The notes under the pieces: generated by a model | The model's input: the letters and a program-made list of their open reading frames with translations, nothing else | What the model was told of the DNA's origin: nothing | The model's database searches: none | In this document: positions 1 through 64,000 of the stretch, in pieces | Position numbering within the stretch: the first letter of the stretch is position 1 | Layout: each line of letters starts with the position of its first letter | Assembly (NCBI RefSeq): GCF_000243155.2 | Contig: NC_018017.1 | Span: forward strand, 930,001 to 994,000 | Source: Desulfitobacterium dehalogenans ATCC 51507 | Lineage (GTDB): Bacteria > Bacillota > Desulfitobacteriia > Desulfitobacteriales > Desulfitobacteriaceae | Direction of reading: 5' to 3' | DNA length: 64,000 nucleotides | Made by a program: the position numbers and the translations under genes

Positions 1-133
1 ATTTAATCTTTAAAATTAAGAAACTACTTATTTAGTATAATTCCTTCTAAAAGAAGTGTAGCAATTGAGGGATAAGAATTCAATGAAGATGTGAAATGTT
101 TAACTTGGAAGTTTATTTCCTCAATAGAATATT

Positions 134-162
134 TTCAAAAAATGACAGGGGATTGGCCCTGT
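134..162 (-). terminator. Rho-independent terminator of the small Cys-rich gene
   Basis: Read on the minus strand, ACAGGG and CCCTGT form a 6-bp stem around a 6-base loop, followed closely by a run of six T. It lies downstream of the minus-strand gene ending at 273. The rest of bases 1-272 shows no convincing gene; a TATAAT at 36-41 could be a plus-strand -10 box, but nothing downstream supports it. Confidence 0.5.
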
Positions 163-272
163 TTCCCTACAGAAAAAGAGTTTTGCCTCGATGACCATTC
201 CTTCCTTTATGGAAGATATGATCCTTTGCACAAAACTCTTTACACTCTGCGGCTATCCAATACCTTTATTGA

Positions 273-608
273 TTATTGTTGTTGGTCCTTTCTGGTTTCG
301 AGGATTTCCTTAATGGCCAGATTGGAAGCGTCAAAACGAACCGAAGCATCCGTATCCAAAGGAATAATATGTTTTTCTTCGATGCATTTGTCACAGGCCA
401 TCATTGTATATCCTGCTTCGTAATTTTCCGAGAGTTTACCCTCCGGATAATAAGGGATTTGGTGAACTTCCCAGGCGAGACAGGTTTCTCCGCATACATC
501 ACAGGATAATTCGGTGCGCAGCATGCTGGTTCCTTCGCCTTTCATCATGAGACCGATAGTGTATTTTACCACAAAGTTACTTTTAAGATCAGAAAGACTT
601 TTTGCCAT
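273..608 (-). CDS. Small protein with two CxxC-type Cys clusters, hypothetical
   Basis: This is a 111-residue protein of unknown function. It carries a CDVCGETC motif in the middle and a CDKC motif about 40 residues later, a spacing typical of a zinc ribbon or other Cys4 metal site, so a structural zinc is likely. There is no signal peptide or membrane segment, so it should be cytoplasmic. The start is supported by GAGGAGG about 8 bases upstream of the ATG. It lies downstream of bioY on the same strand, separated by about 190 bases containing an inverted repeat, so co-transcription is uncertain. I do not recognise a named family. The coding call rests on the ribosome binding site, the Cys motifs and the downstream terminator. 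Confidence 0.7.
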   Translation of the reverse strand: MAKSLSDLKSNFVVKYTIGLMMKGEGTSMLRTELSCDVCGETCLAWEVHQIPYYPEGKLSENYEAGYTMMACDKCIEEKHIIPLDTDASVRFDASNLAIKEILETRKDQQQ

Positions 609-677
609 TAGGTACTCCTCCTCTGATAATGGTCGACATCATCCATTATACAGTATTTGTGCTGAAGATTCATCCGT

Positions 678-708
678 CACCTGCTTCAAATCCCCTTCAA
701 AGCAGGTG
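678..708. repeat. Inverted repeat between bioY and the Cys-rich gene
   Basis: CACCTGCTT at 678-686 and AAGCAGGTG at 700-708 are perfect complements around a 13-base loop. There is no T-run on either side, so it is not a canonical intrinsic terminator. It could be an mRNA end-stabilising stem or a protein site after bioY. Confidence 0.5.
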
Positions 709-794
709 TTGGGTCTATAAAATATAATTCGCATAAGTATAAGTTTTTTCTATTGTAAGATAGTCCTACGGTGACGGGGACCAAGCAGACAGCT

Positions 795-1370
795 TTATCG
801 ACTTTGTTCAGACTGTATGTTTCTATCTGCTGCTTGAGCGTGACGCTTAATGAGCTGATTTCCCACCCAGGCGGCTATTCCACCTTTAATCAGATCGCCG
901 GCAATGAAGGGGAGAAAGCCTGTGGTGATGACGAGAGCCATGGTGGTGGGTTTATGGAGAACAAAATGCATGACCAGATAAAAATAGGTTAAGCCAATGA
1001 TATATAAAGCAATAATACCGCCTAGAACGGCCAGTAGGGCAGATAAGAGATTTTGCCGGTTGTAGAGTTTACCCACCACATAAGCGGCGGCAATATCCCC
1101 CGGGAGGTAGCCAAAGGAAGGCTTTAATACATAGCCTATGCCGCCAAAAGGTGGGCTGGCAAAGACCGGCAAGCCCAATAAACCGAGAAATACATAGACT
1201 ATGACAGCTAAGCTTCCGTATTTGGGTCCTAAGATCAGGCCGGCTAAGAAGACAAAGACAGGGAGAATACTGAAAGGAACTAAGGCTGGGGAAGCCCAGC
1301 GCATGATCATACCTGCTAAACATAAAAGAGCAGCCATAGCCGCAGTCTTGGCTAAATGTTGGGCGTTCAT
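795..1370 (-). CDS. bioY: Biotin transporter substrate-binding subunit BioY (ECF S component)
   Basis: BioY is the membrane S component that binds biotin and works with an energy-coupling factor module (two ATPases and EcfT). The 191-residue protein has about six hydrophobic segments. It also has the family's conserved central loop, with GGIGYVLKPSFGYLPG near residues 76-91, matching BioY proteins. AAAGGA lies 9 bases before the ATG. An ECF ATPase fusion and EcfT are encoded divergently from 1552, so a complete transporter is encoded here. The upstream palindrome at 1396-1428 fits biotin-dependent repression by BirA. The C-terminal tail beyond about residue 175 is hydrophilic and variable. 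Confidence 0.93.
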   Translation of the reverse strand: MNAQHLAKTAAMAALLCLAGMIMRWASPALVPFSILPVFVFLAGLILGPKYGSLAVIVYVFLGLLGLPVFASPPFGGIGYVLKPSFGYLPGDIAAAYVVGKLYNRQNLLSALLAVLGGIIALYIIGLTYFYLVMHFVLHKPTTMALVITTGFLPFIAGDLIKGGIAAWVGNQLIKRHAQAADRNIQSEQSR

Positions 1371-1395
1371 TGAGGAACATCCTTTCTAAAAAGAT

Positions 1396-1428
1396 TTGTA
1401 AACTTAACTGGTGAATTTAAGTTTACAA
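1396..1428 (-). promoter_or_regulatory. Probable BirA operator overlapping the bioY promoter
   Basis: TTGTAAACTTAA (1396-1407) and TTAAGTTTACAA (1417-1428) are perfect 12-base complements; the total span of 33 bases equals that of classical BirA operators (9+15+9). On the minus strand a -35 box TTGTCA (1443-1448) and a -10 box TAAACT (1420-1425), 17 bases apart, overlap the palindrome, so a bound repressor would block bioY transcription. BirA identity is inferred from the target gene and the site shape. Confidence 0.7.
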
Positions 1429-1551
1429 TATGTTATTATAACTGACAAGAGATTTTTTTACATATCAGATTCCGATATCTCATGGCAGAATCGCTGATGG
1501 CCGGGAGTATTGGTTGGATTTAGGTAGTAGTAGTATATGGAGTGTAAAACT

Positions 1552-3063
1552 ATGACGAAATCACTGGAAGGAAGAACCCTCAGCTTTGGCATAATTCAGG
1601 AAATTAATTTTACCCTCCACCAAGGGGAAGCTATTGCCTTAATGGGGCCTAATGGAGCAGGTAAATCCACCTTGGCCCGGCTCCTTGCCGGCTTCCAGGA
1701 ACCCACTTCGGGGGAGCTTAATTTGTTCAAGGATGGCCGGGTAATTCCCTGGACGGAAGTCCGGCGCTGGCAGGAGATTGGGATCATTGGTCAGCATCCC
1801 AGAAGACAGACCATCGGAGCGACGGTTGGAGAAGAGCTGGGCTTTGGACTTTTGAACTTGGGTTATGAAGTGAAGAAGGTTCAGGAGATGGTCAAGGAAT
1901 TGGCTTTCCGGATGGGTCTTGAAGGTAAACTCAATCAATCCCCCGCCACCCTTTCCGGAGGAGAGCGGCAACGCTTGGTGCTGGGGGCTGTCCTTGCTCT
2001 CAATCCGGCGTTTCTATTGCTGGATGAGGCCTTAAGCATGTTGGATAGACTGGCTCAGGACGCTTGTCTGAAACTGTTGGAGGAAAAAGGGAAATCCATG
2101 GGGCAGCTTTGGATTACTCATGATCCGCAGTTAGCGGCAAAAGCGGATCGTCTCTGGGTTATGAAGGAAGGGAAACTATGGGATATGGGGAAGCCTCAAA
2201 AGGCACTCAAGGATGAAACCCTTTGTAAAGAGTACGGGATTCGTGTTTTATATCCAGGTGATTTTCCGGCCTGCCCTTCAATTGGTGAGAAGATCGGGGA
2301 GAAGTGCCAAAGAGTGCAGAAATTAAGGTGTGCAGAGGGACTCTCCGAAGGCACTGCATCAGGGAACTCTGTTCTGGAGTGGCAGGAAGCGGAGTATGGC
2401 TTGCGGCTGCAACTTACAGAGAAAATAAAAGAGAAGAGCTTTCTCGCAGTACTAGGTCCCTCAGGAGCGGGAAAGTCCACTCTTCTCGAAAGTGCCATAG
2501 GACTCATTCATCCTTCCCAAGGGAAATTTCTGGCCTTTGGTCAGGAAGCGACCCGTAAAAGTGGACATTTGAGGCAGAAAGCCCGCCTCCTTCTTCAAGA
2601 ACCTGGAGAATACATCATCGGCAGTACGGTTTATGATGAAGTGTTTTACCTTCAGAATAAAAAGGAGAGGAAAGCCAAGGCTCAGCGCAACGAAGAGTAT
2701 CTCCAAGTATTTGGGATACCCCTGGAAAAGGCCCTGGCCTATCCGGAGCTTTTAAGCGGAGGGGAACGGCAACGGGTGGCTCTAGCCGCGGCATTGGAAT
2801 CTTTACCAGAAATCCTCTTGCTGGATGAACCCTTGCTGGGCTTGGATTATGTTGGACGGAGTATGGTTCTGGATCTTTTACAGGACCTAAAAGGCAGCAT
2901 GACCATCTTATACATCACCCACGATTGGCCGGAGGTTCGAGAACTGGCGGATGAAGTATGGCTGGTGGAAGAGGGACGAATGACCTACAAGTGCAAGAGA
3001 AAAAAAGATGGAATTATGGAAATCGATGATGAGAGGCTTAAGGAGGCAGGGGTCCGTTGTTAG
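1552..3063 (+). CDS. ECF transporter ATPase, fused EcfA1-EcfA2 type
   Basis: This protein has two complete ABC ATPase domains in tandem, and would power an energy-coupling factor vitamin transporter. Domain 1 has Walker A GPNGAGKST near residue 32, signature LSGGERQ near 134 and a Walker B DEA. Domain 2 has GPSGAGKST near 302, a second LSGGERQ near 402 and LLLDEP. The ATG at 1552 is preferred because GGAG lies 9 bases upstream; the earlier in-frame ATG at 1537 has no comparable site. It overlaps the following EcfT start. Single-chain EcfA fusions are known, but separate A1 and A2 proteins are more usual. It may serve BioY alone or also other S components elsewhere in the genome. Confidence 0.9.
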   Translation: MTKSLEGRTLSFGIIQEINFTLHQGEAIALMGPNGAGKSTLARLLAGFQEPTSGELNLFKDGRVIPWTEVRRWQEIGIIGQHPRRQTIGATVGEELGFGLLNLGYEVKKVQEMVKELAFRMGLEGKLNQSPATLSGGERQRLVLGAVLALNPAFLLLDEALSMLDRLAQDACLKLLEEKGKSMGQLWITHDPQLAAKADRLWVMKEGKLWDMGKPQKALKDETLCKEYGIRVLYPGDFPACPSIGEKIGEKCQRVQKLRCAEGLSEGTASGNSVLEWQEAEYGLRLQLTEKIKEKSFLAVLGPSGAGKSTLLESAIGLIHPSQGKFLAFGQEATRKSGHLRQKARLLLQEPGEYIIGSTVYDEVFYLQNKKERKAKAQRNEEYLQVFGIPLEKALAYPELLSGGERQRVALAAALESLPEILLLDEPLLGLDYVGRSMVLDLLQDLKGSMTILYITHDWPEVRELADEVWLVEEGRMTYKCKRKKDGIMEIDDERLKEAGVRC

Positions 3064-3836
3064 AAAGAGGACTTTATCACCCCGGTGAAAGTACATGGCA
3101 TAAAATAGACCCCCGGTTAAAAATCGGGGGTCTCGTTACCCTGGGGTTATTAATGACCATCGTGGATTGGAGAGGATTGCTCTGTCTCACGGGGGGACTC
3201 TTCGTCATTCTTTGTCTCTGTCCTCTCCCTCTTAAAGCCTTTCAATCCGTCATTAAGGCAGGGATCGTGTTAGGATTTTTCTATACCTTAATCATGGGTT
3301 GGCATTGGGAAGATGGCTGGATCTTCTGGGAAGGATACTGGTCCAGAGAAGGAATACTTCAGGGGCTGATTATGAGCTGGCGGATTCTTCTCGTTTTCCT
3401 TTTAACGAGAATTTTTGCGGCCTTTACCTTACCCTCAGAACAAGGAATAGGAATCGCTTTCTTTTTCACACCCTTTTATCGCCTTACCCCTAAGGCAGCA
3501 GATTTTGCCCTCTTAATTACTTTGACCCTGCGCTTTATCCCTTTGCTGCTGGAGGAGGCTGCTTTGCTTTATAAAGCCCGCCTGGCTAAGGGGAATTTAT
3601 CCGTAAAATGGATAGGGAGGATAAAGGAGCTAGCGGCTCTTTTGCTCCCCCTGCTTCGAATTACATTGCGACGGGCTGAAGAGGTGGCAGAAAATCTCGT
3701 GGCACGGGGTTATGTTTCCGGCGGTTACCGTGCCTTGGGAACAAAGGAGTGGGAGGAAAGGGATAGTTGGGGAGCTGTGGTTCTAATACTATGGTGCATG
3801 GGGACTTTGCTTATTGAGCAATTCTGGAGGTCGTAG
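3057..3836 (+). CDS. ecfT: ECF transporter transmembrane subunit EcfT
   Basis: EcfT is the membrane scaffold joining the ATPases to an S component such as BioY. The 259-residue protein has about five hydrophobic segments and, near residues 198-225, the Arg-rich coupling region (ITLRRAEEVAENLVARGY) whose A-R-G motif contacts the ATPases. The start is a TTG at 3057 that overlaps the end of the ATPase gene by 7 bases; AGGAGG lies 10 bases upstream, within the ATPase gene, so translation is coupled. After the stop, ATCGTGCGCACGAT at 3839-3852 is a perfect palindrome without a T-run. Bases 3853-4067 show nothing else that I can name. Confidence 0.9.
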   Translation: MLERGLYHPGESTWHKIDPRLKIGGLVTLGLLMTIVDWRGLLCLTGGLFVILCLCPLPLKAFQSVIKAGIVLGFFYTLIMGWHWEDGWIFWEGYWSREGILQGLIMSWRILLVFLLTRIFAAFTLPSEQGIGIAFFFTPFYRLTPKAADFALLITLTLRFIPLLLEEAALLYKARLAKGNLSVKWIGRIKELAALLLPLLRITLRRAEEVAENLVARGYVSGGYRALGTKEWEERDSWGAVVLILWCMGTLLIEQFWRS

Positions 3837-4067
3837 TGATCGTGCGCACGATAAGGGGTTCGGGTGCCTATGAAGAATAAAAGTTGTCAGATAATATGCC
3901 GCCTACCCACTAGTAACCTCCACTATTTTCCGTTATTATAGTGCATAGGTATTATGTGGATTTTTTAGAAACGAAGAAGCGGGTTAACTCAGGGGTTAGG
4001 AAAAGGGAGAGCGAATGAGTATGTGAAACTTCTGATTAGCCAAATTGAGCAGTGAGGAGCAGAAAAA

Positions 4068-4871
4068 ATGAAATTAATTCGGGCAGGGGTCTTTTTTCTA
4101 ATGGCTGCCTTGGTTTTAGGCGGTTGTGCTAGTCAAAGCTATTCCGAGAATGTGGTCGCTGTTGTCAATGGAGAAACGATTACCAAAGAAGAGATCGCTG
4201 AAGTAATTAAGGAGAGGAAACTACTTATTGATTTAACTGAAGCCTTGCGGTTAGTTAATGGAGAAAGCAGTATGCCGCAAAGAGAGGCCATGATCCAAGC
4301 CTTCGGAATTAATGAAGGGGATATGACGCCGGGTCAGAAAAGATTCTTTGAGGGTATTGAACGATCCTCTGCTAAGATACCGACCGAGAATGAAGCCCTG
4401 AATATTCTGCTTGTGGAGGAAGTCCTTCATCAGGAGGCAGTCAAGGAAGGGCATGACGCGTCTATCGATAAAGTCAGAGAGATTATGGAAGAAAGTAAAA
4501 GGATAAACATGGAGGCTATGTCTCAAAACGAGGAAGCACTAAAAGAATACAATGAATATGTGGAAAAGACTGCGTCAATTTATCATCAGTATGGGTTTGC
4601 ATCCGAGGATGACTATTTAAACAAACGCATTGATAGAACGGCTCGAGCCATGGCCATCAATACCATGAACTATGAGTTCGACAAAGTTATGACAGATAAG
4701 CTTCCCAATATTGACCTTCCCCAGATGGAACGGGGAAATGCCTGGGAGGATTATGGGGAATATCTCTTGAGCAAAGCCAAAGTTAAAATCCTTAAACCGG
4801 AATACCAAATCGAGCATTACGGAGAATCATGGAGTCATGGCAAGCTTAATCTAAAAGCAGCTTCTAAGTAA
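4068..4871 (+). CDS. Lipoprotein with SurA/PrsA N-terminal-like domain
   Basis: This is a 267-residue secreted lipoprotein. An N-terminal signal segment ends in the lipobox LGGC, with the lipidated Cys near residue 20. The next stretch, VVAVVNGETITKEEI, is the usual opening of SurA/PrsA-type chaperone domains. The middle is helical and charged. I see no parvulin (PPIC) rotamase domain, so this may be a chaperone-like protein without prolyl isomerase activity. GAGGAG lies about 9 bases before the ATG. It appears monocistronic. A role in folding exported proteins is inferred from the domain only. Confidence 0.75.
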   Translation: MKLIRAGVFFLMAALVLGGCASQSYSENVVAVVNGETITKEEIAEVIKERKLLIDLTEALRLVNGESSMPQREAMIQAFGINEGDMTPGQKRFFEGIERSSAKIPTENEALNILLVEEVLHQEAVKEGHDASIDKVREIMEESKRINMEAMSQNEEALKEYNEYVEKTASIYHQYGFASEDDYLNKRIDRTARAMAINTMNYEFDKVMTDKLPNIDLPQMERGNAWEDYGEYLLSKAKVKILKPEYQIEHYGESWSHGKLNLKAASK

Positions 4872-4987
4872 GAAAGGACATTGTAAAATTTTGTCATGTG
4901 AAAACCGCATGGTATACTATGGTGAAACAAAAAGAATAAAGGGTCAGAATATCATTATGGTATTTGCAAACATAGGGAGAGTGCATC

Positions 4988-5581
4988 ATGTCCAGAGATC
5001 AACAACCTGATGAAAATGGCGTAAATGACGTATGCTATACCTATAAAGACTATCTAACCTGGGCCAAGACCCAACCTGGTGAGATCCTCAACGGAGTACC
5101 CTATGGCAGAAGTCCGGCTCCCTCCATACACTATCTGGAGGTATTGGGGGAGTTGTATATAGCTTTTGCCCATTATCTGAGGGAAAAACCGGGGAAAGTG
5201 TTTCTTTTTCCCTTTGATGTGCGGCTGCCTGGTGATGCTGATCAAAAAGATGAGGATATCCCCACTGTTGTGCAGCCGGATCTTACTGTGATCTGTGAAC
5301 TGTCGAAAGTGGATGAGGGAGGGTGTAAAGGAGCGCCTGATCTCATCATCGAGATCTTAGCAGAGGACACTATGCATAGAGATTTGTATTTAAAGCTGCG
5401 CATCTACGAAAAAGCGGGAGTCCCTGAATATTGGGTAGTTCATCCTACGGATCGGACAGTTCTCACATTTAAATTAAAGGAGGGGGCTTATGATACCCCC
5501 AAATTTTATAAAGCTTCTGATGAAGTTCCTGTAGGGTTATTCCCGGATCTTATCATTCCCCTTGCTGAGATTTTCCGCTGA
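4988..5581 (+). CDS. Uma2 family (DUF820) PD-(D/E)XK nuclease-like protein
   Basis: The 197-residue protein matches the Uma2/DUF820 family, which has a restriction-endonuclease-like fold and mostly unknown cellular function. Visible family motifs are VVQPDLTVIC, PDLIIEIL and the downstream K-LRIYEKAGVPEYWVV segment, which supply the Asp, Glu and Lys of a PD-(D/E)XK site. There is no signal peptide. The AGGGAGAG site upstream supports the start. The gene stands alone, ended by a bidirectional terminator shared with the convergent ilvA. Nuclease activity is a fold-based inference. Confidence 0.8.
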   Translation: MSRDQQPDENGVNDVCYTYKDYLTWAKTQPGEILNGVPYGRSPAPSIHYLEVLGELYIAFAHYLREKPGKVFLFPFDVRLPGDADQKDEDIPTVVQPDLTVICELSKVDEGGCKGAPDLIIEILAEDTMHRDLYLKLRIYEKAGVPEYWVVHPTDRTVLTFKLKEGAYDTPKFYKASDEVPVGLFPDLIIPLAEIFR

Positions 5582-5618
5582 TGGAAGGCTTGCGTGGTCT
5601 CGGTGATACCAAGAAAAG

Positions 5619-5660
5619 CATAAAAAAGGGACTGTCTCTGTGACAGTCCTTTTTTTATGC
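5619..5660. terminator. Bidirectional terminator between Uma2 gene and ilvA
   Basis: A long inverted repeat contains GGACTGTC and GACAGTCC around a short loop and is flanked by A6 on the left and T7 on the right. It can therefore stop transcription of both convergent genes. Confidence 0.9.
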
Positions 5661-5664
5661 TTTG

Positions 5665-6912
5665 TTAGATGAGCAACCCGAACAGTTCGGGATTATCGTT
5701 GATGCGTGTATATTGGAAACCCTTCTTATCCATTCTTTCAATCAAGGGCTGGTAATCTTCTTTACGGGAGAGCTCAATACCAATGAGTGTTGGGCCTTTT
5801 TCCTTATTATTGGATTTGGTGTACTCAAAGCGGGCAATATCATCATTAGGACCTAGGACTTCCCCGACAAATTCTTTTAGGGCACCGGGGCGCTGAGGGA
5901 AGTTGACAATGAAATAATGTTTGAGTCCCTGATCCAGTAAGGAACGCTCCTTAATTTCAGGAGTTCTTTCAATATCATTATTGCCCCCGCTGATGATGCA
6001 GACGACATTTTTGCCTTTGATCTTATCCTTATAGGTCTCCAGAGCTGCGATGGAAAGAGCACCCGCCGGTTCAACCACAATGGCACTATCGTTATACATT
6101 TCCAGGATGATGGTACATACTTTTCCTTCTGTAACCACGATGACATCTGCGAGAACCTCGCGGCAGATTTCAAAAGTAAGATCTCCTACTCGTTTTACAG
6201 CGGTACCATCCACAAATCCATCGATGTGGGGTAAGGTGACTACTTCACTTTGGGCTAAGGCTTGCTTCATGGAAGCTGCACCGACAGCTTCCACGCCAAT
6301 GACCTGGGTTTTGGGACTTAAGCTTTTCATGGCAATTCCCACGCCGGACATGAGGCCGCCGCCGCCGACACCACCCACAATATAGTCAACGGGCGCTTCC
6401 ATATCATTAAGAATCTCCATGGCAATGGTTCCTTGACCTGCAATGACTAAAGGATCATCAAAAGGATGAACAAAGGTCTTATTAGCTTCTTCACAATGAG
6501 CCTTCGCTTTATTGAAAGCGTCATCGAAGGTATCACCGATCTGAATCACTTCCACAAAATCTCCTCCAAAGCGTTTGATGGAAGAGATTTTTTGCTTTGG
6601 TGTAGTGGAGGGCACATAGATACTTCCTTTAATACCCAGGATTTTGCAGGAATGAGCGACTCCCTGGGCATGGTTCCCCGCACTGGCACAAACGACACCG
6701 CTGTTAAGCCGTTCTTGGGGAATACTATGGATCATATTATAAGCTCCCCGGAGCTTGAAGGAACGGACCACTTGAAGATCTTCCCGTTTTAAGAAAACAT
6801 TGCATTGGTATTTCTCTGAAAGAAGGTCATGACGATGCAAAGGTGTTTTATTGATAACCCCTTTTAAGGTTTGACCGGCTCTGAGAATATCCTCTAGGAC
6901 GACTTTTTCCAT
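5665..6912 (-). CDS. ilvA: Threonine ammonia-lyase (threonine deaminase), biosynthetic
   Basis: This PLP enzyme converts L-threonine to 2-oxobutanoate and ammonia, the first step of isoleucine synthesis. The 415-residue protein has the PLP lysine in RSFKLRGAYN (Lys53), the SAGNHAQGVA segment, and the glycine loop GGVGGGG at 179-185 that holds the PLP phosphate. Residues from about 335 form one ACT-like regulatory domain (HYFIVNFPQRPGAL and following), the single-domain layout of Bacillus-type IlvA, about 420 residues. The ACT domain suggests allosteric control by branched-chain amino acids and argues against the shorter catabolic form. AAAGGGG lies about 12 bases before the ATG. Confidence 0.92.
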   Translation of the reverse strand: MEKVVLEDILRAGQTLKGVINKTPLHRHDLLSEKYQCNVFLKREDLQVVRSFKLRGAYNMIHSIPQERLNSGVVCASAGNHAQGVAHSCKILGIKGSIYVPSTTPKQKISSIKRFGGDFVEVIQIGDTFDDAFNKAKAHCEEANKTFVHPFDDPLVIAGQGTIAMEILNDMEAPVDYIVGGVGGGGLMSGVGIAMKSLSPKTQVIGVEAVGAASMKQALAQSEVVTLPHIDGFVDGTAVKRVGDLTFEICREVLADVIVVTEGKVCTIILEMYNDSAIVVEPAGALSIAALETYKDKIKGKNVVCIISGGNNDIERTPEIKERSLLDQGLKHYFIVNFPQRPGALKEFVGEVLGPNDDIARFEYTKSNNKEKGPTLIGIELSRKEDYQPLIERMDKKGFQYTRINDNPELFGLLI

Positions 6913-7161
6913 ATAAAAGATTTACCCCTTTCCACATTCCTACAGTATCCTTCATCACCATCGATGAGTTATATAACAGATTATTTTATTAATATTACTC
7001 TTGCTTTTGCCCTTAGTCAACCTTAACCTGATCTAAAAATAAGGTCCAAACTACAAAGCAAAGAGGAATTATGCTACAATTTACTCAGGATAGTGTGGAT
7101 TTGTCATTGGATAAGGCCGGACTATGGCGTTTTAATATGAAAGGACGAAGGAGGGTTTGGT

Positions 7162-7485
7162 ATGCCTTGGTTATATCGAATTGTATGGTCCCTGGCGATC
7201 ATTTTTTTCATTTTGGCCGTTGTCGTTTTTTCTATTTGGGCCGTGATTATTGGTGCTGTACTCTACGCTCTTTACCGTGTCTATCTTTATTTTGCTCAGA
7301 AGAAAGGGATAGGTCATGGCAGAGCCGGACAGAGCCGGCGTGTTTATTATAAGGTTTATACCAATCATCAAGGACCCGGCCAATCCGCCGGTCAGCATCC
7401 CCCACGGGGCTTCGCTGACGGAGAGGTTATCGATATGCCGGTTGAGGAAGTTACGGATTCGCGGAGTGCTTTCCCGAAAGAGTAG
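7162..7485 (+). CDS. Small membrane protein, hypothetical
   Basis: This 107-residue protein has one long N-terminal hydrophobic stretch (about residues 8-46, possibly a hairpin of two short helices) and a hydrophilic, basic cytoplasmic-type tail. GGAGGG upstream of the ATG supports this start. No known family is recognised. It lies just ahead of the two-component regulator gene, but the regulator has its own promoter-like region (7513-7568), so they need not be co-transcribed. Confidence 0.6.
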   Translation: MPWLYRIVWSLAIIFFILAVVVFSIWAVIIGAVLYALYRVYLYFAQKKGIGHGRAGQSRRVYYKVYTNHQGPGQSAGQHPPRGFADGEVIDMPVEEVTDSRSAFPKE

Positions 7486-7512
7486 CTGTTTAAATGGGAG
7501 GTTATCCCAAGG

Positions 7513-7568
7513 TTTTCAGCCAATTTTCAGTCAGCCCTCAGACCCATTTCAACTGGGCAGCAGATAAT
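7513..7568 (+). promoter_or_regulatory. Promoter with 11-base-phased TTCAG repeats before the response regulator
   Basis: TTCAG (7515-7519), TTCAG (7526-7530), CTCAG (7537-7541) and TTCAA (7548-7552) recur every 11 bases, as expected for an OmpR/PhoB-type regulator binding head-to-tail. The last repeat ends exactly 10 bases before a GATAAT -10 box (7563-7568), and there is no -35 box, which fits activator-dependent transcription. The same layout occurs at 59995-60070. Autoregulation by the adjacent response regulator is an inference. Confidence 0.6.
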
Positions 7569-7607
7569 GAGAAGAAAACGATTTCGCCTTTAAAGGGGAT
7601 ATACTCT

Positions 7608-8291
7608 ATGCAGAAGTTGAAAGGAATCAAAATCCTTATTATTGATGACGAACCGAATATTCTGGAGTTCCTGGAAATGGGATTGCTGAACGAGGGCTTC
7701 GAGGTGCAGACAGCGGCTGATGGGATGACAGGAGTTACTCTAGCCAAACAATTCCATCCCCACCTCGTGATTCTGGATATCATGATGCCGGGGATGGATG
7801 GTTTTGAAGTGTGTCGTATGCTGAAGAAGAGTGAGAATGTGTCCATCATTATGTTGACTGCTAAGGATGAAGTGGAGGACCGGGTCAAGGGCTTAACCAT
7901 CGGCGCCGACGATTATATGGCCAAGCCCTTTAGTTTTGAAGAACTCCTCGCTCGAATCCACGCCCGTATCCGCAATCAGTTCCCTACCCTTTTAGGGGAA
8001 GTGGTGATGGGGCCATTTCGTTTGGATGATCGCCGCAAGGAAATCCAGCTTCATGATAAAGTCCTGGAACTTTCCCCGACAGAGTATGAACTGCTCAAGT
8101 TTTTAATTCTTAACCAGGGGCTGGTCTTGAGCAAGGCGATGATTCTGGATAAAGTGTGGGGATATGATTTTGTCGGGGATGATAATATTGTGGAGGTCTA
8201 TATTCGCTCCCTGAGAGAAAAGCTGGGGGATAAGGAACATCGCCTGATTCGCACATTGCGGGGCTCCGGCTATCGGATGGACCTACTATGA
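7608..8291 (+). CDS. OmpR-family response regulator
   Basis: This is a DNA-binding regulator activated by phosphorylation from the adjacent kinase. The 227-residue protein has an N-terminal receiver domain with acidic residues IIDDE, phospho-acceptor Asp57 in VILDIMMPG and the conserved Lys in AKPFSFEEL. It ends in a C-terminal winged helix of the OmpR/PhoB class (about residues 130-225, with ELSPTEYELL and GYRM near the end). The ATG at 7608 is chosen over an upstream in-frame ATG because AAAGGGG precedes it and the upstream extension covers promoter-like DNA. Its last codons overlap the kinase start as ATGA. Target and signal are unknown; the phased repeats are candidate binding sites. Confidence 0.92.
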   Translation: MQKLKGIKILIIDDEPNILEFLEMGLLNEGFEVQTAADGMTGVTLAKQFHPHLVILDIMMPGMDGFEVCRMLKKSENVSIIMLTAKDEVEDRVKGLTIGADDYMAKPFSFEELLARIHARIRNQFPTLLGEVVMGPFRLDDRRKEIQLHDKVLELSPTEYELLKFLILNQGLVLSKAMILDKVWGYDFVGDDNIVEVYIRSLREKLGDKEHRLIRTLRGSGYRMDLL

Positions 8292-9799
8292 AGAAGCGAT
8301 TTTCCATCCACAAGATCGTAACCCCCAACTCCTTGAGATTTCAGTTGCTCTCCCGTTCCTTGTTTTTTTTGGCCATCATCTTAGTGTTGATCGGGATATT
8401 TCAATATGCTTTTTTAAAGGATTTCATTCTGGGCAGCACTGCTGCAAGCATTCGTTCCCAAATTGCTTCAGTTCCCCGGGACACTTGGACGCAAATGCTG
8501 CTCTATGCGGAGATTAATGCGAAATTCAATTTGGATAAAGGGTTGGCGGAAGTGGAACCTGGTAAGATTCAGGATAATCTCTCCAACCGTATTCCCTTCT
8601 CCCTGATGGACGCTACCATTGCTTTCGTGGATTTAAGCGGGAACATGACCAACCTATCCAATTCCCTGAATCGGTCAGGGGTCCCACCGGCCCTTAGTTC
8701 CGACCAGTATCAACAAGCCTTGAATCCGTCTGAATCACCGCAATTTTGGGTAGTGGACGCATCGGATGGAAAGGAATTGCTGGTGGTTCTTCATCCCCTG
8801 GAGCTTCGGGGCTATCTCATTGGCTTTATTCAAGTTAGCCTAAGTACCCAATTTGTTCAAGATCTCTTGTTCCGGCAGTTGTTTATATTTATGATGCTTT
8901 CTGTGCTTGCCCTTGTGGGGGGATTGGTGGCTTATCAGGCAGTCATTAAAAAGACTTTGGTTCCTTTATCCAATATTGTTCATACCATGGAGAGTATTGA
9001 TGCGGGGAACCTTAACGAACGCCTCCCTGTGGAACAAGGTCAGAAAGAAATCGATACTCTGGCCGTGTCCCTCAATGGGATGCTGGAGCGGCTGGAGTCC
9101 TCTTTTACGGCAGAAAAGGAAGCCAAAGAACAGATGCGGCGTTTTGTAGCCGATGCTTCTCATGAACTGCGGACCCCTCTCACGTCGATTCATGGCTTTT
9201 TAGAGGTCCTGCTGCGGGGGGCCATGAACCAACCGGAAAAGCTGCAGAAGTCCTTAACCAGTATGTATGCGGAATCGGAGCGAATGAAAAAGCTTATTCA
9301 GGATCTGTTGCTCCTGGCTAAATTAGACCGTTCTCCCCATCTGGAAAAGGTGGAAAAGGATCTTGAGGTATTGATTCTGGAAATGGAGCCCCAGCTGCGT
9401 ATGCTGGCTGAGGAACGGGAAGTTCAATTGGATCTGTCCTCGGAGGGATTGGTCCTCGTTGATGTGGATAAAATGAAGCAAGTCATTCTTAACCTTTTCC
9501 ATAATGCGGTTCAGCATACGGATCCGGACAAGGGTTTAATTCAAATCAGTCTGAAGTCTGAGGCTTCCGGAGTTGAATTGTCAGTCCAGGATAACGGACC
9601 GGGAATTCCCAAGGAGCATATTCCCCATCTCTTTGAGAGGTTCTACCGCAGTGATTCCTCCCGAACCCGGAAATATGGGGGAGCCGGACTGGGTTTAGCC
9701 ATTACCCACTCTTTAGTGGAGCTTCACGGAGGAATTCTTCGTGTAGAAAGTAAACTAGGTGAAGGAAGCCGATTTATTGTCCGCCTGCCCAAAGTATGA
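8288..9799 (+). CDS. Membrane sensor histidine kinase (HAMP, HisKA, HATPase)
   Basis: The partner kinase of the preceding regulator is 503 residues long. It has a first membrane helix at about 22-42, an extracytoplasmic sensor region at about 45-195, a second helix at about 197-219 and a HAMP linker at about 220-272. The phospho-acceptor H box is FVADASHELRTPLTS (His292), and the ATP-binding domain has N box (LNLFHNAVQH), G1 (DNGPGI), F and G2 (GGAGLGLAI) motifs. There is no PAS domain. The gene overlaps the regulator by ATGA, so the two are translationally coupled. The signal is not evident from the sequence. Confidence 0.93.
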   Translation: MKKRFSIHKIVTPNSLRFQLLSRSLFFLAIILVLIGIFQYAFLKDFILGSTAASIRSQIASVPRDTWTQMLLYAEINAKFNLDKGLAEVEPGKIQDNLSNRIPFSLMDATIAFVDLSGNMTNLSNSLNRSGVPPALSSDQYQQALNPSESPQFWVVDASDGKELLVVLHPLELRGYLIGFIQVSLSTQFVQDLLFRQLFIFMMLSVLALVGGLVAYQAVIKKTLVPLSNIVHTMESIDAGNLNERLPVEQGQKEIDTLAVSLNGMLERLESSFTAEKEAKEQMRRFVADASHELRTPLTSIHGFLEVLLRGAMNQPEKLQKSLTSMYAESERMKKLIQDLLLLAKLDRSPHLEKVEKDLEVLILEMEPQLRMLAEEREVQLDLSSEGLVLVDVDKMKQVILNLFHNAVQHTDPDKGLIQISLKSEASGVELSVQDNGPGIPKEHIPHLFERFYRSDSSRTRKYGGAGLGLAITHSLVELHGGILRVESKLGEGSRFIVRLPKV

Positions 9800-9833
9800 A
9801 GGGGATAGGCCAGCCCGGTGAGAATGCTCACTG

Positions 9834-9866
9834 AGTGTCGTGACCCATGTCACGGCACTTTTTTTA
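9834..9866 (+). terminator. Terminator after the two-component operon
   Basis: GTGTCGTGAC (9835-9844) pairs with GTCACGGCAC (9849-9858), with one T-G wobble, and is followed by a run of seven T. Confidence 0.9.
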
Positions 9867-9908
9867 TTTATGACGTACCATAATCTTACAAGCTAAGGGG
9901 GGATAAGA

Positions 9909-10313
9909 ATGAATCATGATTTACTAAAGAACCAGCATAGTATTATTCGTCAGCTTATTCAGGAGATCGAGGAAGAGATTCGTTTAGGGAATCTTGACCG
10001 TAAGGCTTTCGACCTTTCTCTGAAAATCAGCAAGCTGTCCGGTATTCTTGTTTTGCATTTAAAATCCGAAGATGATTACCTTTATCCTGCTTTGAAAAAC
10101 TCAAAGGATGAAACACTGAGCAAAACGGCGGAGCAGCTCTATCAGGAAATGGGCACCTTATCCGCAGAATTTTTGCAGTATAAGAGTATTTATATGTCAG
10201 CGACAAAAATTAAAGCTGATATCCCTCAATTCATAGAGGGATCTAAGGAAATCTTTTCAGCATTAAAGAATAGGCTGAATACTGAGGATAAAAAGCTCTA
10301 CCAACTCATCTAA
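9909..10313 (+). CDS. Hemerythrin-like (HHE) domain protein
   Basis: The 134-residue protein is all-helical and aligns with hemerythrin-like HHE proteins: NQHSIIRQLI near the N terminus, VLHLKSEDDYLYPAL near residue 49 and NTEDKKLYQLI at the C terminus. Hemerythrins bind a di-iron centre for oxygen or nitric oxide sensing or storage. His10 and His51 are present, but the usual His in the third helix (EMGTLSAEF here) and in the C-terminal HEE-type motif (TED here) appear to be missing. The metal site may be altered or lost. It sits just upstream of a sigma-54 activator and a molybdoenzyme, in the same orientation with short gaps, so they probably form one operon. Confidence 0.75.
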   Translation: MNHDLLKNQHSIIRQLIQEIEEEIRLGNLDRKAFDLSLKISKLSGILVLHLKSEDDYLYPALKNSKDETLSKTAEQLYQEMGTLSAEFLQYKSIYMSATKIKADIPQFIEGSKEIFSALKNRLNTEDKKLYQLI

Positions 10314-10355
10314 TACCTGGATTCGAGTAAAGAGATTCAAACCCGAGGAAAAGAG

Positions 10356-12113
10356 GTGAGAGTCGAGACAGTGGTTGCACGAATACTGAACACAGGATGT
10401 GTACTTATTGATGGCTGGGGTGTGGTTTGCTCCATTGATTGGGAGGTTGCGCAACTTCTCCATGTTGAACCTTCAGAGGCTTTAGGGCGCCGCTTGACGG
10501 AGATTTTTCCGGAAACTCGCCTCCTCGAGGTTCTTGTCACGCAACAGCAATTACTTACAGAGCAGGTTATTAATAAAAGGAAGGTGCGGGTGGGCTATTA
10601 TCCGGTAACCACGGTTCAGGATTTTTCCGGAGTAGTCATGGTTGTTGAGTCTTTATCGCCGGTGCCTCCCGAAAATCAGGAGCATCAAGCGTTAATTGAC
10701 CTTTATGAAGGGATTCTCTCTGAATTGCCCTTGGGCCTTGCCGTTGTTAATCGGCAGGGCCGAGTGGTGTTTATGAACGATTATTACAGTCAATCAATGG
10801 AATGTTCTTCAGAAGTCTTAATGGGTTTGCCTCTACAAAAACATGTTCCCTTTTCCAAAATCGCCGAGATTTTACATATAGGAAAACCCCGACTGCAGAT
10901 CGATATAGAATATCGGGGTAAGGTTTTCCTATTATCCGAATCGCCTATTGTATCCCGAGGCCAAACTATTGGGGGGATTAGTAAAGTACTGTCCCGTGAA
11001 GAGATTGAGGGGCAGGATTTCCGTTCCTTGACTCAGCGGGTTCAGGTGTTGGAGAACAAGCTCCTCTTCTATAAAGAAGAGCTTTTGGAGCTGCGCAGTC
11101 AGAGATCTCCTTTAGATGAAATTCAAGGGAAAAGCTCGGAAATACTCAAGTTAAAGCAGGTGGTGGAGAGGGTAGCCCAGCATGATGCTAATGTCCTGAT
11201 TACAGGGGAGAGCGGTACGGGGAAGGGGTTGGTGGCCCAGACAATTCATCAGCTCAGCCCACGCAAGGAGGAGCCTTTTATTAAAATCAACTGTGCTGCC
11301 ATTCCGGAGAACCTCTTGGAGTCGGAGTTGTTCGGTTATGAGGAAGGCGCGTTTACAGGAGCGCTCAAGGGCGGAAAGCCCGGTAAATTTGAGTTGGCCC
11401 AAGGGGGGACAATTTTCCTGGATGAGATTGGAGATATGCCCCTAACCATGCAGGCCAAAATTTTGAGGGTTCTTCAGGAAAAATCCTTTGAGAGGATTGG
11501 GGGGAGTAAGACCCTGACTGTAAATGTCCGCATTATTGCCGCAACCCACCGGAATTTAGTGAAATTAATCGATGAAGGCCAATTCCGTTTAGATCTGTAT
11601 TATCGAATCGCGGTGATCAGCATGGATTTACCCCCTTTACGGAAGCGTCCCCTAGATATTCAGCCTTTGGCTGCAGAAATCATCCAAAAACTTCAGGTCA
11701 AGTATGGAAGACCTATTCACGGACTGACAACAAAAGCGGAAAAAATACTTCATAACTATTCCTGGCCTGGTAATGTACGGGAATTGGAGAATGTCCTTGA
11801 GTATGCCTTCAATTTTTTAGAGCCGGGAGAAAGAGTCATTGCTGAATCCCACCTGCCATCCCATATTATCCAGCTTACCTCCTCTTCTAAAGAGGTGCGA
11901 AAACCATTAAGCAGAGATGCTAATCCTTTTTCAGATACGCAGCCGGTCAATATTTCTTTAGAGGATGCCGTAGCCAAAGCGGAAATTGAAGCTATTCTTC
12001 GGGCATTGGAGCTAACCCAGGGCAATAAGCAGGCCGCAGCTCGAGTTCTCGGAATCCATGTCTCTGGGCTTTATCAAAAGCTAAAAAAATATGCGGACTC
12101 TATCGAATCCTAG
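10356..12113 (+). CDS. Sigma-54-dependent activator with PAS domains
   Basis: This bacterial enhancer-binding protein drives sigma-54 promoters. The 585-residue protein has two PAS-like regions (about residues 10-60 and 120-215) and a short coiled linker. Its AAA+ domain has Walker A GESGTGKG at 284-291 and the sigma-54 contact loop GAFTGA at 331-336. A Fis-type helix-turn-helix lies at the C terminus ([20 protein letters not shown]). The start is a GTG at 10356, preceded by GAGGAAAA. The missing receiver domain means control is by the PAS signal and not by phosphorylation. It is 42 bases after the hemerythrin-like gene and 48 before the molybdoenzyme. I found no sigma-54 promoter inside this operon, so its targets may be elsewhere (41061 is a candidate). 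Confidence 0.92.
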
Positions 12114-12161
12114 CTAAAGTATGTTACCCTTACTATTTTGATAAGGAGAGCCAAAGGGCCT

Positions 12162-14378
12162 ATGACCAAACTCAGAGAGGTTATTAAACATTTGATGGAT
12201 AAATCCCCCTTGGATTCCAATCCCATGATTGAGGTGGATGAATGGGTTTATTCTACTTGCGGGTATTGTTCAGTAGGTTGCGGTCTCTATATCGGAGTCA
12301 AAGACGGCCAGGCTGTAACGGTAGAGGGGAATCAGGATTCTCCTGTCAATAGGGGAAGGCTCTGTGTCAAAGGGCTTTATGAATGGAAGTTTCTCCAGCA
12401 CCCGGAGCGAGCTACATCCCCTATGATTCGTAAAAAGGATAAGCTGGAGCCTGTGTCTTGGGAGGAAGCTTTGACCTTTATGATCAATAAAATGGAAGAA
12501 ATCCGTAATGAAAAAGGACCTAAGGCTATAGGGGTATACCACACGGGGCAGTTGCTGTTGGAAGAGTATTACGCTTTAGGGAAACTGGCCAAAGGGGTCA
12601 TTGGAACACCGAATGTGGATTCCAATACCCGTCTTTGTATGGCCTCCGCAGTGAAGGGCACAATTCGCTCCTTTGGTACGGATGGGTCCCCCGGTTGTTA
12701 TGAGGATGTGGATGAAGGGGAGGTGCTCTTAATCTTCGGAGCCAATCCGGCGGAGATGCATCCCCAGCTGTGGCAGCGGATTTTGCATAACCGCGAAGTT
12801 AAAGGGACCAAGATCATTGTGGCAGACCCTCGCACTACCTTACCGGCACAAATAGCCGATATTCACCTGCCCTTGCGCCCGGGGACCAATATTGCTTTGC
12901 TTAATGCCATGATCCATGTTCTCATCAGGGAAAATCTCCTGGATGAAGAAATGATCGATGAGCATACCGTGGGCTTTTCTGCCGTAAAAGCTCTGGTGGA
13001 AGATTATCCCCCTGGGCGGGGAGAAGAGTTAACGGGAATTCCGGCTGAAACCATTGTGGAGGCGGCTTTGCTTTTTGGCAAGGCGGCACGAGGGACAACT
13101 CTTTATGGACAAGGGGTTAATCAGAGTATGTCCGCTACGGATACAGCAGCCTTGATCAATACCCTGCATCTGATAACGGGTAAGCTTGGTAAACCAGGAT
13201 GTGCTCCTATTTCTTTAACCGGGCAGGCTTCTGCCATGAGCAACCGGGATGTAGGAGGCAGCTTTTCCTTGCCGGGTTTTCGGAATCCTGCCAATCCTCA
13301 GCACCGTTTGGAAGTGGCCGAAGCTTGGAAGCTGGATGTGGAGAAGATCCCTGCCTATACTCATGATATTATGAAGATGATGGAACTCATTGATACGGGT
13401 AAGTTGGATTTGCTCTGGGTGATCGGCACCAATCCGGCCGTATCCCTCCCGGATCAAAAGAGCGTTCGTAAGTCCCTCGAGAATGTCTTTCTCGTGGTGC
13501 AGGATGTGTATTACCCTGTGGAAACAGCGGCCTATGCGGATCTCTTTCTCCCTGGGGCACAATGGGGAGAGAAAACCGGGACCTACACCAACATCGAGAG
13601 ACGGGTCAATCTGGCTAATCAGGCGGTGGAACCTCCGGGAAAAGCGAAAGGGGATCTGAAGATTTTTCAGGAAATCGCCAAGGGTCTCGGGGCCGAAGAA
13701 GGCTTTTCCTGGCTGAATCCTGAAGAAGTCTTTAATGAATGGAAAGTACTCTCCAAAGGCAGACCGAACGACATGTCCGGGATGACCTATGAGCGGTTGG
13801 AAAAAGAACAGGGAATTTGTTGGCCCTGTCCTGATATCCATCATCCCGGCACCAAACGCTTGTATACGGCCAGGGTCTTTAATACGTCCAAAGGGATAGC
13901 TCAGGAATACGGTGATTTTAATCATGAAGAAGGACGGGCAAGACTTTGGGCTATTCCCTATACTCCTCCGCCGGAAAGCCCTGATGAAGACTTTCCTCTT
14001 TGGTTGAATACCGGTTCCATCCTTGAGCATTACCATACCCGCACCAAGACCAAGCGCATCCCTGAGCTGGTGATTACTGCACCGGAAGGTTTTGTAGAGC
14101 TTCATCCTCTTGATGCGGAAAGACTGGATATTCGAGAGGGTGAACGTATTCGGGTAGTTTCCCGCCGGGGATGGATTCAAGTTCCCGCCCATATAAGCAC
14201 CACCTTGAGTCCGGGGCAAGTTTTTGTACCCTATCATTTCGGAGATCTTGATCCTTCAGAAGCTCATCTTAAGCAAGCGGCTAACCATTTGACCTTAAAT
14301 TGGAAGGACCCCTTTTCAAAACAGCCGATGTATAAGACCTCAGCCTGCCGTATTGAAAAAGTTGGCCTCGCTCAATAA
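12162..14378 (+). CDS. Cytoplasmic molybdopterin oxidoreductase, NasA/NapA nitrate reductase-like
   Basis: This is a bis-MGD molybdoenzyme of about 738 residues. Near the N terminus, Cys33, 36, 40 and 68 (CGYCSVGC and RLCVKG) would bind a 4Fe-4S cluster. The motif NTRLCMASAV (Cys159) followed by DGSPGCYED matches the Mo-ligand region of assimilatory and periplasmic nitrate reductases; formate dehydrogenases usually have RVCH-type motifs. The C-terminal molydopterin-binding domain is complete. There is no Tat signal, so the enzyme should be cytoplasmic. The ATG at 12162 is chosen because AAGGAGAG lies upstream; an earlier TTG at 12138 is poorer. No electron-transfer subunit is encoded beside it. 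Formate dehydrogenase remains an alternative. Confidence 0.82.
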   Translation: MTKLREVIKHLMDKSPLDSNPMIEVDEWVYSTCGYCSVGCGLYIGVKDGQAVTVEGNQDSPVNRGRLCVKGLYEWKFLQHPERATSPMIRKKDKLEPVSWEEALTFMINKMEEIRNEKGPKAIGVYHTGQLLLEEYYALGKLAKGVIGTPNVDSNTRLCMASAVKGTIRSFGTDGSPGCYEDVDEGEVLLIFGANPAEMHPQLWQRILHNREVKGTKIIVADPRTTLPAQIADIHLPLRPGTNIALLNAMIHVLIRENLLDEEMIDEHTVGFSAVKALVEDYPPGRGEELTGIPAETIVEAALLFGKAARGTTLYGQGVNQSMSATDTAALINTLHLITGKLGKPGCAPISLTGQASAMSNRDVGGSFSLPGFRNPANPQHRLEVAEAWKLDVEKIPAYTHDIMKMMELIDTGKLDLLWVIGTNPAVSLPDQKSVRKSLENVFLVVQDVYYPVETAAYADLFLPGAQWGEKTGTYTNIERRVNLANQAVEPPGKAKGDLKIFQEIAKGLGAEEGFSWLNPEEVFNEWKVLSKGRPNDMSGMTYERLEKEQGICWPCPDIHHPGTKRLYTARVFNTSKGIAQEYGDFNHEEGRARLWAIPYTPPPESPDEDFPLWLNTGSILEHYHTRTKTKRIPELVITAPEGFVELHPLDAERLDIREGERIRVVSRRGWIQVPAHISTTLSPGQVFVPYHFGDLDPSEAHLKQAANHLTLNWKDPFSKQPMYKTSACRIEKVGLAQ

Positions 14379-14462
14379 GCTATGTGGTATAATCAGGTTA
14401 ATAAATGTATTTATTGGCTCGGATTAAGTCCTAGCCAAAATAAAGATATCGATGGTAATATT

Positions 14463-14711
14463 ATGAATAATAGTGGAATCAAAAAAGAAAAAGATGAAAA
14501 AATATTTATAAGGGTAAGCCAACAAAAAATGAAACTCTTTACGGTGATCATTAGCTTCTTTTTTGTTTGGAAAGTGTATTGGTCGGCGTTTAATTTGATT
14601 TCCCCGCAAGACACGATTATGGATGTACTTGCCCTATTTGGTGTTCTGATTATTGTTATTCCTTGCACGGCAATTCTTCAAGCAAAACTACTGGATTTTC
14701 TGAAAGAATAA
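14463..14711 (+). CDS. Small two-helix membrane protein, hypothetical
   Basis: This is a possible 82-residue protein: a charged N terminus, then two hydrophobic stretches (about residues 24-44 and 53-75) and a short charged tail. The ribosome binding site is weak; an in-frame ATG at 14382 is an alternative start that also lacks a clear site. It is AT-richer than its neighbours and lies between the molybdoenzyme and a terminator. The coding call is tentative; no family is recognised. Confidence 0.4.
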   Translation: MNNSGIKKEKDEKIFIRVSQQKMKLFTVIISFFFVWKVYWSAFNLISPQDTIMDVLALFGVLIIVIPCTAILQAKLLDFLKE

Positions 14712-14730
14712 GAAGTCTGACTATTAATCT

Positions 14731-14775
14731 AAAATTGCCTGGAATCTTCGCTTAGCAAAGATCCAGGCAATTTTT
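14731..14775. terminator. Bidirectional terminator between small membrane gene and polC
   Basis: AAAATTGCCTGG pairs with CCAGGCAATTTT with a short interruption, with A-run on the left and T-run on the right. Its right end touches the polC stop codon. Confidence 0.88.
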
Positions 14776-17700
14776 AACTGATTAAATCAAAGAAACTTAT
14801 CTGATCACTTTCCGGTATCCCTTTTAAACAATCAAATTTACTCAGCAATTCCAGAGTGGAATTCCCGATTTTGCCCCGTTTCTTGACATCCTCCAGGGAT
14901 TTGAAGGGTTTTTCCTGGGCGGCGCTGTACAATCCTTCAGCAGCGACGGTTCCCATGCCGGAGATGCTGTTCAAAGGGGGTCTTAAGGCATTGCCCTCTA
15001 CCTGAAATTTTGTAGCATGGGAATTGTAGATATCAATGGGCAGGAAGGAGAAGCCCCTCTCATACATCTCCAAGACGATCTCCAAGTCATCGTACATATC
15101 CTTATCCTTAGGTGCCGCCTGATTACCCAGAGCCTCGATCTCTTTCATTTTCGCCTTGACTTTTTCTTTGCCAAAGGTCATAAATTCGGCGTCAAAGGCC
15201 TTGGCACGAATGGTGAAATAGGCTGCGTAATAGGCCAATGGAATATGCACTTTAAACCAAGCGATACGGAAGGCCATCATCACATAGGCTGCAGCATGGG
15301 CTTTAGGGAACATGTATTTAATTTTACGGCAGGAATCAATGTACCATTCCGGAACATTGTGCTCCCTCATTAAGGTTTCGTACTCCGGCCATTTGGAATC
15401 CTTCAGAGCTTTACCTTTACGCACCGTTTCCATAATCTTAAAGGACGTGTTGGGGGGGAGACCCTTGCGGATGAGATAGGTCATAATCTCGTCGCGAGTA
15501 CAGACCGCTTCACTTAAGGTTACTGTACCCGCATCGATTAAGTCCTTGGCATTCCCCAGCCACACATCGGTGCCATGGGAAAGACCTGAGATACAGATTA
15601 AGTCTTCGAAGGCTTTAGGCAGGGTATCCAGGAGCATTCCCCGGACGAACCGGGTGCCGAATTCGGGAATGCCGAAGGTTCCCACCTTGGAGTTGATCTG
15701 TTCAGGGGTTACCCCTAAGGCTTCTGTGGAGGAGAAGAGAGACATGGTTTTTTTATCATCCATAGGAATGGTTTTCGGATCCACACCGGTAATATCCTGA
15801 AGCATGCGGATCACTGTGGGATCATCGTGGCCCAGAATATCCAGCTTCAAAAGGTTCTGGTCAATGGAGTGGTAGTCAAAATGGGTGGTGATGATATCTG
15901 AATTGGGGTCGTCGGCAGGGTGCTGCACAGGGCAGAACTCAAAGATCTCCCGGCCTTTGGGCACCACGATGATGCCCCCCGGATGCTGTCCCGAGGTTCG
16001 CTTGATCCCTGTGCAGCCTTTGGCGATGCGGATGATTTCCGCTTTATTGGCGGTCCGGTTCTTCTCCTCAAAATACTTCCGCACATAGCCAAAGGCTGTC
16101 TTATCGGCGATGGTGCCGATGGTTCCCGCCTTGAAGGTGGTGCCTTTACCAAAGATAACCTCTGTGTATTTATGGGCTTTAGCCTGGTATTCCCCTGAGA
16201 AGTTTAAGTCAATATCCGGCTCTTTGTCCCCGTTGAAGCCCAGGAAGGTTTCAAAGGGAATATCGATGCCATCCTTATCCAGCTTTGCTCCACAGACAGG
16301 GCATTCTTTATCCGGTAAGTCAAAACCGATCTTATGACCATAATCGGAGAAATCCGAGTACTTGCAGCCAGGGCATCGGTAGTGAGGAGGCAGGGCATTG
16401 ACCTCTGTGATCCCTGTCATATAGGCGGCTACAGAAGAACCCACGGAACCCCGTGATCCAACCAGATAGCCGTCTTCGTTGGATTTCCAGACCAACTTTT
16501 GGGCGATGATATACATCACGGAGAAGCCGTTTTTGATGATGGAATCCAGCTCCCTATCCAGCCTTTGCTGAACGATATCCGGTAAAGGATTTCCATAGAG
16601 TTCGTGAGCCTTGCTAAAGGCAATCTCCTTAATGGTCTCCTCACAGCCCTCAATATGAGGGGTGGCTTTTTCCGATGAAATCGGATTGATAGGCTCACAG
16701 AGATCGGCGATAAGATTGGTGTTGGTGATCACCACTTCATAGGCCTTTTCTTCGCCCAAATAGGAGAATTCCTCCAGCATTTCTTCCGTGGTTTTCAGAT
16801 AGAGGGGGGGCTGCTGGTCCGCATCCTTAAAGCCCTGGCCTGCCTCCAGGATCCGCCGGTAGACTTCATCTTCGGGATCCAGAAAATGCACATCCCCCGT
16901 GGCCACTACCGGTTTGTTGAGCTTTTCACCTAGGGCGACAATTTTGCGATTAATCTCCATGAGGTAGTCTTTATTCGGTACCTGCTCGGTTCTGATGAGG
17001 TAATCATTGTTGCCGAGAGGCTGGATTTCCAGATAATCGTACTCTTCGGCGATGGACTCGATTTCCTCGTCCGATCTTCCCAGCAGGATAGCTTGGAAAA
17101 GCTCCCCTTCACTGCAGGCACTGCCGAGAATTAAGCCTTCTGAATACTTTTTATAGAGGCTCTTTAAAATGCGGGGCTTTTTATAGAAATAGTCCAGGTG
17201 AGAATAGGAGACCAGCTTATATAAGTTTTTCAGTCCAGTGTAATCTTTGGCTAAGATGATAGCATGATAAGTCTTAAGTTTTTTATATTCGTCCTTCTTG
17301 GCAGATTCGTCCGACGCCTTCAGGTCGATGTCCGCGAGGGTCTCCACTCCCCGTTCCTTAAGCATGTCTACCATGATATTAAATACTTTAACGGTGGTAC
17401 CCACGTCGTCGAGAGCCCTATGAGCGACTTCCACTTTAATGCCCAGATTCTTAGCGATTCTCCCTAATTTATAGGTTTTGTAATCCGGGAAAAGCTCTCT
17501 GGCTAAGGACAAGGTATCCAAATAAGTATAGTCAAAATTATAACCTAAGACTTTGGCGGTGTGCTTCAGGAAGCCCATATCAAAATCAGCATTATGAGCG
17601 ACCAAAACGCTTCCTTCTATAAACTGCAAAAGCTTAGGGAAGACCTGGTCGATGGTCTCGGCATCCTTGACCATATCATCGGTGATGTTGGTCACTTCCA

Positions 17701-19174
17701 CGACTCTGGCGGGGATGGGCTTTTCGGGATTCACGAAGCAGCCGAATTGATCGATGATCTTGCCCCCCTGGATCTTCATGATCCCGATTTCCGTAATCTT
17801 TTCTGTGACGGCTGAGAAGCCGGTAGTTTCCAAGTCCAGGACACAATAGGTGGTATCAATACTCTGACCTTTAAGGTTGGTCACGGAAGGCTTCTTATCC
17901 GGTGCCAAATAAGCCTCAACACCATAAATCACCTTCATATTGGGATTATCTCTGCCCAGGAGCTTATGGGCTTCGGGAAAGGATTGAACCACACCATGAT
18001 CGGTAATGGCAATGGATTTCATTCCCCAGCTCATGGCCCGTTTGATGAGATCCGTGGCCCCGTTCATGGCATCCATCTGACTCATTTGGGTGTGTAGGTG
18101 CAGCTCTACCCGTTTCGCCTTGGCCAGATCCTGCCGTATATATTTTTTCATGCCTTCAGTTTCCACGATGGTGTTGGCGATAAGCTCAATTTCCCCGGAA
18201 AACTTGCTGAAGCCGGCATTTCCCGAAAGCTTAACCCCTTTAGCCTTTTGCAGCCTGGACACGACCTCTCCCTCTTCACCGGGCTTGAGGAAGGCCTTAC
18301 AGGTCATGGAGCTTGAGCCGTCATAAAGATCAAAGGAAACTAAAGTTTTTCCGCTTTTCAATTCTTTGGCTTCGATATTGGATAGTTCCCCCTGTATAGC
18401 AATCCTACCTTCATCCGGGGTGATGTCGGTAATTTTGATGACCTTGTCTTTAATGGCGGCATTACGGCCCAAAATGAGATTGGGGTCGCTTTTTTTACCG
18501 TCATCTGCTTTACTCTCCACCGGCACGGGCGCGGCTTCCTTATGTTCAGCAGGGGCAAGGCTGGGGGGAGCCGTCATCCTTTCTTTTTGAATCAGCTGAA
18601 GTTCTTTTTCCTGGGTAGCCTCTTGAAGCCGGACCAAATCTTCAGGGTTGACTTTATCGGCAAAATGAATGGAATAATGGGCACCGTAGAGGTTTTTAAT
18701 CGCCTCCTGAATGATCTTGTCATAGCCCTTGCCTTTGAGTAAGTAAGAAACGGCAATCTTAAAGGTAAGCTGTATGGATTGATCCGTGATGTCGTAGTCA
18801 CAATTATTGAGGGCTGATTTCAAGAGGGGATGTTTGCGGGCCAGCAAACTGATGATTTTCTTGAGCTCCTCTTCGATGGGTTTTTTGGGAGTCCCCTCGG
18901 AGTACTCGACGATAATCTCGGAATCCTCTAAGGTCAGGTGTTCTCTTATAAATTGATTCAGAGATTCAAGGTCGCTGACCTCTATATAGTTATCCGAGCT
19001 GATCTTCATTTCCAGGGTTTTGCTCTTTTCCTTCAACACCACTGCTTTGACGATGGCTGTGTTTAAGCTGACCCCAGCCTCAAAATCCCTAAAAATCTCC
19101 TGAACTCTTTTCATACTATCTCTAAACTCTCCATATACTTGTTCTGAATTATTTGTTTTTGGGGTTTTCTTCAA
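14774..19174 (-). CDS. polC: DNA polymerase III alpha subunit, Gram-positive type PolC
   Basis: PolC is the replicative polymerase with built-in 3'-5' proofreading. The 1466-residue protein is of normal length (about 1430-1460). In order: N-terminal region; OB fold at about 240-330; PHP domain from about 355 (VELHLHTQMSQMDAMNG), split by the exonuclease at about 442-610 (CVLDLETTGF); and the polymerase core with a zinc finger (CPGC and CPVC near 930-965) and the catalytic DID of EPDIDLNF. The first possible start is a TTG at 19174 without a good ribosome binding site. The ATG at 19117 (20 residues in) is an alternative with GGAGAG some 12 bases upstream, so the exact start is open. Confidence 0.95.
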   Translation of the reverse strand: MKKTPKTNNSEQVYGEFRDSMKRVQEIFRDFEAGVSLNTAIVKAVVLKEKSKTLEMKISSDNYIEVSDLESLNQFIREHLTLEDSEIIVEYSEGTPKKPIEEELKKIISLLARKHPLLKSALNNCDYDITDQSIQLTFKIAVSYLLKGKGYDKIIQEAIKNLYGAHYSIHFADKVNPEDLVRLQEATQEKELQLIQKERMTAPPSLAPAEHKEAAPVPVESKADDGKKSDPNLILGRNAAIKDKVIKITDITPDEGRIAIQGELSNIEAKELKSGKTLVSFDLYDGSSSMTCKAFLKPGEEGEVVSRLQKAKGVKLSGNAGFSKFSGEIELIANTIVETEGMKKYIRQDLAKAKRVELHLHTQMSQMDAMNGATDLIKRAMSWGMKSIAITDHGVVQSFPEAHKLLGRDNPNMKVIYGVEAYLAPDKKPSVTNLKGQSIDTTYCVLDLETTGFSAVTEKITEIGIMKIQGGKIIDQFGCFVNPEKPIPARVVEVTNITDDMVKDAETIDQVFPKLLQFIEGSVLVAHNADFDMGFLKHTAKVLGYNFDYTYLDTLSLARELFPDYKTYKLGRIAKNLGIKVEVAHRALDDVGTTVKVFNIMVDMLKERGVETLADIDLKASDESAKKDEYKKLKTYHAIILAKDYTGLKNLYKLVSYSHLDYFYKKPRILKSLYKKYSEGLILGSACSEGELFQAILLGRSDEEIESIAEEYDYLEIQPLGNNDYLIRTEQVPNKDYLMEINRKIVALGEKLNKPVVATGDVHFLDPEDEVYRRILEAGQGFKDADQQPPLYLKTTEEMLEEFSYLGEEKAYEVVITNTNLIADLCEPINPISSEKATPHIEGCEETIKEIAFSKAHELYGNPLPDIVQQRLDRELDSIIKNGFSVMYIIAQKLVWKSNEDGYLVGSRGSVGSSVAAYMTGITEVNALPPHYRCPGCKYSDFSDYGHKIGFDLPDKECPVCGAKLDKDGIDIPFETFLGFNGDKEPDIDLNFSGEYQAKAHKYTEVIFGKGTTFKAGTIGTIADKTAFGYVRKYFEEKNRTANKAEIIRIAKGCTGIKRTSGQHPGGIIVVPKGREIFEFCPVQHPADDPNSDIITTHFDYHSIDQNLLKLDILGHDDPTVIRMLQDITGVDPKTIPMDDKKTMSLFSSTEALGVTPEQINSKVGTFGIPEFGTRFVRGMLLDTLPKAFEDLICISGLSHGTDVWLGNAKDLIDAGTVTLSEAVCTRDEIMTYLIRKGLPPNTSFKIMETVRKGKALKDSKWPEYETLMREHNVPEWYIDSCRKIKYMFPKAHAAAYVMMAFRIAWFKVHIPLAYYAAYFTIRAKAFDAEFMTFGKEKVKAKMKEIEALGNQAAPKDKDMYDDLEIVLEMYERGFSFLPIDIYNSHATKFQVEGNALRPPLNSISGMGTVAAEGLYSAAQEKPFKSLEDVKKRGKIGNSTLELLSKFDCLKGIPESDQISFFDLIS

Positions 19175-19282
19175 AATAAACCAGGAAGCCTATCTGTTGC
19201 GGATGTTTAACTACAAATAGGCTTGACTCACATTATTTCTATTTTACCATGAGAGTGAATCGGAAAGAAGAAGCTTTTTTTC

Positions 19283-19310
19283 TTGACAAGAGTTGAAAGT
19301 CTGTTATAGA
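19283..19310 (+). promoter_or_regulatory. Sigma-A promoter of the leuA T-box transcript
   Basis: TTGACA (19283-19288) and TATAGA (19305-19310) are separated by 16 bases, just upstream of the T-box leader. Confidence 0.7.
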
Positions 19311-19324
19311 ATACATTAAATAGT

Positions 19325-19623
19325 TTATAAATACGCCGAAGAGGAATAGTAAGTTTTATCTAAGCGCCTAGAGAGCTGTTGGTTGGTGTAAAACAGCGGC
19401 AAAGATGGAGCTGAACTCACCTCGGAGTAGCTCGCTGAAATGGTAAAGAGTAGGTGGAGCCGGATCCTAACCGTTATAGTAGGGGGATATAAGGTCGGAA
19501 ATCTCTTTGAAGATAGTGGACCCGTATCTGTGAGAGCATGCTTTGGGCATGAATGAGAGTGGTACCGCGTAAGATGTTAAAATCTTTCGTCTCTATAGGT
19601 TATAGAGATGAAAGATTTTTTTA
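19325..19623 (+). ncRNA. T-box leader, leucine-type, upstream of the LeuA-like gene
   Basis: This is a tRNA-sensing leader that lets transcription continue when uncharged tRNA is high. Visible parts are the stem I elements AGAGAGC and TGTAAAACAGC and a candidate specifier CTC (Leu) at 19416-19418 in the context GAACTCA. The T-box sequence AGAGTGGTACCGCG is at 19556-19569. A terminator stem at about 19579-19623 (AATCTTTC pairing with GAAAGATT) has a T-run. The CTC specifier matches a leucine biosynthetic gene downstream. Specifier assignment is by eye. Confidence 0.9.
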
Positions 19624-19646
19624 ATTGTGAGGGAGGATGATGAACA

Positions 19647-21308
19647 ATGAAAAATGTAGAAAATTATCGCCGAGGGTATTTCATGCCCCCTGTAAAAAGC
19701 TTAAAGTGGGCAGAAAAGGAGTATATTAATGCGCCACCCACATGGTGTAGTGTTGATCTTCGGGACGGCAACCAGGCCCTGGTGGTACCGATGAGCCTGG
19801 AAGAAAAGCTGGAGTATTTTCAAATGCTCTTAAAGATTGGCTTTAAGGAGATTGAGGTGGGCTTCCCGGCAGCGTCGGAAACAGAGTACGCTTTCCTGCG
19901 CACCCTCATTGAACAGGATCTGATTCCTGAGGATGTGACCATTCAGGTCTTAACCCAATCCCGTGACCATATTATCGAAAAGACCTTTAAGGCCTTGGCA
20001 GGAGCAAAAAGGGCAGTAGTCCATCTCTATAATTCCACTTCTGTGGCCCAACGGGAGCAGGTCTTTAAAATGAGCCAGGAAGAGATTATAGAGATCGCCG
20101 TAAGCGGCGCTCAATTGCTGAAAAAATATGCTGCGGAGACGGAGGGTAATTTCCAATTCGAATATTCCCCGGAAAGCTTTACCGGTACGGAGATGGAGTT
20201 CGCCCTGGAGATCTGCAATCAAGTCCTCGATGTTTTTGAACCCACGACCGAAAATAAAGCGATTATCAACCTGCCGGTCACTGTTTCCATGTCCATGCCC
20301 CATGTTTACGCCAGTCAGATTGAATATATGAGCGAGCATCTCAAGTATCGGGACAATGTGATTTTATCACTCCATCCACATAATGACCGTGGGACTGCGG
20401 TAGCTGATGCGGAGCTGGGCTTGCTGGCCGGTGGTCAACGCATCGAGGGGACATTGTTTGGCAATGGGGAACGCACCGGCAATGTGGATATCGTCACCTT
20501 AGCACTCAATCTGTTTTCCCATGGGGTGGACCCTGGTCTGAACTTTGAAAATATGTTGGAAATTACGGCCGGGTATGAAAAACTGACCCGGATGAAAGTC
20601 CACGACCGTCAGCCTTATGGCGGCAAGCTGGTCTTTGCGGCCTTCTCCGGCTCCCATCAGGATGCCATCACGAAGGGCATGAAGTGGCGTGAAGAGCATG
20701 ACTGTCAATGCTGGACGGTTCCTTATCTGCTCATTGATCCCCAGGACATTGGCCGAGAGTATGAAGGGGATGTCATCCGCATTAATAGTCAGTCGGGTAA
20801 AGGGGGCATCGCCTATATGCTGGAACAGCATTATGCTCTTGATTTACCGGCTAAGATGCGGGAAGACTTCGGTTATAAGGTGAAAAACGTCTCCGATAAC
20901 CTGCACAAAGAACTCATGCCTGAAGAAATTAAGGATATTTTCTTCAAGGAATATGTCAATATTGAGAGCCCCATTAAATTCGTCAACTTCCGCTTCCTTA
21001 GCGATGATGATTTTCATACTACGGTCACCATAGAGTTCAAGGGCGAGATTCAAGAACTATCCGGGGAAGGCAACGGCCGCCTGGACGCTATCAGTAATGC
21101 CCTTCAGGCTCGCTTGGGGCTATCCTACTCCAATCTAATTTATAAAGAGCATGCCCTTGAGTTAGGCTCCAAATCCCAAGCCGTTTCCTATGTGGGAGTA
21201 ACCGATCCGGACGGAGTGATTCACTGGGGGTGCGGAATTCACACCGATATCTTTACTTCTTCGGTTAAAGCGTTAATCAGTGCTGTCAACACCATGATAA
21301 GGGGGTAG
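19647..21308 (+). CDS. leuA: 2-isopropylmalate synthase, LeuA type 2
   Basis: This enzyme condenses acetyl-CoA with 2-oxoisovalerate, committing carbon to leucine. The 553-residue protein has the DRE-TIM metallolyase signature near the N terminus (DLRDGNQAL), the HxH metal motif in SLHPHNDRGTA and the GNGERTGNVD motif. A C-terminal LeuA dimer/regulatory domain covers about residues 430-553. The layout resembles the longer yeast-like class of isopropylmalate synthase. The start follows a GAGGGAGG-like site. The upstream leucine T-box supports the assignment. No other leu gene is adjacent, so this is a single-gene unit. A homocitrate or citramalate synthase is a less likely alternative. Confidence 0.9.
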   Translation: MKNVENYRRGYFMPPVKSLKWAEKEYINAPPTWCSVDLRDGNQALVVPMSLEEKLEYFQMLLKIGFKEIEVGFPAASETEYAFLRTLIEQDLIPEDVTIQVLTQSRDHIIEKTFKALAGAKRAVVHLYNSTSVAQREQVFKMSQEEIIEIAVSGAQLLKKYAAETEGNFQFEYSPESFTGTEMEFALEICNQVLDVFEPTTENKAIINLPVTVSMSMPHVYASQIEYMSEHLKYRDNVILSLHPHNDRGTAVADAELGLLAGGQRIEGTLFGNGERTGNVDIVTLALNLFSHGVDPGLNFENMLEITAGYEKLTRMKVHDRQPYGGKLVFAAFSGSHQDAITKGMKWREEHDCQCWTVPYLLIDPQDIGREYEGDVIRINSQSGKGGIAYMLEQHYALDLPAKMREDFGYKVKNVSDNLHKELMPEEIKDIFFKEYVNIESPIKFVNFRFLSDDDFHTTVTIEFKGEIQELSGEGNGRLDAISNALQARLGLSYSNLIYKEHALELGSKSQAVSYVGVTDPDGVIHWGCGIHTDIFTSSVKALISAVNTMIRG

Positions 21309-21435
21309 CTTTATGCATAACGCTCACTCAGTAAAGGTTGAGTTTCTCAAAGGTGGCGTTGTGGGGCGTTGCATTTCCTAGGAATCACAGTTTTTTTGTG
21401 CTAGAATGAACAGAATGATGTTATGCTGAGGTGAC

Positions 21436-22407
21436 ATGATGATTCGTGAAATCTACCCTCGTATCTATCTAAACGAGATACCTTTGCCCCATAACCCATT
21501 AAAGACATTGAACAGCTATATCGTTCTGTCCGGGGACCGTCCCCTTATTTTGGATACTGGATTTGACCTGGAAGCTTGTAAGACTGCTTTCATGGAAGGT
21601 GTTGAGGAGCTCCAAATCGATCTGAAAAAGACGGATTTGATACTAAGCCATATGCATGTGGACCACACCGGACTGGCTGACTTTTTGGCCGAGAAGGGAT
21701 GCAAAGTTTATATTGGGAAAAAGGATGGTATCCTGCTCAATAACTACAGAACTTCTCCGGATCTCATTATGAGCGAATTGAATAAGGTGTTGAATTTAAG
21801 CCAGGAAATGAATTCAACGGAGAAAGCGGTCTTTGATATTACTCCTAAAAAGCCTTTGGCATATACACCCCTGAACGAGGGAGACTGCTTAAAAGCCGGA
21901 TCCTATAAATTGGAGATTATCAATATTCCCGGACATAGTCCGGGACACATCGGTCTCTATGAAAGAACTCATAAACTGTTTTTCGGCGGTGATCACATAC
22001 TCAATGAGATTACCCCCAATATTACCTTTTTCCACTACAACATTGATAGTCTCGGGAACTTTATCAAGAGCCTTGAAAAGATACGCCAGTATGATATTGA
22101 TCAGGTATTTCCTGCCCATCGCAGCCTTATCGCAAATCACCAACAGCGGATCGATGAGCTGATTGCCCACCATCAAGAGCGCCTTGTTGAAATTGCAGAG
22201 ATCCTGGGTGATGGAAAAAAGACAGTGGGTCAGACTGCGGCAAGAATGCGCTGGGAGCTGAGATATAACAGCTGGAATGAGTTCCCCCCAGCTCAAAAAT
22301 GGTTTGCTTCCGGGGAAGCTATGGCTCATTTAGAGCATTTAGTGCATAAAGGAGAAGTTCGGCGGGTGAGGCACGACGGGGGAAATTATTACGAATTGGT
22401 AAATTAA
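21436..22407 (+). CDS. Metallo-beta-lactamase-fold hydrolase (copy 1)
   Basis: The 323-residue protein has the zinc motif SHMHVDHTG near residue 71 (HxHxDH), a later His in IPGHSPGHIGLY, an Asp in FFGGDHIL and a terminal His in FPAHRSL, completing a two-metal site. The last 100 residues are helical and resemble the winged-helix tail of some MBL-fold thioesterases or hydrolases. The start is ATG at 21436 or 21439, after GAGGTGAC. A close paralogue is encoded at 47364, with a similar upstream region. The substrate is unknown. Confidence 0.85.
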   Translation: MMIREIYPRIYLNEIPLPHNPLKTLNSYIVLSGDRPLILDTGFDLEACKTAFMEGVEELQIDLKKTDLILSHMHVDHTGLADFLAEKGCKVYIGKKDGILLNNYRTSPDLIMSELNKVLNLSQEMNSTEKAVFDITPKKPLAYTPLNEGDCLKAGSYKLEIINIPGHSPGHIGLYERTHKLFFGGDHILNEITPNITFFHYNIDSLGNFIKSLEKIRQYDIDQVFPAHRSLIANHQQRIDELIAHHQERLVEIAEILGDGKKTVGQTAARMRWELRYNSWNEFPPAQKWFASGEAMAHLEHLVHKGEVRRVRHDGGNYYELVN

Positions 22408-22456
22408 AAGCTCCATAAGACAAATCAAGGTATTACGCAGATGGTTAAATAGAAAA

Positions 22457-22520
22457 AGAGCCAAGGTAACATTTCGCCCTCCAACATTTTAAGCGGAGAA
22501 ATGTGCCTTGGCTTCTTTTT
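22457..22520. terminator. Bidirectional terminator between MBL gene and sigma-54 activator
   Basis: GCCAAGG (22460-22466) pairs with CCTTGGC (22506-22512), with an inner ACATTTC/GAAATGT stem. A5 on one side and T5 on the other serve both convergent genes. Confidence 0.88.
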
Positions 22521-24498
22521 ATTTTTTGACTGCTGAAGTTTTTAATTGAATATTATATTTTTCCATCTTGCGGTATAAGGTATTGCGGGACATTTTTAAA
22601 GCTTTTGCCGCTTGGAAGATATTGCCGTTATAACTTTCTAATAAGTTAATGATGCGTTCGCGTTCAGATTCCCCATTCTGCGGAGTAAATAGTTTGGATT
22701 GAGAGGTCGTATTTTGAGAATGCAAAATATATTCGGGTAAGAATTCGGGAGTGATTTCCAGGCCTTCGGACAAAATCATTGCTTTTTCGATAACGTTTTT
22801 TAATTCCCTGACATTTCCCGGCCAATCATAGCTGCAAAGGATTTGGAGAGCAGCCGGATGGATTTGCTTGGATTGGACGTTGTATTGTCTGGACAATTCG
22901 GATATAAAATGTTCTGCCAATAAAGGAATATCGCATTTTCGTTCACGGAGCGGCGGAAGGTTGATCTCAATGACATTGAGCCGATAATAGAGATCCTGAC
23001 GAAATTGCCCCAGTCTGACGAGTTCAGCCATATCTGTATTGGTTGCGGCGATAATGCGCACATCCACTTTTTTAGGTTTATTGGAGCTAATCCGCGTAAT
23101 GGTTCGCTCCTGGAGAAATCTCAGAAGAGTTACCTGCATGTCCAGAGGCATTTCACCTATTTCATCCAGAAGCAAGGTTCCTTCGTGAGCATGTTCGAAT
23201 TTTCCGATGGAACCATGGGCACGGGCACCGGTAAAAGCGCCTTCTTCATAGCCGAAGAGTTCACTATGGAGTAAATCCTTCGGCAGTGCCCCGCAATTGA
23301 TAGCTACAAAATTGCCTTTCCGGCCGCTGCGCTGATGAATGGCCTTAGCCACCACTTCTTTGCCCGTCCCGGTTTCCCCAAGCAGCAGCACATTCGAAGG
23401 GAATTTGGCGGTTTTTTGAACAATGCTGTCCACTTTGGACCAAGTGGTGCTTTCACCAATATAGTCAATCTCATGAGGCTTGGAGAGCTTATGGGAAATA
23501 GAAACGGGAGAGCAGGAGGGACTGGAATGGTTAACTTTTTGCTCGGCTGAGCCTTGCTTTTTGAAAATAAGCAGGGTATGGACTTCACCGTTAAGAAGCC
23601 GGATATGCTGTTTTCTGAGCAGCCGGCAGCGGAGGGTTTCTCTTTTATGGGTTGCGAAATCCGCTTTAAACTCAATTTCTTCACTGGGTTGCTCGTAATT
23701 GTTGGCCATGAGACGAGCCAAATCATTTTTGTTAGGAAGATAGCTCCCTAAGGATTTGCCGGTCGTGTCGGAGCCGGTAAAAGAGCTGGCGAAGATTTGG
23801 TTTGCTGTATGGATTGTCCCATCATGCTCCAGAACAACAACCAAGCAGGAGCAATCATCGATCATTTCTTTGATCAGAGGTTTGAGTTCAAGGGGCTTAG
23901 TTGATTTGGGTCCTGCCGTCAGATAATACTCTATAATTTTAGCTGCAGTGATAGTCATGGAAAGGGCATTATCGTGAAGGCTGCCAAAGGGATTGACTCC
24001 ATTGAGAACTGCAACCAAGGTGTTGTTGATCATGATAGGAGAACTCACGCCGGAATGGTTCTGGCTGATAATGCGGTAATGCTCATATCCATCGGTTCTC
24101 ATAGGGATTTTTTCTTTTAAAGCGATGGTAACAGCGCCGTTTCCACAAGTCGCTTCATCGGTATAGGCTCCTAAAGTTCGGGGGTAGTTTTTGATCGGGG
24201 TAATTAACTCAAAAACAAAACCGTCAGAATCACAGATGCTTATGTTGCAATCCAGCAAGGCATAAAGATAGTTCATGACCGGAGCCGCTAAAGACAGCAA
24301 TTCTGCATATTGAATTCTTTTTTCCTGCAACAAGGAGGTATTGCATTTAGGAAATTCCGTGGACCATGGATCAAGGCCAAGATTCCGGCACCGTTCCCAT
24401 GATCGGGCCACAGAAGGATGAACGTTGTCTTCCTGGATCACTCCGCGGATCACAAAGTTCTTCCAAGCCTCAAGAATTCCTTCCTGGGTATAATGCAT
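22519..24498 (-). CDS. AcoR-type sigma-54 activator, likely regulator of the cai/fix-like cluster
   Basis: This enhancer-binding protein of about 659 residues starts with the AcoR-like segment HPSVARSWERCRNLGLDP. A GAF-like sensor region (about 75-200) and a PAS-like region (about 220-330) follow. The AAA+ domain has GETGTGKE and the sigma-54 loop GAFTGA. A Fis-type helix-turn-helix ends the protein (NIFQAAKALKMSRNTLYRKM). The ATG at 24498 is chosen because GAGGAGG lies 8 bases upstream; an in-frame ATG at 24525 precedes that site. It is divergent from the enoyl-CoA hydratase gene. Two sigma-54 promoters with shared upstream palindromes lie next to it, so it most likely senses a substrate or CoA intermediate of that pathway. 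Confidence 0.93.
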   Translation of the reverse strand: MHYTQEGILEAWKNFVIRGVIQEDNVHPSVARSWERCRNLGLDPWSTEFPKCNTSLLQEKRIQYAELLSLAAPVMNYLYALLDCNISICDSDGFVFELITPIKNYPRTLGAYTDEATCGNGAVTIALKEKIPMRTDGYEHYRIISQNHSGVSSPIMINNTLVAVLNGVNPFGSLHDNALSMTITAAKIIEYYLTAGPKSTKPLELKPLIKEMIDDCSCLVVVLEHDGTIHTANQIFASSFTGSDTTGKSLGSYLPNKNDLARLMANNYEQPSEEIEFKADFATHKRETLRCRLLRKQHIRLLNGEVHTLLIFKKQGSAEQKVNHSSPSCSPVSISHKLSKPHEIDYIGESTTWSKVDSIVQKTAKFPSNVLLLGETGTGKEVVAKAIHQRSGRKGNFVAINCGALPKDLLHSELFGYEEGAFTGARAHGSIGKFEHAHEGTLLLDEIGEMPLDMQVTLLRFLQERTITRISSNKPKKVDVRIIAATNTDMAELVRLGQFRQDLYYRLNVIEINLPPLRERKCDIPLLAEHFISELSRQYNVQSKQIHPAALQILCSYDWPGNVRELKNVIEKAMILSEGLEITPEFLPEYILHSQNTTSQSKLFTPQNGESERERIINLLESYNGNIFQAAKALKMSRNTLYRKMEKYNIQLKTSAVKK

Positions 24499-24698
24499 AG
24501 TTACAACCTCCTCAGAAGAAATCATGGTGAAAGTATTTTTTAAACCTTTATGTCCTTTCTTTCACTTCGAGAAACCAATCATGAACAAAAGGGTTGAGCA
24601 GTAGTGACTTGAGGTGTTAGTAATAACTTTCCCAATCTTATAGCCATCTTACACCACATTAATAATATTTTCAACTCCGAACCTTTTCGTAAAAACGT

Positions 24699-24726
24699 GG
24701 AACAGTTTGTTCAAACAAAGTGTTCC
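24699..24726 (+). promoter_or_regulatory. Upstream activating palindrome for the first sigma-54 promoter
   Basis: The near-perfect palindrome has GGAACAGTTTGTT on the left and AACAAAGTGTTCC on the right, one mismatch in 13. It is about 80-100 bases upstream of the -24/-12 promoter, a usual enhancer position. A 13-base part (24713-24725) recurs inverted at 27470-27482 before the second sigma-54 promoter. Confidence 0.65.
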
Positions 24727-24802
24727 GCCTTGTGAGCAATGGGACATTTGGTTTTGGAGTGATCCCACTACGGCTCCAAAGGTAAATGATTTAGCAATGA
24801 AT

Positions 24803-24818
24803 TGGCATGAGTTTTGCA
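24803..24818 (+). promoter_or_regulatory. Sigma-54 (-24/-12) promoter of the enoyl-CoA hydratase unit
   Basis: TTGGCATGAGTTTTGCA has GG at 24804-24805 and GC at 24816-24817, the correct 12-base register for sigma-54. It is about 130 bases before the hydratase start. The rest of 24499-24948 contains no gene. Confidence 0.85.
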
Positions 24819-24948
24819 TTGATTATAAATTGCCAAAAGATAAGTTTATGAACAGTAAAAAGGAGGGATAAAAACGCGAGCAATTTCTAGTACATCATTT
24901 CACAGCTTTGCCAAAATAAAAGCACACGGCTCAACAGGAGGTAACTAA

Positions 24949-25716
24949 ATGTCCGAGACTTTATTATGGGAAAAACAAAATGACGGTATAGCTTACGTAA
25001 TTATTAATAAACCAGAACGCAGAAATGCTATGGATGCTGATCTGATGGTAAAGATGGTTCAGGTTTTGGATCAGCTGGATCAGGATAAGGATGTCAGGGT
25101 CATCATTCTCAAAGGACAAGGGGATCATTTCAGTTCGGGCGGCGATTTAAAAGCAGGGGTTGGCGGTGAACCCACTGTTGAAAATTCCAGAGCGGCCTTA
25201 CAAAAATTTGTTTTTGCAGTAAGAAAGATACAAGAGATGGAAAAGCCTGTCATTGCTATGGTAAAAGGCTATGCCATAGGTGGAGGCATGAGTCTGGCCA
25301 TGGCTTGCGATATTGTTTTTGCGTCGGAAGACGCCAAATTCAGCTCTAATTTCCTCAAGGTAGGGATTACACCGGAAATGGGTGCTATGCTCTTGATGCC
25401 CTTGATGATGGGTGCTCAAAGAGCAAAAGAATTATGGTTTACGGGAAGAGTTATTGATGCGGCGGAAGCCAAGGAGTTGGGATTTGTTAACCGAGTCTGT
25501 TCTTCGGAAGAAATTGAAAGCGCTACCCGGGATTTTGCCACAGACTTAGCCCAAATGCCTGCTCTTCCGGTGAGAATCACCAAACGAATTACCAATTCAA
25601 CCCTGTTTAATTTATTGAACTCTGTGCTGGAAGCGGAACTGCAATCGACTCCTTTCTGTACCCAGACAGAAGAGCATAAGGCTTTAATTGAAGCGTTTAA
25701 AAACCGGAAAAAATAG
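24949..25716 (+). CDS. Enoyl-CoA hydratase/isomerase family protein, CaiD-like
   Basis: The 255-residue crotonase-fold protein would hydrate or dehydrate an enoyl-CoA. It has the CoA-binding and oxyanion-hole segments (HFSSGGDLKAG near residue 61 and GYAIGGGMSLAMACD near 104) and is about the size of E. coli carnitinyl-CoA dehydratase CaiD (261). A Glu in the TPEMGAMLLMP segment could serve in catalysis. AGGAGGTAA precedes the ATG. It is the first gene after a sigma-54 promoter and is followed by an MFS transporter in the same unit. CaiD-like function is inferred from the neighbouring CaiA, CaiB, CaiC and Fix homologues. Confidence 0.85.
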   Translation: MSETLLWEKQNDGIAYVIINKPERRNAMDADLMVKMVQVLDQLDQDKDVRVIILKGQGDHFSSGGDLKAGVGGEPTVENSRAALQKFVFAVRKIQEMEKPVIAMVKGYAIGGGMSLAMACDIVFASEDAKFSSNFLKVGITPEMGAMLLMPLMMGAQRAKELWFTGRVIDAAEAKELGFVNRVCSSEEIESATRDFATDLAQMPALPVRITKRITNSTLFNLLNSVLEAELQSTPFCTQTEEHKALIEAFKNRKK

Positions 25717-25747
25717 AAGTAAGTAATACATGCTGGGAGGAAGCAAT

Positions 25748-27325
25748 ATGACCAATGAACAGCTGAGCCGGAAATCTCCGTGGTTTTCATATCTGGGGTT
25801 ATTATTGGGAACTTTCACCATGATCGAGGCAATGGCCTTTCAAATTCCCGCTTTGCCGGTGCTGACGAAGGAATTTGGAGTCCCGGTAGCCACAGCAGCC
25901 TTGATCAGTCTATGCTATTATCTGACGGCTACCGTGTGCGGCCCTGTCTTTGGCAATATTGCCGATCAGATAGGCCGCAAACGCATTGCCATGATCGGTA
26001 TGATTATTTTTGCTATAAGTGAATTTATGGCTGCTTTTGCCACAAACTATCCCTTTTTCTTATTGGCCAGATTGTGTCAGGGAATTGGCGTGGCTGCTGT
26101 TCTCCCTGCCGGCCTTTCCTATGCCAGCTATTTATTTCCGCCCAACAAGCGGGGAATAGCGGTTGGAGTGTATACTGCCGTCGGGACCTTTGCTTCAGCG
26201 ATGGGTGGTTTTTTAGGCGGGATTTTGATTGCGAAATTCGGCTGGCAATCTCTTTATATTATAAGCGGCGTCTTAGCAGTCCTGGGCATTGCGCTGGTGC
26301 ATATAACGGTTCCCGAGACTCCCACTGCGGAGAGAAAGCCCTTTGATTATATCGGTTCGATCTTGCTTCTGCTTACCATAGGAACTTGGTTATCCCTTTC
26401 CGTACTGGTTGCCAATTTTGGCTGGGTATCACCCTATACCCTGGGTATGCTGGGTTTAGCCATTGTTTTTGCCATAAGTTTCTGGAATGTGGAGAAAAGA
26501 ACCAGTCACCCCTTTATGGACTTATCCATCCTTAAAAACCGCTACTTTGCCGCACCGATCCTGCTCTATTTCTTTATTGCTCTCTGCTCCCAGGGCTCCG
26601 TATTTACTAACTCCTACTTCGTTACAGCCAAACCGGGCTTAGGCACTGCCTATGTAGGCATTATGACGGGATCGATTTATCTTGCCGGAGCGGCAACATC
26701 GCTGCTCAGCGGCAAGTTGATTGATTCGTTTAAAATTAAAACGGTCTTGCTGATAGGAATGGGAACCTTTATCGCCGGTACGTTGCTTTATTCCCAGTAC
26801 ACAGTGGATACACCGTTTTGGTATATTGTACTGACTTTGGTGTTTATGTCCGGTTCTTTGTTGTTTATTGCCCCCGCCTGCATGAAAATGTCCATGTCCG
26901 CTGTTCCGTCGGAAAAGCTTGGCAGCGGCTCAGGAACTTATATTATGATTCGCGATTTGGGAAGTCCCACCGGACAAACGACCATGCTGGCTGCCTTTGG
27001 AGCGATTTCTGCCTCCTCCCTGGCGACAGAGATAGCTGCTGAGGCTCAGAATTCAGGAGTAAGCGAAGACATGATACCTGCCGTGGTGGAAGCGGGAAAA
27101 ACAGCCGGCAAAGTCATTGACCCGACCTTAGCAGATCATCTGGCCAAAATTGGGGTTAGCTTTCAGGATCTCTATGCCAAAGCAAATTTTGATGGAATGG
27201 TCATTGCGGTCAACCAGATGAGTACGATCATTATTGCTATAGCGGTAGCAGCATTTATAGTAGCTGTATTTGCTTTGCCGAATACCAACGGAAGTCCCAG
27301 TGGCCTTGACCATAGAAGCAAATAA
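25748..27325 (+). CDS. MFS transporter, DHA-like
   Basis: The 525-residue membrane protein has some 12-14 hydrophobic helices. The MFS loop motif between helices 2 and 3 reads GNIADQIGRKR, and RLCQGIGVAAVLPAG is the next conserved segment. A hydrophilic stretch of about 60 residues (near 425-485) precedes the last helix. The ATG at 25748 is preferred over one at 25730 because GGGAGGAAG lies between them. It is 31 bases after the hydratase gene, so it is probably co-transcribed from the same sigma-54 promoter. The substrate may be the acid used by the pathway, or its reduced product. Confidence 0.85.
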   Translation: MTNEQLSRKSPWFSYLGLLLGTFTMIEAMAFQIPALPVLTKEFGVPVATAALISLCYYLTATVCGPVFGNIADQIGRKRIAMIGMIIFAISEFMAAFATNYPFFLLARLCQGIGVAAVLPAGLSYASYLFPPNKRGIAVGVYTAVGTFASAMGGFLGGILIAKFGWQSLYIISGVLAVLGIALVHITVPETPTAERKPFDYIGSILLLLTIGTWLSLSVLVANFGWVSPYTLGMLGLAIVFAISFWNVEKRTSHPFMDLSILKNRYFAAPILLYFFIALCSQGSVFTNSYFVTAKPGLGTAYVGIMTGSIYLAGAATSLLSGKLIDSFKIKTVLLIGMGTFIAGTLLYSQYTVDTPFWYIVLTLVFMSGSLLFIAPACMKMSMSAVPSEKLGSGSGTYIMIRDLGSPTGQTTMLAAFGAISASSLATEIAAEAQNSGVSEDMIPAVVEAGKTAGKVIDPTLADHLAKIGVSFQDLYAKANFDGMVIAVNQMSTIIIAIAVAAFIVAVFALPNTNGSPSGLDHRSK

Positions 27326-27356
27326 TACAGAAACAGACCCATTTAAAAAGATTAAT

Positions 27357-27392
27357 CCGAGAAGCTGTGTGCCTTAAACCACAGCTTCTCGG
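27357..27392 (+). terminator. Terminator-like hairpin after the hydratase/MFS unit
   Basis: CCGAGAAGCTGTG (27357-27369) and CACAGCTTCTCGG (27380-27392) form a perfect 13-bp stem around a 10-base loop. There is no strong T-run, so termination may be partial. Confidence 0.65.
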
Positions 27393-27442
27393 CTATTCGG
27401 CATTCAGGAAATACGTATAAAGTAAACATGTTTTCTGTTGTG

Positions 27443-27482
27443 AAAGTGTTTGCATGAGACACTTTGACTGAACACTTTGTTT
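27443..27482 (+). promoter_or_regulatory. Upstream activating elements for the second sigma-54 promoter
   Basis: AAAGTGT (27443-27449) and ACACTTT (27459-27465) form an inverted repeat. GAACACTTTGTTT (27470-27482) is the exact reverse complement of 24713-24725 in the first promoter region. They lie about 90-130 bases before the -24/-12 element, as expected for an enhancer-binding protein. Confidence 0.65.
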
Positions 27483-27568
27483 CGTTTTTGGGGGATGGAA
27501 AAAGTCTCCTAATGGATTTCCCCAGCAATATCAGGCCAAAGAGAATTATTTTTCTTCCTTCTTTGAGT

Positions 27569-27584
27569 TGGCATCATTCTTGCT
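27569..27584 (+). promoter_or_regulatory. Sigma-54 (-24/-12) promoter of the caiB-fixAB operon
   Basis: TTGGCATCATTCTTGCT has GG at 27570-27571 and GC at 27582-27583, a 12-base register. It lies about 55 bases upstream of the first CaiB-like gene. Confidence 0.85.
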
Positions 27585-27639
27585 TTATATAGATATCGAA
27601 GCTACCAGTGCATGACAGATTGAAAGGGGAAAGTGAAGC

Positions 27640-28854
27640 ATGAAAAAGTCTGAGATTCCGAAATTTGGGAACCTGCAGGGATTAAAGGTCATTACATCCG
27701 GGTCGGCAATTGCAGGCCCATTTGCCGGGGCGCTCTTTGCAGAGCAGGGTGCTGAGGTTATTTACCTGGAAAATACGGCTGTTCCCGATATGTTTCGTAT
27801 GTTTGGAGATGTTTGGTCAAGCGAGCATAGAAATGAGAGAACCATGGCCTTGGATATTCAGTCTCCCGAAGGCCGGGAAATATTAGTCAAACTTGTCCAA
27901 TGGTGCGATATCCTGATTGAATCCTCCAAAGGAGGTACTTGGGCCAAGTGGGGGCTTACGGACGAATTTCTCTGGGGGATCAATCCCAAACTGGTCATCA
28001 CTCATGTTTCAGGTTTTGGACTGACTGGCGATCCGGACTACATCAGACGAGGATCTTTTGACCCTATCGGTCAGGCCTTCAGCGGCTATATGGCCATTAA
28101 TGGAGAACCGGAACCGGCCCCTCCTTATGCACCAAAACCCTTTACCGGGGATTATGTGACGGCGTTGAATACCACCTGGGCCACCTTGGCGGCACTCTAC
28201 CGGACCCAACAAACCGGGGTGGGGGAAAGTGTCGATGTCGCCCAGTACGAGTGCCTGGTCCGTATTCAAGGGAATTTTCTCCTGGAAGGAGTCAATTCCG
28301 GCAAACAACCGCCCCGTATGGGCAATAAAGATTTGAAATCCGCCCTGGAAAACGTCCAGAAATGCAAAGATGGCAATTACGTTATGTTGGCTTTAGGGGG
28401 AGGCGCAGTATTAAGGAGAGTTGAAAAGCTTTGGGGTCTTGACGGTGATCCGGACTTTCAGGAGCCTCATACGGTGATCTTCAAAGAGGATGGCCCCCGC
28501 GCTGAAAAATTCGTGAAAGCCGCCGTGGAATTCTGCCGTAGTCATACTGCCGAAGAAGTGGATCGCATTATGAACGAAAATCAAATCCCCTGCAGTATTG
28601 TCATGACCTATGACAAAATGCTGGATAACCCACAGTACAAAGCCAGGGAGACCATAACGGAATGGTATGACGAGATCAGCGGCCGCAAGGTTAAAGGGGT
28701 AGCACCCATTCCCAGGTTCAGGAATAACCCAAGCCAAATCTTCCGCAGCGGGCATACCTACGGTATGGATAACGAGGATGTGCTGAGTGAGTTCGGCTAC
28801 AGCGAAAATGAGATCAAAGCTTTCTATGAGAAAGGTGTTATCAAGAAAAAATAG
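27640..28854 (+). CDS. Class III CoA-transferase, CaiB-like (copy 1)
   Basis: This enzyme would move CoA between acyl-CoA product and free acid substrate, activating the acid without ATP. The 404-residue protein resembles E. coli CaiB throughout. It opens with IPKFGNLQGLKV and SIAGPFAG-like AIAGPFAGALFAE, and has KLVITHVSGFG. The catalytic Asp of family III is Asp171 in FTGDYVTAL. The C terminus keeps NNPSQIF and GMDNEDVL. AAAGGGGAAAG lies upstream of the ATG. It is first gene of a long operon behind a sigma-54 promoter. A second CaiB-like gene lies at 37943, so two acid/CoA pairs may be used. Confidence 0.9.
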   Translation: MKKSEIPKFGNLQGLKVITSGSAIAGPFAGALFAEQGAEVIYLENTAVPDMFRMFGDVWSSEHRNERTMALDIQSPEGREILVKLVQWCDILIESSKGGTWAKWGLTDEFLWGINPKLVITHVSGFGLTGDPDYIRRGSFDPIGQAFSGYMAINGEPEPAPPYAPKPFTGDYVTALNTTWATLAALYRTQQTGVGESVDVAQYECLVRIQGNFLLEGVNSGKQPPRMGNKDLKSALENVQKCKDGNYVMLALGGGAVLRRVEKLWGLDGDPDFQEPHTVIFKEDGPRAEKFVKAAVEFCRSHTAEEVDRIMNENQIPCSIVMTYDKMLDNPQYKARETITEWYDEISGRKVKGVAPIPRFRNNPSQIFRSGHTYGMDNEDVLSEFGYSENEIKAFYEKGVIKKK

Positions 28855-28901
28855 ACTTTTATGTGCTAAAACGTTTTTACACAAAAATGAGGTGGGAATT
28901 G

Positions 28902-29672
28902 ATGAACATTATTGCATGCTACAAAATCGTTCCGGAAGAACAGGATATTGTGGTTGAGAAGGATCGCAGCTTGTCTTTCGCCCGGGCCGAATGGAAAATC
29001 GGGCAATATGACCTGAATGCCGTGGAAGCCGGGGTGGAAATTGCCGAAGCTGCAGGCGGCAAAGTCATGGCCTTAAGTATTGGCGGCAAGGAGTTGGATA
29101 ACTCCAAACTCAAGAAAGGGATTCTTTCCAGAGGCCCAGAGGAGCTTTATTTGGTCGTCGATGAGAAATTAGGGAATGCAGACAGCTATACAACGGCCCA
29201 GACCTTAGCTGCCGCCATCCGTAAAATCGGCGCCTTTGACTTGGTTATCTGCGGTGAAGGGTCCTCGGACTTATATGCACAACAGGTGGGAGCCCAACTG
29301 GGCCAGATGCTGAATGTCGCGACGATCAATGGGATCAGCAAAATGACACCAGATGGAGATCGATTGATTGCAGAGCGCACCCTGGAGAACGAGATTGAAG
29401 TACTGGAGATCCCCTTACCTGCGGTGATCTCGGTAACTACGGATATTAACCTGTCCCGGATTCCCAGCATGAAAAATATCCTGGCTGCCGGGAAGAAGCC
29501 GACGACAGTTTGGGATCTTACGGCCATTGGTATGACTGGTATTGATATTCCCACTGAAGTGGTGAGCACTCTGGCACCGGAACAAGCGGATCGCAAGAAG
29601 ATCATTTGGGAAGGCGAATCGGAAGAAGTCATTCAGCAATTGTTTGCGCATATTCGCAAAGAACTTCTTTAA
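28902..29672 (+). CDS. fixA: Electron transfer flavoprotein beta subunit, FixA-like
   Basis: FixA pairs with FixB to carry electrons on flavin/AMP cofactors. The 256-residue protein follows E. coli FixA closely: NIIACYKIVPEEQDI at the start, KIGQYDLNAVEA, LSRGPEEL, CGEGSSDLYAQQVG and the ETF signature region around IPLPAVISVTTDIN. The start at 28902 is supported by GAGGTGGGA just upstream and by alignment; the longer in-frame start at 28863 is less likely. It follows the CaiB-like gene by 47 bases and precedes fixB by 14. FixC and FixX are encoded at the end of the cluster. Confidence 0.93.
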   Translation: MNIIACYKIVPEEQDIVVEKDRSLSFARAEWKIGQYDLNAVEAGVEIAEAAGGKVMALSIGGKELDNSKLKKGILSRGPEELYLVVDEKLGNADSYTTAQTLAAAIRKIGAFDLVICGEGSSDLYAQQVGAQLGQMLNVATINGISKMTPDGDRLIAERTLENEIEVLEIPLPAVISVTTDINLSRIPSMKNILAAGKKPTTVWDLTAIGMTGIDIPTEVVSTLAPEQADRKKIIWEGESEEVIQQLFAHIRKELL

Positions 29673-29686
29673 GGATGGTGAAAGAG

Positions 29687-30634
29687 ATGAGCATATTGAA
29701 AAAAGTTTGGATACTGGCAGAAAAACAAATAGGCTTAGGTCAGCTATGCGCAGGCGGACGCCAGCTGGGAGAGGAAGTCTCCGCAATTCTATGGGGAGAA
29801 AAGGAAGAGGCTGACAAAGCCATTGAGATGGGTGCGGATAAAGTTTATTGGCTAGGTACTCTCAGGCCGGAGACCCTTAGGGAAGATTATGTGGAGACTA
29901 TTCTGAAGCTGCTCCAAGAAGAAAAACCGGATGCTCTGTTGGTCCAGCCGACCAAAAGAGGAAAACTGATCGCCGGCCGTTTGGCAGCAGGGCTGGGGAC
30001 ATCTGCCCTGGTTGATGCAGTTGAGATCCTGACGGACGGAAATAAGGTTCAAATCCAGCACATGGTCTATGGAGGAGCGGCTTTCCGCACCGAGAGAATT
30101 CAGCCGCAAACAGCGATCATTACGGTTGGAACCGGGGTTTTTACTCCTCTTGCGGAAGATGCCGGACGTCAAGGCTCAATCATCAAGGTGGAATTTTCAG
30201 AACCCGCCGCTAAAATCAAGCTCCTGGAGAAAAAGAGCAAAGCAAGTTCAGAAGTCAACCTGAATGCGGCCAAACGGGTTGTAGGTATTGGCCGTGGCCT
30301 TGCTCAACAGGAAGACCTCAAGATGGTTGAAGAACTGGCCGGCCTGATGGAAGCTGAAGTGGGCTGTTCCCGACCTGTTGCTGAAGGAATGAACTGGCTG
30401 CCCAAAGAGAGGTATATCGGTGTATCCGGTGCTATGCTCAAACCCGATCTCTATCTGGCCTTAGGTATTTCCGGTCAGGTTCAGCATATGGTGGGAGTCA
30501 ATCAGGCCAAGGCCATCGTAGCCATCAATAAGGATAAAGCAGCACCGATTTTCAGCCAGGCCGATTATGGAATCGTGGGAGATTTTTATAAGATTCTTCC
30601 TTCCTTAATTGAGAAGTTTAAGGCAGAAAAATAG
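29687..30634 (+). CDS. fixB: Electron transfer flavoprotein alpha subunit, FixB-like
   Basis: FixB binds FAD and forms the electron-transfer flavoprotein with FixA. The 315-residue protein has FixB features: TKRGKLIAGRLAAGLG, HMVYGGAAFRTERI, then the C-terminal FAD domain with VGIGRGLAQQEDL, GCSRPVAEGMNWLP, GISGQVQHMVG and the terminal NKDKAAPIFSQADYGIVGD. The ATG at 29687 is chosen from alignment to FixB, with AAGGA 11 bases upstream. In carnitine-reducing enterobacteria, FixAB(CX) deliver electrons to the CaiA reductase; the same role is inferred here because the next gene is CaiA-like. Confidence 0.93.
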   Translation: MSILKKVWILAEKQIGLGQLCAGGRQLGEEVSAILWGEKEEADKAIEMGADKVYWLGTLRPETLREDYVETILKLLQEEKPDALLVQPTKRGKLIAGRLAAGLGTSALVDAVEILTDGNKVQIQHMVYGGAAFRTERIQPQTAIITVGTGVFTPLAEDAGRQGSIIKVEFSEPAAKIKLLEKKSKASSEVNLNAAKRVVGIGRGLAQQEDLKMVEELAGLMEAEVGCSRPVAEGMNWLPKERYIGVSGAMLKPDLYLALGISGQVQHMVGVNQAKAIVAINKDKAAPIFSQADYGIVGDFYKILPSLIEKFKAEK

Positions 30635-30673
30635 GCAAAGGCAAATATAAGGAACTTATCGGAGGGAAAGTTA

Positions 30674-31825
30674 ATGGATTTTAGACTGACAGAAGAACAA
30701 GAATTACTGCTCGAAAGCCTTAGGGAAGTTATGGCCAGGGATTGTACAGAAGACTATATGAAAGAATGCTACGAAAAAGGCGAGCATCCCATGAAGTTCG
30801 TCCAGGCACTCATGGATAATGGTTTTGGGATGTTAGGAGTTCCGGAAGAACACGGCGGCACCCCGGTGGATAACCTGACCATGATGCTGGTTGCTGAGGA
30901 AATCACCAAGAACGGCGGTCCTCACTTTGTATTCGGACAAGCATTATCCATTGCCGATATGCTCCACTTTGGTTCCGAGGAGCAAATCGCCGATACCATG
31001 GCTGAAGTGCAAAGAGGCGGAGTGGCCTTCGTCTTAGGGTTTACAGAGCCTCAAGCTGGTTCCGACAGCAGTGCCGCTGCGACCACTTATACCCGCAAAA
31101 ACGGCAAGGTCTATATCAACGGCCACAAAACCTTCATGAGCGGAGCACTGCGGGCACCCTATATGCTCTGCCTGGCCCGCAATTCGGAAGAGGCCGGCAA
31201 TGCCGACAAACGCAACGCCTTTAGTATGTGGTGGGTTCCCATGAATGCTCCCGGCATTAAGATCGAAAAGCTGGAAAAGATCGGCTGGCATATGCAGGAT
31301 ACTTGTGAAGTCTACCTGGAAGATGTGGAAGTCGAAGAAAAAGATCTTGTCGGTGTGGAAGGCAATGGCTTTATGCAAGTCTTATACAACTTTGAGATGG
31401 AACGCTTGTTGATGGCGGCCTCAGTACTGGGCATGGCAGAGTGCGCTTTTGAAGATGCCGTCCGTTACGCCAACCAACGGGTGCAGTTTGGTAAAACGAT
31501 TGGATCTTTCCAGCTGATTCAAGAAAAACTCACCTTTATGAAAGCCAAAATTGAAAACATGAAAAACATGGTCTACAAATGCGCTTGGGAAGTGGACAAC
31601 GGACTTCCGGTACAAATCTCTTCGGCAATTGCCAAATTATATTGTGCACAAGCGGCCAATGAGGTCATTGACGATGCCCTGCAAATCATGGGCGGAATCG
31701 GTTACACCAAGGATGCCCGTATTTCCAGGTTATGGCTGGATGCCCGGGTCTTTAGGATTGGTGGCGGTACGGACGAGATCATGATTCACGCAGCGGGAAG
31801 AGCCATTTTAAAGCAATATAAATAA
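30674..31825 (+). CDS. Acyl-CoA dehydrogenase family reductase, CaiA-like
   Basis: In E. coli, CaiA reduces crotonobetainyl-CoA to gamma-butyrobetainyl-CoA with electrons from FixABCX. This 383-residue protein closely resembles CaiA, including CAFEDAVRYANQRVQFGK, IGSFQLIQEKL and the start MDFRLTEEQEL. It has the flavin segment FTEPQAGSD. The usual acyl-CoA dehydrogenase catalytic YEG near the C terminus is replaced by IGGGTDEI, similar to the SGGSDE I recall in CaiA, so both depart from ordinary dehydrogenases. GGAGGGAAAG precedes the ATG. It is 39 bases after fixB. The substrate could be crotonobetainyl-CoA or another enoyl-CoA. Confidence 0.9.
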   Translation: MDFRLTEEQELLLESLREVMARDCTEDYMKECYEKGEHPMKFVQALMDNGFGMLGVPEEHGGTPVDNLTMMLVAEEITKNGGPHFVFGQALSIADMLHFGSEEQIADTMAEVQRGGVAFVLGFTEPQAGSDSSAAATTYTRKNGKVYINGHKTFMSGALRAPYMLCLARNSEEAGNADKRNAFSMWWVPMNAPGIKIEKLEKIGWHMQDTCEVYLEDVEVEEKDLVGVEGNGFMQVLYNFEMERLLMAASVLGMAECAFEDAVRYANQRVQFGKTIGSFQLIQEKLTFMKAKIENMKNMVYKCAWEVDNGLPVQISSAIAKLYCAQAANEVIDDALQIMGGIGYTKDARISRLWLDARVFRIGGGTDEIMIHAAGRAILKQYK

Positions 31826-31987
31826 ACCGCCGGGCACAGCTTATCACTGTTTTCTCAATCCTTTTTCCAGTTATTTATTTCCCCAAATCCAAGGAAAAGA
31901 GGTGTCAGGGAAGTAAGCGGATGGGGAAAGCAAATATAATCATTCGAGGAACTTATCAGTTTATTTTTCAAAAGGAAGGGATAAGAC

Positions 31988-33229
31988 ATGAGTAAACAAT
32001 CGACTCGTCCATGGCTTGTATTTCTATCTTTAGCCCTATTGTTCTTTGCCGCGTTGGGAATGCTTGGGAATACCAATGGTCTGTATCTGACTCCGGTTTC
32101 CAAAGAAATGGGTTGGAGCAGGACCGATGCATCCTGGTATTTGACCATTTATATGCTGACCATGGCTTTAACCCAGCCCATTGCCAGCAGACTTCTTTAT
32201 AAAGTGAATTCAAAAGTTTTGCTCTTCGTCAGTATGACCCTTGTGTGTGCTGCTACCGGTGCTGCGTCTCAGTTCCAAACCGTCATGGCCTGGAACATCT
32301 CCGGTGTTCTCATGGGTCTGGGCTATTCTGTCATTATGTACCTGACCCTTCCGGTCATCATCAGCAACTGGTTCAACAAAAAGACCGGTATGGTTTTAGG
32401 TATCGCCCTGGCCATTGGAACCCTGGGCTCAGCCATAGCCAACCCTGTTGCCGGAATGCTGATTACGGAGTATGGATGGAGAACCGCCCGCCTCGCCATG
32501 TCCATCGCGGCCTGGGTCATTGCCATCCCCGGTATTCTCTTATTTGTTAATTTTAAACCTGCCGATGTTGGTCTGAAACCTTATGGTTATGAAGAAGGAG
32601 CCTCAGGGCAGCAGACGAAAGCCGCTGTATCTCTGAAAGGGGTATCTGCCGCTGATTCCCTGAAATCCCCTGCACTATATATGGTTATGTTCATAGCTTG
32701 TGCGGTGGTCTTGTATTCCTCCATGAACACTCAGATTCCGGGATATGCTAGTTCAATCGGGCTGGCGACTGCTTTTGGGGCCTATGCCATGACCATTCTG
32801 AACCTTGCCAATATGGGCGGGAAAATCTTCTGGGGCTGGTTAACGGACCGCAAAGGCTTCCTTCCCTCTATGGTTGCGGCTCTGTCCTGCGGCATAGCAG
32901 GGGTCTTGATTATTTTGGCCGGGGGCTCCAATGTCAGCGTATTCTATGCCGGTTTGGTTTTCTTTGGTATTTGTTTTTCCTCACTGACCGTTATGCTGCC
33001 TCTGATTGTCAAAGGGATCTTTGGCGAAAAAGATTATGGAAAAATCTATGCCAACGTTACCTTGGTGCAGCAGTTAATGGCCGCCTCAGCTGCAATTATC
33101 TATGGAAGAATCTTCGATATCACTCAAAGCTTTGTCTTTGCCTGGCAGATGAATATTGTGACCCTGGCCATTGCTATCCTGATGCTCTTCGGAGCCGTTA
33201 AGGTCGGCAAAAAGCTGGTCCATGTATAA
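31988..33229 (+). CDS. MFS transporter, OxlT/monocarboxylate-like
   Basis: The 413-residue protein has about 12 hydrophobic helices in two halves, with a central hydrophilic loop at about residues 195-225. The first half reads GLYLTPVSKEMGWSRTDASW and the third helix region has LMGLGYSVIMY, features of the oxalate/formate and monocarboxylate MFS branches. AAAGGAAGGG precedes the ATG. It is in the middle of the cai/fix-like operon, where E. coli would have the BCCT carrier CaiT; no BCCT protein is present here. Acid uptake or acid/product exchange is plausible. Confidence 0.85.
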   Translation: MSKQSTRPWLVFLSLALLFFAALGMLGNTNGLYLTPVSKEMGWSRTDASWYLTIYMLTMALTQPIASRLLYKVNSKVLLFVSMTLVCAATGAASQFQTVMAWNISGVLMGLGYSVIMYLTLPVIISNWFNKKTGMVLGIALAIGTLGSAIANPVAGMLITEYGWRTARLAMSIAAWVIAIPGILLFVNFKPADVGLKPYGYEEGASGQQTKAAVSLKGVSAADSLKSPALYMVMFIACAVVLYSSMNTQIPGYASSIGLATAFGAYAMTILNLANMGGKIFWGWLTDRKGFLPSMVAALSCGIAGVLIILAGGSNVSVFYAGLVFFGICFSSLTVMLPLIVKGIFGEKDYGKIYANVTLVQQLMAASAAIIYGRIFDITQSFVFAWQMNIVTLAIAILMLFGAVKVGKKLVHV

Positions 33230-33284
33230 ACTAGGCTGATTCCCATTCCAACTCCCCTGAACTGAAATAAAGATCCTAAGCATG

Positions 33285-33326
33285 ATGTAAACCTCAATCA
33301 TGGACAGTCTCGATTGAGGTTTACAT
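33285..33326 (+). terminator. Long hairpin after the MFS gene, possible attenuator
   Basis: ATGTAAACCTCAATC (33285-33299) and GATTGAGGTTTACAT (33312-33326) form a perfect 15-bp stem around a 12-base loop. A weak TA-rich tail follows. It may be a partial terminator or an mRNA-stability stem inside the operon. Confidence 0.6.
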
Positions 33327-33394
33327 TCTAAATAGCCCCTTGAAGTCATCAATGCACTAAAGAATAATCCCATAGGATAAAGGAAGGAACGCTT

Positions 33395-35452
33395 ATGTCA
33401 CAATTTCCATTATTAAGTTCTCCCATCAAATTAGGCAGTATGCTTCTGAAAAACCGCATGATAACTACATCCATGTCCCCGGGCCATGACTATACCAATG
33501 AAGAAGGACAGCCGACTCTGAGATTTTATAATTACCTGGAGGAAAGAGCTGCCGGCGGAACGGCCTTAATTTGCCAAACCGTTTGCTTTTATCCCAGACT
33601 TAAGAGTCAGTTGGATCATCTCCATCCTTTGCCCCTGGGCTATGCGGAGGAACATCTCCCCCATCTGAGCAAGATGGCTGAGGTTGTGCATAAACATGGG
33701 GGGCTGATCGTTGGCCAGCCTTATGCCGTGCATGACTGGAAGTCCGCGCCGGAAGAGAAGGAAGAATACTGGGGCCCATCCACCTTATCTATCTCCAAGC
33801 ATAGTCCCAAACCCATGACGAAAGAGCATATACGGATTTTCAAGGAAAATATCGTCCAATGCTCTGTTACGCTGCAAAAAGCCGGCTGGGACGGGGTGGA
33901 GGTCATGGCAGGTGTCGGTGGCATTTTGAACCGCTTTATGTCCCTGGCGACCAACGATCGGACGGATGAATACGGCGGCAGCTTGGAAAACAGATGCAGA
34001 CTGACGGTTGAAGTTATGGCAGAGATCAAAAAAGCCTGCGGGGATGATTATCCTATCATTGTCCGCTGGTCCCCGGTGGATTTTATCAAAGGCAGCTTAA
34101 CCATGGAAGAGTCTTTACAGATTGTGGAGATCCTGGAAAAGGCGGGCGCTGTTTTGCACAACTTAGCTCCGGGCTGGCATGAAACTTCCGTACCCTTAAC
34201 CATTAAGGATGTGCCGGAAGGGCATTGGTCCTGGGTTTCCGAAAAAATCAAATCCGTAGCCAAAGTACCGGTGGCCACCGCCTATAGAAATACAGATCCT
34301 TTTAATATGGAAGAAATTCTGGCGAAGGATAAGGCCGACGTGATCGCAGGCCTGAGATACAATATTGCCGACCCTGAATTTGCCAAAAAAGTCATGGAAG
34401 GCAGACCGGAAGACATTAACAAATGCATCTGCTGCTGCCGCTGCCTGGATGACGTCATCAGCCAGGGAAAACCTTTGAATTATTGCGGAGTGAATCCCCG
34501 CTTGGGAGAGGAATTGGAAAAACCTCTTGCCCAAGCGAATAAGACCAAGAAGGTCATGGTCATCGGCAGTGGGCCGGGGGGACTGGCGGCAGCTGTTACT
34601 GCAGCCCAAAGAGGGCATAAAGTGACGATCTACGAGCGGGGACCCCGTTTAGGAGGCTGTTTGGTCATGAGTGCCATCTTCAGCCCGACCTATGATCGCC
34701 TGAACACCTATTATAAAACCCTGCTCAAGAAACATCCTGAAATTAAAGTCAATTTTAATACTGCCGTTACCCCTGATCTGGCAGCCCGTGAAAAACCCGA
34801 TGCAGTCGTTGTGGCCGTCGGGGGACATCCGATTGATCTGAAGGTACCGGGAGCGGAAGGCGGGAATGTGGTCAAATCCCATGACTTCCTGGAATTGCTC
34901 AATGGCAAGCCTCCCCAAAAACCGGGGATAATGAATAAAATTATGTATAACTGCGGTTCTGTCTTCTTGAAGTTTTTCTATACCCCGGATTTAGCCCGTA
35001 CCTTCATGGGCAGATTCCCCTGGCCTCTGGGCAAGAAAATTGCCATCATCGGCGGCGGTTTGCCGGGCTGTGAGCTGGCCAAAGAAATGATGCATTATGA
35101 CCGGGATCTTGTAATCATCGAAGAAAAAAAGAAAATTGGTCATGATGTGGGCGGCAGTGACCGTTTCCATATTGTTCCAGTCTTTAAGAAATCCCCCCGG
35201 GTAGAGATGGAGACCCTGACAAAAGTAAAGGCCATCACCAGAGCAGGAGTTAAGGTCGTTCATGAAGATGGCTCAGAGACATTCCATCAAGCCAATACAG
35301 TGGCGGTAACTTTGGGCTTTGAAGAGAACATGGAGCTGGCGGAAGCCATCAAGGGCAAAGTTTCCGAAGTCTATGCCGTAGGAGACTGCAGCAGTCCTGC
35401 CCGTATGGCTGATGCGACCAAAGCAGGCTACAAAGCGGCTTGCCAAATCTAA
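33395..35452 (+). CDS. NADH:flavin oxidoreductase, FadH/old-yellow-enzyme type with Fe-S and FAD domains
   Basis: This three-part enzyme has 685 residues. It has an FMN TIM barrel (about 1-340; NDRTDEYGGSLENR is conserved) and a 4Fe-4S motif at about 350 (CICCCRC then YCGVNP). A C-terminal NAD(P)H/FAD part has two Rossmann motifs (VIGSGPGGLAAA and AIIGGGLPGCE). This is the layout of 2,4-dienoyl-CoA reductase and trimethylamine dehydrogenase. The usual HxxH of OYE is VEVMAGVGGIL here, closer to the FadH form. The Cys cluster has extra Cys residues and could bind the cluster in a non-standard way. It is not part of the E. coli cai cluster and may reduce an unsaturated acid or acyl-CoA in this pathway. 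Confidence 0.88.
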   Translation: MSQFPLLSSPIKLGSMLLKNRMITTSMSPGHDYTNEEGQPTLRFYNYLEERAAGGTALICQTVCFYPRLKSQLDHLHPLPLGYAEEHLPHLSKMAEVVHKHGGLIVGQPYAVHDWKSAPEEKEEYWGPSTLSISKHSPKPMTKEHIRIFKENIVQCSVTLQKAGWDGVEVMAGVGGILNRFMSLATNDRTDEYGGSLENRCRLTVEVMAEIKKACGDDYPIIVRWSPVDFIKGSLTMEESLQIVEILEKAGAVLHNLAPGWHETSVPLTIKDVPEGHWSWVSEKIKSVAKVPVATAYRNTDPFNMEEILAKDKADVIAGLRYNIADPEFAKKVMEGRPEDINKCICCCRCLDDVISQGKPLNYCGVNPRLGEELEKPLAQANKTKKVMVIGSGPGGLAAAVTAAQRGHKVTIYERGPRLGGCLVMSAIFSPTYDRLNTYYKTLLKKHPEIKVNFNTAVTPDLAAREKPDAVVVAVGGHPIDLKVPGAEGGNVVKSHDFLELLNGKPPQKPGIMNKIMYNCGSVFLKFFYTPDLARTFMGRFPWPLGKKIAIIGGGLPGCELAKEMMHYDRDLVIIEEKKKIGHDVGGSDRFHIVPVFKKSPRVEMETLTKVKAITRAGVKVVHEDGSETFHQANTVAVTLGFEENMELAEAIKGKVSEVYAVGDCSSPARMADATKAGYKAACQI

Positions 35453-35483
35453 GATAATTCGGATGAAGCAAGGAGGAAGGCTC

Positions 35484-36263
35484 ATGAAGGCAATTCTTAG
35501 TGATTTATTAGCGGAACAATCCCTGGTGGATACCTTGGTGTCTGACTTAAGTGAGGAACAGTGGCTGAAACCCCTGCCCGTAGAAATGTGGAATATTAAA
35601 GATGCCATTATTCATATTGCATTCTTTGATTATGCAGCCAACAAGCTGATGAGCGGTGAAGCGGAAGACCTGGTGAAGCTGGCCGATGCTGAGTCAGGTC
35701 AGGATCAATATGTCAGAGCGACAAGCTTTCATCACCTGACCGGAGCTGAAGTCCTAAGCTGGTGGCGGGAAGAACGTACACGGATGGCAGCTTCTTTTTA
35801 TGAGAAAAACCCCAAAGACAGGATACCCTGGGCCCCAGGGCTGCCTATGTCGGCCAAGTCACTGGCATCTGCCCGCTTAATGGAGCTGTGGGCTCACTCT
35901 GTGGATATCTATGACGCTTTGGGACTGGAGCCGGTGGTTCGGGAGCGGATTACCAGTACCCTGTTCTTATCCTGGCAAGCCAGACCTAATGCCTATCGGA
36001 TCAATGATTTGGAAATGCCCGCTACTCCCATTTATCTGGAGCTTATCCTTCCCTCCGGGGAGATCTGGGCCAAAGGAGAGCCAAGCGCAGAAAACAGGAT
36101 TAAGGGCAGTGCCAAAGACTGGGCTCTCGTGGCCATTCGCCGCCGGAACTGGATGGACACGGATTTGGAAGTCGTGGGAGAAGAAGCCCGGCGCTATGCT
36201 TCGATCGTTCAGACTTATGCAGGATGGGCCGACCCGGCACCGGCAGCAAAACGACAAAGGTAA
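35484..36263 (+). CDS. DinB/maleylpyruvate-isomerase-like metal-binding protein (TIGR03084-like)
   Basis: The 259-residue protein looks like the TIGR03084 branch of the DinB/MDMPI superfamily. It has a four-helix-bundle N-terminal half with potential metal ligands in IIHIAFFD (near residue 48), TSFHHL (near 86) and ELWAHSVDIYDALG (near 139). A C-terminal half with beta-rich character follows. The ATG at 35484 follows AGGAGGAAG. The gene is 31 bases after the flavoprotein and 59 before the ligase, so it belongs to the operon. The chemical role is unknown; family relatives act on thiol adducts or thioesters. Confidence 0.75.
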   Translation: MKAILSDLLAEQSLVDTLVSDLSEEQWLKPLPVEMWNIKDAIIHIAFFDYAANKLMSGEAEDLVKLADAESGQDQYVRATSFHHLTGAEVLSWWREERTRMAASFYEKNPKDRIPWAPGLPMSAKSLASARLMELWAHSVDIYDALGLEPVVRERITSTLFLSWQARPNAYRINDLEMPATPIYLELILPSGEIWAKGEPSAENRIKGSAKDWALVAIRRRNWMDTDLEVVGEEARRYASIVQTYAGWADPAPAAKRQR

Positions 36264-36322
36264 GATCCTGCGCATCTGAGATGAAGTATTCAACACTACC
36301 TTGTCGGAAAGGAGAATCAATC

Positions 36323-37891
36323 ATGTATCCGATGAACGTAGGGAACTTTCTGACCCTGAATTCAGCCAGATACCCTGACAAAATTGCCCTTGTCTGCAAG
36401 GACGAGCGCTTAACGTATCAAGAATTGAATTGCAGGGTAAACGCCCTGGCTCATGCATTCCTGGATCTCGGCATTGGCAAGGGGGATAAGATCGGCTATC
36501 TTTTTCCGAACTCCATCGAAATTGTCGAGTTATTCTTTGCCATTGCCAAGATCGGTGCCATTGCCGTGCCCCTCAATCATCGGCTGGTATCCAGAGAAAT
36601 AAAATGCCTGCTGGACTCAGTGGAATGTGATGTTTTTGTCTACAGCCGGTTGTATGATGGGCCGGTAAGTGAAGTAAAGGGCAGCTTCAGGACGGTAAAG
36701 CATATTATTCGCCTGGGAGAGCCCGCCCCTGGTGAATATTCCTTCGAGAAACTGCTGGAGTATGGCAATACCAGTGAACCGGATATTGCTGTTGACCGCC
36801 GGGATTTATTCCGAATTCAGTTCACCGGAGGGACCACAGGGCGTTCCAAAGGAGTTATGCGCACCCACGAGGCTGACCTCTTCCAGACGATTGGGGTCAT
36901 GACCTCCAATAAAATGGGAGCCAGCTCGGATGAGGTGGTGCTGACCCAGTCCCCCTTGCATCATCAGGGCGGGATAACCTGGATGCTTTGTGTTATGGCT
37001 ACCGGTGCGCAATTTGTTATTTGCGACGGATTTGATCCGGTAGAGATCCTGAGGCAGATTCAGAAAGAACGGGTAACCTATATGCTGCTGTTGCCGCCGA
37101 GCACCTATCTGCGCTTAATCGATGCACCGGCTTTTGGAGACTATGATGTGAGCTCGGTCAAAGTCGTGCATACTTCCGCAGGAGGTACCTCTCCTGCCAT
37201 TGTACAGAAGATGGTTGAGGCCTTTCCCAACTGTGAAGTGTATTACGGCTGGGGGCAAACCGAGACGGGAGCAGGGACTGTTCACCGGATCACCAGGGAA
37301 ATGGCTTTGCATCACCCGGAGAAGACCCAAAGCGTAGGAAGACCGATGCCCTTTTTCCAACTGAGAATTGTGGATGAGGCAGGAAAAGATGTTCCCCAAG
37401 GTGAGGTGGGAGAAGGGATTGCCAAAGGACCGGCTATCTTTTCAGGCTACTACAAGCAACCGGAGTTAACGGACGAGACCATCGCTGATGGCTGGACACG
37501 TACCGGGGATATGATGAGGCAGGATGAGGAAGGCCTCTATTATATGGTGGATCGGAAAAAAGACATGATAAAAACCGGGGGCGAGAATGTTTTCGCCCAG
37601 GAAGTGGAAGCCGTCATTCGCAAACACCCCGCGGTTTTGGATTGCTCGGTGATTGGGGTGCCTGACAAAACCTTTGGGGAGGCCGTCATGGCCGTCATCA
37701 AACTCAGGGCGGGATACACCGCAGCGGCGGAAGACATTCAGGAACACTGCAAAAGGGATTTATCCAGCTATAAAAAGCCGCGCTATGTGGAGTTTCTCGA
37801 TGAGTTTCCCGTGGATAGTGCCGGCAAGATTCAGAAATTCAGACTCAGAAAAAAATACCGGGGAATCTACGGACATCTTATTGAATCCTGA
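36323..37891 (+). CDS. Acyl-CoA ligase (AMP-forming), CaiC-like
   Basis: This enzyme activates a carboxylic acid to its acyl-CoA using ATP. The 522-residue protein has the AMP-binding motifs FTGGTTGRSKGV (near residue 170), YYGWGQTETG (near 305), GWTRTGD (near 390) and the C-terminal catalytic Lys context SAGKIQKFRLRKKY. Size matches E. coli CaiC (517). The ATG at 36323 is chosen because AAAGGAGA lies upstream and the earlier in-frame ATG at 36224 lies inside the preceding gene. It likely primes the cycle by making the first CoA thioester, after which the CaiB-like transferases recycle CoA. Confidence 0.9.
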   Translation: MYPMNVGNFLTLNSARYPDKIALVCKDERLTYQELNCRVNALAHAFLDLGIGKGDKIGYLFPNSIEIVELFFAIAKIGAIAVPLNHRLVSREIKCLLDSVECDVFVYSRLYDGPVSEVKGSFRTVKHIIRLGEPAPGEYSFEKLLEYGNTSEPDIAVDRRDLFRIQFTGGTTGRSKGVMRTHEADLFQTIGVMTSNKMGASSDEVVLTQSPLHHQGGITWMLCVMATGAQFVICDGFDPVEILRQIQKERVTYMLLLPPSTYLRLIDAPAFGDYDVSSVKVVHTSAGGTSPAIVQKMVEAFPNCEVYYGWGQTETGAGTVHRITREMALHHPEKTQSVGRPMPFFQLRIVDEAGKDVPQGEVGEGIAKGPAIFSGYYKQPELTDETIADGWTRTGDMMRQDEEGLYYMVDRKKDMIKTGGENVFAQEVEAVIRKHPAVLDCSVIGVPDKTFGEAVMAVIKLRAGYTAAAEDIQEHCKRDLSSYKKPRYVEFLDEFPVDSAGKIQKFRLRKKYRGIYGHLIES

Positions 37892-37942
37892 GCCGGGGCG
37901 GATTGCTTATCAGAGAGTGCTAAATAAAGTGAGGTTATGATC

Positions 37943-39175
37943 ATGGTAACAAGAGCAGAAATCCCTCATTTTGGCCTGTTATCCGGTGTAAAAGTCGTTC
38001 ACAATACCGTTTCTATTGCCGGCCCTTTTGCGGCGGAGCTCTATGCCGAATATGGGGCGGATGTCATTTGGATCGAAAATGCCAAGGTTCCCTGTATGAG
38101 CCGTGTAGCCACCGGCAATGCCTGGCAGCAGGACCGCCGCAATCAGCGGAATCTTTCTATTGATATATCCCTTCCCGAGGGAAAAGAAATATTCCTGAAG
38201 CTGATGGAAGATACGGATGTTTTTATTTCAGCAGCCAGGGGCGGGCAGTACGAAAAAATGGGCCTGGGAGATGAAGTGCTCTGGGAGCGAAATCCCCGCC
38301 TGGTTATCGTAAAGATTTCCGGTTTTGGGCAAACCGGTCTGCCGGACTATATGAACCGGCCCAGTTATGATCCCATCGCTCAGGCTTTTGGCGGCTATAT
38401 GGCTATGAATGGATTTCCAGGGATGCCTTCCATGCCCACTAATCCCTTAACTGCTGATTATATGAGCGCTTTGTTCGCCTTCGGAACCTCTGTAGCGGCT
38501 GTCATGAAAAGCAGGGAAACAGGCCGGGGGGAAAGCATTGATTTAGCCCAATATGAAGTCCTGATGCGCACTCAGTCCCGATATCCCATGGATTTTCTGG
38601 AACAGGGGATTCCCTTTGTTAAAGAGGGCAGCCATAGTGCATATTTTGCCGGCTATGGGACTTATAGCTGTCTGGATGAAAAAGAAGTCTATATGCTTTA
38701 TTTAGGTGCGGGAGTGCTGAAAAGAGGTCTGCCTTTTATGGGTATCGAGTTCGGTACGGAAAAAATCCCGTCCAGTACAAATCTTCTCTACCTTTCTTCC
38801 TCTGAAGGACAAGTTTTGGAGGAAAAGATTAAAGCTTTCTGTCAGTCCCATACAGCAGAGGAGGTCGAGAAAGCCTTCTTAGCCAATGGCGTGCCTTGTT
38901 CCAGAATTATGGATTACAACGATTGCCTTAAGGACCCCCAGTATGTGGCCCGGGAAGTGTTTACCCAGTGGAAGAAAGCCAATGGGGAACCTATAAGGGG
39001 AGTCAACATTTTTCCTAAATTTAAAAACCACCCTGCTAAAATCTGGCGGGGAGCTCCCAATATAGGCATGGACAACGAAGATATTCTGACGGATCTGGGG
39101 CTCTCTGAAGAGCAGATTAAAGAATTATATGCCAAAGGAGTCCTGACCCAAAGAGATTATATAAACAATATCTGA
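37943..39175 (+). CDS. Class III CoA-transferase, CaiB-like (copy 2)
   Basis: The 410-residue protein is a second CaiB homologue, about as close to E. coli CaiB as copy 1. It has IPHFGLLSGVKVV, SIAGPFAAELYAEYGADVIWIEN and the catalytic Asp172 in LTADYMSALFA. The C terminus is very CaiB-like: FPKFKNHPAKIWRG and GMDNEDIL. GAGG lies 8 bases before the ATG at 37943; the ATG at 37937 is too close to that site. Copies 1 and 2 differ well beyond recent duplication, so they may use different acids or recycle CoA at different steps. Confidence 0.9.
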   Translation: MVTRAEIPHFGLLSGVKVVHNTVSIAGPFAAELYAEYGADVIWIENAKVPCMSRVATGNAWQQDRRNQRNLSIDISLPEGKEIFLKLMEDTDVFISAARGGQYEKMGLGDEVLWERNPRLVIVKISGFGQTGLPDYMNRPSYDPIAQAFGGYMAMNGFPGMPSMPTNPLTADYMSALFAFGTSVAAVMKSRETGRGESIDLAQYEVLMRTQSRYPMDFLEQGIPFVKEGSHSAYFAGYGTYSCLDEKEVYMLYLGAGVLKRGLPFMGIEFGTEKIPSSTNLLYLSSSEGQVLEEKIKAFCQSHTAEEVEKAFLANGVPCSRIMDYNDCLKDPQYVAREVFTQWKKANGEPIRGVNIFPKFKNHPAKIWRGAPNIGMDNEDILTDLGLSEEQIKELYAKGVLTQRDYINNI

Positions 39176-39238
39176 AGCAGAGAAGCATCAAAAGATGCCG
39201 GTGATTGGCAATGAGTAAGATGCAAAGGGGTGTAAGCA

Positions 39239-40531
39239 ATGTCAGAGGATAAATTCGATGCAATAGTCGTCGGAGGCGGGATCGCCGGAACAGTAGCTGC
39301 TTATTTGCTGGCTAAGGAAGGATTGGAAGTCATCCTTGTAGAACGGGGCAATTATGCGGGCAGCAAAAATATGACAGGGGGGCGGATCTATAGCCATAGC
39401 CTGGAAAAGATCATGCCGTATTTTGCCCGGGAAGCTCCCGTCGAACGCAAAATTACCAGAGAAAAAATCAGCTTAATGACCGAAGAAAGCAATGTTACTC
39501 TGGATTTCTATTCTTCCCTGCTGGGAGTGCAGGGCAGCGATTCTTATTCCGTTTTGAGAGGGGTCTTTGACCAGTGGCTGGCCGAAAAAGCTGAAGAAGC
39601 CGGTGTCCAAATTATACCGGGTATCCGGGTCGATGATTTAATCCTTCGTGAGGGGAAAGTCTGCGGTGTGGTTGCAGGGGAAGATGAACTGGAGGCTGAT
39701 ATCACAATTCTCGCCGATGGTGTCAATTCTCTCTTGGCTCAGAAATTAGGATTCCGGGGAGAGTTAGCGACGCACCATGTCGCCGTGGGAGCGAAAGAAA
39801 TTATTGAATTACCGTCTCGGGTCATTGAAGAGCGTTTTAACTGCAACGGCAATGAAGGAACGGCCTGGTTGTTTGCCGGGTCCCCCTCTGACGGGCGTGT
39901 GGGCGGTGGATTCCTGTATACGAATAAATCGAGCATTTCCCTGGGAGTAGTCACGACGTTAAGCGACGTGATCAAGGGAAACAAAACAGTACCGCAAATG
40001 TTGGAGGATTTTAAACAACACCCGTCTATCCAACCGCTCATTAAGGATGGAAAGATGATCGAGTATTCCGGTCATCTTGTACCGGAAGCCGGTTTAGCCA
40101 TGATCCCAAAGATTGTTGGGAATGGAGTTTTAGTCGTCGGAGATGCGGCAGGATTCTGCATCAATTTAGGTTATATGGTACGCGGGATGGACTTTGCCGT
40201 GGCATCGGCTGAATGTGCAGCGAAAGCTGTCCTTAAGGCCAAAGAAGCCCAAGATTTCAGTGAGGGATACCTTCAATGTTACCAAGGCTTATTGGATCAA
40301 AGCTTTGTCATGCAGGACTTAAAACACTATAAGGATTTCCCCCATTTCTTGGAGGACACTCCGAGAATCTTCAATGGATATCCGAAAATGGCCACCGATT
40401 TGTTGGCGGATCTGTTTGTGGTCAAAGGAGAACCGGCACAGCCTCTAAGAAAAACCATTATGCAGCATGTGAGCAAGATAGGACTGCTAAACCTTGCCAA
40501 AGACGGCTGGAAGGGGGTGCGTTCGCTATGA
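39239..40531 (+). CDS. fixC: FixC-like flavoprotein (ETF-quinone oxidoreductase-like)
   Basis: FixC is the FAD protein that works with FixX and the FixAB flavoprotein. The 430-residue protein has an N-terminal FAD Rossmann motif (VVGGGIAGTVAAYLLAKEG), GSKNMTGGRIY, and the later FAD motif GVLVVGDAAGFCINLGY. Size agrees with E. coli FixC (428). AAGGGGTG precedes the ATG. It overlaps fixX by ATGA. In FixABCX systems electron bifurcation links NADH oxidation to quinone and ferredoxin reduction; whether bifurcation occurs here is not shown by the sequence. Confidence 0.93.
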   Translation: MSEDKFDAIVVGGGIAGTVAAYLLAKEGLEVILVERGNYAGSKNMTGGRIYSHSLEKIMPYFAREAPVERKITREKISLMTEESNVTLDFYSSLLGVQGSDSYSVLRGVFDQWLAEKAEEAGVQIIPGIRVDDLILREGKVCGVVAGEDELEADITILADGVNSLLAQKLGFRGELATHHVAVGAKEIIELPSRVIEERFNCNGNEGTAWLFAGSPSDGRVGGGFLYTNKSSISLGVVTTLSDVIKGNKTVPQMLEDFKQHPSIQPLIKDGKMIEYSGHLVPEAGLAMIPKIVGNGVLVVGDAAGFCINLGYMVRGMDFAVASAECAAKAVLKAKEAQDFSEGYLQCYQGLLDQSFVMQDLKHYKDFPHFLEDTPRIFNGYPKMATDLLADLFVVKGEPAQPLRKTIMQHVSKIGLLNLAKDGWKGVRSL

Positions 40532-40815
40532 GTCAGGTTAACGTCGATCAGAAGCTTGGGGTCAATAAGTTCCATGTGGATGAAGAGAACGCCCATATTG
40601 TCATAAAAGAGGGGAATATCGACCGGGCGGAATATCGCAAATTGGTCCTGGCCTGCCCTGCAGGACTATATACAATCAATGAAAGCGGCAATATTCAGTT
40701 CGACTACGCCGGGTGTCTGGAATGCGGCACCTGCCGGGTGCTTTGCGGTAAAACCCTCCTCGAAAAGTGGGAGTTTCCGCTGGGGACCTTAGGTGTGGAA
40801 TTTAGATATGGATAA
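40528..40815 (+). CDS. fixX: Ferredoxin-like protein FixX
   Basis: The 95-residue protein is the same size as E. coli FixX. It has the cluster motif CLECGTCRVLC near residues 64-74 and an upstream Cys in LACPAGLY, giving the Cys ligands of a ferredoxin-type 4Fe-4S cluster. Its start overlaps the fixC stop by ATGA, so the two are coupled. It is the last gene of the cai/fix-like operon. Confidence 0.93.
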   Translation: MSQVNVDQKLGVNKFHVDEENAHIVIKEGNIDRAEYRKLVLACPAGLYTINESGNIQFDYAGCLECGTCRVLCGKTLLEKWEFPLGTLGVEFRYG

Positions 40816-40911
40816 TGTTTTGTTGGATATAGAAAGCAATAAATCAATGGAAAAAATGACATAGTGCGGATTTTTCCTGAGCATGTGCAAAGGATCTTTT
40901 TCTGGGATTTT

Positions 40912-40945
40912 AACCCTCTAGATTTCTAGAGGGTTTCTTGTTTTT
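40912..40945 (+). terminator. Terminator after fixX
   Basis: AACCCTCTAGA (40912-40922) pairs with TCTAGAGGGTT (40925-40935), followed by a T-rich tail (TCTTGTTTTTT). Confidence 0.88.
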
Positions 40946-41059
40946 TAGAAGGTCTCCTTAGAGAATTTGCGAGATTGATAGTCAAAAAATTTTTTCTCAA
41001 AAGCTCCGGAACCCTGCTAATATGGGATTTTTCAATTACTAATTCAATTCTTTTAATCT

Positions 41060-41075
41060 TGGCACAGAACTTGCT
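41060..41075 (+). promoter_or_regulatory. Sigma-54 (-24/-12) promoter of the type II molybdoenzyme operon
   Basis: TTGGCACAGAACTTGCT matches the sigma-54 consensus closely, with GG at 41061-41062 and GC at 41073-41074. It is about 70 bases before the catalytic subunit gene. No copy of the GAACACTTTG-type element was seen upstream, so the activator may differ from that of the cai/fix-like cluster. Apart from this and the terminator, 40816-41144 shows nothing else. Confidence 0.88.
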
Positions 41076-41144
41076 ACTTCTTATAGTTTAAAACCTTAAA
41101 AAGTGCTTATTCAAGACAAAAGGTTGGAATTGGAGTGATATGTA

Positions 41145-43727
41145 GTGGAAAAAGGCAAGGCTAGACTCTCGCGACGCCAATTTCTAAAAGGTACAGCAGC
41201 AACAGGAGTATTGGTAGGCACCATGGGAGCTGTTGGAATTGCCCGGAAGGCTGCCGCCGGGGAGGTTGTCTCTGGAGAGGGAGAAAATGCTCCTGATCTC
41301 AAAACCATTCGGACCACTTGTTCCCCCAACTGTACCGGGGCTTGCGGAATGAATGCTATTGTAGAAAATAACCAAATCAAGGCTATCATCCAAGCCGCAG
41401 ATTATCCGGATGAGGATTATAATCCTCGGGGATGCCTGAAAGGTCTATCCATGATGAATCTGGTTTATGGTCCGGACCGCTTGCAAACTCCTTTAATTCA
41501 AAAAGGACAACCTGGTGTGGATGAGTTGCAGCAGGCTACATGGGAAGAGGCCCTTGATTATACAGCCCAGAGACTCAAGGGAATCGCTGAAAAGTACGGT
41601 CCCGAATCCATTGGAGTCGCTTTCCAAGTCGGCGGGACAAGTTATGTCCACAAGGGAGCCGTATCACGGCTGGCCACCTTAGCAGGATGGAATATTCATC
41701 ATGCCTATGACCAAAATGGAGATCTTCCCATGTTCTGGCCCATGACCTTCGGTGTTCAATCTGAGGAGCTTGAACCGAAAGAATGGCTGAACTCAAAATA
41801 TATGGCTATCTTTGGTTCTAATATTCTAGCGACTCGTCTTCCGGACGCCCATTTCCTGGTGGAGGCGAGAAACCGGGGAACGAAGGTGGTTGTCTTCGAC
41901 CCCAGTTATAGTCCCACGGCCGCCAAAGCCGATGAGTGGATTCCCATCCAGGGGAGTAGTGATGCCGCGGTAGCCTTAGGCATATGCAAAGTCATTCTCG
42001 ATGAGGGGCTTTATGATGAAAGCTTTATAAAAACCTTCACCGATCTGCCTCTCTTGGTGCGTACAGATAATGGAAAACGACTTAAGGCAGATGAAGTAGA
42101 AGGCCTGACGAAACCAACAGATACACCAGCCTACCGGGAGGTCTATGTAGCCTTTAATGGAGGTCTTTTGGCAGTTCATCCGGAGAAGCTGGATCTGCCT
42201 CAAGATCTTATTCTGGAAGGAGAAGCGGAGGTCCCGCTTAAGAGCGGAGAGAAGGTCAATGTTAAAACTGTTTTCCAGCTTCTTAGGGAACAACTGCATG
42301 ACTATACCCCGGAAGCCGTGGAAAAAGAATCGGGAATGGGGCCGGATACCCTTGTCCGTATAGCCAGAGAAATGGCCACTGCCAAACCCCTTCATATCGT
42401 CTACGGGGCCAGTAATTATCAATGGTATCATGGGGATCTTAAGGGACGGGCCTTGGCTCTAATCAATGTCCTAACGGGGAATATCGGGCAACCGGGTGCA
42501 GGGATTTCAACCTATGCCGGGCAATATCGAATCCGCTTAAAAGTAGGTGAATGGTGGGTTCCGGAAGGACGCAAGCAAAACTGGCTGCCCTTCCTCTATG
42601 TCCTTAATGGGCCTACATCCCGTATGAAAGCCGCCTACCCAGAACATGGAATCAAGGCCTTGATTTTCGGCTGGGGGAACCCCTTTGATCAACACAATAT
42701 GGCTAATATTCTTCGCGAACGGGTCCAATCCGGAGAACTGGAATTCGTGGCAACGATGGACTTCCAAATGACCACAAGCTGTGAGTACAGTCATGTGGTT
42801 CTTCCAGGAGTCACTTGGTACGAAAAAATGGATCTGGTAGCAACTCCTGTCCATCCTTACCTCCAGCTGCAGCAGCCGGCCATCCCTCCTGTTTATGAGG
42901 GGAAACCCGAGCTCTGGATTATAAGAGAATTAGCAAAACGTTTGAACCCCGAATTTGAGAACTATTTTTACCCTGGACTGGAACCGGATCAGGCAGCCGA
43001 AGAGGCGATCAAACTCATGCTCCGCACCGGCGGGCCGGCGGTGGCGGGGATTAGCCTGGAACAGCTCAAGCAGGGACCGGTACGCTTAAAATCACAAGTT
43101 CCCGGCGATCGGCAGATTCCCTTTTATGAGCAAGTTCATTCAAAACTGCCTTTTCCACCTCAAAGTCTCCCCGCTAAGTTGGAGCAAACGGCTCAATTCG
43201 TCAAAAGCGGGCGGATTGAATTCTACAAAGATGAGGACATTTTCCTGGAATCGGGAGAACAACTGCCGGTCCATAAGCCGCCCTTTGTAGAAAGTGAATA
43301 CGCTCTGCACCCGGAGGCCCGTGAGAAATATACCTTCAACTTTGTTACTCGTAACGCTATCTACCGGGTGCATTCCACCCATTCCAATAATATCTGGATG
43401 AACGAGCTGCAGGAAGGCAAAGCCAGGGTTTGGCTCAATCCAACGGATGCTGATGAAAAAGGAATTCGGGAAGGGGATGAAGTGGAGCTCTATAATGCCC
43501 GGGGAATTCTCAAAGCCTATGCTGTTCTTGATCCCGGAGTGGGGCGGAAAGTCGCCATGTTTGAACAGGGCTGGTGGAGCCGTTATCTTAAAGAGACTTC
43601 CTATAACAGCTTAACCTATCCCTTTATTAAGCCCACCCATGAAGCCTATTTTGTACCGGGGATGTGGGCCCCCAATACCGCATGGAATGAATGCCTCTGT
43701 GATGTTAAAAAGGGTGGTGAATCTTAA
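41145..43727 (+). CDS. Tat-exported type II molybdopterin oxidoreductase, catalytic subunit
   Basis: This is the catalytic subunit of a type II DMSO-reductase-family enzyme (the NarG, SerA, DdhA, EbdA and PcrA branch). A twin-arginine signal SRRQFLKGT starts the 860-residue protein, so it is exported. Cys59, 63, 67 and 97 would bind a 4Fe-4S cluster. NGDLP, with Asp193, corresponds to the Mo-ligand Asp of NarG. Downstream, a stretch with WLNSKYMAIFGSN and RLPDAHFLVEAR matches the NarG-type fold. The start is a GTG-like position at 41145 with ggagtgat upstream. The substrate (selenate, chlorate, nitrate-like oxyanions or a hydrocarbon) cannot be told. The Fe-S subunit begins in its stop codon. 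Confidence 0.88.
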   Translation: MEKGKARLSRRQFLKGTAATGVLVGTMGAVGIARKAAAGEVVSGEGENAPDLKTIRTTCSPNCTGACGMNAIVENNQIKAIIQAADYPDEDYNPRGCLKGLSMMNLVYGPDRLQTPLIQKGQPGVDELQQATWEEALDYTAQRLKGIAEKYGPESIGVAFQVGGTSYVHKGAVSRLATLAGWNIHHAYDQNGDLPMFWPMTFGVQSEELEPKEWLNSKYMAIFGSNILATRLPDAHFLVEARNRGTKVVVFDPSYSPTAAKADEWIPIQGSSDAAVALGICKVILDEGLYDESFIKTFTDLPLLVRTDNGKRLKADEVEGLTKPTDTPAYREVYVAFNGGLLAVHPEKLDLPQDLILEGEAEVPLKSGEKVNVKTVFQLLREQLHDYTPEAVEKESGMGPDTLVRIAREMATAKPLHIVYGASNYQWYHGDLKGRALALINVLTGNIGQPGAGISTYAGQYRIRLKVGEWWVPEGRKQNWLPFLYVLNGPTSRMKAAYPEHGIKALIFGWGNPFDQHNMANILRERVQSGELEFVATMDFQMTTSCEYSHVVLPGVTWYEKMDLVATPVHPYLQLQQPAIPPVYEGKPELWIIRELAKRLNPEFENYFYPGLEPDQAAEEAIKLMLRTGGPAVAGISLEQLKQGPVRLKSQVPGDRQIPFYEQVHSKLPFPPQSLPAKLEQTAQFVKSGRIEFYKDEDIFLESGEQLPVHKPPFVESEYALHPEAREKYTFNFVTRNAIYRVHSTHSNNIWMNELQEGKARVWLNPTDADEKGIREGDEVELYNARGILKAYAVLDPGVGRKVAMFEQGWWSRYLKETSYNSLTYPFIKPTHEAYFVPGMWAPNTAWNECLCDVKKGGES

Positions 43728-44413
43728 TGAGATTGGGAATGGTCATTGATAGTGATAAATGCATCGGATGTCGTACCTGTACAGTTGCCTGTAAGTCCCA
43801 TAATGCCCAGCCCCCCGGAACTTGGTGGAATCGGGTCTTTACTCTCGGGAGTTCCTATCATCAAAGCGCTGTCGGTGAAGAGGGGAATCTGCAAATGAAC
43901 TTCCTGCCGGTGTCCTGTCAGATGTGTGACAATGCGCCCTGTGAAAAGGTCTGCCCTGTAGGAGCTACTTATACGGATGAACGGGGAGTCGTTTTGGTTG
44001 ATTTTGAACGGTGCATCGGCTGTCGGTATTGCATTGCTGCCTGTCCCTATAATGTTCGGCAATTTAATTGGGAAGATCCGAAAGAAGCCAAGGAGCGGGC
44101 TGGATATAAAGAGGACTATGAATATGGCTATCCAGTTGATGTAAGGGACAAGGATAGAAGGTTAGTGTATACGCCCAACCGTCCGGTAGGGGTTGTGGAG
44201 AAATGTACCTTCTGTTTCCAATACACCTCCCAAGGGGAAGAGCCGGCTTGTGTTCAATCTTGTCCTTCCAGGGCGCGGATCTATGGCGATCTGGATGATC
44301 CGGACTCGGAAGTAAGCCGCTTAATCCGAGAACGTCAAGCCTTTCGTCTCAGGGAGGATTTAGGGACCCAACCTAAAGTTTATTATCTGTCCGCCAGCAA
44401 GCTCAACCGGTAG
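43727..44413 (+). CDS. Four-cluster Fe-S electron transfer subunit (DmsB/SerB type)
   Basis: This 228-residue subunit transfers electrons between the molybdoenzyme and the membrane anchor. Four Cys clusters are visible: CIGCRTCTVAC, CQMCDNAPCEKVC, CIGCRYCIAAC and CTFCFQ with later Cys residues, enough for four 4Fe-4S clusters. There is no signal peptide, consistent with piggy-back export with the Tat-bearing catalytic subunit. Its ATG shares a base with the stop of the catalytic subunit (TAATG), so translation is coupled. It precedes the NrfD-type anchor. Confidence 0.92.
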   Translation: MRLGMVIDSDKCIGCRTCTVACKSHNAQPPGTWWNRVFTLGSSYHQSAVGEEGNLQMNFLPVSCQMCDNAPCEKVCPVGATYTDERGVVLVDFERCIGCRYCIAACPYNVRQFNWEDPKEAKERAGYKEDYEYGYPVDVRDKDRRLVYTPNRPVGVVEKCTFCFQYTSQGEEPACVQSCPSRARIYGDLDDPDSEVSRLIRERQAFRLREDLGTQPKVYYLSASKLNR

Positions 44414-44479
44414 AAATTATAGAAAATAAAAAGAGTGATGACAAAATATAATCAAGAGAATAGAAAGGGTGAAAGAATT

Positions 44480-45778
44480 TTGGCACAGAATAATGTGGTG
44501 ACCACTCGAACGGTGCCTGCTGCCGGCAAACCCTTCAATGGGATGCTTGTGCTGGCGGTAATCCTATTGCTGATAGGCTTGAGCGCCTGGGGATTTCAAT
44601 TCAAGGAAGGTCTTATTGTCACCAATATGCGTAATTCCTTCAGCTGGGGACTCTATATTGCCACCTTTGCCTTTTTTGTAGGCATCGCTGCAGGTGGGTT
44701 GATCGTATCCTCCTCTGTCTATCTTTTTAACCTGGAGAACCTAAAACCCCTGACGAGGATTGCTTCCTTGTCGGCCTTTGCCTGTACCCTGGGAGCAGGG
44801 GCTATGATTCTGCCCGATATGGGTCGCATCGACCGGATCTATAATATACTCCTCCACCCCAATGTGAACTCTCCTCTTGTTTGGGATATGGTTGTTATCA
44901 GTGCTTACATGGTCGTAACCTTCTTAAGTGTGTATGTCCAGCTTCTTCCCGATTGGAAAAGGGAGGGACATGGTTTTTTTAAGGGTTGGACCAAGAACTA
45001 TTCCCAAGAGGAGATAGAACGTTTCTCCCAAAAGTGGTCGAAGCGTGTGGCGATCATTGGCTTGCCCTTTGCCGTACTGATTCACACGGTCACTGCTTTG
45101 ATCTTTGCCACCCAAGCCTCCCGGGGCTGGTGGAACACGGCGATACTACCCCCGGACTTTATTGCGGTAGCGGTGGCTTCGGGAACGGCCCTAGTGCTTT
45201 TAATTTCCCTCATTTATGTAGGGAAAGAAGGGTTTACTGAATATCAGGATGCCTTTAAGACGTTAGCCCTCATAGTAGCCGGTGCACTCCTGGTTCATTT
45301 TTTCTTCGTGGCTGTAGATCTGCTGATTCATGGCTGGTGGGGAGGGACCGAAGGTCATGAACTTTTCGCCCTTCTCTTTGGCCAATATGGGATGATCTAC
45401 GGCATAGAGCTTCTTTTGCCGGCCTTTACCATGCTGTTTTTCTTTACCCAAAAGGGCAAAAGTACACGGCAAACCCTAATTCTTGGTTGTGTGCTGCTTT
45501 TTATAGGGGTTTTTGCCCACCGTATGATGCTGATGTTCCCGTCGTTTAATGCCATACCGTTAAGCTTCACTATTCATGGTACCGGTATCGAGGCCTGGGC
45601 ATATCCTGTAGCCATCGGTGAATATCAAGAAGGAATATCGTCCTTTACCAGTTCCTGGCCCTATTTTCCCACGGGGATCGAAATGGCTTTAGGACTCTTT
45701 CCTTTTGGCGTGGTTCTGTTTGTCGTTTCTTTAGCCTTTCGATTGTATTCCTTCTTGCCCAGCTCTCCGAAGAAATAA
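44480..45778 (+). CDS. NrfD/PsrC-type membrane anchor subunit
   Basis: This integral membrane quinone-interacting subunit has about nine hydrophobic helices and is of the NrfD/PsrC family. The opening helices read NSFSWGLYIATFAFFVGIAAGGLIV in part, as in other NrfD proteins. The TTG at 44480 is favoured because AAAGGGTG lies 9 bases upstream; a GTG at 44435 gives a longer form without a clear site. It completes a three-subunit respiratory complex with the two genes before it. No TorD-like chaperone or cytochrome subunit is encoded nearby. Electrons would pass between the quinone pool and the extracellular molybdenum site. Confidence 0.9.
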   Translation: MAQNNVVTTRTVPAAGKPFNGMLVLAVILLLIGLSAWGFQFKEGLIVTNMRNSFSWGLYIATFAFFVGIAAGGLIVSSSVYLFNLENLKPLTRIASLSAFACTLGAGAMILPDMGRIDRIYNILLHPNVNSPLVWDMVVISAYMVVTFLSVYVQLLPDWKREGHGFFKGWTKNYSQEEIERFSQKWSKRVAIIGLPFAVLIHTVTALIFATQASRGWWNTAILPPDFIAVAVASGTALVLLISLIYVGKEGFTEYQDAFKTLALIVAGALLVHFFFVAVDLLIHGWWGGTEGHELFALLFGQYGMIYGIELLLPAFTMLFFFTQKGKSTRQTLILGCVLLFIGVFAHRMMLMFPSFNAIPLSFTIHGTGIEAWAYPVAIGEYQEGISSFTSSWPYFPTGIEMALGLFPFGVVLFVVSLAFRLYSFLPSSPKK

Positions 45779-45796
45779 GCATCCCTAGTGCATAAA

Positions 45797-45838
45797 AGAG
45801 CGCAACGAACGGGTAAATTCGCTGCGCTCTCATTTTGC
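45797..45838. terminator. Terminator after the molybdoenzyme operon
   Basis: AGAGCGCA (45797-45804) pairs with TGCGCTCT (45823-45830), extended by CGAA/TTCG, then a short T-run (CATTTTG). It also lies downstream of the convergent HD-GYP gene. Confidence 0.7.
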
Positions 45839-45877
45839 GCTCCTAGAATGTAAATTGTTTAACTCTGTCTAAATAGC

Positions 45878-46939
45878 TTACTCCAGAATGGACTCGATAA
45901 AAAGAGTGCGCTTCTCCACGAGATTGTATTCTTTCGCTTGGACATTGGAAAGCTCGTCGTCGGCGACTAAAACCCTGACGATGGGGCGCATGGGCAGACT
46001 CTTATTTTGATCGACGATGATACCTGTTTCTCCGGTACTCAGTTTAACGGTACAGCCCGTGGGATATGCGGCAATATGTTTAAGAAACGTGATCACCAGA
46101 TCCTTAGAGAAAAATTTCTCTGCGCTACCCATAAGAATTTCACAGGCTTCATGGGGCGGGATGCGGGTATGTCCTGGGCCGTCATTCACTAAATTATCAT
46201 AGAAGTTAGCAATGCCTACAATCTGTGCCCACTGATGAACGGCATCTCCCTCCAGTTTACGGGGATAGCCGTTGCCATTGAGACGCTCATGGTGCTGGAA
46301 GGCAATATGGGCGCTCAATAAATTCAGTTCCCGTTTTGTTCTGAGTATATCGAAGCCGTGATTGGTGTGAGTTTGGTAAAGCTCCGCTTCCTCAGGAGTA
46401 AAGGGCTCTCGCTTATTTAACAGCTTCTTGGGCAATTTCACGGTGCCGATATCATGAAATAAGGCACCGATGGCTAATCCTTCCAGACTTTCCCGCTCCA
46501 GGCCTAAGGCCTTACCCAGTACAGTGGAGAGAACACATACATTGACGGAATGTGCAAAAATTTGATTGTCATAGGTCCTCATATCCGCTAATCCGATGAA
46601 GATATCCTTTTGGAAAAGGACATCCTGAATGATGTTGTCAATGTTCTTTTTTACATTAAAGCCATCAAAGTCTTTTCCTACTTTCACAGCTTGTACGGCA
46701 TTATCCAGGGACGCCATGGCCTCACGCCGATGTTCTTCGGAGATAACATCCTCCACCACGATATCCTTACTTTCCTCGTCGTCAATATAGAGAATGCTGA
46801 TACCAAGGGTTTTCAAACGTTCTATATAAGACTTGGTCAGAGACATTCCTCTTCCCAGGAGTACACGACCGTCATTGGTATAGATGGTTCGCCCCAGGAT
46901 ATCTCCTTCTTGAAGCCTGTTTATACTTAACTGACGCAT
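45878..46939 (-). CDS. HD-GYP domain protein, likely c-di-GMP phosphodiesterase
   Basis: HD-GYP enzymes hydrolyse cyclic di-GMP. The 353-residue protein has an N-terminal region typical of clostridial HD-GYP proteins (about 1-110). The HD-GYP domain has HSVNVCVLS, FHDIGTVKLPK and the HHERLNGNGYP signature (near residues 225-235). A C-terminal PilZ-like or beta-rich tail follows. The GYP motif is GYP in this copy, so it appears active. The ATG at 46939 is chosen because AAAGGAAG lies 9 bases upstream. The transcript is led by a c-di-GMP-I riboswitch at 47028-47150, so the enzyme is controlled by its own substrate. Confidence 0.92.
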   Translation of the reverse strand: MRQLSINRLQEGDILGRTIYTNDGRVLLGRGMSLTKSYIERLKTLGISILYIDDEESKDIVVEDVISEEHRREAMASLDNAVQAVKVGKDFDGFNVKKNIDNIIQDVLFQKDIFIGLADMRTYDNQIFAHSVNVCVLSTVLGKALGLERESLEGLAIGALFHDIGTVKLPKKLLNKREPFTPEEAELYQTHTNHGFDILRTKRELNLLSAHIAFQHHERLNGNGYPRKLEGDAVHQWAQIVGIANFYDNLVNDGPGHTRIPPHEACEILMGSAEKFFSKDLVITFLKHIAAYPTGCTVKLSTGETGIIVDQNKSLPMRPIVRVLVADDELSNVQAKEYNLVEKRTLFIESILE

Positions 46940-47027
46940 TGAATTGTTCTTCCTTTCAAACTTATCTTCATAGATCAAATTTATAAAGAGGGGATCAATT
47001 TATAAAAAAGGGATATAAAATTAAAAA

Positions 47028-47150
47028 TCGCCATGTGAACTGGCGACAAAGTAGTTTAAAGCTTAAGGCTTCGGTGGCTTGGCAATCATCAGGCATGTCC
47101 TGGAAGACCCATAGCTTTGCGTCCTTGGCTTTCGCCAAGTTTGCTATTGT
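47028..47150 (-). ncRNA. c-di-GMP-I (GEMM) riboswitch with intrinsic terminator
   Basis: On the minus strand, the motifs GCAAAC (47139-47144), GGCGAAAGCC, GACGCAAAGC (47114-47123) and a distal TGATGATTGCC stretch match the conserved core of the c-di-GMP-I class. A terminator stem TCGCCA/TGGCGA (47028-47046) with a following T-run stands between the aptamer and the HD-GYP gene. Ligand binding would be expected to switch terminator formation. Whether it turns the gene on or off is not clear from sequence alone. Bases 47170-47186 carry an ATACATA/TATGTAT palindrome near the likely promoter. Confidence 0.88.
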
Positions 47151-47363
47151 CGACACTAAAGTGCAGGCTATACATATTTTATGTATCTAAAGTATAAGTT
47201 TTTTTATCACTCATCCTATTATAAATGTTAAGTTTTAGCTTCACAACATCTTCTCGCCCAAATGGGGAATTTTAAATAATAGGGTACATCCTCTATGAAT
47301 CACGGAATATCTATGTTAGAATAGTCAGAATAGTTTATCTTTAAAGCGTTGAGGTGAAAAGAA

Positions 47364-48335
47364 ATGATTCGTGAAGTTTATCCCCAAATTTATTTAAATG
47401 AAGTTCCATTGCCGAAAAATCCACTGAAGGCATTAAATAGCTATATTATCCTTTCCGAAGACCGTCCCCTGATTTTTGATACGGGGTTTAATAAGGAAGA
47501 GTGTAAAAAGGCTCTTATGGAAGGGATTGCTGCATCAGGCATTGATCTTAAACGGACAGATTTAGTGCTGACCCATATGCATATCGACCATTCCGGACTG
47601 GCCGACTATCTATGGAAACAAGGGTGTAAGGTCTATATCGGGAAGAAAGATGGCACCCTGCTGAATAACTTCAGAACTTCTCCTGAACTTGTGCTGAACC
47701 ATCTGAGTGAGGGCCTTAATTTGAAACAAGGAATCGGGATAAAGGAGATAGAAGCCTTCGATATAGCTCCTAAGGAGCCTTTTGAATACACTCCACTGCA
47801 AGAAGGGGACTGTTTGGAGGTGGGGCCCTATCAATTCGAAGTTATCGATATTCCTGGTCATAGCCCAGGGCACATAGGTCTGTACGAAAGAAAGCATAAG
47901 CTGTTTTTCGGCGGGGATCATATTCTTAATGAGATAACTCCCAATATTACCTTTTGGCACTACAAAATCGATAGTCTGGGAAACTTTATTGAAAGCCTGA
48001 ACAAGATTCGCCAGTTTGATATTGATTGGGTGTTTCCAGCTCATCGCAGCCTTATTCGAAACCACCGGCAACGAATTGACGAATTGATAGCTCATCACCA
48101 GGAACGACTCGAGGAAATCACCGGGATTCTGTGTGATGGTAAAAAAACCGTTATGGAGACAGCTGCAAGAATGCGCTGGGATTTGAACTATAAGAGCTGG
48201 AATGATTTTCCCCTAACCCAAAAGTGGTTTGCCTCTGGCGAAGCCATGGCTCATCTGGAGCATCTGGTGTATAAAGGAGAGGCCCAGCGAGTGAGTTTCG
48301 ATGGGAAGCATAACTATGAATTGGTTAATCCGTGA
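47364..48335 (+). CDS. Metallo-beta-lactamase-fold hydrolase (copy 2)
   Basis: This 323-residue paralogue of the gene at 21436 is the same length and highly similar. It has the zinc motif THMHIDHSG, IPGHSPGHIGLY, FFGGDHIL and FPAHRSL, so the metal site is complete. GAGGTGAAAAG precedes the ATG. The upstream regions share a TAGAAT -10-like box followed by CAGAAT (TAGAAT at 47317-47322 here and 21402-21407 there), suggesting that the promoter was duplicated with the gene. The substrate is unknown. Confidence 0.87.
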   Translation: MIREVYPQIYLNEVPLPKNPLKALNSYIILSEDRPLIFDTGFNKEECKKALMEGIAASGIDLKRTDLVLTHMHIDHSGLADYLWKQGCKVYIGKKDGTLLNNFRTSPELVLNHLSEGLNLKQGIGIKEIEAFDIAPKEPFEYTPLQEGDCLEVGPYQFEVIDIPGHSPGHIGLYERKHKLFFGGDHILNEITPNITFWHYKIDSLGNFIESLNKIRQFDIDWVFPAHRSLIRNHRQRIDELIAHHQERLEEITGILCDGKKTVMETAARMRWDLNYKSWNDFPLTQKWFASGEAMAHLEHLVYKGEAQRVSFDGKHNYELVNP

Positions 48336-48372
48336 TAAAGGGAATTACTTCAGAGGGAGTTTGGACAAATAA

Positions 48373-48413
48373 AGTTAGCCCGCCGGTTCTCAAAGGGAAT
48401 TGGCGGGCTAACT
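48373..48413 (+). terminator. Terminator after the second MBL gene
   Basis: AGTTAGCCCGCC (48373-48384) and GGCGGGCTAACT (48402-48413) form a perfect 12-bp stem; the T-run after it is short. Confidence 0.8.
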
Positions 48414-48462
48414 GTTTGAGCACATTTTATGTACTTGGAAAAAATCTGAAAGCTAATTCTCC

Positions 48463-48753
48463 AGGATTTTGCTTTACACTGGTCGCTAGATAAGCTGCGC
48501 AGACAAAACTAACGCTCAAGCTCTTCGCTCCGAAAGGTACACCTGCGCCGCTAAGTCTTCTCTGTGGCAGGCGGCTTGGGCGAAACCCTCGCCCGGGTTT
48601 CGTGGCCAAATTGCTCCTCGAAAGCACTGCTTTCGCACTTGTTCTCAATAGCCGGTTGGAAACGTCCTGTTTCCAACCTTTCTCCGCTGCGTGCTTTCGC
48701 GAAGTTTTGTTTCCGCTCGCTTAAATTCGCTCACTCTTGTAAAGCAAAATCCT
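48463..48753. repeat. Structured non-coding block, module 1
   Basis: AGGATTTTGCTTTACA (48463-48478) is repeated in exact inverted form at 48738-48753, enclosing 259 bases. Inside are further perfect hairpins: CGAAACCC/GGGTTTCG (48581-48602), CGAAAGC/GCTTTCG (48619-48635) and GGTTGGAAAC/GTTTCCAACC (48654-48678). No supported gene is present. The layout suggests a large structured RNA or a palindrome-rich element. No class is recognised. Confidence 0.7.
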
Positions 48754-48814
48754 TGGGCTGTCTTTCGGGTTTGAGCGGCGCGTTGTAGGATACGCTACCA
48801 GACCCGAGCAAAGG

Positions 48815-48860
48815 TTTTCATCATCTGCCGCCCCGCGGCATGGCCGGCAGATGATGAAAA
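48815..48860. repeat. Structured non-coding block, module 2 (long hairpin)
   Basis: TTTTCATCATCTGCCG (48815-48830) and CGGCAGATGATGAAAA (48845-48860) form a perfect 16-bp stem with a 14-base loop. GACCCGAGCAA just before it (48801-48811) recurs at 49076-49086 in direct orientation. Confidence 0.75.
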
Positions 48861-48892
48861 AGACCCCAGAAAAGACACGAAAAGACCCGCAA

Positions 48893-49075
48893 GCGTAGCT
48901 TTACGCACAAAAGCGAACGGATTTAGCGGAGGGGCGGTCGGGTCAATGTCGCTTTCTTAACGTAGCGAAGCCGCCGGTTCACATCAGGTATTACCCAGAG
49001 GTTTGGCGTAGCTGTTAAGAAAGCGAGTTGACCAGCCCTGGAGCTATGGAGTAAGCGTTGTGCGTAAAGCTACGC
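48893..49075. repeat. Structured non-coding block, module 3
   Basis: GCGTAGCTTTACGCACAA (48893-48910) is exactly inverted at 49058-49075. Nested inside, TCGCTTTCTTAAC (48949-48961) is inverted at 49014-49026, extended by GGTCAA/TTGACC. The whole 48336-49131 stretch holds no supported coding gene. Confidence 0.75.
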
Positions 49076-49131
49076 GACCCGAGCAAGCGTTTTTTCATCC
49101 TCTGCTGGTGCTGCGCCAGCGGCATAGCCGT

Positions 49132-49581
49132 CTACTCCTCAATAAGAACCTTAATGACATCTTTTCGACTGATGATTCCGATCATTTTTCCGTCCTCCAT
49201 GATGGGCAATCGTTTCACATTATGCTTGATCATCAGAGAGGCGGCTTCCTCAATAGTAGCGTCTTTATTAAGGGTTATAACCTCTTGAGTCATAATCTCC
49301 GAGGCTTTGAGGGCAACTAATTTTTTTAGATCAGATTCATATTGCTTGACTCCACGGTAATAGATCAGAGCACCCAAGAATCCCACCGCTTCAGGAACCC
49401 GAGGGTTGGTTTCTTTATGAAGCAGGTCGCCTTCGCTGACAATACCAATTAAATTGCCGAAAAAGTCGAGGACTGGAACCCCGGAAATATGATGGTCACA
49501 TAGTAGCTTAGCGATTTCTCTAATCTCGGTATTCGGTGAAATTGTAATAACATTAGTCTTCATAATATCCTGAACCTTCAT
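49132..49581 (-). CDS. CBS-domain pair protein
   Basis: The 149-residue protein is a tandem pair of CBS domains, which bind adenine nucleotides or similar ligands. Domain 1 has VQDIMKTNVITISPNTEI and HISGVPVLD; domain 2 has ASEIMTQEVITLNKDATI and HNVKRLPIMEDGK. The ATG at 49581 is chosen because GGGGGT lies 8 bases upstream; an upstream in-frame extension has no site. It is monocistronic. The partner, if any, is not adjacent, so its regulatory target is unknown. Confidence 0.88.
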   Translation of the reverse strand: MKVQDIMKTNVITISPNTEIREIAKLLCDHHISGVPVLDFFGNLIGIVSEGDLLHKETNPRVPEAVGFLGALIYYRGVKQYESDLKKLVALKASEIMTQEVITLNKDATIEEAASLMIKHNVKRLPIMEDGKMIGIISRKDVIKVLIEE

Positions 49582-49778
49582 TGCTAATACCCCCTTGACA
49601 ATTACCTTGGGACATATTTTGTCTGAATTTAGTACTAGTATACCACGATTTTGACAAGAACAAATGAGGTAATCTGGTAAAAAAGGAAATAACAATCTTT
49701 CATAGAATTCTTAGACAAGAATTTTTTCTCATCTTTTACGAATTACTGCCTATATTTAAGGTGAAAGGATGGGGTGCT

Positions 49779-52700
49779 ATGAAGGATGAACCGAAGCCAT
49801 CACAAGGAAAAGGGTACAGAGGTCCAAAGAATTGGAAAGCCGCTGCCGGCTTGAGCCTTGTAATTCTCTTGCTGGCAGCTTTTTTCTGGGGAGCGGGAGA
49901 ACTGGGTACCCCTCCTAATGTACATGCCTCTAAGGTGACCATTAAGGCCTTGCATACAGATAAGCTGGGAGTGGATCTTGACAGTCCTTTTGTCTTAACC
50001 AGTTCGGAACCTTTGAGCGAAAAGACTATAACCACAGCTTTACATATTAACCCCCAATTTTCTTATACCCTGGATAAGCAAACCGGGGGACTGGAATATA
50101 AGATTATCCCCCAAGAGCAGTTAACAGCCAATACTATTTATACCCTAACCTTTGACCCAAACGGGTCAGGGCAAGAGAACCTGAGCTGGGCCTTCCAGAC
50201 CAAAGGGGAATTTCGGGTCATCAACGCTCTGCCCCGGCGTGAGAGTACCCATGTCCCAATCAGCACGGGCATTGAGATAACTTTTTCCCATGATAGTTAT
50301 GAAATCGGCACCCTCAAAGACTATTTTAGCATATCCCCTCATGTGGAAGGTGCTTTCGAAAAACACAAAAAGACTTTGGTTTTTGTCCCTAAAGGACTCG
50401 AACCATCCACCATCTATACCGTAGCCTTGAAAAAGGGTTTCCCCTTAATGGAAACCCATCAGACCTTGGCGGAAGACTATGTCTTTAGTTTCGAAACGGG
50501 TTCGGGAAGTGAAAACACCGATCAATTTGCCTTTGATGTGAACTCCGAACTTACTGAGTTTAGTACAGCAGATGTTCCTGCTTTTCCAGCTTATTTCTCT
50601 AACTCGTTCATTCCTCCCCTTCATATAGACCTGTATCGCTATCCGGATTATAAAGTCTTCCAAGGAGCCTTAGGTCAGAGGGATCGGAATCCTCGTTGGT
50701 CCTATTTTGCCTGGAACCGGTATCGAGGAGATATGAACCCTCAGTATAAAGTGGCTGAATACGAGACGGAATTCCTTAGAATCGACGACTATAATCATTA
50801 TGTCCTTTTCCCCGAAGAGCTGGAAGCCGGTTATTATGTCGCTGAATTGAAAGCGGGAGAAAGCATCCGGCAAATATGGTTTCAAGTCAGCGATTTAGCG
50901 GTATACCTAGCTCGGGGGGAAGAGAACACTCTGTTTTGGGCCAATGATCTAAACAGGAAGGCCCCGGCAGCTCATGCTCAGGTTACAATTGACAGCAGGA
51001 ATCTTTCCACAGCCGCAGATGAATCAGGAGCGGTTTTGATACAGGAAAGTCTGGTAGGGACAGAGCAGGATTATGCCTTGGTGAAAAGTGGGAATAAAGA
51101 GACTCTCATACCCCTGGAACCTTGGCCTCAGTGGTATACCCAAGATAGGCAGAGAGCGATTCATTATTGGAAATATCTCTATTTGGACAGGGAGATTTAC
51201 CAGCCTGAAGATACGGTCCATTTTTGGGGAGTTCTTGCTCCCAGAGGCAAGGACAGTCTTCAGGGGCAAAAGGTACCGGTAGTCAAAGAGGCAAGTATAG
51301 AACTGATTGCCAGCAATGCCTTTTATTATGAAGGGGATGATGGGGGGCCGATTTTGACTCAGACCCTTCCCATCCAGGAGATGACCTATCAGGGACAGCT
51401 CAAGCTGCCCGTGCTCAAGCCGGGGTATTATTACCTGCAGCTTAAATCAGAAGGGAATGTACTGCTCACCAGGGGTTTTGAAGTGGCTACCTACCAAAAG
51501 CCTGCCTATAAGCTGTCTTTAAGTCAGGATAAGAGGGCCGTTTTTGTGGGGGAGGCTATGAATTTCCAGGTGAAAAGCGCCTTTTTTGAAGGAACCCCCG
51601 TTCCGGGCTTGCAATGTGCTTACACGATCCAAGATAAGAAGGGGTCAGTCATAACCGATGACCAAGGAGAGGCTGCACTATCTTTCAGCCCGGCACTTAA
51701 TGAAGAGGATTATAGCCCTTATCGCTATCTTTACTTAGGGATGAACGCCATCTTGCCTGAAGTAGGGGAGATTTATTCATCCGGTGGGCTTTATGTCTTT
51801 AAAAGCAAGGTCTATTTGACAGGAGAAGCCAAGCGTCATGAGAGTGGATATACTCTTAAAGCCCAGCTGTCCGCTGTGGATTTGACGGGTATCAACGCGG
51901 GAAAAGACTTTAGTGAGGAGCATTTTCTCAAAGAGTCCATCCCAAATCAGCCTGTTAAGGGCCACCTCTATCAGGAGGTATGGACAAAGGTAGAAGCCGG
52001 TCAGCGCTACGATTTTATCAACAAAGAGGTCGTGAAAAACTATTATTATGACTATTCCGTCAAGCATCAGGGAGACTTCGACTTGGTAACGGATGCCCAA
52101 GGAATGGTAAGCTATACCGGTGATTTGCCGGAACCCCGGAATTCCTATTACCTGGAGCTTGTTGCTGAGGATAGTGAAGGTCACCCTTTCAAGAAAAGGA
52201 TCTATATAGGGAACAGTGGCAGCTTTAATCCGGAGCATCCCTATTATTACCTCCAAGGGGATAGAGGTGCAGAAGGGTATGAGCCTGGAGAAGAAGTCGA
52301 AGTGACCTTTATGATGAATGACCAGGAATTTACGACTGGGGAGAAGAATCTCCTTTTCTTCAGAGGACAAAAGTTTATCGAGGATTATCAGGTCAGTGCC
52401 CACCCTTTATACGGCTTCACCTTTGAACAGGGGCATAATCCCAATCTCACGGTATATGGGGTTCACTTTGATGGATACAGATACCACGAGGCCTCCTGGC
52501 TTACGGTTCCCTTTGCCAGAGAGATCAAAGCTTTAGAGGTGAAAATCGGGGCGGATCAGAAAGAGTATCGGCCGGGAGATACGGTGATGCTTGAGCTTCA
52601 GGTTCTTGATCCGAAGAATCAACCCGTTCCTGGAGCACAGGTTAACCTAAATTTAGTGGACGAAGCTCTCTTTAGCCTACGTGAGCAAAACGTGTATTTC

Positions 52701-54683
52701 CGCGATGCCCTTTATGGAGATACAATCCATCTTTCCCTCCTTACCCGGAAGTCCCACAACCATCCTGAATTACCAGGGGGGGCCGAGCAGGGAGGAGAAG
52801 GGGGTTCGGAGCGGAAAGATTTCCGTGATACAGTGCTTTTCACCACGGTGGTGACGGATGAACAGGGCAAGGCCAAGGCACAGTTCCAATTGCCGGATAA
52901 TCTAACGTCTTGGCGGGTAACTTATCATGCTTTTACCCAACATCTTCAGGCCGGCAGCGGTACCACCCAGATTCCGGTTCGTTTGCCCTTCTTTATCGAA
53001 ATGAATGTCAATAGCTTCTTTTTGTCAGGAGACTCTCCTGTAGTGATTCTCCGTTCTTTCGGGGAGAAACTCAAGGCCAATCAGAAAGTAGACTACAAAA
53101 TAAACCTGATCTCAGGCCGGGGAGAAGAAAAGAGCTGGACGGAAAGGACCCAGTCCTTCCAAGCTTTGGACTGGAAGCTGCCAGCTTTAGATGCGGGGAG
53201 GTATACTCTGACAGTTGCCGCTGAAAGCGGTGGATTGAAGGATGTTCTTACGAAGGAGTTTGTAATCGAAGATTCCTTCCAAGCGAGAACCGTCACATCC
53301 CAGAATCTCCTGAGCGAAGGGGTTGAGATCAAAGGTTCTGTAAAGGAACCTACTACAGTGGTTTTTAGCGATGCAGAGAAGAGTCAGAACCTCGAAGGTC
53401 TATACCGGATGGCTTGGTCCCATGGCAGTCGATTGGAGCAAAAGCTGGCCAGGCTGGAAGCGCGAAAACTTCTCAAGGAGTACTTTCCTGAGGAAGAGTT
53501 CTTTGCTGAGGGAGAAGAACAGGAATCCCTCCTCAACTATCAACAAATGGACGGAGGAATCAGCATTCTCCCCTATGGGGCAAGCGAACTGGCTTTGTCA
53601 GCTCAGGTAGCCTCCACAACCTCGGGAATAGTTGATGAAAGGGCTTTGGCGGGCTATTTCTATAGCATCCTGGCAGTTCAGGAGGAAGGCAAAGACCGAA
53701 GCCTGGCCCTCTTAGGTTTAGCTGCACTTAAGGAACCTGTTTTGCTGCTCATCAATGAGGAATATCAAAAGAAAGATTTAGCACCTGAGGTAAAGATCAA
53801 CCTGGCTTCAGCTCTGTTGGAGATTGGGGATGGAGCCTATGCTGAGCAAGTATACCAGGATTTGATCAAACCCTACGGAGAAGACCTGGGTGCCACCATG
53901 AGGATCAAGGGAGGGCAGGACCAGGATGAAATTATTCAGGCCACGACCCAGATGGCGCTCCTTGCCTCTCGACTGAATCAACCGGAAAAAAATAAGCTCT
54001 ACCAGTACCTGCTGGAGAACCAAGGGAAGGATATTCTTAATCTGGTGGAACAGATTCAAATCCTTAAGTACAATTTGAAATTTATGCAATCAGCTCCGGT
54101 GAGCTTCACTTATGAGCTGTATGGGAAAAAAGAGAAGAAAACTCTGCAAGGCAAGGAGGTATTTAAACTCACCCTTCAACCGGAAGAATTGAAAACCATC
54201 CAATTCAGTGAGATTGAAGGGCAAGTGGGGATAGTCTCCACCTACAGCCAACCCATAAAGGCCGGAGAGACAGGAAAGGGGGAGGATTTGTCCATTAGCC
54301 ATAAGTTTTTGGTTGACGGTCAGGAAACCATCACCATCAAGCGTTCCGACCTGGTTCAGGTTGTCATTACTTATCATATAGGAGAAAAGGCGCCTGCCGG
54401 ACTCTATGAGATGATTGATGTCTTGCCGGCGGGGCTCACCTATATTCCCCGACCCTATAATTATCGGGGGGATTCCTCCAACTTGAGTATCCGTTGGAGT
54501 TATCCGGTAGAAGTGAATGGACAAAGGCTTGTGTTCCAATGTGATAAAGAGCAAAAGCAGATAACCTATTTAGCGCGGGTGATTTCGCCCGGGGAGTTTA
54601 CCGCTGAAGCCCCTGTCTTAAGCCATATTACAAACAGCGGGATCTACACCAGTGGGAAAGAAGCTAAAGTCCTTATAGAATAA
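49779..54683 (+). CDS. Large alpha-2-macroglobulin-like (MG2/A2M) surface protein
   Basis: The roughly 1634-residue protein has an N-terminal membrane segment (about residues 20-43, LSLVILLLAAFFWGAG), so it is anchored and extracytoplasmic. Two Ig-like domains follow (about 50-250), then macroglobulin domains (with YLDREIYQPEDTVHFWG near 465). A bait-like glycine-rich loop lies near 1005-1025 and an A2M domain with LPDNLTSWRVTYHAFTQ near 1045. A helical thioester-type domain and a receptor-like tail complete it. The thioester motif (GCxEQ) is replaced by GSRLEQ, so covalent trapping is unlikely. ATG 49779 follows AAAGGATGG; a GTG at 49761 is an alternative. It may be a protease inhibitor or wall-associated protein. 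Confidence 0.87.
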   Translation: MKDEPKPSQGKGYRGPKNWKAAAGLSLVILLLAAFFWGAGELGTPPNVHASKVTIKALHTDKLGVDLDSPFVLTSSEPLSEKTITTALHINPQFSYTLDKQTGGLEYKIIPQEQLTANTIYTLTFDPNGSGQENLSWAFQTKGEFRVINALPRRESTHVPISTGIEITFSHDSYEIGTLKDYFSISPHVEGAFEKHKKTLVFVPKGLEPSTIYTVALKKGFPLMETHQTLAEDYVFSFETGSGSENTDQFAFDVNSELTEFSTADVPAFPAYFSNSFIPPLHIDLYRYPDYKVFQGALGQRDRNPRWSYFAWNRYRGDMNPQYKVAEYETEFLRIDDYNHYVLFPEELEAGYYVAELKAGESIRQIWFQVSDLAVYLARGEENTLFWANDLNRKAPAAHAQVTIDSRNLSTAADESGAVLIQESLVGTEQDYALVKSGNKETLIPLEPWPQWYTQDRQRAIHYWKYLYLDREIYQPEDTVHFWGVLAPRGKDSLQGQKVPVVKEASIELIASNAFYYEGDDGGPILTQTLPIQEMTYQGQLKLPVLKPGYYYLQLKSEGNVLLTRGFEVATYQKPAYKLSLSQDKRAVFVGEAMNFQVKSAFFEGTPVPGLQCAYTIQDKKGSVITDDQGEAALSFSPALNEEDYSPYRYLYLGMNAILPEVGEIYSSGGLYVFKSKVYLTGEAKRHESGYTLKAQLSAVDLTGINAGKDFSEEHFLKESIPNQPVKGHLYQEVWTKVEAGQRYDFINKEVVKNYYYDYSVKHQGDFDLVTDAQGMVSYTGDLPEPRNSYYLELVAEDSEGHPFKKRIYIGNSGSFNPEHPYYYLQGDRGAEGYEPGEEVEVTFMMNDQEFTTGEKNLLFFRGQKFIEDYQVSAHPLYGFTFEQGHNPNLTVYGVHFDGYRYHEASWLTVPFAREIKALEVKIGADQKEYRPGDTVMLELQVLDPKNQPVPGAQVNLNLVDEALFSLREQNVYFRDALYGDTIHLSLLTRKSHNHPELPGGAEQGGEGGSERKDFRDTVLFTTVVTDEQGKAKAQFQLPDNLTSWRVTYHAFTQHLQAGSGTTQIPVRLPFFIEMNVNSFFLSGDSPVVILRSFGEKLKANQKVDYKINLISGRGEEKSWTERTQSFQALDWKLPALDAGRYTLTVAAESGGLKDVLTKEFVIEDSFQARTVTSQNLLSEGVEIKGSVKEPTTVVFSDAEKSQNLEGLYRMAWSHGSRLEQKLARLEARKLLKEYFPEEEFFAEGEEQESLLNYQQMDGGISILPYGASELALSAQVASTTSGIVDERALAGYFYSILAVQEEGKDRSLALLGLAALKEPVLLLINEEYQKKDLAPEVKINLASALLEIGDGAYAEQVYQDLIKPYGEDLGATMRIKGGQDQDEIIQATTQMALLASRLNQPEKNKLYQYLLENQGKDILNLVEQIQILKYNLKFMQSAPVSFTYELYGKKEKKTLQGKEVFKLTLQPEELKTIQFSEIEGQVGIVSTYSQPIKAGETGKGEDLSISHKFLVDGQETITIKRSDLVQVVITYHIGEKAPAGLYEMIDVLPAGLTYIPRPYNYRGDSSNLSIRWSYPVEVNGQRLVFQCDKEQKQITYLARVISPGEFTAEAPVLSHITNSGIYTSGKEAKVLIE

Positions 54684-54733
54684 AAGGAAAATCAGAGTAT
54701 GGATTAGCTGAGATAAGATTAAAGGAAGGTTTT

Positions 54734-55657
54734 ATGGAAAAGGGAAAAGGTGCTGCATCCCTATTAGTTATTGTCTGTGCAGCTTTCCTCCTGCTTCTGG
54801 GTTCAGGGGTAGGGGGAGAGTTCCGGACAGAGAAGAATTGGGCCGAGGCAGTGCGGAACCAGGGAACCCAGAATCCAGGCGTATCTGTCCACCCCAGCTT
54901 TGTTACTCAACACGAATTGAGTACAGCGTTAGCTAAGGGCTCGACAGATCCGACCTTCATTGATGGGAGAATTATCAGTGTAGTAATACCTCATCATTTA
55001 GTGGCCGATCGCCTCATTGTCAACGCTATGGCAGCCTTAGCCCGGCAGGAGCCCCGCTTGGTGATTGTCGTTGGTCCTAATCATTTTAATAAAGGTGGAA
55101 AGGTCATTACTGGGGCTTCCGGTTGGCAGACCCCCGCAGGCATCCTCCCTTCAGAAGAAAATCTGGTCAAGCATCTTATAGAGAAGGGGCTGGCGGTTGC
55201 AGATGAGGAAGTTCTGGCTCAGGAGCATTCCATTGGTGCTCTGGTACCTTTCATAAAGCACTTTTTGCCGGAAAGCAAAATTCTTCCCGTAATACTTCAT
55301 CATGATGTTAGTATCCGGGAAGTAGATGCTCTTTTGAGCGGTTTAGCTCCCTTTATGGATGAAAAGGCTGTTCTAATTGCCTCAGTGGATTTCTCTCATT
55401 ATCTTACTCGAAGTGAGGCTCAGGCCAAGGATCTCGAGACCCTGGAGGTTATGAGAAATTTTGATTATGCCACCCTTCTTCGTCTGAACAACGATTATGT
55501 GGATTCGCCTATTTCTTTGGCCACGGCTTTTCGCTTAGCAGAAAAAGAGGGTATCAGAACGTTTACCATCCTTGATAACACCAATTCGGGCATTATCATG
55601 CAAAACGATACTATAGAAACGACCAGCTATTTCACCTTAATGTTCACTCAAAAATGA
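54734..55657 (+). CDS. MEMO-family (AmmeMemoRadiSam B-like) exported protein
   Basis: The 307-residue protein has an N-terminal signal or anchor helix (about 8-27). A MEMO-like domain follows (about 75-305), with VIPHHLVA, VVGPNHFN, HSIGALVPFIKHFLPE and ASVDFSHYL. MEMO proteins have a metal-binding pocket of unclear chemistry. The usual bacterial partners (AMMECR1 and radical-SAM) are not adjacent. AAAGGAAGG precedes the ATG. It is 50 bases after the macroglobulin-like gene, so the two are probably co-transcribed. A link to surface processing is a guess based on the shared export. Confidence 0.85.
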   Translation: MEKGKGAASLLVIVCAAFLLLLGSGVGGEFRTEKNWAEAVRNQGTQNPGVSVHPSFVTQHELSTALAKGSTDPTFIDGRIISVVIPHHLVADRLIVNAMAALARQEPRLVIVVGPNHFNKGGKVITGASGWQTPAGILPSEENLVKHLIEKGLAVADEEVLAQEHSIGALVPFIKHFLPESKILPVILHHDVSIREVDALLSGLAPFMDEKAVLIASVDFSHYLTRSEAQAKDLETLEVMRNFDYATLLRLNNDYVDSPISLATAFRLAEKEGIRTFTILDNTNSGIIMQNDTIETTSYFTLMFTQK

Positions 55658-55802
55658 TGAGCATTCCTCTTTTTCAGAGTAGTAAAAAAATTATATCAAA
55701 AGAATAAAGGTGCAAAAAGGTAAAGTTGTCCGTCGGGTCGTATAATATAAATAAAGATGGCCTAAGTGAGGATGGAAAGATTTTTGCAGGGGGGAGAATG
55801 AC

Positions 55803-56603
55803 ATGAGCAGCCTTTCAGCCAATACAATTGAGACTCAGGTCATCAAAATTACAGGAACAGATAAAGAAGCTGTCAAGGAACTGGTTGTCATCGAAAAGGC
55901 TCTCACAGTCTTTATCAATGGTAAAGAATTTGCGACTATGGTCTGTACGCCTACTCAGGAGAAGGAATTAGTCATAGGCTTCCTCTGTTCAGAAGGGATC
56001 ATCAATGATCCTAATCAGATAAAGAAGATTACCCAGGATAAAAGGGAAGGACTTGTGTGGGTGGAGACCACTGAGGAACGAACCCTCAGTGAAGACCTTT
56101 TTCTGAAACGTTATCTCACTTCCTGCTGTGGTAAAGGGAAGAGTACTTTCTATTTTGCTAATGATGCCCGATTGGCCCAAAAAGTAGAGAGCCAGCATAC
56201 CATTACCTCGCAAGAAGTCAGTCATTACATCAATCTCTTGGAAGACAACTCGGAACTGTTTCATCTTACCGGAGGAGTCCATGGGGGAGCCTTGGCTTCT
56301 GGAGGTTCCTTGGATTATAGTGCTATGGATATTGGCAGACACAATGTCCTGGATAAATTGTATGGACATGCTTTTCTCAATGGAACCGACATCTCCCAAA
56401 AGGTGATTGTGTTTAGCGGTCGGATTTCCTCGGAAATCCTCATTAAAGCGGCCAAGATGGGCTGCCCCATTCTCATCGGGGTATCAGCCCCCACAGATCT
56501 GGCCCTTGAGCTTGCGGAGGAACTGGGTATTACTGTTCTCGGATTTGCCCGGGAAAACCGTATGAATATCTACACTCATCCTGAGCGAATTATAGTATGC
56601 TGA
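55803..56603 (+). CDS. fdhD: FdhD-like sulfurtransferase for molybdoenzyme maturation
   Basis: FdhD carries sulfur from IscS to the molybdenum cofactor of formate dehydrogenases. The 266-residue protein has LTSCCGKG (Cys108-Cys109) at the site of the catalytic Cys loop, and the conserved ELFHLTGGVHGGAL and DIGRHNVLDKLYG segments. GGGGGGAG precedes the ATG. It is a single gene, ended by a terminator-like region. It could serve either molybdoenzyme in this window or a formate dehydrogenase elsewhere. A TATAAT at 55741-55746 may be its -10 box. Confidence 0.9.
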   Translation: MSSLSANTIETQVIKITGTDKEAVKELVVIEKALTVFINGKEFATMVCTPTQEKELVIGFLCSEGIINDPNQIKKITQDKREGLVWVETTEERTLSEDLFLKRYLTSCCGKGKSTFYFANDARLAQKVESQHTITSQEVSHYINLLEDNSELFHLTGGVHGGALASGGSLDYSAMDIGRHNVLDKLYGHAFLNGTDISQKVIVFSGRISSEILIKAAKMGCPILIGVSAPTDLALELAEELGITVLGFARENRMNIYTHPERIIVC

Positions 56604-56654
56604 AGATCCTTCCCACATGTTCATGTTGAACTTATATTCTTGACATGTAAAGGT

Positions 56655-56691
56655 AAAAAAAGCTCTAAAAGCGCAGTGATGCTTTTAGAGC
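56655..56691 (-). terminator. Terminator after the XRE-cupin operon
   Basis: GCTCTAAAAGC (56662-56672) pairs with GCTTTTAGAGC (56681-56691). On the minus strand a run of seven T follows, so it serves the minus-strand genes ending at 56724. Confidence 0.88.
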
Positions 56692-56723
56692 CTTCATGTT
56701 TTTATAGCTTCGAATGTTGAGAG

Positions 56724-57269
56724 CTAAAAATGAAAGTCTTCCGGTGGGATGGCCACTACAATAAGCTTCAGTGGAACCTCGGGTTCTTTGTTATCCCAGT
56801 GCATAATGGAGGCGTCGTAATATAAAGAATCTCCGGCCCTTAAGTGATAGTCCTCTTTGCTTATACTGATCGAGGTTTCGCCTTCCAGAACATAGATTAA
56901 TTCAACCCCTTGGTGGGAATAAACGTGTTTATCCGCGGCTGTTGAATCAACAATGAAGGCCCCCATAAGATTGGTCTTCGAATTATTGATAAGCAAACGC
57001 CAATTCCTGTCTTCAACAGGAAGGTGTGACTGCTCATCTCTCTTAAGATAACTATAAATTATTTCAGTATCAGGATCTAAAAAGAAGGACTCGAGAGGGA
57101 TATTAAGTGCTTGGGCGATTCTCTTGAGAGTAGCTAAGGAAGGGCTGACGATGTTCCTCTCAATTAAGCTGATGTAGCCATTGCTCAAATCCAATTGATC
57201 CGCCAATTGGGTGGTTGTAAGATTGCGCCTTTTTCGTATGGCACGAATAAATTCACCGACCTCAATCAA
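56724..57269 (-). CDS. XRE-cupin transcriptional regulator (second gene of pair)
   Basis: The 181-residue protein has an N-terminal XRE helix-turn-helix (about 5-62, NLTTTQLADQLDLSNGYISLIER). A C-terminal cupin domain follows (about 85-178), with HQGVELIYVLEGE and AGDSLYYDASIMHW. Such regulators bind a small metabolite in the cupin. The start is a TTG at 57269 with AGGGGG upstream. It follows its paralogue by 14 bases. Target genes are unknown. Confidence 0.9.
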   Translation of the reverse strand: MIEVGEFIRAIRKRRNLTTTQLADQLDLSNGYISLIERNIVSPSLATLKRIAQALNIPLESFFLDPDTEIIYSYLKRDEQSHLPVEDRNWRLLINNSKTNLMGAFIVDSTAADKHVYSHQGVELIYVLEGETSISISKEDYHLRAGDSLYYDASIMHWDNKEPEVPLKLIVVAIPPEDFHF

Positions 57270-57283
57270 GAATTACCGCCCCC

Positions 57284-57823
57284 TTAGAAAATTTCAGGTG
57301 GAGTTGTGGCCACGAAAAGTTTAAGTCTTGACTTGGATTTGTGGCTGATCCAGTGCGGAACATTGCCGTTAAATAAGAGAGAATCTCCTTCAGTAAGATG
57401 AAAGTCTTTTTGAGCTACATTGAAATGCATTTCTCCTTCTAAAATGTAGATTAATTTTGCTCCATGGTGAATCATAATTTCTCCAGCGGGATCCGTGATC
57501 TCAGCGATATAGGCACCAAGCTGATTCCTTTGGCCAACATTATTGATTAAAAAACGAAGGGTCGTTCCCGGATTGATTTGAATAGTTCTCTGAGTTTCGG
57601 CAGGGATATGAGTTGAGGTGAATTGAGGGTTTACGAAAAAAGAAGAAATGGGGTATCCTAAGGCAGAGGCTATTTTCTCTAAAGTGATTAGGGAGGGACT
57701 AGCCAGGTTTCTTTCAATTTGACTCAAATGACTTATTGTTAGCTCTGTCTTCTCAGCAACATCTTTTAAACTTAGTTTCTGGTTTTTGCGCATAAAACGG
57801 ATTGCCGAACCTAAATCAGCCAA
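57284..57823 (-). CDS. XRE-cupin transcriptional regulator (first gene of pair)
   Basis: This is a paralogue of the next gene with the same layout: XRE helix-turn-helix (KLSLKDVAEKTELTISHLSQIER) and a cupin with HHGAKLIYILEGE and EGDSLLFNGNVPHW. The start is set at a TTG at 57823 because TCCTCC on the plus strand (57831-57836) provides a strong GGAGGA site 7 bases upstream. This gives 179 residues, matching its 181-residue partner. A longer form from an ATG at 57931 would add a hydrophobic extension not seen in the paralogue. The genes are divergent from sfsA, which could be regulated by them. Confidence 0.9.
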   Translation of the reverse strand: MADLGSAIRFMRKNQKLSLKDVAEKTELTISHLSQIERNLASPSLITLEKIASALGYPISSFFVNPQFTSTHIPAETQRTIQINPGTTLRFLINNVGQRNQLGAYIAEITDPAGEIMIHHGAKLIYILEGEMHFNVAQKDFHLTEGDSLLFNGNVPHWISHKSKSRLKLFVATTPPEIF

Positions 57824-57973
57824 AAAAGATTCCTCCCCCGATATATAAATTATTAGGGACATTATAACTGATTTAGAGAAAATATTGTAGTAGACAAGTA
57901 ATAGAATAGAAGAAAGATAAAGAATATTCACAAAAAGTTCAAAAATTCATAAATAATATGGAATGGGAGTAGT

Positions 57974-58666
57974 ATGAAGTACACAAATATTAGGGAAGGA
58001 AAATTTCTTTCTCGACCCAATCGGTTCATTGCTAAGGTAGAAACCAACGGAAAAGAAGAAATTTGTCATGTTAAGAATACAGGACGCTGTAAAGAATTGT
58101 TAATACCGGGAGTGACGGTTTTCCTTCAAGAAGCGGATTTTGAACATAGGAAAACAAAATACGACCTTATCGGAGTTCGTAAAGGGAATAGGCTCATCAA
58201 CATGGACAGTCAGGTGCCGAACAAGGTGTTTCGTGAATGGTTAGAAAAAGAGTATTTTCAGGAGCTTCAGCGTATTAAGCAGGAACACACCTTTCAAAAT
58301 TCACGCTTTGATTTTTACCTGGAAGCAGGGGAGAGGAAAATCCTGGTTGAAGTGAAAGGAGTAACTTTAGAGGAAGAGGGTGTAGCGCTCTTTCCCGATG
58401 CTCCCACAGAACGGGGCGTTAAGCACCTTAACGAATTGAGTCAGGCTGTGGACGCAGGGTATGAGGCCTATGTGGTGTTCATCATTCAAATGAAAAATGT
58501 CCACTATTTCACCCCTAATGTCAAAACCCATAAAGCCTTTGGGGAAGCATTGATTCAAGCTGAAAAGCGGGGAGTAAAAATCCTCGCTTTGGACTGCGAG
58601 GTAACGGAGGATTCTATAGAGGCCAGGGATTTTGTAAAGGTCAAATTAGTTGAGCTTAATGGTTAG
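57974..58666 (+). CDS. sfsA: SfsA family protein
   Basis: The 230-residue protein belongs to the SfsA (sugar fermentation stimulation) family, thought to bind DNA and with a nuclease-like fold. Family motifs CHVKNTGRCKELL, the VEVKGVTLEEEGVALFPDAP stretch and ERGVKHLNEL are present, the Glu/Lys pair resembling a nuclease site. GGGAG precedes the ATG. It is divergent from the XRE-cupin genes and has its own terminator. The cellular role is unclear. Confidence 0.92.
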   Translation: MKYTNIREGKFLSRPNRFIAKVETNGKEEICHVKNTGRCKELLIPGVTVFLQEADFEHRKTKYDLIGVRKGNRLINMDSQVPNKVFREWLEKEYFQELQRIKQEHTFQNSRFDFYLEAGERKILVEVKGVTLEEEGVALFPDAPTERGVKHLNELSQAVDAGYEAYVVFIIQMKNVHYFTPNVKTHKAFGEALIQAEKRGVKILALDCEVTEDSIEARDFVKVKLVELNG

Positions 58667-58674
58667 TCAAAAAT

Positions 58675-58715
58675 AGTAAAGCCAGCAGATCGATTAAAGA
58701 TTTGCTGGCTTTACT
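58675..58715. terminator. Bidirectional terminator between sfsA and the aminotransferase gene
   Basis: AGTAAAGCCAGCA (58675-58687) pairs with TGCTGGCTTTACT (58703-58715), with A- and T-rich flanks. It ends just before the stop of the convergent gene at 58717. Confidence 0.85.
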
Positions 58716-58716
58716 A

Positions 58717-59886
58717 TTATTTTATATGCTTCTCAACAGTTTTTATGACGTTTTCGGCTACGTATTCACAGTCGCCGGAGGTCAGGATGGAATAGAGGGG
58801 AAGGGTGATTTCATTGGCATATTGGGCATAGGCATTGGGGTAATCCTGAATATCGTAGCCCAACTCTTTATAATAAGTAAACATGGGGATGGGAATATAG
58901 TGAACATTGGTAGCTATGCCCATGTCTGCCAGCTCTTGAATCACCTGATCTCTTTGCTCCTCAGTGAATCCTTTGATCCGCAAAGGATAGAGATGGTAAG
59001 AGCTTTCCATAATATCATTTTCCAATAACGGTAAGAGTGCCCACTCTTTTTCCGAGAGTATGGAATGATAAATATGGGAGAGTTTCTTTCGTTGACCAAG
59101 AATTTTATCATAGCGTTCCAATTGAACCAGGCCAATGGCAGCCCCGATATCAGTCATATTGCACTTCATTCCATCAATTAAGATATCGTAACGCCATGCA
59201 CCCGCCTTCATCTTGGATAGGGCATCTTTTGTTTGCCCATTCAAGGAACTGTACTTGAAGACCTGAGCTAAGTTGTCCCGATCACCATTGAAGGTAATGG
59301 CTCCCCCTTCAGCAGTGGTCAAGTTCTTAACAGCGTGGAAGGAGAAGACATGGAAATCAAATTGAGTTCCTACCGGGTCTCCTTTATAGGTAGAACCAAT
59401 GGAGTGGGCGGAATCGGAAATCAGCAGGATATCCTCCCGGTTTTTTTCCTTTAAGATAGACTTGACCACATCATAATCCATGGGAACACCGCCAATATCC
59501 ACGGTGAGTATAGCCTTGGTCTTATCGGTGATGGCATCATAGAGCTTTTCCTCATCCATAAAGAAGCTGTCTTTCTTGAGATCGATAAAGGTAGGTTTAA
59601 TTCCCTGATGAAGGGCGGCATTGGATGTGGCCACATAAGTATAGGGGGTTGTTAAAATTTCGGCATCTCCCGAAATATTGAGTACTTTAAGTATAAGATC
59701 CAGCCCTTGAGAATTGCTGGCAAGGGCAACAGCATGATCTGCCCGGCAATACTCCTGGAGCTTCTCCTCCAGTAAACGAACCTTGGGGCCGCTGGTAATC
59801 CAACCGGATTTGAGGACTTCGACCACAGCATTGATTTCTTGGTCGGTTATATCAGGTGGTGAAAAAGGAATCACTCGATTATTCAT
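58717..59886 (-). CDS. DegT/DnrJ/EryC1-family PLP aminotransferase
   Basis: These enzymes add an amino group to a keto-sugar nucleotide or similar surface-glycan precursor. The 389-residue protein has PLP lysine Lys187 in SFHAVKNLTTAEGG, the ISDSAHSIGS segment and the C-terminal NVHYIPIPMF motif. GGAGG precedes the ATG. No glycan cluster is adjacent, so the substrate sugar is not known. The gene is monocistronic. Confidence 0.9.
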   Translation of the reverse strand: MNNRVIPFSPPDITDQEINAVVEVLKSGWITSGPKVRLLEEKLQEYCRADHAVALASNSQGLDLILKVLNISGDAEILTTPYTYVATSNAALHQGIKPTFIDLKKDSFFMDEEKLYDAITDKTKAILTVDIGGVPMDYDVVKSILKEKNREDILLISDSAHSIGSTYKGDPVGTQFDFHVFSFHAVKNLTTAEGGAITFNGDRDNLAQVFKYSSLNGQTKDALSKMKAGAWRYDILIDGMKCNMTDIGAAIGLVQLERYDKILGQRKKLSHIYHSILSEKEWALLPLLENDIMESSYHLYPLRIKGFTEEQRDQVIQELADMGIATNVHYIPIPMFTYYKELGYDIQDYPNAYAQYANEITLPLYSILTSGDCEYVAENVIKTVEKHIK

Positions 59887-59994
59887 TGTAAATCAACCTC
59901 CAAGAATTACTATACCACACAATTTTCCCTCAGCAAGCGTCCATGAATGTTTTTTGTTTAGAGATTTGAAGTTTAGTCAGTCTATAACGTAATG

Positions 59995-60070
59995 TTCAGT
60001 AGACATTCAGCAAATGCACATGTCATTTTCAGCTTTTCTTAAGGGGCCTTTCAGTATGAAAGGGTATAGT
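59995..60070 (+). promoter_or_regulatory. Promoter with phased TTCAG repeats before the VTC operon
   Basis: TTCAG begins at 59995, 60006, 60028 and 60050, with TTAAG at 60039 (one mismatch), all on an 11-base register; the 60017 position is degenerate. The last repeat ends exactly 10 bases before a TATAGT -10 box (60065-60070), the same distance as at 7515-7568, and there is no -35 box. This suggests control by an OmpR/PhoB-type regulator, perhaps the one encoded at 7608. Confidence 0.6.
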
Positions 60071-60112
60071 TAAGAAAGAGCCAAGGCTAGAAAGAAGAGA
60101 AGGTGATCATGA

Positions 60113-60790
60113 GTGAGCAAATACCGGCAGGAAATTAAAATGGGAATTAATGAGTTTGATAAGAGAGTTTTGGCCAGCCGGCTTTCGTGCATTATGCAAA
60201 GGGATAAACATGGAGAAGAGGATGGTTCTTATAAAGTGCGCAGTCTGTATTTCGATGATCTAAGTGATACAGCTTTTCACAATAAGCTTATGGGTGTGAA
60301 GTATCGGGAAAAGTTCAGAATCCGGACCTATGGGGACTCCTCCTTGATTCGCCTGGAGAAAAAGGTCAAGGACAATCAGCTTGGCTATAAAGAAACCGCC
60401 AGGTTGACCCGTGACGAATGTGAACGCCTCTTGGAGGGTGAGTATCATTTTCTGCGGGAACGGTCTGAGCGGGTATGCCGGCAGCTTTATATCAAATTAA
60501 GAACGGGTCTGTTTTTACCGAAGACCATCGTGGAATATGACCGGGAAGCCTATATATGGGAGCCGGGGCGGATTCGCATTACCTTTGATAGTAATGTGCG
60601 TACAGGGCTTGGTTCCGTGGATTTTTTCAATACCAGTTTACCTCTGGTGCCGGCGGGGTATGGAAACACCGTCATTCTGGAAATTAAATATGATGAATAC
60701 CTGCCCCGCCACATTAGCCAACTGCTTCAATTAGACAGCCGGCATAAGTCGGCCATCTCCAAGTATGTGCTTTGCAGGTGTTATGATTAA
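60113..60790 (+). CDS. VTC-domain protein, polyphosphate polymerase-like
   Basis: The 225-residue protein is a VTC/triphosphate-tunnel-type domain, as in polyphosphate polymerases. Basic and acidic tunnel residues are visible in KYRQEIKM, SLYFDD, KFRIRTYG, IRLEKKVK, TIVEYDREAY and ILEIKYDEYLP. The start is a GTG at 60113, after AAGGTGAT. There is no membrane helix. It is followed by a DUF4956 membrane protein and a CotH protein, a trio seen together in several bacteria. Polyphosphate synthesis is inferred from the fold. Confidence 0.88.
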   Translation: MSKYRQEIKMGINEFDKRVLASRLSCIMQRDKHGEEDGSYKVRSLYFDDLSDTAFHNKLMGVKYREKFRIRTYGDSSLIRLEKKVKDNQLGYKETARLTRDECERLLEGEYHFLRERSERVCRQLYIKLRTGLFLPKTIVEYDREAYIWEPGRIRITFDSNVRTGLGSVDFFNTSLPLVPAGYGNTVILEIKYDEYLPRHISQLLQLDSRHKSAISKYVLCRCYD

Positions 60791-60863
60791 GGGTCTTGAC
60801 CGGGTCATCTTCGCCGTGGTTATTCGTCTTAAGTTAAATCATAGAAAGTATAGGGGGTAAATC

Positions 60864-61559
60864 ATGAATAATGGGAATACGTTTAACTTTCCCGATCTCT
60901 TTAAAAATAATGTCCTGGAGAGTGCAGTCAGTCAATTTTCCGCGGTTGATGTATCTTTGAGTCTTTTGATTTCATTCCTCATAGGTTTGTTCATCTATGC
61001 CGTCTATAAAAAAACTTTTAACGGGGTAATGTATTCCAAGAACTTCAACATATCCCTGGTGGCGATGGCTATGATCACTACGCTGATTATCATGGGAGTT
61101 ACATCAAACATTGTCATATCTCTGGGGATGGTGGGTGCTTTAAGTATTGTTCGCTTTCGGACAGCAGTAAAAGATCCCATCGATATCGTATATTTGTTTT
61201 GGGCTATTGCAGCAGGAATTGTCACGGGAGCAGGGCAATATCTCTTAGGTATTTTGGGTTCGATCGTTGTGGGAGTCATGCTGATTCTCTTCACTTATAA
61301 ATCCAGTACGGAGATCCCCTATATGGTGGTGGCCCATTGCCAGGATAATTCTGCGGAAAAACGATTCCTGGAAACGTTAAGCCGCCATGTTAAACGGCAC
61401 AATATTCGTTCCAAGGCTGTCCGCAGCGGTCAGGGAATTGAACTGACCGTCGAGGTGCGGTTGAAAGAAGATGACACTGATTTTGTCAATCAATTAGCAA
61501 TTTTAGAAGGGATAGGGGATGTGGTCCTCGTCAGTTATAACGGTGAGCTCGCAGTTTAG
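60864..61559 (+). CDS. DUF4956 membrane protein
   Basis: The 231-residue protein has about four hydrophobic helices (28-50, 64-90, 110-125, 128-145) and a soluble C-terminal domain with an alternating charged pattern (about 155-231). The segment GMVGALSIVRFRTAVKDP is the most conserved-looking part of the DUF4956 family. AGGGGG precedes the ATG. It is between the VTC and CotH genes; a channel or anchor role for polyphosphate is possible but not shown. Confidence 0.85.
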   Translation: MNNGNTFNFPDLFKNNVLESAVSQFSAVDVSLSLLISFLIGLFIYAVYKKTFNGVMYSKNFNISLVAMAMITTLIIMGVTSNIVISLGMVGALSIVRFRTAVKDPIDIVYLFWAIAAGIVTGAGQYLLGILGSIVVGVMLILFTYKSSTEIPYMVVAHCQDNSAEKRFLETLSRHVKRHNIRSKAVRSGQGIELTVEVRLKEDDTDFVNQLAILEGIGDVVLVSYNGELAV

Positions 61560-61593
61560 AGAAGCCCGTCCATAGGAAAAGAGGGGTGAACCG

Positions 61594-63324
61594 ATGAATA
61601 AAAATCTAGTCGGGATAATTATGGTAATGCTGGGGGTCTCTCTGCTCATCTTTATAGGGTTTACAGCTCTGAACTATAATGAACCAAGGGGTTCGGAGGC
61701 TGTTTTGGATTCGGTATTGGATAAGGATCGTGTCATGGAGATTCATGTTACTTTGGATGAAGAAGATTATAGGGATATGCTGAATAACCCTATGGCAGAA
61801 GAGTATAAAATAGCTAGAGTGGAGATTGACGGCGAAATGGTAGACAATGTGGGTTTTCGGGTCAAGGGAAACTCAAGCTTGACTATGGTGGCCAATAGCG
61901 ACTCGGATCGTTATAGTTTTAAGCTTGATTTTGATCAATATATTGATGGACAAAAATATAAGGGTTTGACCAAGCTAAACTTGAATAATTCCATAAGCGA
62001 TCCCTCTTATATGCGGGAATACTTATCCTACTCCCTTTTTAAGGAGATGGGTGTTGCCACACCCGGTTTTGCTTATGCCAACATCTATGTGAATGAGGAA
62101 AAGGTTGGACTCTATCTGGCGGTGGAGGGCATTGAGGAACCCTTTCTCGAACGCTATTATGGAAGCGGATACGGGAATCTGTATAAGCCGGACGGTACGG
62201 GCAGCGACTTGGTATACATTGATGACAACATCAAATCTTATAGCGGTATTAAGGCTGCCGTCCACAAGAAATCAGGTGCCGATGCCGCCCTTTTGAAGAT
62301 GATCAAAACCCTCAATGAAGGCCAGGAGTTGGAAAAAGTCATTAATGTAGAGGAAACCCTGAAGTACTTTGCGGTGAACACCGTCTTGGTCAGCATGGAC
62401 AGCTACCAGGGAAACATGAAGCATAACTATTATCTTTATGAAGAGGATGGAGTATTCACTATTTTGCCCTGGGATTATAATATGTCCTTTGGTGGTTTCA
62501 GTATGGGCCGGGGAGGGAATTCTTCACCCACAACCCTGACGATCGATGAGCCTGTATCAGGAACCACCCTTGAGGAACGGCCTTTGATTGGGAAGCTTTT
62601 GGAGGTCGAAGAGTACAAGGAGTTGTACCACCAGTATATCCGGGATTTTATTCAAGGTTCTTTCTCAGTTGAAACCATGACTAAGGAGATTAAGCGGGTA
62701 GCCGACCTGATTCGTCCTCACTTGGCAGAAGATCCTACCAAGTTTTACACCATGGAACAATTTGAAGAAGCTATTGGAGAAGGGGCTGCTCAAGAGACTT
62801 CTTTATTGGAGAGTTCTCAAGAAGAAGGAAGTATTATTGAGAGTGGAATTCCCGGAGAGAATCAGGGCGATAAGAGGCTGCCTGGGGGAGACCGTGGCGG
62901 TATGCCAGGGGACAATCGCGGGGGGAACATGATGATGGGAGAGAATACCATCGGCCTTCAAAAGTTTGTCCGGGAGCGTATCCTCAATGTAGCTCAACAA
63001 CTGAATGGAGAAATACCCAGTATAGGTTCCGAATCTGATTCAGCTTTCCCAAGGGAAGGAGGAATGGAGTTTCCCAACGGCCTTCAGCCCCCTAATGGCG
63101 GAGCCGGCGGGGAAAGACCTCAACCGGGAATGGCTATGGGTGAAGGCAAAGGGCAGTTTCCTGAGGGAGGGGTACAAGGCGGACCCTTCAGGAATGGGGA
63201 GAATAAGCCTGTGGATAGAGGTGTTATGAGTACAGAACAGCTTACTGTGATAGGGGCGTTTCTGGGACTCCTGTCACTTCTCACGATTTTGATTCTTAAG
63301 AAAAAGACTAAATATACTTCTTGA
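61594..63324 (+). CDS. CotH-family protein kinase-like surface protein
   Basis: The 576-residue protein has an N-terminal membrane segment (about 5-27), a CotH domain (about 45-390) and a C-terminal membrane helix (about 550-570). Its CotH features are RVKGNSS, NLNNSISDPSYMREYLSY, GLYLAVEGIEEPF and PWDYNMSFGG (near 298). The region at about 430-545 is rich in Gly, Pro, Met and Asn and is low in complexity, possibly a wall-spanning linker. CotH kinases phosphorylate spore-coat proteins in Bacillus. GAGGGGTGA precedes the ATG. It is the last gene of the VTC operon. Confidence 0.88.
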   Translation: MNKNLVGIIMVMLGVSLLIFIGFTALNYNEPRGSEAVLDSVLDKDRVMEIHVTLDEEDYRDMLNNPMAEEYKIARVEIDGEMVDNVGFRVKGNSSLTMVANSDSDRYSFKLDFDQYIDGQKYKGLTKLNLNNSISDPSYMREYLSYSLFKEMGVATPGFAYANIYVNEEKVGLYLAVEGIEEPFLERYYGSGYGNLYKPDGTGSDLVYIDDNIKSYSGIKAAVHKKSGADAALLKMIKTLNEGQELEKVINVEETLKYFAVNTVLVSMDSYQGNMKHNYYLYEEDGVFTILPWDYNMSFGGFSMGRGGNSSPTTLTIDEPVSGTTLEERPLIGKLLEVEEYKELYHQYIRDFIQGSFSVETMTKEIKRVADLIRPHLAEDPTKFYTMEQFEEAIGEGAAQETSLLESSQEEGSIIESGIPGENQGDKRLPGGDRGGMPGDNRGGNMMMGENTIGLQKFVRERILNVAQQLNGEIPSIGSESDSAFPREGGMEFPNGLQPPNGGAGGERPQPGMAMGEGKGQFPEGGVQGGPFRNGENKPVDRGVMSTEQLTVIGAFLGLLSLLTILILKKKTKYTS

Positions 63325-63368
63325 ATTACTTGTTAAATTAAACTACCCAATGAGATAGGATTAAAGAG

Positions 63369-63398
63369 CTCTAGGCGGCCTCTAATTAAGCTGCCTGG
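63369..63398 (+). terminator. Terminator after the VTC operon
   Basis: CTCTAGGCGGC pairs with GCTGCCTGGAG through G-T wobbles, followed by TTTTATT. Confidence 0.7.
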
Positions 63399-63505
63399 AG
63401 TTTTATTATCAACTGTGCATTCTATAAGAAAAAGTATTATTATATATAATAAAGTATATCTGTTTGAAGTTATGTAATGAACCCGAAAAGGTGGTAGAAG
63501 ATAGT

Positions 63506-64000
63506 ATGATTTATTTTGATAATGCGGCCACAACCTGGCCAAAGCCGGAATGTGTTTATGAGGCAGTGGATCAATGCCTGCGCAACAAAGGGGCGAACCC
63601 CAGTCGCTCCGGTCATTTTATGGCCTTGCTTGCCGGGCAGATTGTCCTCAATGCCCGGGGGCAAATCGCCGAGTTTTTTAATATCTCTGATCCTTTGCAA
63701 GTGGTTTTTACCTCCAATGCCACGGAAGCTCTTAATTTAGGTCTGAAAGGGTTATTGAAGCCGGGGGATCATGTTATTACCAGCTCACTTGAACATAATG
63801 CCTTAACTCGTCCGTTGGAAATGCTCCGCAGTCAGGGTGTAGAAGTAACCAAGCTGCAGACCTCTGTGCAAGAAGGATTGCATCCTGAACAAGTGGAAGC
63901 AGCGATTCAAAACAATACAAAGCTCATTGTACTCAGCCATGCTTCCAATGTGATGGGGTTAATTCACCCCATTGGTGAGATCGGCAGGATTGCCAGGGAA
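63506..64000 (+). CDS. Class V aminotransferase, cysteine desulfurase family (partial)
   Basis: The gene runs off the right end; 165 residues are seen. MIYFDNAATTWPKP is the start typical of the cysteine-desulfurase branch, followed by NKGANPSRSGHFMAL, VFTSNATEALNLGLKG and SSLEHNALTRPLE, with the His of the last motif near the PLP site. The PLP lysine and the active Cys lie beyond the window. GGTGG precedes the ATG at 63506. It is either an IscS/SufS-type sulfur donor or the shorter family of stand-alone desulfurases. Confidence 0.88.
   Translation, partial: MIYFDNAATTWPKPECVYEAVDQCLRNKGANPSRSGHFMALLAGQIVLNARGQIAEFFNISDPLQVVFTSNATEALNLGLKGLLKPGDHVITSSLEHNALTRPLEMLRSQGVEVTKLQTSVQEGLHPEQVEAAIQNNTKLIVLSHASNVMGLIHPIGEIGRIARE

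Follow-up and report, generated by a model that had tools for sequence, protein, structure and literature searches.

Which acid does the cluster of approximately 14 genes at positions 24949–40815 of a Desulfitobacterium dehalogenans ATCC 51507 genome segment act upon, and is the cluster a modified carnitine pathway? The segment (herein the window) is a stretch of 64,000 nucleotides, and a sequence-only reading of it had proposed a cai/fix-like acyl-CoA reduction cluster to which two MFS carriers, an FadH-type flavoprotein and a DinB-like protein had been added.

A Recurrent Gene Set

The CaiA-, CaiB-, CaiC-, CaiD- and FixABCX-type homologues claimed for the cluster are indeed encoded together, all as intact open frames on the + strand in the open-reading-frame list. 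Pfam and NCBIfam family scans assign a family to every cluster protein, including both MFS carriers, the FadH-type flavoprotein (OYE) and the DinB-like protein, which is the DinB/MDMPI-like TIGR03084 protein:

24949..25716, + strand, crotonase, predicted isomerase type (ECH_1; residues S115/F135/E143)
25748..27325, + strand, MFS1, long MFS carrier (Pfam MFS_1, 1.7e-48)
27640..28854, + strand, CaiB1, family-III CoA-transferase (PRK03525, 377 bits, below the 413 cut-off)
28902..29672, + strand, FixA (ETF beta), YdiQ type (PRK12342, 412 bits, above the 338 cut-off)
29687..30634, + strand, FixB (ETF alpha), with His for the bifurcation Arg (family scan, structure neighbours, motif check)
30674..31825, + strand, acyl-CoA dehydrogenase (ACAD), YdiO type, putative proximate enoyl-CoA reductase (PRK12341, 686 bits)
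31988..33229, + strand, MFS2, oxalate/formate-antiporter-like carrier (best NCBIfam models L-lactate MFS and OFA, all below cut-off)
33395..35452, + strand, OYE/FadH-type flavoprotein with FMN, 4Fe-4S and FAD domains (family scans, structure neighbours)
35484..36263, + strand, TIGR03084 protein, putative MDMPI-like metalloenzyme (325.8 bits, above the 247.95 cut-off)
36323..37891, + strand, CaiC-like AMP-forming acyl-CoA ligase (AMP-binding, 7e-81; 29% to E. coli CaiC)
37943..39175, + strand, CaiB2, family-III CoA-transferase (PRK03525, 424 bits, above the 413 cut-off; 44% to E. coli CaiB)
39239..40531, + strand, FixC, ETF:quinone-oxidoreductase-like flavoprotein (59% to YdiS, 56% to E. coli FixC)
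40528..40815, + strand, FixX, ferredoxin-like subunit whose gene overlaps fixC by 4 bp (65% to YdiT, 63% to E. coli FixX)

As first described, exactly six genes (ACAD, MFS2, OYE, TIGR03084, ligase and CaiB2) separate fixAB from fixCX. Neither a thiolase nor a 3-hydroxyacyl-CoA dehydrogenase was found between 24949 and 40815 in the frame list or family scans, so this stretch encodes no route for C–C cleavage.

A survey of gene order in other genomes, which the sequence-only reading had suggested, recovered the same gene set at 22 fetched related loci, in gut and other anaerobes, and a nearly gene-for-gene copy in a second species of the same genus (locus L038; 91–98% identity, with a regulator fragment at 84%). 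Given these loci and that copy, the recurrence of the set is not chance. A core module of ligase, ACAD, OYE flavoprotein, crotonase and TIGR03084 protein is found at 19 of the 22 loci, spanning Bacillota and Actinomycetota; the TIGR03084 protein occurs at all 22 and the OYE flavoprotein at 20, both absences being at loci that end at a contig end. The two proteins that had been regarded as additions therefore belong to the conserved core. FixABCX is less fixed than this module, since FixA occurs at 10 and FixC at 13 of the 22 loci (several of which are cut off). Other clusters of the same kind have CitMHS/DASS-like carriers, and the presence of MFS carriers is no guide to a small or aromatic enoate, as the sequence-only reading had taken it to be.

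A molybdopterin oxidoreductase operon downstream (41145–45778) was considered as part of the system and excluded because a terminator-like hairpin lies between and because it does not adjoin the cluster in L038; it has a sigma-54-like site of its own at 41060. Among open-licence PMC papers, judged mostly by titles and the beginnings of abstracts, we recognized no description of the cluster and found no mention of TIGR03084. By term search, the D. hafniense genome paper (PMC3306737) does not mention carnitine or acyl-CoA, and the ETF/ACAD entries of the D. hafniense proteome paper (PMC9888536) could not be matched to the cluster.

The Crotonase and Acyl-CoA Dehydrogenase Are Not of the Carnitine Type

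Carnitine or crotonobetaine respiration like that of E. coli cai, but with another carrier, would find FixABCX, an ACAD, a ligase and a crotonase all in place, and CaiB2 scores above the cut-off for L-carnitine CoA-transferase (424 vs. 413 bits). The genome also encodes two BCCT carriers; however, these lie at 3.70–3.71 Mb, approximately 2.7 Mb away, and no CaiT (BCCT) was found in or near the cluster. A scan of the whole genome with the CaiE family NF002967 gave no match, so both absences reported for the cluster are borne out. CaiB1 remains below the transferase cut-off, and carnitine respiration has no part for the OYE flavoprotein or TIGR03084.

The crotonase, previously assigned CaiD-type chemistry, departs further from this reading. 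In an alignment of 25 cluster crotonases, both hydratase glutamates are replaced in every sequence, one by Ser or Ala and the other by Phe, whereas E. coli CaiD and PaaF have Glu at both positions. F135 and E143 are likewise present in 25/25, which is the pattern of the isomerase PaaG. On these residues the enzyme matches a predicted PaaG-type isomerase, not a hydratase, and with both glutamates lost carnitine dehydration is not expected of it.

The ACAD likewise does not fit a cai core: it scores 686 bits against the YdiO equivalog PRK12341 (cut-off 537) and 436 bits against the CaiA equivalog PRK03354, short of its cut-off of 540, with BLAST identities of 58% to YdiO and 46% to CaiA; FixA is also of the Ydi type. 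Phylogenetically, the cluster ACADs (31 rows) form one clade (support 99/97) separate from both YdiO and CaiA. Among 391 genomes of Clostridia searched for further YdiO-type dehydrogenases, the single hit was the seed itself. The FixB score against the YdiR equivalog PRK11916 (326 bits) is below the cut-off of 528, and the ligase is only 27% to FadK. Based on the crotonase residues, the ACAD type and the carriers, we reject the carnitine pathway, which we consider very improbable.

Electron Route

Electron bifurcation, also proposed in the sequence-only reading, would have FixABCX or FixAB couple NADH oxidation to the reduction of an enoyl-CoA and ferredoxin, as in the caffeyl-CoA reductase CarCDE of Acetobacterium. 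In the PDB, both FixA and FixB have bifurcating complexes as their neighbours (6fah CarD/CarE, 7qh2, 7koe), but the CarD/CarE matches are distant (E 1e-26 and 1e-40). According to PMC10734219, bifurcating (group 2) ETFs are defined by the Arg of an RPXFGG motif in the FAD-proximal subunit and by RXGV in its partner, and this Arg is required for bifurcation in T. maritima EtfABCX. In the window FixB, His occupies the position of this Arg (HMVYGG) and the partner has FARA in place of RXGV; the same motifs are absent from E. coli FixB/FixA. Bifurcation by the window FixAB is thus unlikely on account of the replaced arginine, and FixCX points to quinone. We reject bifurcation as the default route on the FixA/FixB motifs and regard the scheme as a whole as quite improbable. 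The cluster of a Hungatella MAG carries a second ETF with bifurcating motifs, so electron supply is not uniform among clusters.

The ACAD, ETF and FixCX are also compatible with oxidation of an acid, with electrons passing to menaquinone. An oxidative pathway for a saturated or ring acid, e.g., toward aromatization, with electrons moving from FixABCX through menaquinone to another acceptor, would employ the same proteins in reverse, and ETF-QO-like FixC normally feeds electrons into quinone. The cluster, however, is similar to systems with a known or proposed reductive role (cai), its pair of CoA-transferases fits an acid that is transformed and released better than one that is broken down, and it lacks enzymes for further breakdown; we therefore judge an oxidative role unlikely.

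The OYE Flavoprotein and TIGR03084 Protein

The PDB entries nearest to the OYE flavoprotein are 6qkg ("NCR," which we take to be 2-naphthoyl-CoA reductase) and the 2,4-dienoyl-CoA reductase 1ps9. Aligned cluster OYE sequences have Gly176 in place of the FadH active-site Tyr in 27/27, with His262 kept in all of them, and given the absent Tyr the reaction may differ from that of FadH. The AF2 model of the TIGR03084 protein (pLDDT 93) matches maleylpyruvate isomerase 2nsg/2nsf (Foldseek E 1.8e-6 to 2nsg). Its residues H44, E134 and H138 are invariant in 26 sequences and presumably correspond to the metal ligands H52/E144/H148 of MDMPI-like isomerases; the protein is predicted from the model to have an MDMPI-like fold with its metal ligands.

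TIGR03084 is found above cut-off in 139 of 345 Actinomycete genomes. Among 30 Actinomycete loci inspected (two of them from one genome), the TIGR03084 proteins are only approximately 27–38% identical to that of the window, none carries an OYE–ACAD module and 14 include an AtuA gene, which hints at branched enoyl-CoA chemistry and settles nothing about the substrate.

A Predicted Local Sigma-54 Regulon

The following elements, of which the divergent activator gene and the promoters had gone unremarked in the sequence-only reading, flank or divide the cluster:

22519..24525, − strand, sigma-54-dependent activator (EBP) with Fis-type HTH (Pfam Sigma54_activat, 6e-66; HTH_8)
24700..24725, no strand, predicted activator site formed by two inverted copies of AAACAAAGTGTTC, of which the second has 2 mismatches (repeat in the sequence)
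24803..24818, + strand, predicted sigma-54 −24/−12 promoter TGGCATGAGTTTTGCA of the first transcription unit (11/12 consensus positions; same site in L038)
27357..27392, no strand, hairpin CCGAGAAGCTGTG/CACAGCTTCTCGG between the two units (read from the sequence)
27470..27482, − strand, predicted activator site, exact 13-mer (exact copy in L038)
27569..27584, + strand, predicted sigma-54 promoter TGGCATCATTCTTGCT of the second transcription unit (10/12 consensus positions; same in L038)
40914..40946, + strand, intrinsic-terminator-like hairpin and T run closing the cluster (read from the sequence)

The exact 13-mer of the activator site has two copies in the whole 4.32-Mb genome, both within the cluster; a genome-wide search for further sites gave only matches with one mismatch, and control counts were of the same order. 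Activator homologues occur at 14 of the 22 related loci. Sigma-54 sites are enriched at related loci (76 vs. 5.6 expected). Taken together, the −24/−12 promoters and activator sites, found ahead of both main transcription units, and the activator gene make up a predicted sigma-54 regulon. In gut Eggerthellaceae the cluster carries its own sigma-54 gene.

Proposed Pathway

We hypothesize, with evenly balanced confidence, that the cluster encodes an inducible, CoA-dependent, menaquinol-linked reduction of one conjugated or ring-unsaturated acid that is released in reduced form. Sequence comparison gives the gene set and how far it is conserved, the patterns at the active sites, and the promoters with their activator sites; direction, electron donor, order of steps and the role of TIGR03084 are what we infer from them. 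The pathway would be anaerobic and induced through sigma-54. An MFS carrier would import the acid and the CaiC-like ligase would prime it with CoA, after which CaiB1 and CaiB2 could hand the CoA of the product on to new substrate, and a turnover would carry no ATP cost. With NAD(P)H, the OYE flavoprotein may reduce a conjugated, possibly ring, double bond; the PaaG-type crotonase would shift the double bond that is left so that it is conjugated to the thioester; and the YdiO-type dehydrogenase would reduce that bond with electrons passing from menaquinol through FixCX to FixAB, without bifurcation. TIGR03084 may catalyze a zinc-dependent step, perhaps a cis–trans or double-bond isomerization, and the product would leave through the second carrier. 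Of the earlier proposal, anaerobic acyl-CoA reduction by CaiA-, CaiB-, CaiC- and FixABCX-type proteins on an acid other than carnitine survives; the cai core, CaiD chemistry and bifurcation do not.

More tentatively, the OYE flavoprotein, PaaG-type isomerase, YdiO-type dehydrogenase and TIGR03084 as a zinc isomerase might act in series on CoA thioesters in a menaquinol-linked respiratory route for a conjugated dienoic or ring-unsaturated acid, common to dehalorespiring soil Bacillota and gut Eggerthellaceae; example substrates are a cyclohexadienoate derived from shikimate or quinate, or some other dienoate of plant origin. If true, this reading could suggest what the orphan E. coli YdiOQRST proteins do.

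Another possible substrate is a cyclic polyhydroxy plant acid related to quinate or shikimate, which the cluster might reductively dehydroxylate by way of cyclohexadienyl-CoA intermediates; an OYE enzyme, an isomerase and an ACAD suit alternating water loss and reduction. In E. coli, ydiOQRST adjoin ydiM, ydiN, ydiB (quinate/shikimate dehydrogenase) and aroD, and related clusters are neighboured by a carboxylesterase (L015, with its homologue at L019), SnoaL-like proteins (L013, L016, L017 and L152) or a short-chain dehydrogenase (L153). The link in E. coli is adjacency only, however, and YdiO falls outside the cluster-ACAD clade; each of the neighbours of related clusters occurs in a minority of them and is not of the Bai type by NCBIfam, and no quinate gene was found in or beside the window cluster. 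We consider this route improbable.

If the proposed menaquinol-linked reduction is right, soil and gut bacteria alike possess a conserved electron sink for anaerobic conditions that has gone unassigned, and the cluster offers an entry point to TIGR03084 and E. coli YdiOQRST, both of them orphan families. The local sigma-54 activator provides a handle on the substrate, as acids can be screened for induction of the two promoters.

Comparison with Known Systems

The bai operon of bile-acid 7-dehydroxylation shares with the cluster a ligase, an OYE (BaiCD-like), a CaiB/BaiF-type transferase and an MFS carrier, and SnoaL or SDR genes adjoin some related clusters; the window OYE, however, is far below the BaiCD cut-off (328 vs. 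825), and neither ACAD/FixABCX nor TIGR03084 is known to be part of the bai operon. The bbu cluster of Emergencia timonensis for gamma-butyrobetaine use, described in PMC8364193, similarly has an ACAD-like enzyme and two class-III CoA-transferases, but differs in its BCCT carrier, ferredoxin and thioesterase, and its six genes include no OYE, crotonase, TIGR03084 or FixABCX. E. coli cai/fix shares the CoA ligase, CaiB-type transferase, ACAD, crotonase, FixABCX and loss of the FixB bifurcation Arg; it differs in having CaiT/CaiE, a hydratase-type crotonase and CaiF, whereas the window cluster has a conserved OYE and TIGR03084 and a sigma-54 activator.

The E. coli ydi locus (ydiMN, ydiB-aroD, ydiF, ydiO, ydiQRST, fadK) is the nearest by BLAST score for the ACAD, FixA, FixB, FixC and FixX; window proteins pass the YdiO and YdiQ equivalog cut-offs, and MFS genes lie near ydi. 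The annotated ydi genes nevertheless lack an OYE, a PaaG-type crotonase, TIGR03084 and a family-III CoA-transferase; YdiF is annotated as an acetate-CoA transferase and has no match among window proteins, and the regulator YdiP is of another type than the sigma-54 activator. PMC9329746 gives the function of YdiQR as unknown. Judged by gene content and conservation, what had been taken for extras is the core module of the system, which is not a carnitine system with additions.

Layout and protein types of the cluster

The cluster studied here, which lies in a host genome of one contig (4,321,753 bases), is by its sequence a real, conserved and sigma-54-controlled acyl-CoA reduction system, reduction being its probable direction; the sequence-only reading had recognised this system in part. 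The homologues that it named are all intact frames of the families stated (family scans), and its gap of six genes between fixB and fixC holds, as do the absence of CaiE, which has no match anywhere in the genome, and that of CaiT from the cluster, the genome's two BCCT carriers lying far away. The features concerned are:

24949–40815, forward strand: gene cluster, intact frames
22519–24525: sigma-54 activator gene, transcribed divergently from the cluster
24803: predicted sigma-54 promoter upstream of the crotonase gene, 11/12 consensus positions
27569: predicted sigma-54 promoter upstream of CaiB1, 10/12 consensus positions

The acyl-CoA dehydrogenase scores above the cut-off of the YdiO equivalog (686 bits; cut-off 537) and under that of CaiA (436 bits; cut-off 540), and shares 58% identity with YdiO versus 46% with CaiA (BLAST). 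FixA exceeds the YdiQ cut-off (412 bits; cut-off 338) and FixB falls under that of YdiR (326 bits; cut-off 528); by BLAST, FixB, FixC and FixX are closer to the Ydi proteins, and FixA is about 50% identical to both Escherichia coli counterparts, with YdiQ scoring higher.

Several neighbouring genes were also recorded. Two paralogous MBL-fold hydrolases of about 323 aa (21436–22407 and 47364–48335) flank the region, and homologues adjoin the ligase gene in two related clusters (L155, L041); they may serve the pathway as thioesterase or lactonase. Identified by eye were a molybdopterin oxidoreductase (860 aa) with an FeS subunit and an NrfD-like membrane protein (41060–45778), which have their own sigma-54-like site at 41060 (11/12) and are absent beside L038, the cluster of a second species of the genus; a further sigma-54-type activator directly upstream of a 746-aa, formate-dehydrogenase-like molybdopterin oxidoreductase (10356–14378); and a 1640-aa secreted-looking, alpha-2-macroglobulin-like protein (49761–54683).

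Conservation and spread

A scan for the dehydrogenase over 84,980 species genomes returned 22 loci, an undercount because the scan picked up only proteins that contain one of six peptide patterns exactly; the taxa include Peptococcaceae, MAGs of Hungatella, Oscillospiraceae, Actinomycetales and Propionibacteriaceae, and Eggerthella, Gordonibacter, Slackia and Adlercreutzia. All five core genes occur together in 19/22 loci. The dehydrogenase, TIGR03084 and ligase are each present in all 22, the OYE in 20 and the crotonase in 19, where the two loci without either (L008, L018) end at a contig end and a third (L011) was counted as lacking a crotonase that a separate pass saw. An MFS carrier is found in 17/22, a CaiB-type transferase in 15, the activator in 14, FixC in 13, FixA in 10, and FixB and FixX in 9 each. 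TIGR03084 directly follows the dehydrogenase in 21/22 loci; it scores above cut-off in 7/82 genomes of the window's class, where cluster genes are present in 6/6 regions examined (one apparently sharing a contig with another related locus, L001), and in 5/149 Coriobacteriia.

The second species of the genus encodes both the whole cluster (L038) and a more distant one; the latter (L039 with L154, genome G003) is a diverged second whole system in which two CitMHS-like carriers are encoded along with a chemoreceptor-like protein, perhaps for chemotaxis to the substrate. A tree built from 33 dehydrogenases separates YdiO and CaiA from all 31 cluster sequences, which form a single clade (99/97). 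A grouping of 18 rows, from gut Bacillota and from Eggerthellaceae, is supported at 100/100, suggesting transfer across phyla.

The TIGR03084 protein has no PDB sequence match at E up to 1; its predicted fold (pLDDT 93) resembles mycothiol-dependent maleylpyruvate isomerase (E 1.8e-6), and H44, E134 and H138, presumably the counterparts of that enzyme's zinc ligands, are invariant among 26 sequences. In Actinomycetes it often stands beside AtuA (acyclic terpene utilisation), which is found in 14/30 stretches (e.g., L091, L093, L095, L098, L122).

Regulation

Six sigma-54 sites matching at least 10/12 positions occur in the window, both strands counted. A putative activator site, the 13-mer AAACAAAGTGTTC, has exactly two exact copies genome-wide, which sit about 80–90 bases upstream of each promoter; in L038 one copy is exact and the other near-exact. 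Allowing two mismatches gives a window count of 4 versus 1.81 expected, a number reached by 13/100 shuffles; as this count alone is not significant, what matters is that two copies are exact and where they stand. The related loci, 34 in number with some overlap and near-identity among them, contain 76 sites of at least 11/12 versus 5.6 expected (first-order resampling); 42 of the 76 are perfect, and 55 are close to where a cluster gene begins. All five Coriobacteriia genomes above the TIGR03084 cut-off have an rpoN gene and a TIGR03084 gene no more than about 1.2 kb apart; RpoN occurs in 71/149 Coriobacteriia, so its presence is not special.

Eggerthellaceae clusters with their own rpoN near the activator are L118, L119 (G534), L006, L012–L014, L020–L022, L120 and L121. 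In L040 (genome G006) the dehydrogenase is present twice, as close relatives that match the window protein at 88% and 83%; a sigma-54 site precedes each copy.

Electron path

In the PDB, FixA and FixB are closest to bifurcating ETFs. One study reports that bifurcation by Thermotoga maritima EtfABCX requires the RPXFGG arginine, and gives RXGV and GXXSPTXV as further group-2 ETF motifs (PMC10734219). The window ETF retains PTEV of the last motif and has HMVYGG in place of RPXFGG and FARA in place of RXGV, which argues against the electron bifurcation proposed in the sequence-only reading; E. coli FixB has HMVYGG and YdiR HRMYGG. RPAFGG occurs in just 1/13 locus rows of the FixB alignment, in a second ETF of a Hungatella MAG (L003), whose FixA partner has RAGV, as does FixA of the near-identical L004. 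This second L003 pair, of bifurcating-type motifs (~13372–15300), stands beside one of the nonbifurcating type.

FixC and FixX group with ETF:quinone oxidoreductase, and the proposed route takes electrons from menaquinol via FixCX, then FixAB, to the dehydrogenase. The opposite flow, from the dehydrogenase through FixAB and FixCX to quinone, is possible. Neither a thiolase nor a hydroxyacyl-CoA dehydrogenase is encoded in 24949–40815.

Active sites, substrate and proposed mechanism

In an alignment with E. coli PaaF, PaaG and CaiD, all 25 cluster crotonases carry S or A at window position 115, F at 135 and E at 143; positions 115 and 135 correspond to the hydratase's catalytic pair. The hydratase PaaF has E, E and G, CaiD E, E and D, and the isomerase PaaG T, F and D; by this residue pattern the cluster crotonase is assigned to the isomerase type. 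The OYE retains the FadH His (27/27) and has Gly at the position of the catalytic FadH active-site Tyr (27/27); Cys 344, 347, 350 and 364 (window numbering) are invariant. Its closest PDB relatives are 2,4-dienoyl-CoA reductase and 6qkg 'NCR', presumably 2-naphthoyl-CoA reductase.

A quinate- or shikimate-like acid is a candidate substrate: the E. coli ydi genes adjoin ydiB (quinate/shikimate dehydrogenase) and aroD, and related clusters occasionally have esterase, SnoaL-like and SDR neighbours, although the window holds no gene of such kind. The predicted inducible promoter makes the question of substrate testable. Together, the OYE, isomerase and enoyl-CoA reductase would completely reduce a conjugated diene; the ligase would prime the pathway with CoA, and the transferases would exchange CoA between product and substrate, the same logic of ligase priming and transferase exchange that the cai system follows.

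What the first reader, a model, noticed from the sequence alone, without database searches (positions are those of the whole stretch)
48336..49131. About 800 gene-free bases built from long, nested inverted repeats
Three modules are framed by perfect inverted repeats of 16, 16 and 18 bases, with more perfect hairpins inside (see 48463-49075). A GACCCGAGCAA direct repeat flanks two modules. Such density of long perfect stems is far beyond a normal intergenic region. It could be a large structured RNA of unknown class, or a non-autonomous repetitive element in the genome. No known class is recognised by eye.
Basis: seen in the sequence. Interest (0 to 1): 0.7.

Follow-up and report, generated by a model that had tools for sequence, protein, structure and literature searches.

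The report
Mobile element carrying paired structured RNAs
This stretch is one of roughly seventy or more copies of a small gene-free mobile DNA element that carries two related, intricately folded RNA units, apparently a previously uncatalogued RNA family found in several groups of spore-forming bacteria.

Summary
In detail: the 796 bases hold five 16-base and twenty 12-base perfect inverted-repeat pairs (300 shuffles: at most two 12-base pairs) and no gene. They are the upstream gene's terminator (48373-48413) plus one insertion (48439-49131, 693 bp) of an interspersed family in Desulfitobacterium dehalogenans. The sister genome G002 lacks the insertion at the orthologous site.

The element is two head-to-head structured units, A (minus strand, 48460-48753) and B (plus strand, 48893-49075), with REP-like palindromes. 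A and B are homologous: the A model finds B on B's sense strand. The genome holds about 70 B and at least 74 A units. B-type units occur in other Desulfitobacteriaceae and a few more distant Bacillota, with strong covariation (24 of 29 pairs change on both sides; score 0.63 against 0.07-0.10 when slid). G-U exceeds A-C on B's sense strand, as expected for RNA. No Rfam 15 family matches. Paradesulfitobacterium has 17 equal-scoring copies with different flanks, implying recent mobility.

Mobility and a conserved fold are shown; transcription, function and the mobilising enzyme are not. It is not a single 800-nt RNA.

The parts
48373..48413 (+). terminator-like hairpin of the upstream gene (47364-48335, +); host sequence, not part of the element
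   Evidence: inverted repeat I5; present at the element-free orthologous site of sister genome G002
48439..49131 (.). whole insertion (693 bp), absent from the orthologous site of G002; right end abuts the native CTACTC at the 3' end of the CBS-domain gene (49132-49695, -)
   Evidence: alignment with G002 contig C3 around 66622-66769; G002 has 11 other bases (GCAAAGAACGG) between TTGG and CTACTC
48460..48753 (-). unit A: structured unit read on the minus strand, closed by the 16-bp stem 48463-48478/48738-48753
   Evidence: model R2 places it at G000 978460-978752, minus strand, 182.9 bits; 63 pairs, 18 with both sides changed; block-compensated helix swaps between copies
48540..48643 (-). optional plug-in region of A, absent from the short A copies
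   Evidence: length classes of A of about 205-216, 237-240, 277-279 and 296-304 nt
48780..48818 (+). 3'-end-like remnant of a B-type unit between A and H1 (first copy of the 39-nt direct repeat, includes GACCCGAGCAA); the same shell sequence follows A in other copies
   Evidence: direct repeat D1; right shells of A-only copies
48815..48860 (.). H1: REP-like palindrome between A and B
   Evidence: inverted repeat I1; H-like palindromes flank units in relatives
48893..49075 (+). unit B: structured unit read on the plus strand, closed by the 18-bp stem 48893-48910/49058-49075
   Evidence: model R1 match at G000 978911-979058, 144.6 bits; covariation; G-U versus A-C asymmetry
48975..49008 (+). most conserved motif of B, around GGTTCACATCAGGTATTACCCAGAGGTTT
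   Evidence: pattern matched exactly in 55 stretches of other genomes; invariant columns of A2
49091..49131 (.). H2: REP-like palindrome at the right end, truncated at the insertion boundary
   Evidence: 31 genome matches to its consensus at up to 2 mismatches, 0 for the reversed control, mostly at A/B loci

Best explanation
48439-49131 is one copy of an old, non-autonomous mobile element family of Desulfitobacteriaceae. Its ends are a TGAAAAAGACC-like left end and a CGACCCGGACAAGC-TTTTCATCC-(REP-like palindrome H) right end. Inside these shared shells it carries one or two homologous structured units, B read outward on the plus strand and A inverted on the minus strand. SHOWN: interspersed multicopy family; empty site in a sister species; equal-scoring (recent) copies in Paradesulfitobacterium; strong covariation; G-U rather than A-C intermediates on B's sense strand; A/B homology; B-type units in several families. 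INFERRED: the unit is made as an RNA by read-through from outside, since no promoter was found inside; the RNA is the element's cargo and works as an RNP scaffold with a protein encoded elsewhere, needed for the element's own spread rather than for the neighbouring gene; insertion is done in trans, possibly by a Y1/REP-type (single-strand) transposase acting on the H/CTAC end. The D. dehalogenans copies look immobile today (nearest B copies at most 94.5% identical).
For: Multicopy family; empty sites at this locus and at L034; 17 equal-scoring copies in Paradesulfitobacterium (G011), with different flanks; covariation score 0.634 versus 0.07-0.10 slid and 0.22 shuffled, 24 of 29 pairs changed on both sides; G-U 27 cells versus A-C 5 on helices that fold in both strands of B; R2 (A model) finds B units on the sense strand at E 1e-10 to 8e-7, and a distant one at 1e-4; consensus alignment A(-)/B(+) 103.5 versus 75.4 +- 6.2 shuffled, A(+) only 62; shared shells; no gene-orientation bias: ++ 22, -- 21, +- 8, -+ 3; no clear replication bias; core pattern absent from IMG/VR, no B-unit match in phages, only an H-like piece on plasmids.
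Against: No transcript data; no sigma-70-like promoter in 48300-49200. Unbiased orientation means many copies would be read antisense by neighbours. No clear target-site duplication, and G002 has 11 other bases at the empty site. No mobilising enzyme found: G003 and G009 carry units but no PF01797 gene, and RAYT genes of relatives are flanked by other palindromes, not H. Strand evidence for A is weak (9 versus 5 cells). H follows only 22 of 53 B units by a loose pattern.
Confidence: 0.65

Rival explanations
1. The conserved folds act as single-stranded DNA, not RNA: the units are folded recombination or transposition substrates (like REP/RAYT ends, IS200/IS605 ends or integron attC sites).
For: REP-like palindromes with a CTAC (GTAG) foot; native CTACTC at the right junction; no internal promoter; no orientation bias to genes. 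G-T pairs are also tolerated in folded DNA, so the G-U asymmetry does not exclude ssDNA.
Against: A and B are folded on opposite strands relative to the same element ends, so one strand-specific transposition event would not need both; no replication-strand bias for B (20 of 40); a long invariant loop motif and exchangeable peripheral domains look like RNA; no RAYT in G003/G009 and RAYT flanks lack H.
Confidence: 0.22
2. It is one ~800-nt structured RNA of unknown class.
For: Whole-region fold z-score -9.
Against: A and B occur alone and in varied combinations, lie on opposite strands by homology, the first ~100 nt are host sequence, and the antisense strand folds almost as well.
Confidence: 0.04
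3. A cis-acting repeat used by the host: transcript end, mRNA stability or chromosome organisation (BIME-like), spread by an old mobile element.
For: Intergenic in nearly all of the 60 loci examined; divergent promoter regions are rare (3 of 54 classified loci).
Against: Orientation to neighbouring genes is random; the conserved core is far more elaborate than a terminator or REP; the focal site is empty in the sister species.
Confidence: 0.15
4. Remnant or non-coding satellite of a known RNA-bearing element (group I/II intron, IscB/TnpB omega-RNA = HEARO, retron).
For: Mobile, multicopy, ornate RNA with plug-in domains; stand-alone omega-RNAs are reported (PMC9581776).
Against: No Rfam match even at E up to 5 beyond chance-level scores over the element or on relatives; HEARO model RF02033 finds other loci in G002 but none in G000.
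Confidence: 0.08

Closest known systems
REP/BIME elements and RAYT (REP-associated tyrosine transposase)
   Same: Intergenic palindromes with a GTAG/CTAC foot, arrays of palindrome-spacer-palindrome, non-autonomous
   Different: The 'spacer' is a large covarying structured unit; RAYT genes of relatives carry other palindromes; some carriers have no Y1 transposase
bcr1 of the Bacillus cereus group and other structured small repeats (ERIC, BOX/RUP, NEMIS) - from memory
   Same: Small non-coding interspersed repeats, mobile history, predicted RNA structure kept
   Different: Two homologous units inverted in one shell, ~150-300 nt multi-domain fold with plug-in domains, and presence of the B core in several bacterial families
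HEARO / IscB omega-RNA (RF02033)
   Same: Ornate multicopy RNA that travels with mobile elements
   Different: No sequence or model match, no linked nuclease gene seen, no evident guide region

Membership tests
REP/BIME mobilised by RAYT | short palindrome with conserved tetranucleotide (GTAG) foot | tested here: inconclusive
   H often ends in CTAY; right junction abuts native CTACTC; not all copies
REP/BIME mobilised by RAYT | rayt gene flanked by the same palindromes | tested here: not met
   16 PF01797 loci read, no H near any; flanks of those read in full show other palindromes
REP/BIME mobilised by RAYT | RAYT present in carrier genomes | tested here: not met
   G003 and G009 carry units but no PF01797
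HEARO / IscB omega-RNA | match to RF02033 | tested here: not met
   no match in G000
HEARO / IscB omega-RNA | linked iscB/isrB gene | not tested
   no protein search of the neighbourhoods was made; no ORF seen inside the copies read
Group I / II intron | catalytic core / domain V in Rfam | tested here: not met
MITE | short terminal inverted repeats of a known transposon | tested here: inconclusive
   TGAAAAAG/CTTTTTCA-like ends in many copies; no parent transposon identified
MITE | target-site duplication | tested here: not met
   none visible at the clean empty sites of the focal locus and L034
Structured RNA family | helices kept by compensatory change | tested here: met
   24 of 29 pairs, score 0.634 versus 0.07-0.10 slid
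Structured RNA family | transcribed and folded as RNA | not testable with these tools
   no expression data

The most novel reading that the evidence does not exclude
A previously undescribed family of self-spreading structured RNAs in Bacillota, in which two homologous ornate RNAs are packed head-to-head inside one REP-ended element and work with a protein encoded elsewhere (a new RNA-dependent mobile system).
Probability: 0.3. Interest if true: 0.9.

Novelty: new variant of a known kind. Interest (0 to 1): 0.72.

Why it matters
About 145 structured units sit in one 4.3-Mb genome (of the order of 1% of it), none recognised by Rfam 15, with strong covariation and a core motif shared between genera. 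If they are RNAs that help their own spread, this would be a new RNA-dependent mobile system with much of its parts list already defined; even if they are only passive cargo, they are a missing annotation class for Desulfitobacterium, Desulfosporosinus and relatives.

Tried and rejected
HEARO/omega-RNA was suspected from the core motif and tested with RF02033: no match in G000. Group introns, T-box and other Rfam families: no match at the element. RAYT as mobiliser: PF01797 survey and 16 RAYT/Y1 loci read, no H next to them. Phage or plasmid origin: no whole-unit match; only an H-like piece on an Alicyclobacillus plasmid. The pseudoknot GAACC/GGTTC in B: columns nearly invariant, so no covariation support. 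Replication-strand bias: none for B, none robust for A. Internal promoter: none. Literature: nine searches gave no description of these repeats.

Full report
Origin. The window is bases 930001-994000 of a single-contig genome of 4,321,753 bp. That length equals Desulfitobacterium dehalogenans ATCC 51507, CP003348, as listed in PMC4674900.

Observation. All stated inverted repeats are present. The region has 20 pairs of perfect 12-base inverted repeats and 5 of 16 bases; only 3 of 300 dinucleotide shuffles had any 12-base pair. The fold is far more stable than shuffles on both strands (z -9.0 and -8.2), as expected for palindromes and not evidence for RNA by itself.

A repeat family. The 796-base query found 74 matching pieces in the genome, itself included, mostly at 75-95% identity. 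The 18-base arm GCGTAGCTTTACGCACAA occurs 137 times at up to 2 mismatches, against 1 for the reversed control. Covariance models gave 71 matches for B (the two weakest short or partial) and 89 for the A model, of which at least 74 exceed 110 bits and are A units. Copies combine A and B in the order A then B, or hold one of them alone. D. dehalogenans B copies have nearest relatives of at most 94.5% identity, median 92%.

It is an insertion. In sister genome G002 the orthologous site reads terminator - TATGTAATTGG - GCAAAGAACGG - CTACTC(CBS gene), while this genome has TATGTACTTGG - 693 bp - CTACTC. A B-only copy (L034) also has a clean empty site. Another site (L083) holds an A unit here and an A/B chimera in G002, so copies also decay by recombination; L032 shows an A unit collapsed to its closing stem. 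In Paradesulfitobacterium ferrireducens 17 copies score exactly alike (98.1 bits), and copies of equal length sit in many different flanks bounded by variable (CTGANNN)n heptads, so the family was mobile recently there.

Structured units. Twenty-five B-type units from Desulfitobacterium, Desulfosporosinus and other genera align (A2). Of 29 base pairs, 94.8% of cells pair, 24 pairs have changes on both sides, and the covariation score is 0.634 against 0.07-0.10 with slid partners and 0.22 when shuffled. The loop GGTTCACATCAGGTATTACCC(N)RAGGTTT is the most conserved part. For A, 20 units give 63 pairs, 18 with changes on both sides, and whole helix blocks are swapped together (for example CGAAAGG/CCTTTC against CGTCGGG/CCCGAC).

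Which strand. Real pairing on one strand tolerates G-U there, which reads as A-C on the other strand. On helices that fold in both strands, B has 27 G-U and 5 A-C cells in 34 copies, and 16 against 5 in the diverse set; A read on the minus strand has 9 against 5, which is only suggestive. A read on the minus strand is homologous to B on the plus strand: the alignment score is 103.5 against 75.4 +- 6.2 for shuffles, and the A model R2 finds B units of L001, L034 and L044 on the sense strand at E 1e-10 to 8e-7, and a distant unit (L164) at 1e-4. So the element holds two homologous units head-to-head.

Shells. A-only and B-only copies share a TGAAAAAGACC-like left end (31 of 51 A, 45 of 50 B) and a right end CGACCCGGACAAGC-TTTTCATCC followed in part by palindrome H. 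A is therefore inverted inside the same shell. Because the folded strand differs while the ends do not, the fold is more likely cargo than the strand-specific transposition intermediate (inference).

Distribution. R1 finds units in 10 of 299 genomes sampled over the phylum, most of the hits in the own family, with multicopy sets also in G148 (same class, 8) and G265 (another family, 6). Within the family: G027 109, G020 53, G011 47, G002 37, G009 23, G003 8. An exact core pattern hit 55 stretches, in Desulfosporosinus, Paradesulfitobacterium, Gracilibacter and related assemblies, none in IMG/VR; a distant search with the window B unit matched no phage, and on plasmids only an H-like piece. No Rfam family matches.

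Mechanism. Insertions are unbiased with respect to neighbouring genes (++ 22, -- 21, +- 8, -+ 3) and, for B, to replication (20 of 40). There is no internal promoter-like site. A Y1/REP transposase was the obvious candidate because of H and the CTAC junction, but G003 and G009 carry units without any PF01797 gene, and relatives' RAYT loci lack H. P. ferrireducens has a single 216-aa REP-type transposase next to a gene I read as comM/yifB, which remains a candidate. My best guess is a trans-mobilised element whose cargo is a structured RNA working with a protein encoded elsewhere; that last step is inference.

Verdict. An ordinary repeat in the sense that it is a non-autonomous interspersed element, but carrying what appears to be an uncatalogued, widespread structured RNA family. 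Transcription is the missing evidence.

Noticed in passing
47069-47154 (-): c-di-GMP-I-GGC riboswitch (RF03167, 61.8 bits) upstream of an ORF that by eye is an HD-GYP protein (45878-46978, -).
   Followed up: no
19327-19597 (+): T-box leader RF00230, 124.7 bits.
   Followed up: no
L105-L159 (Paradesulfitobacterium ferrireducens copies): Recent copies are bordered by variable arrays of heptanucleotides CTGANNN / NNNTCAG; their origin (slippage or part of the insertion process) is unknown.
   Followed up: partly
48540-48643 and L059, L045, L110, L123, L139: A plug-in region (CGAAA hairpin, then CAAGCCGC...AGAG...CUU..CGGCG) looks shared by A units, by inserts of B units elsewhere, and by a stand-alone stretch in Desulfosporosinus; it may be a separate mobile RNA domain. 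By eye only.
   Followed up: no
L227, L230, L231, L235: In several relatives a REP-type transposase gene sits directly upstream of a gene that reads as comM/yifB, suggesting a fixed, perhaps domesticated, position.
   Followed up: no
L101-L103 (G002): HEARO-like RNAs (RF02033, 58-72 bits, below the gathering score) in the sister genome; unrelated to this element.
   Followed up: no
L032; L083 versus G002: Decay products: an A unit collapsed to its closing stem, and an A/B chimera in G002.
   Followed up: partly
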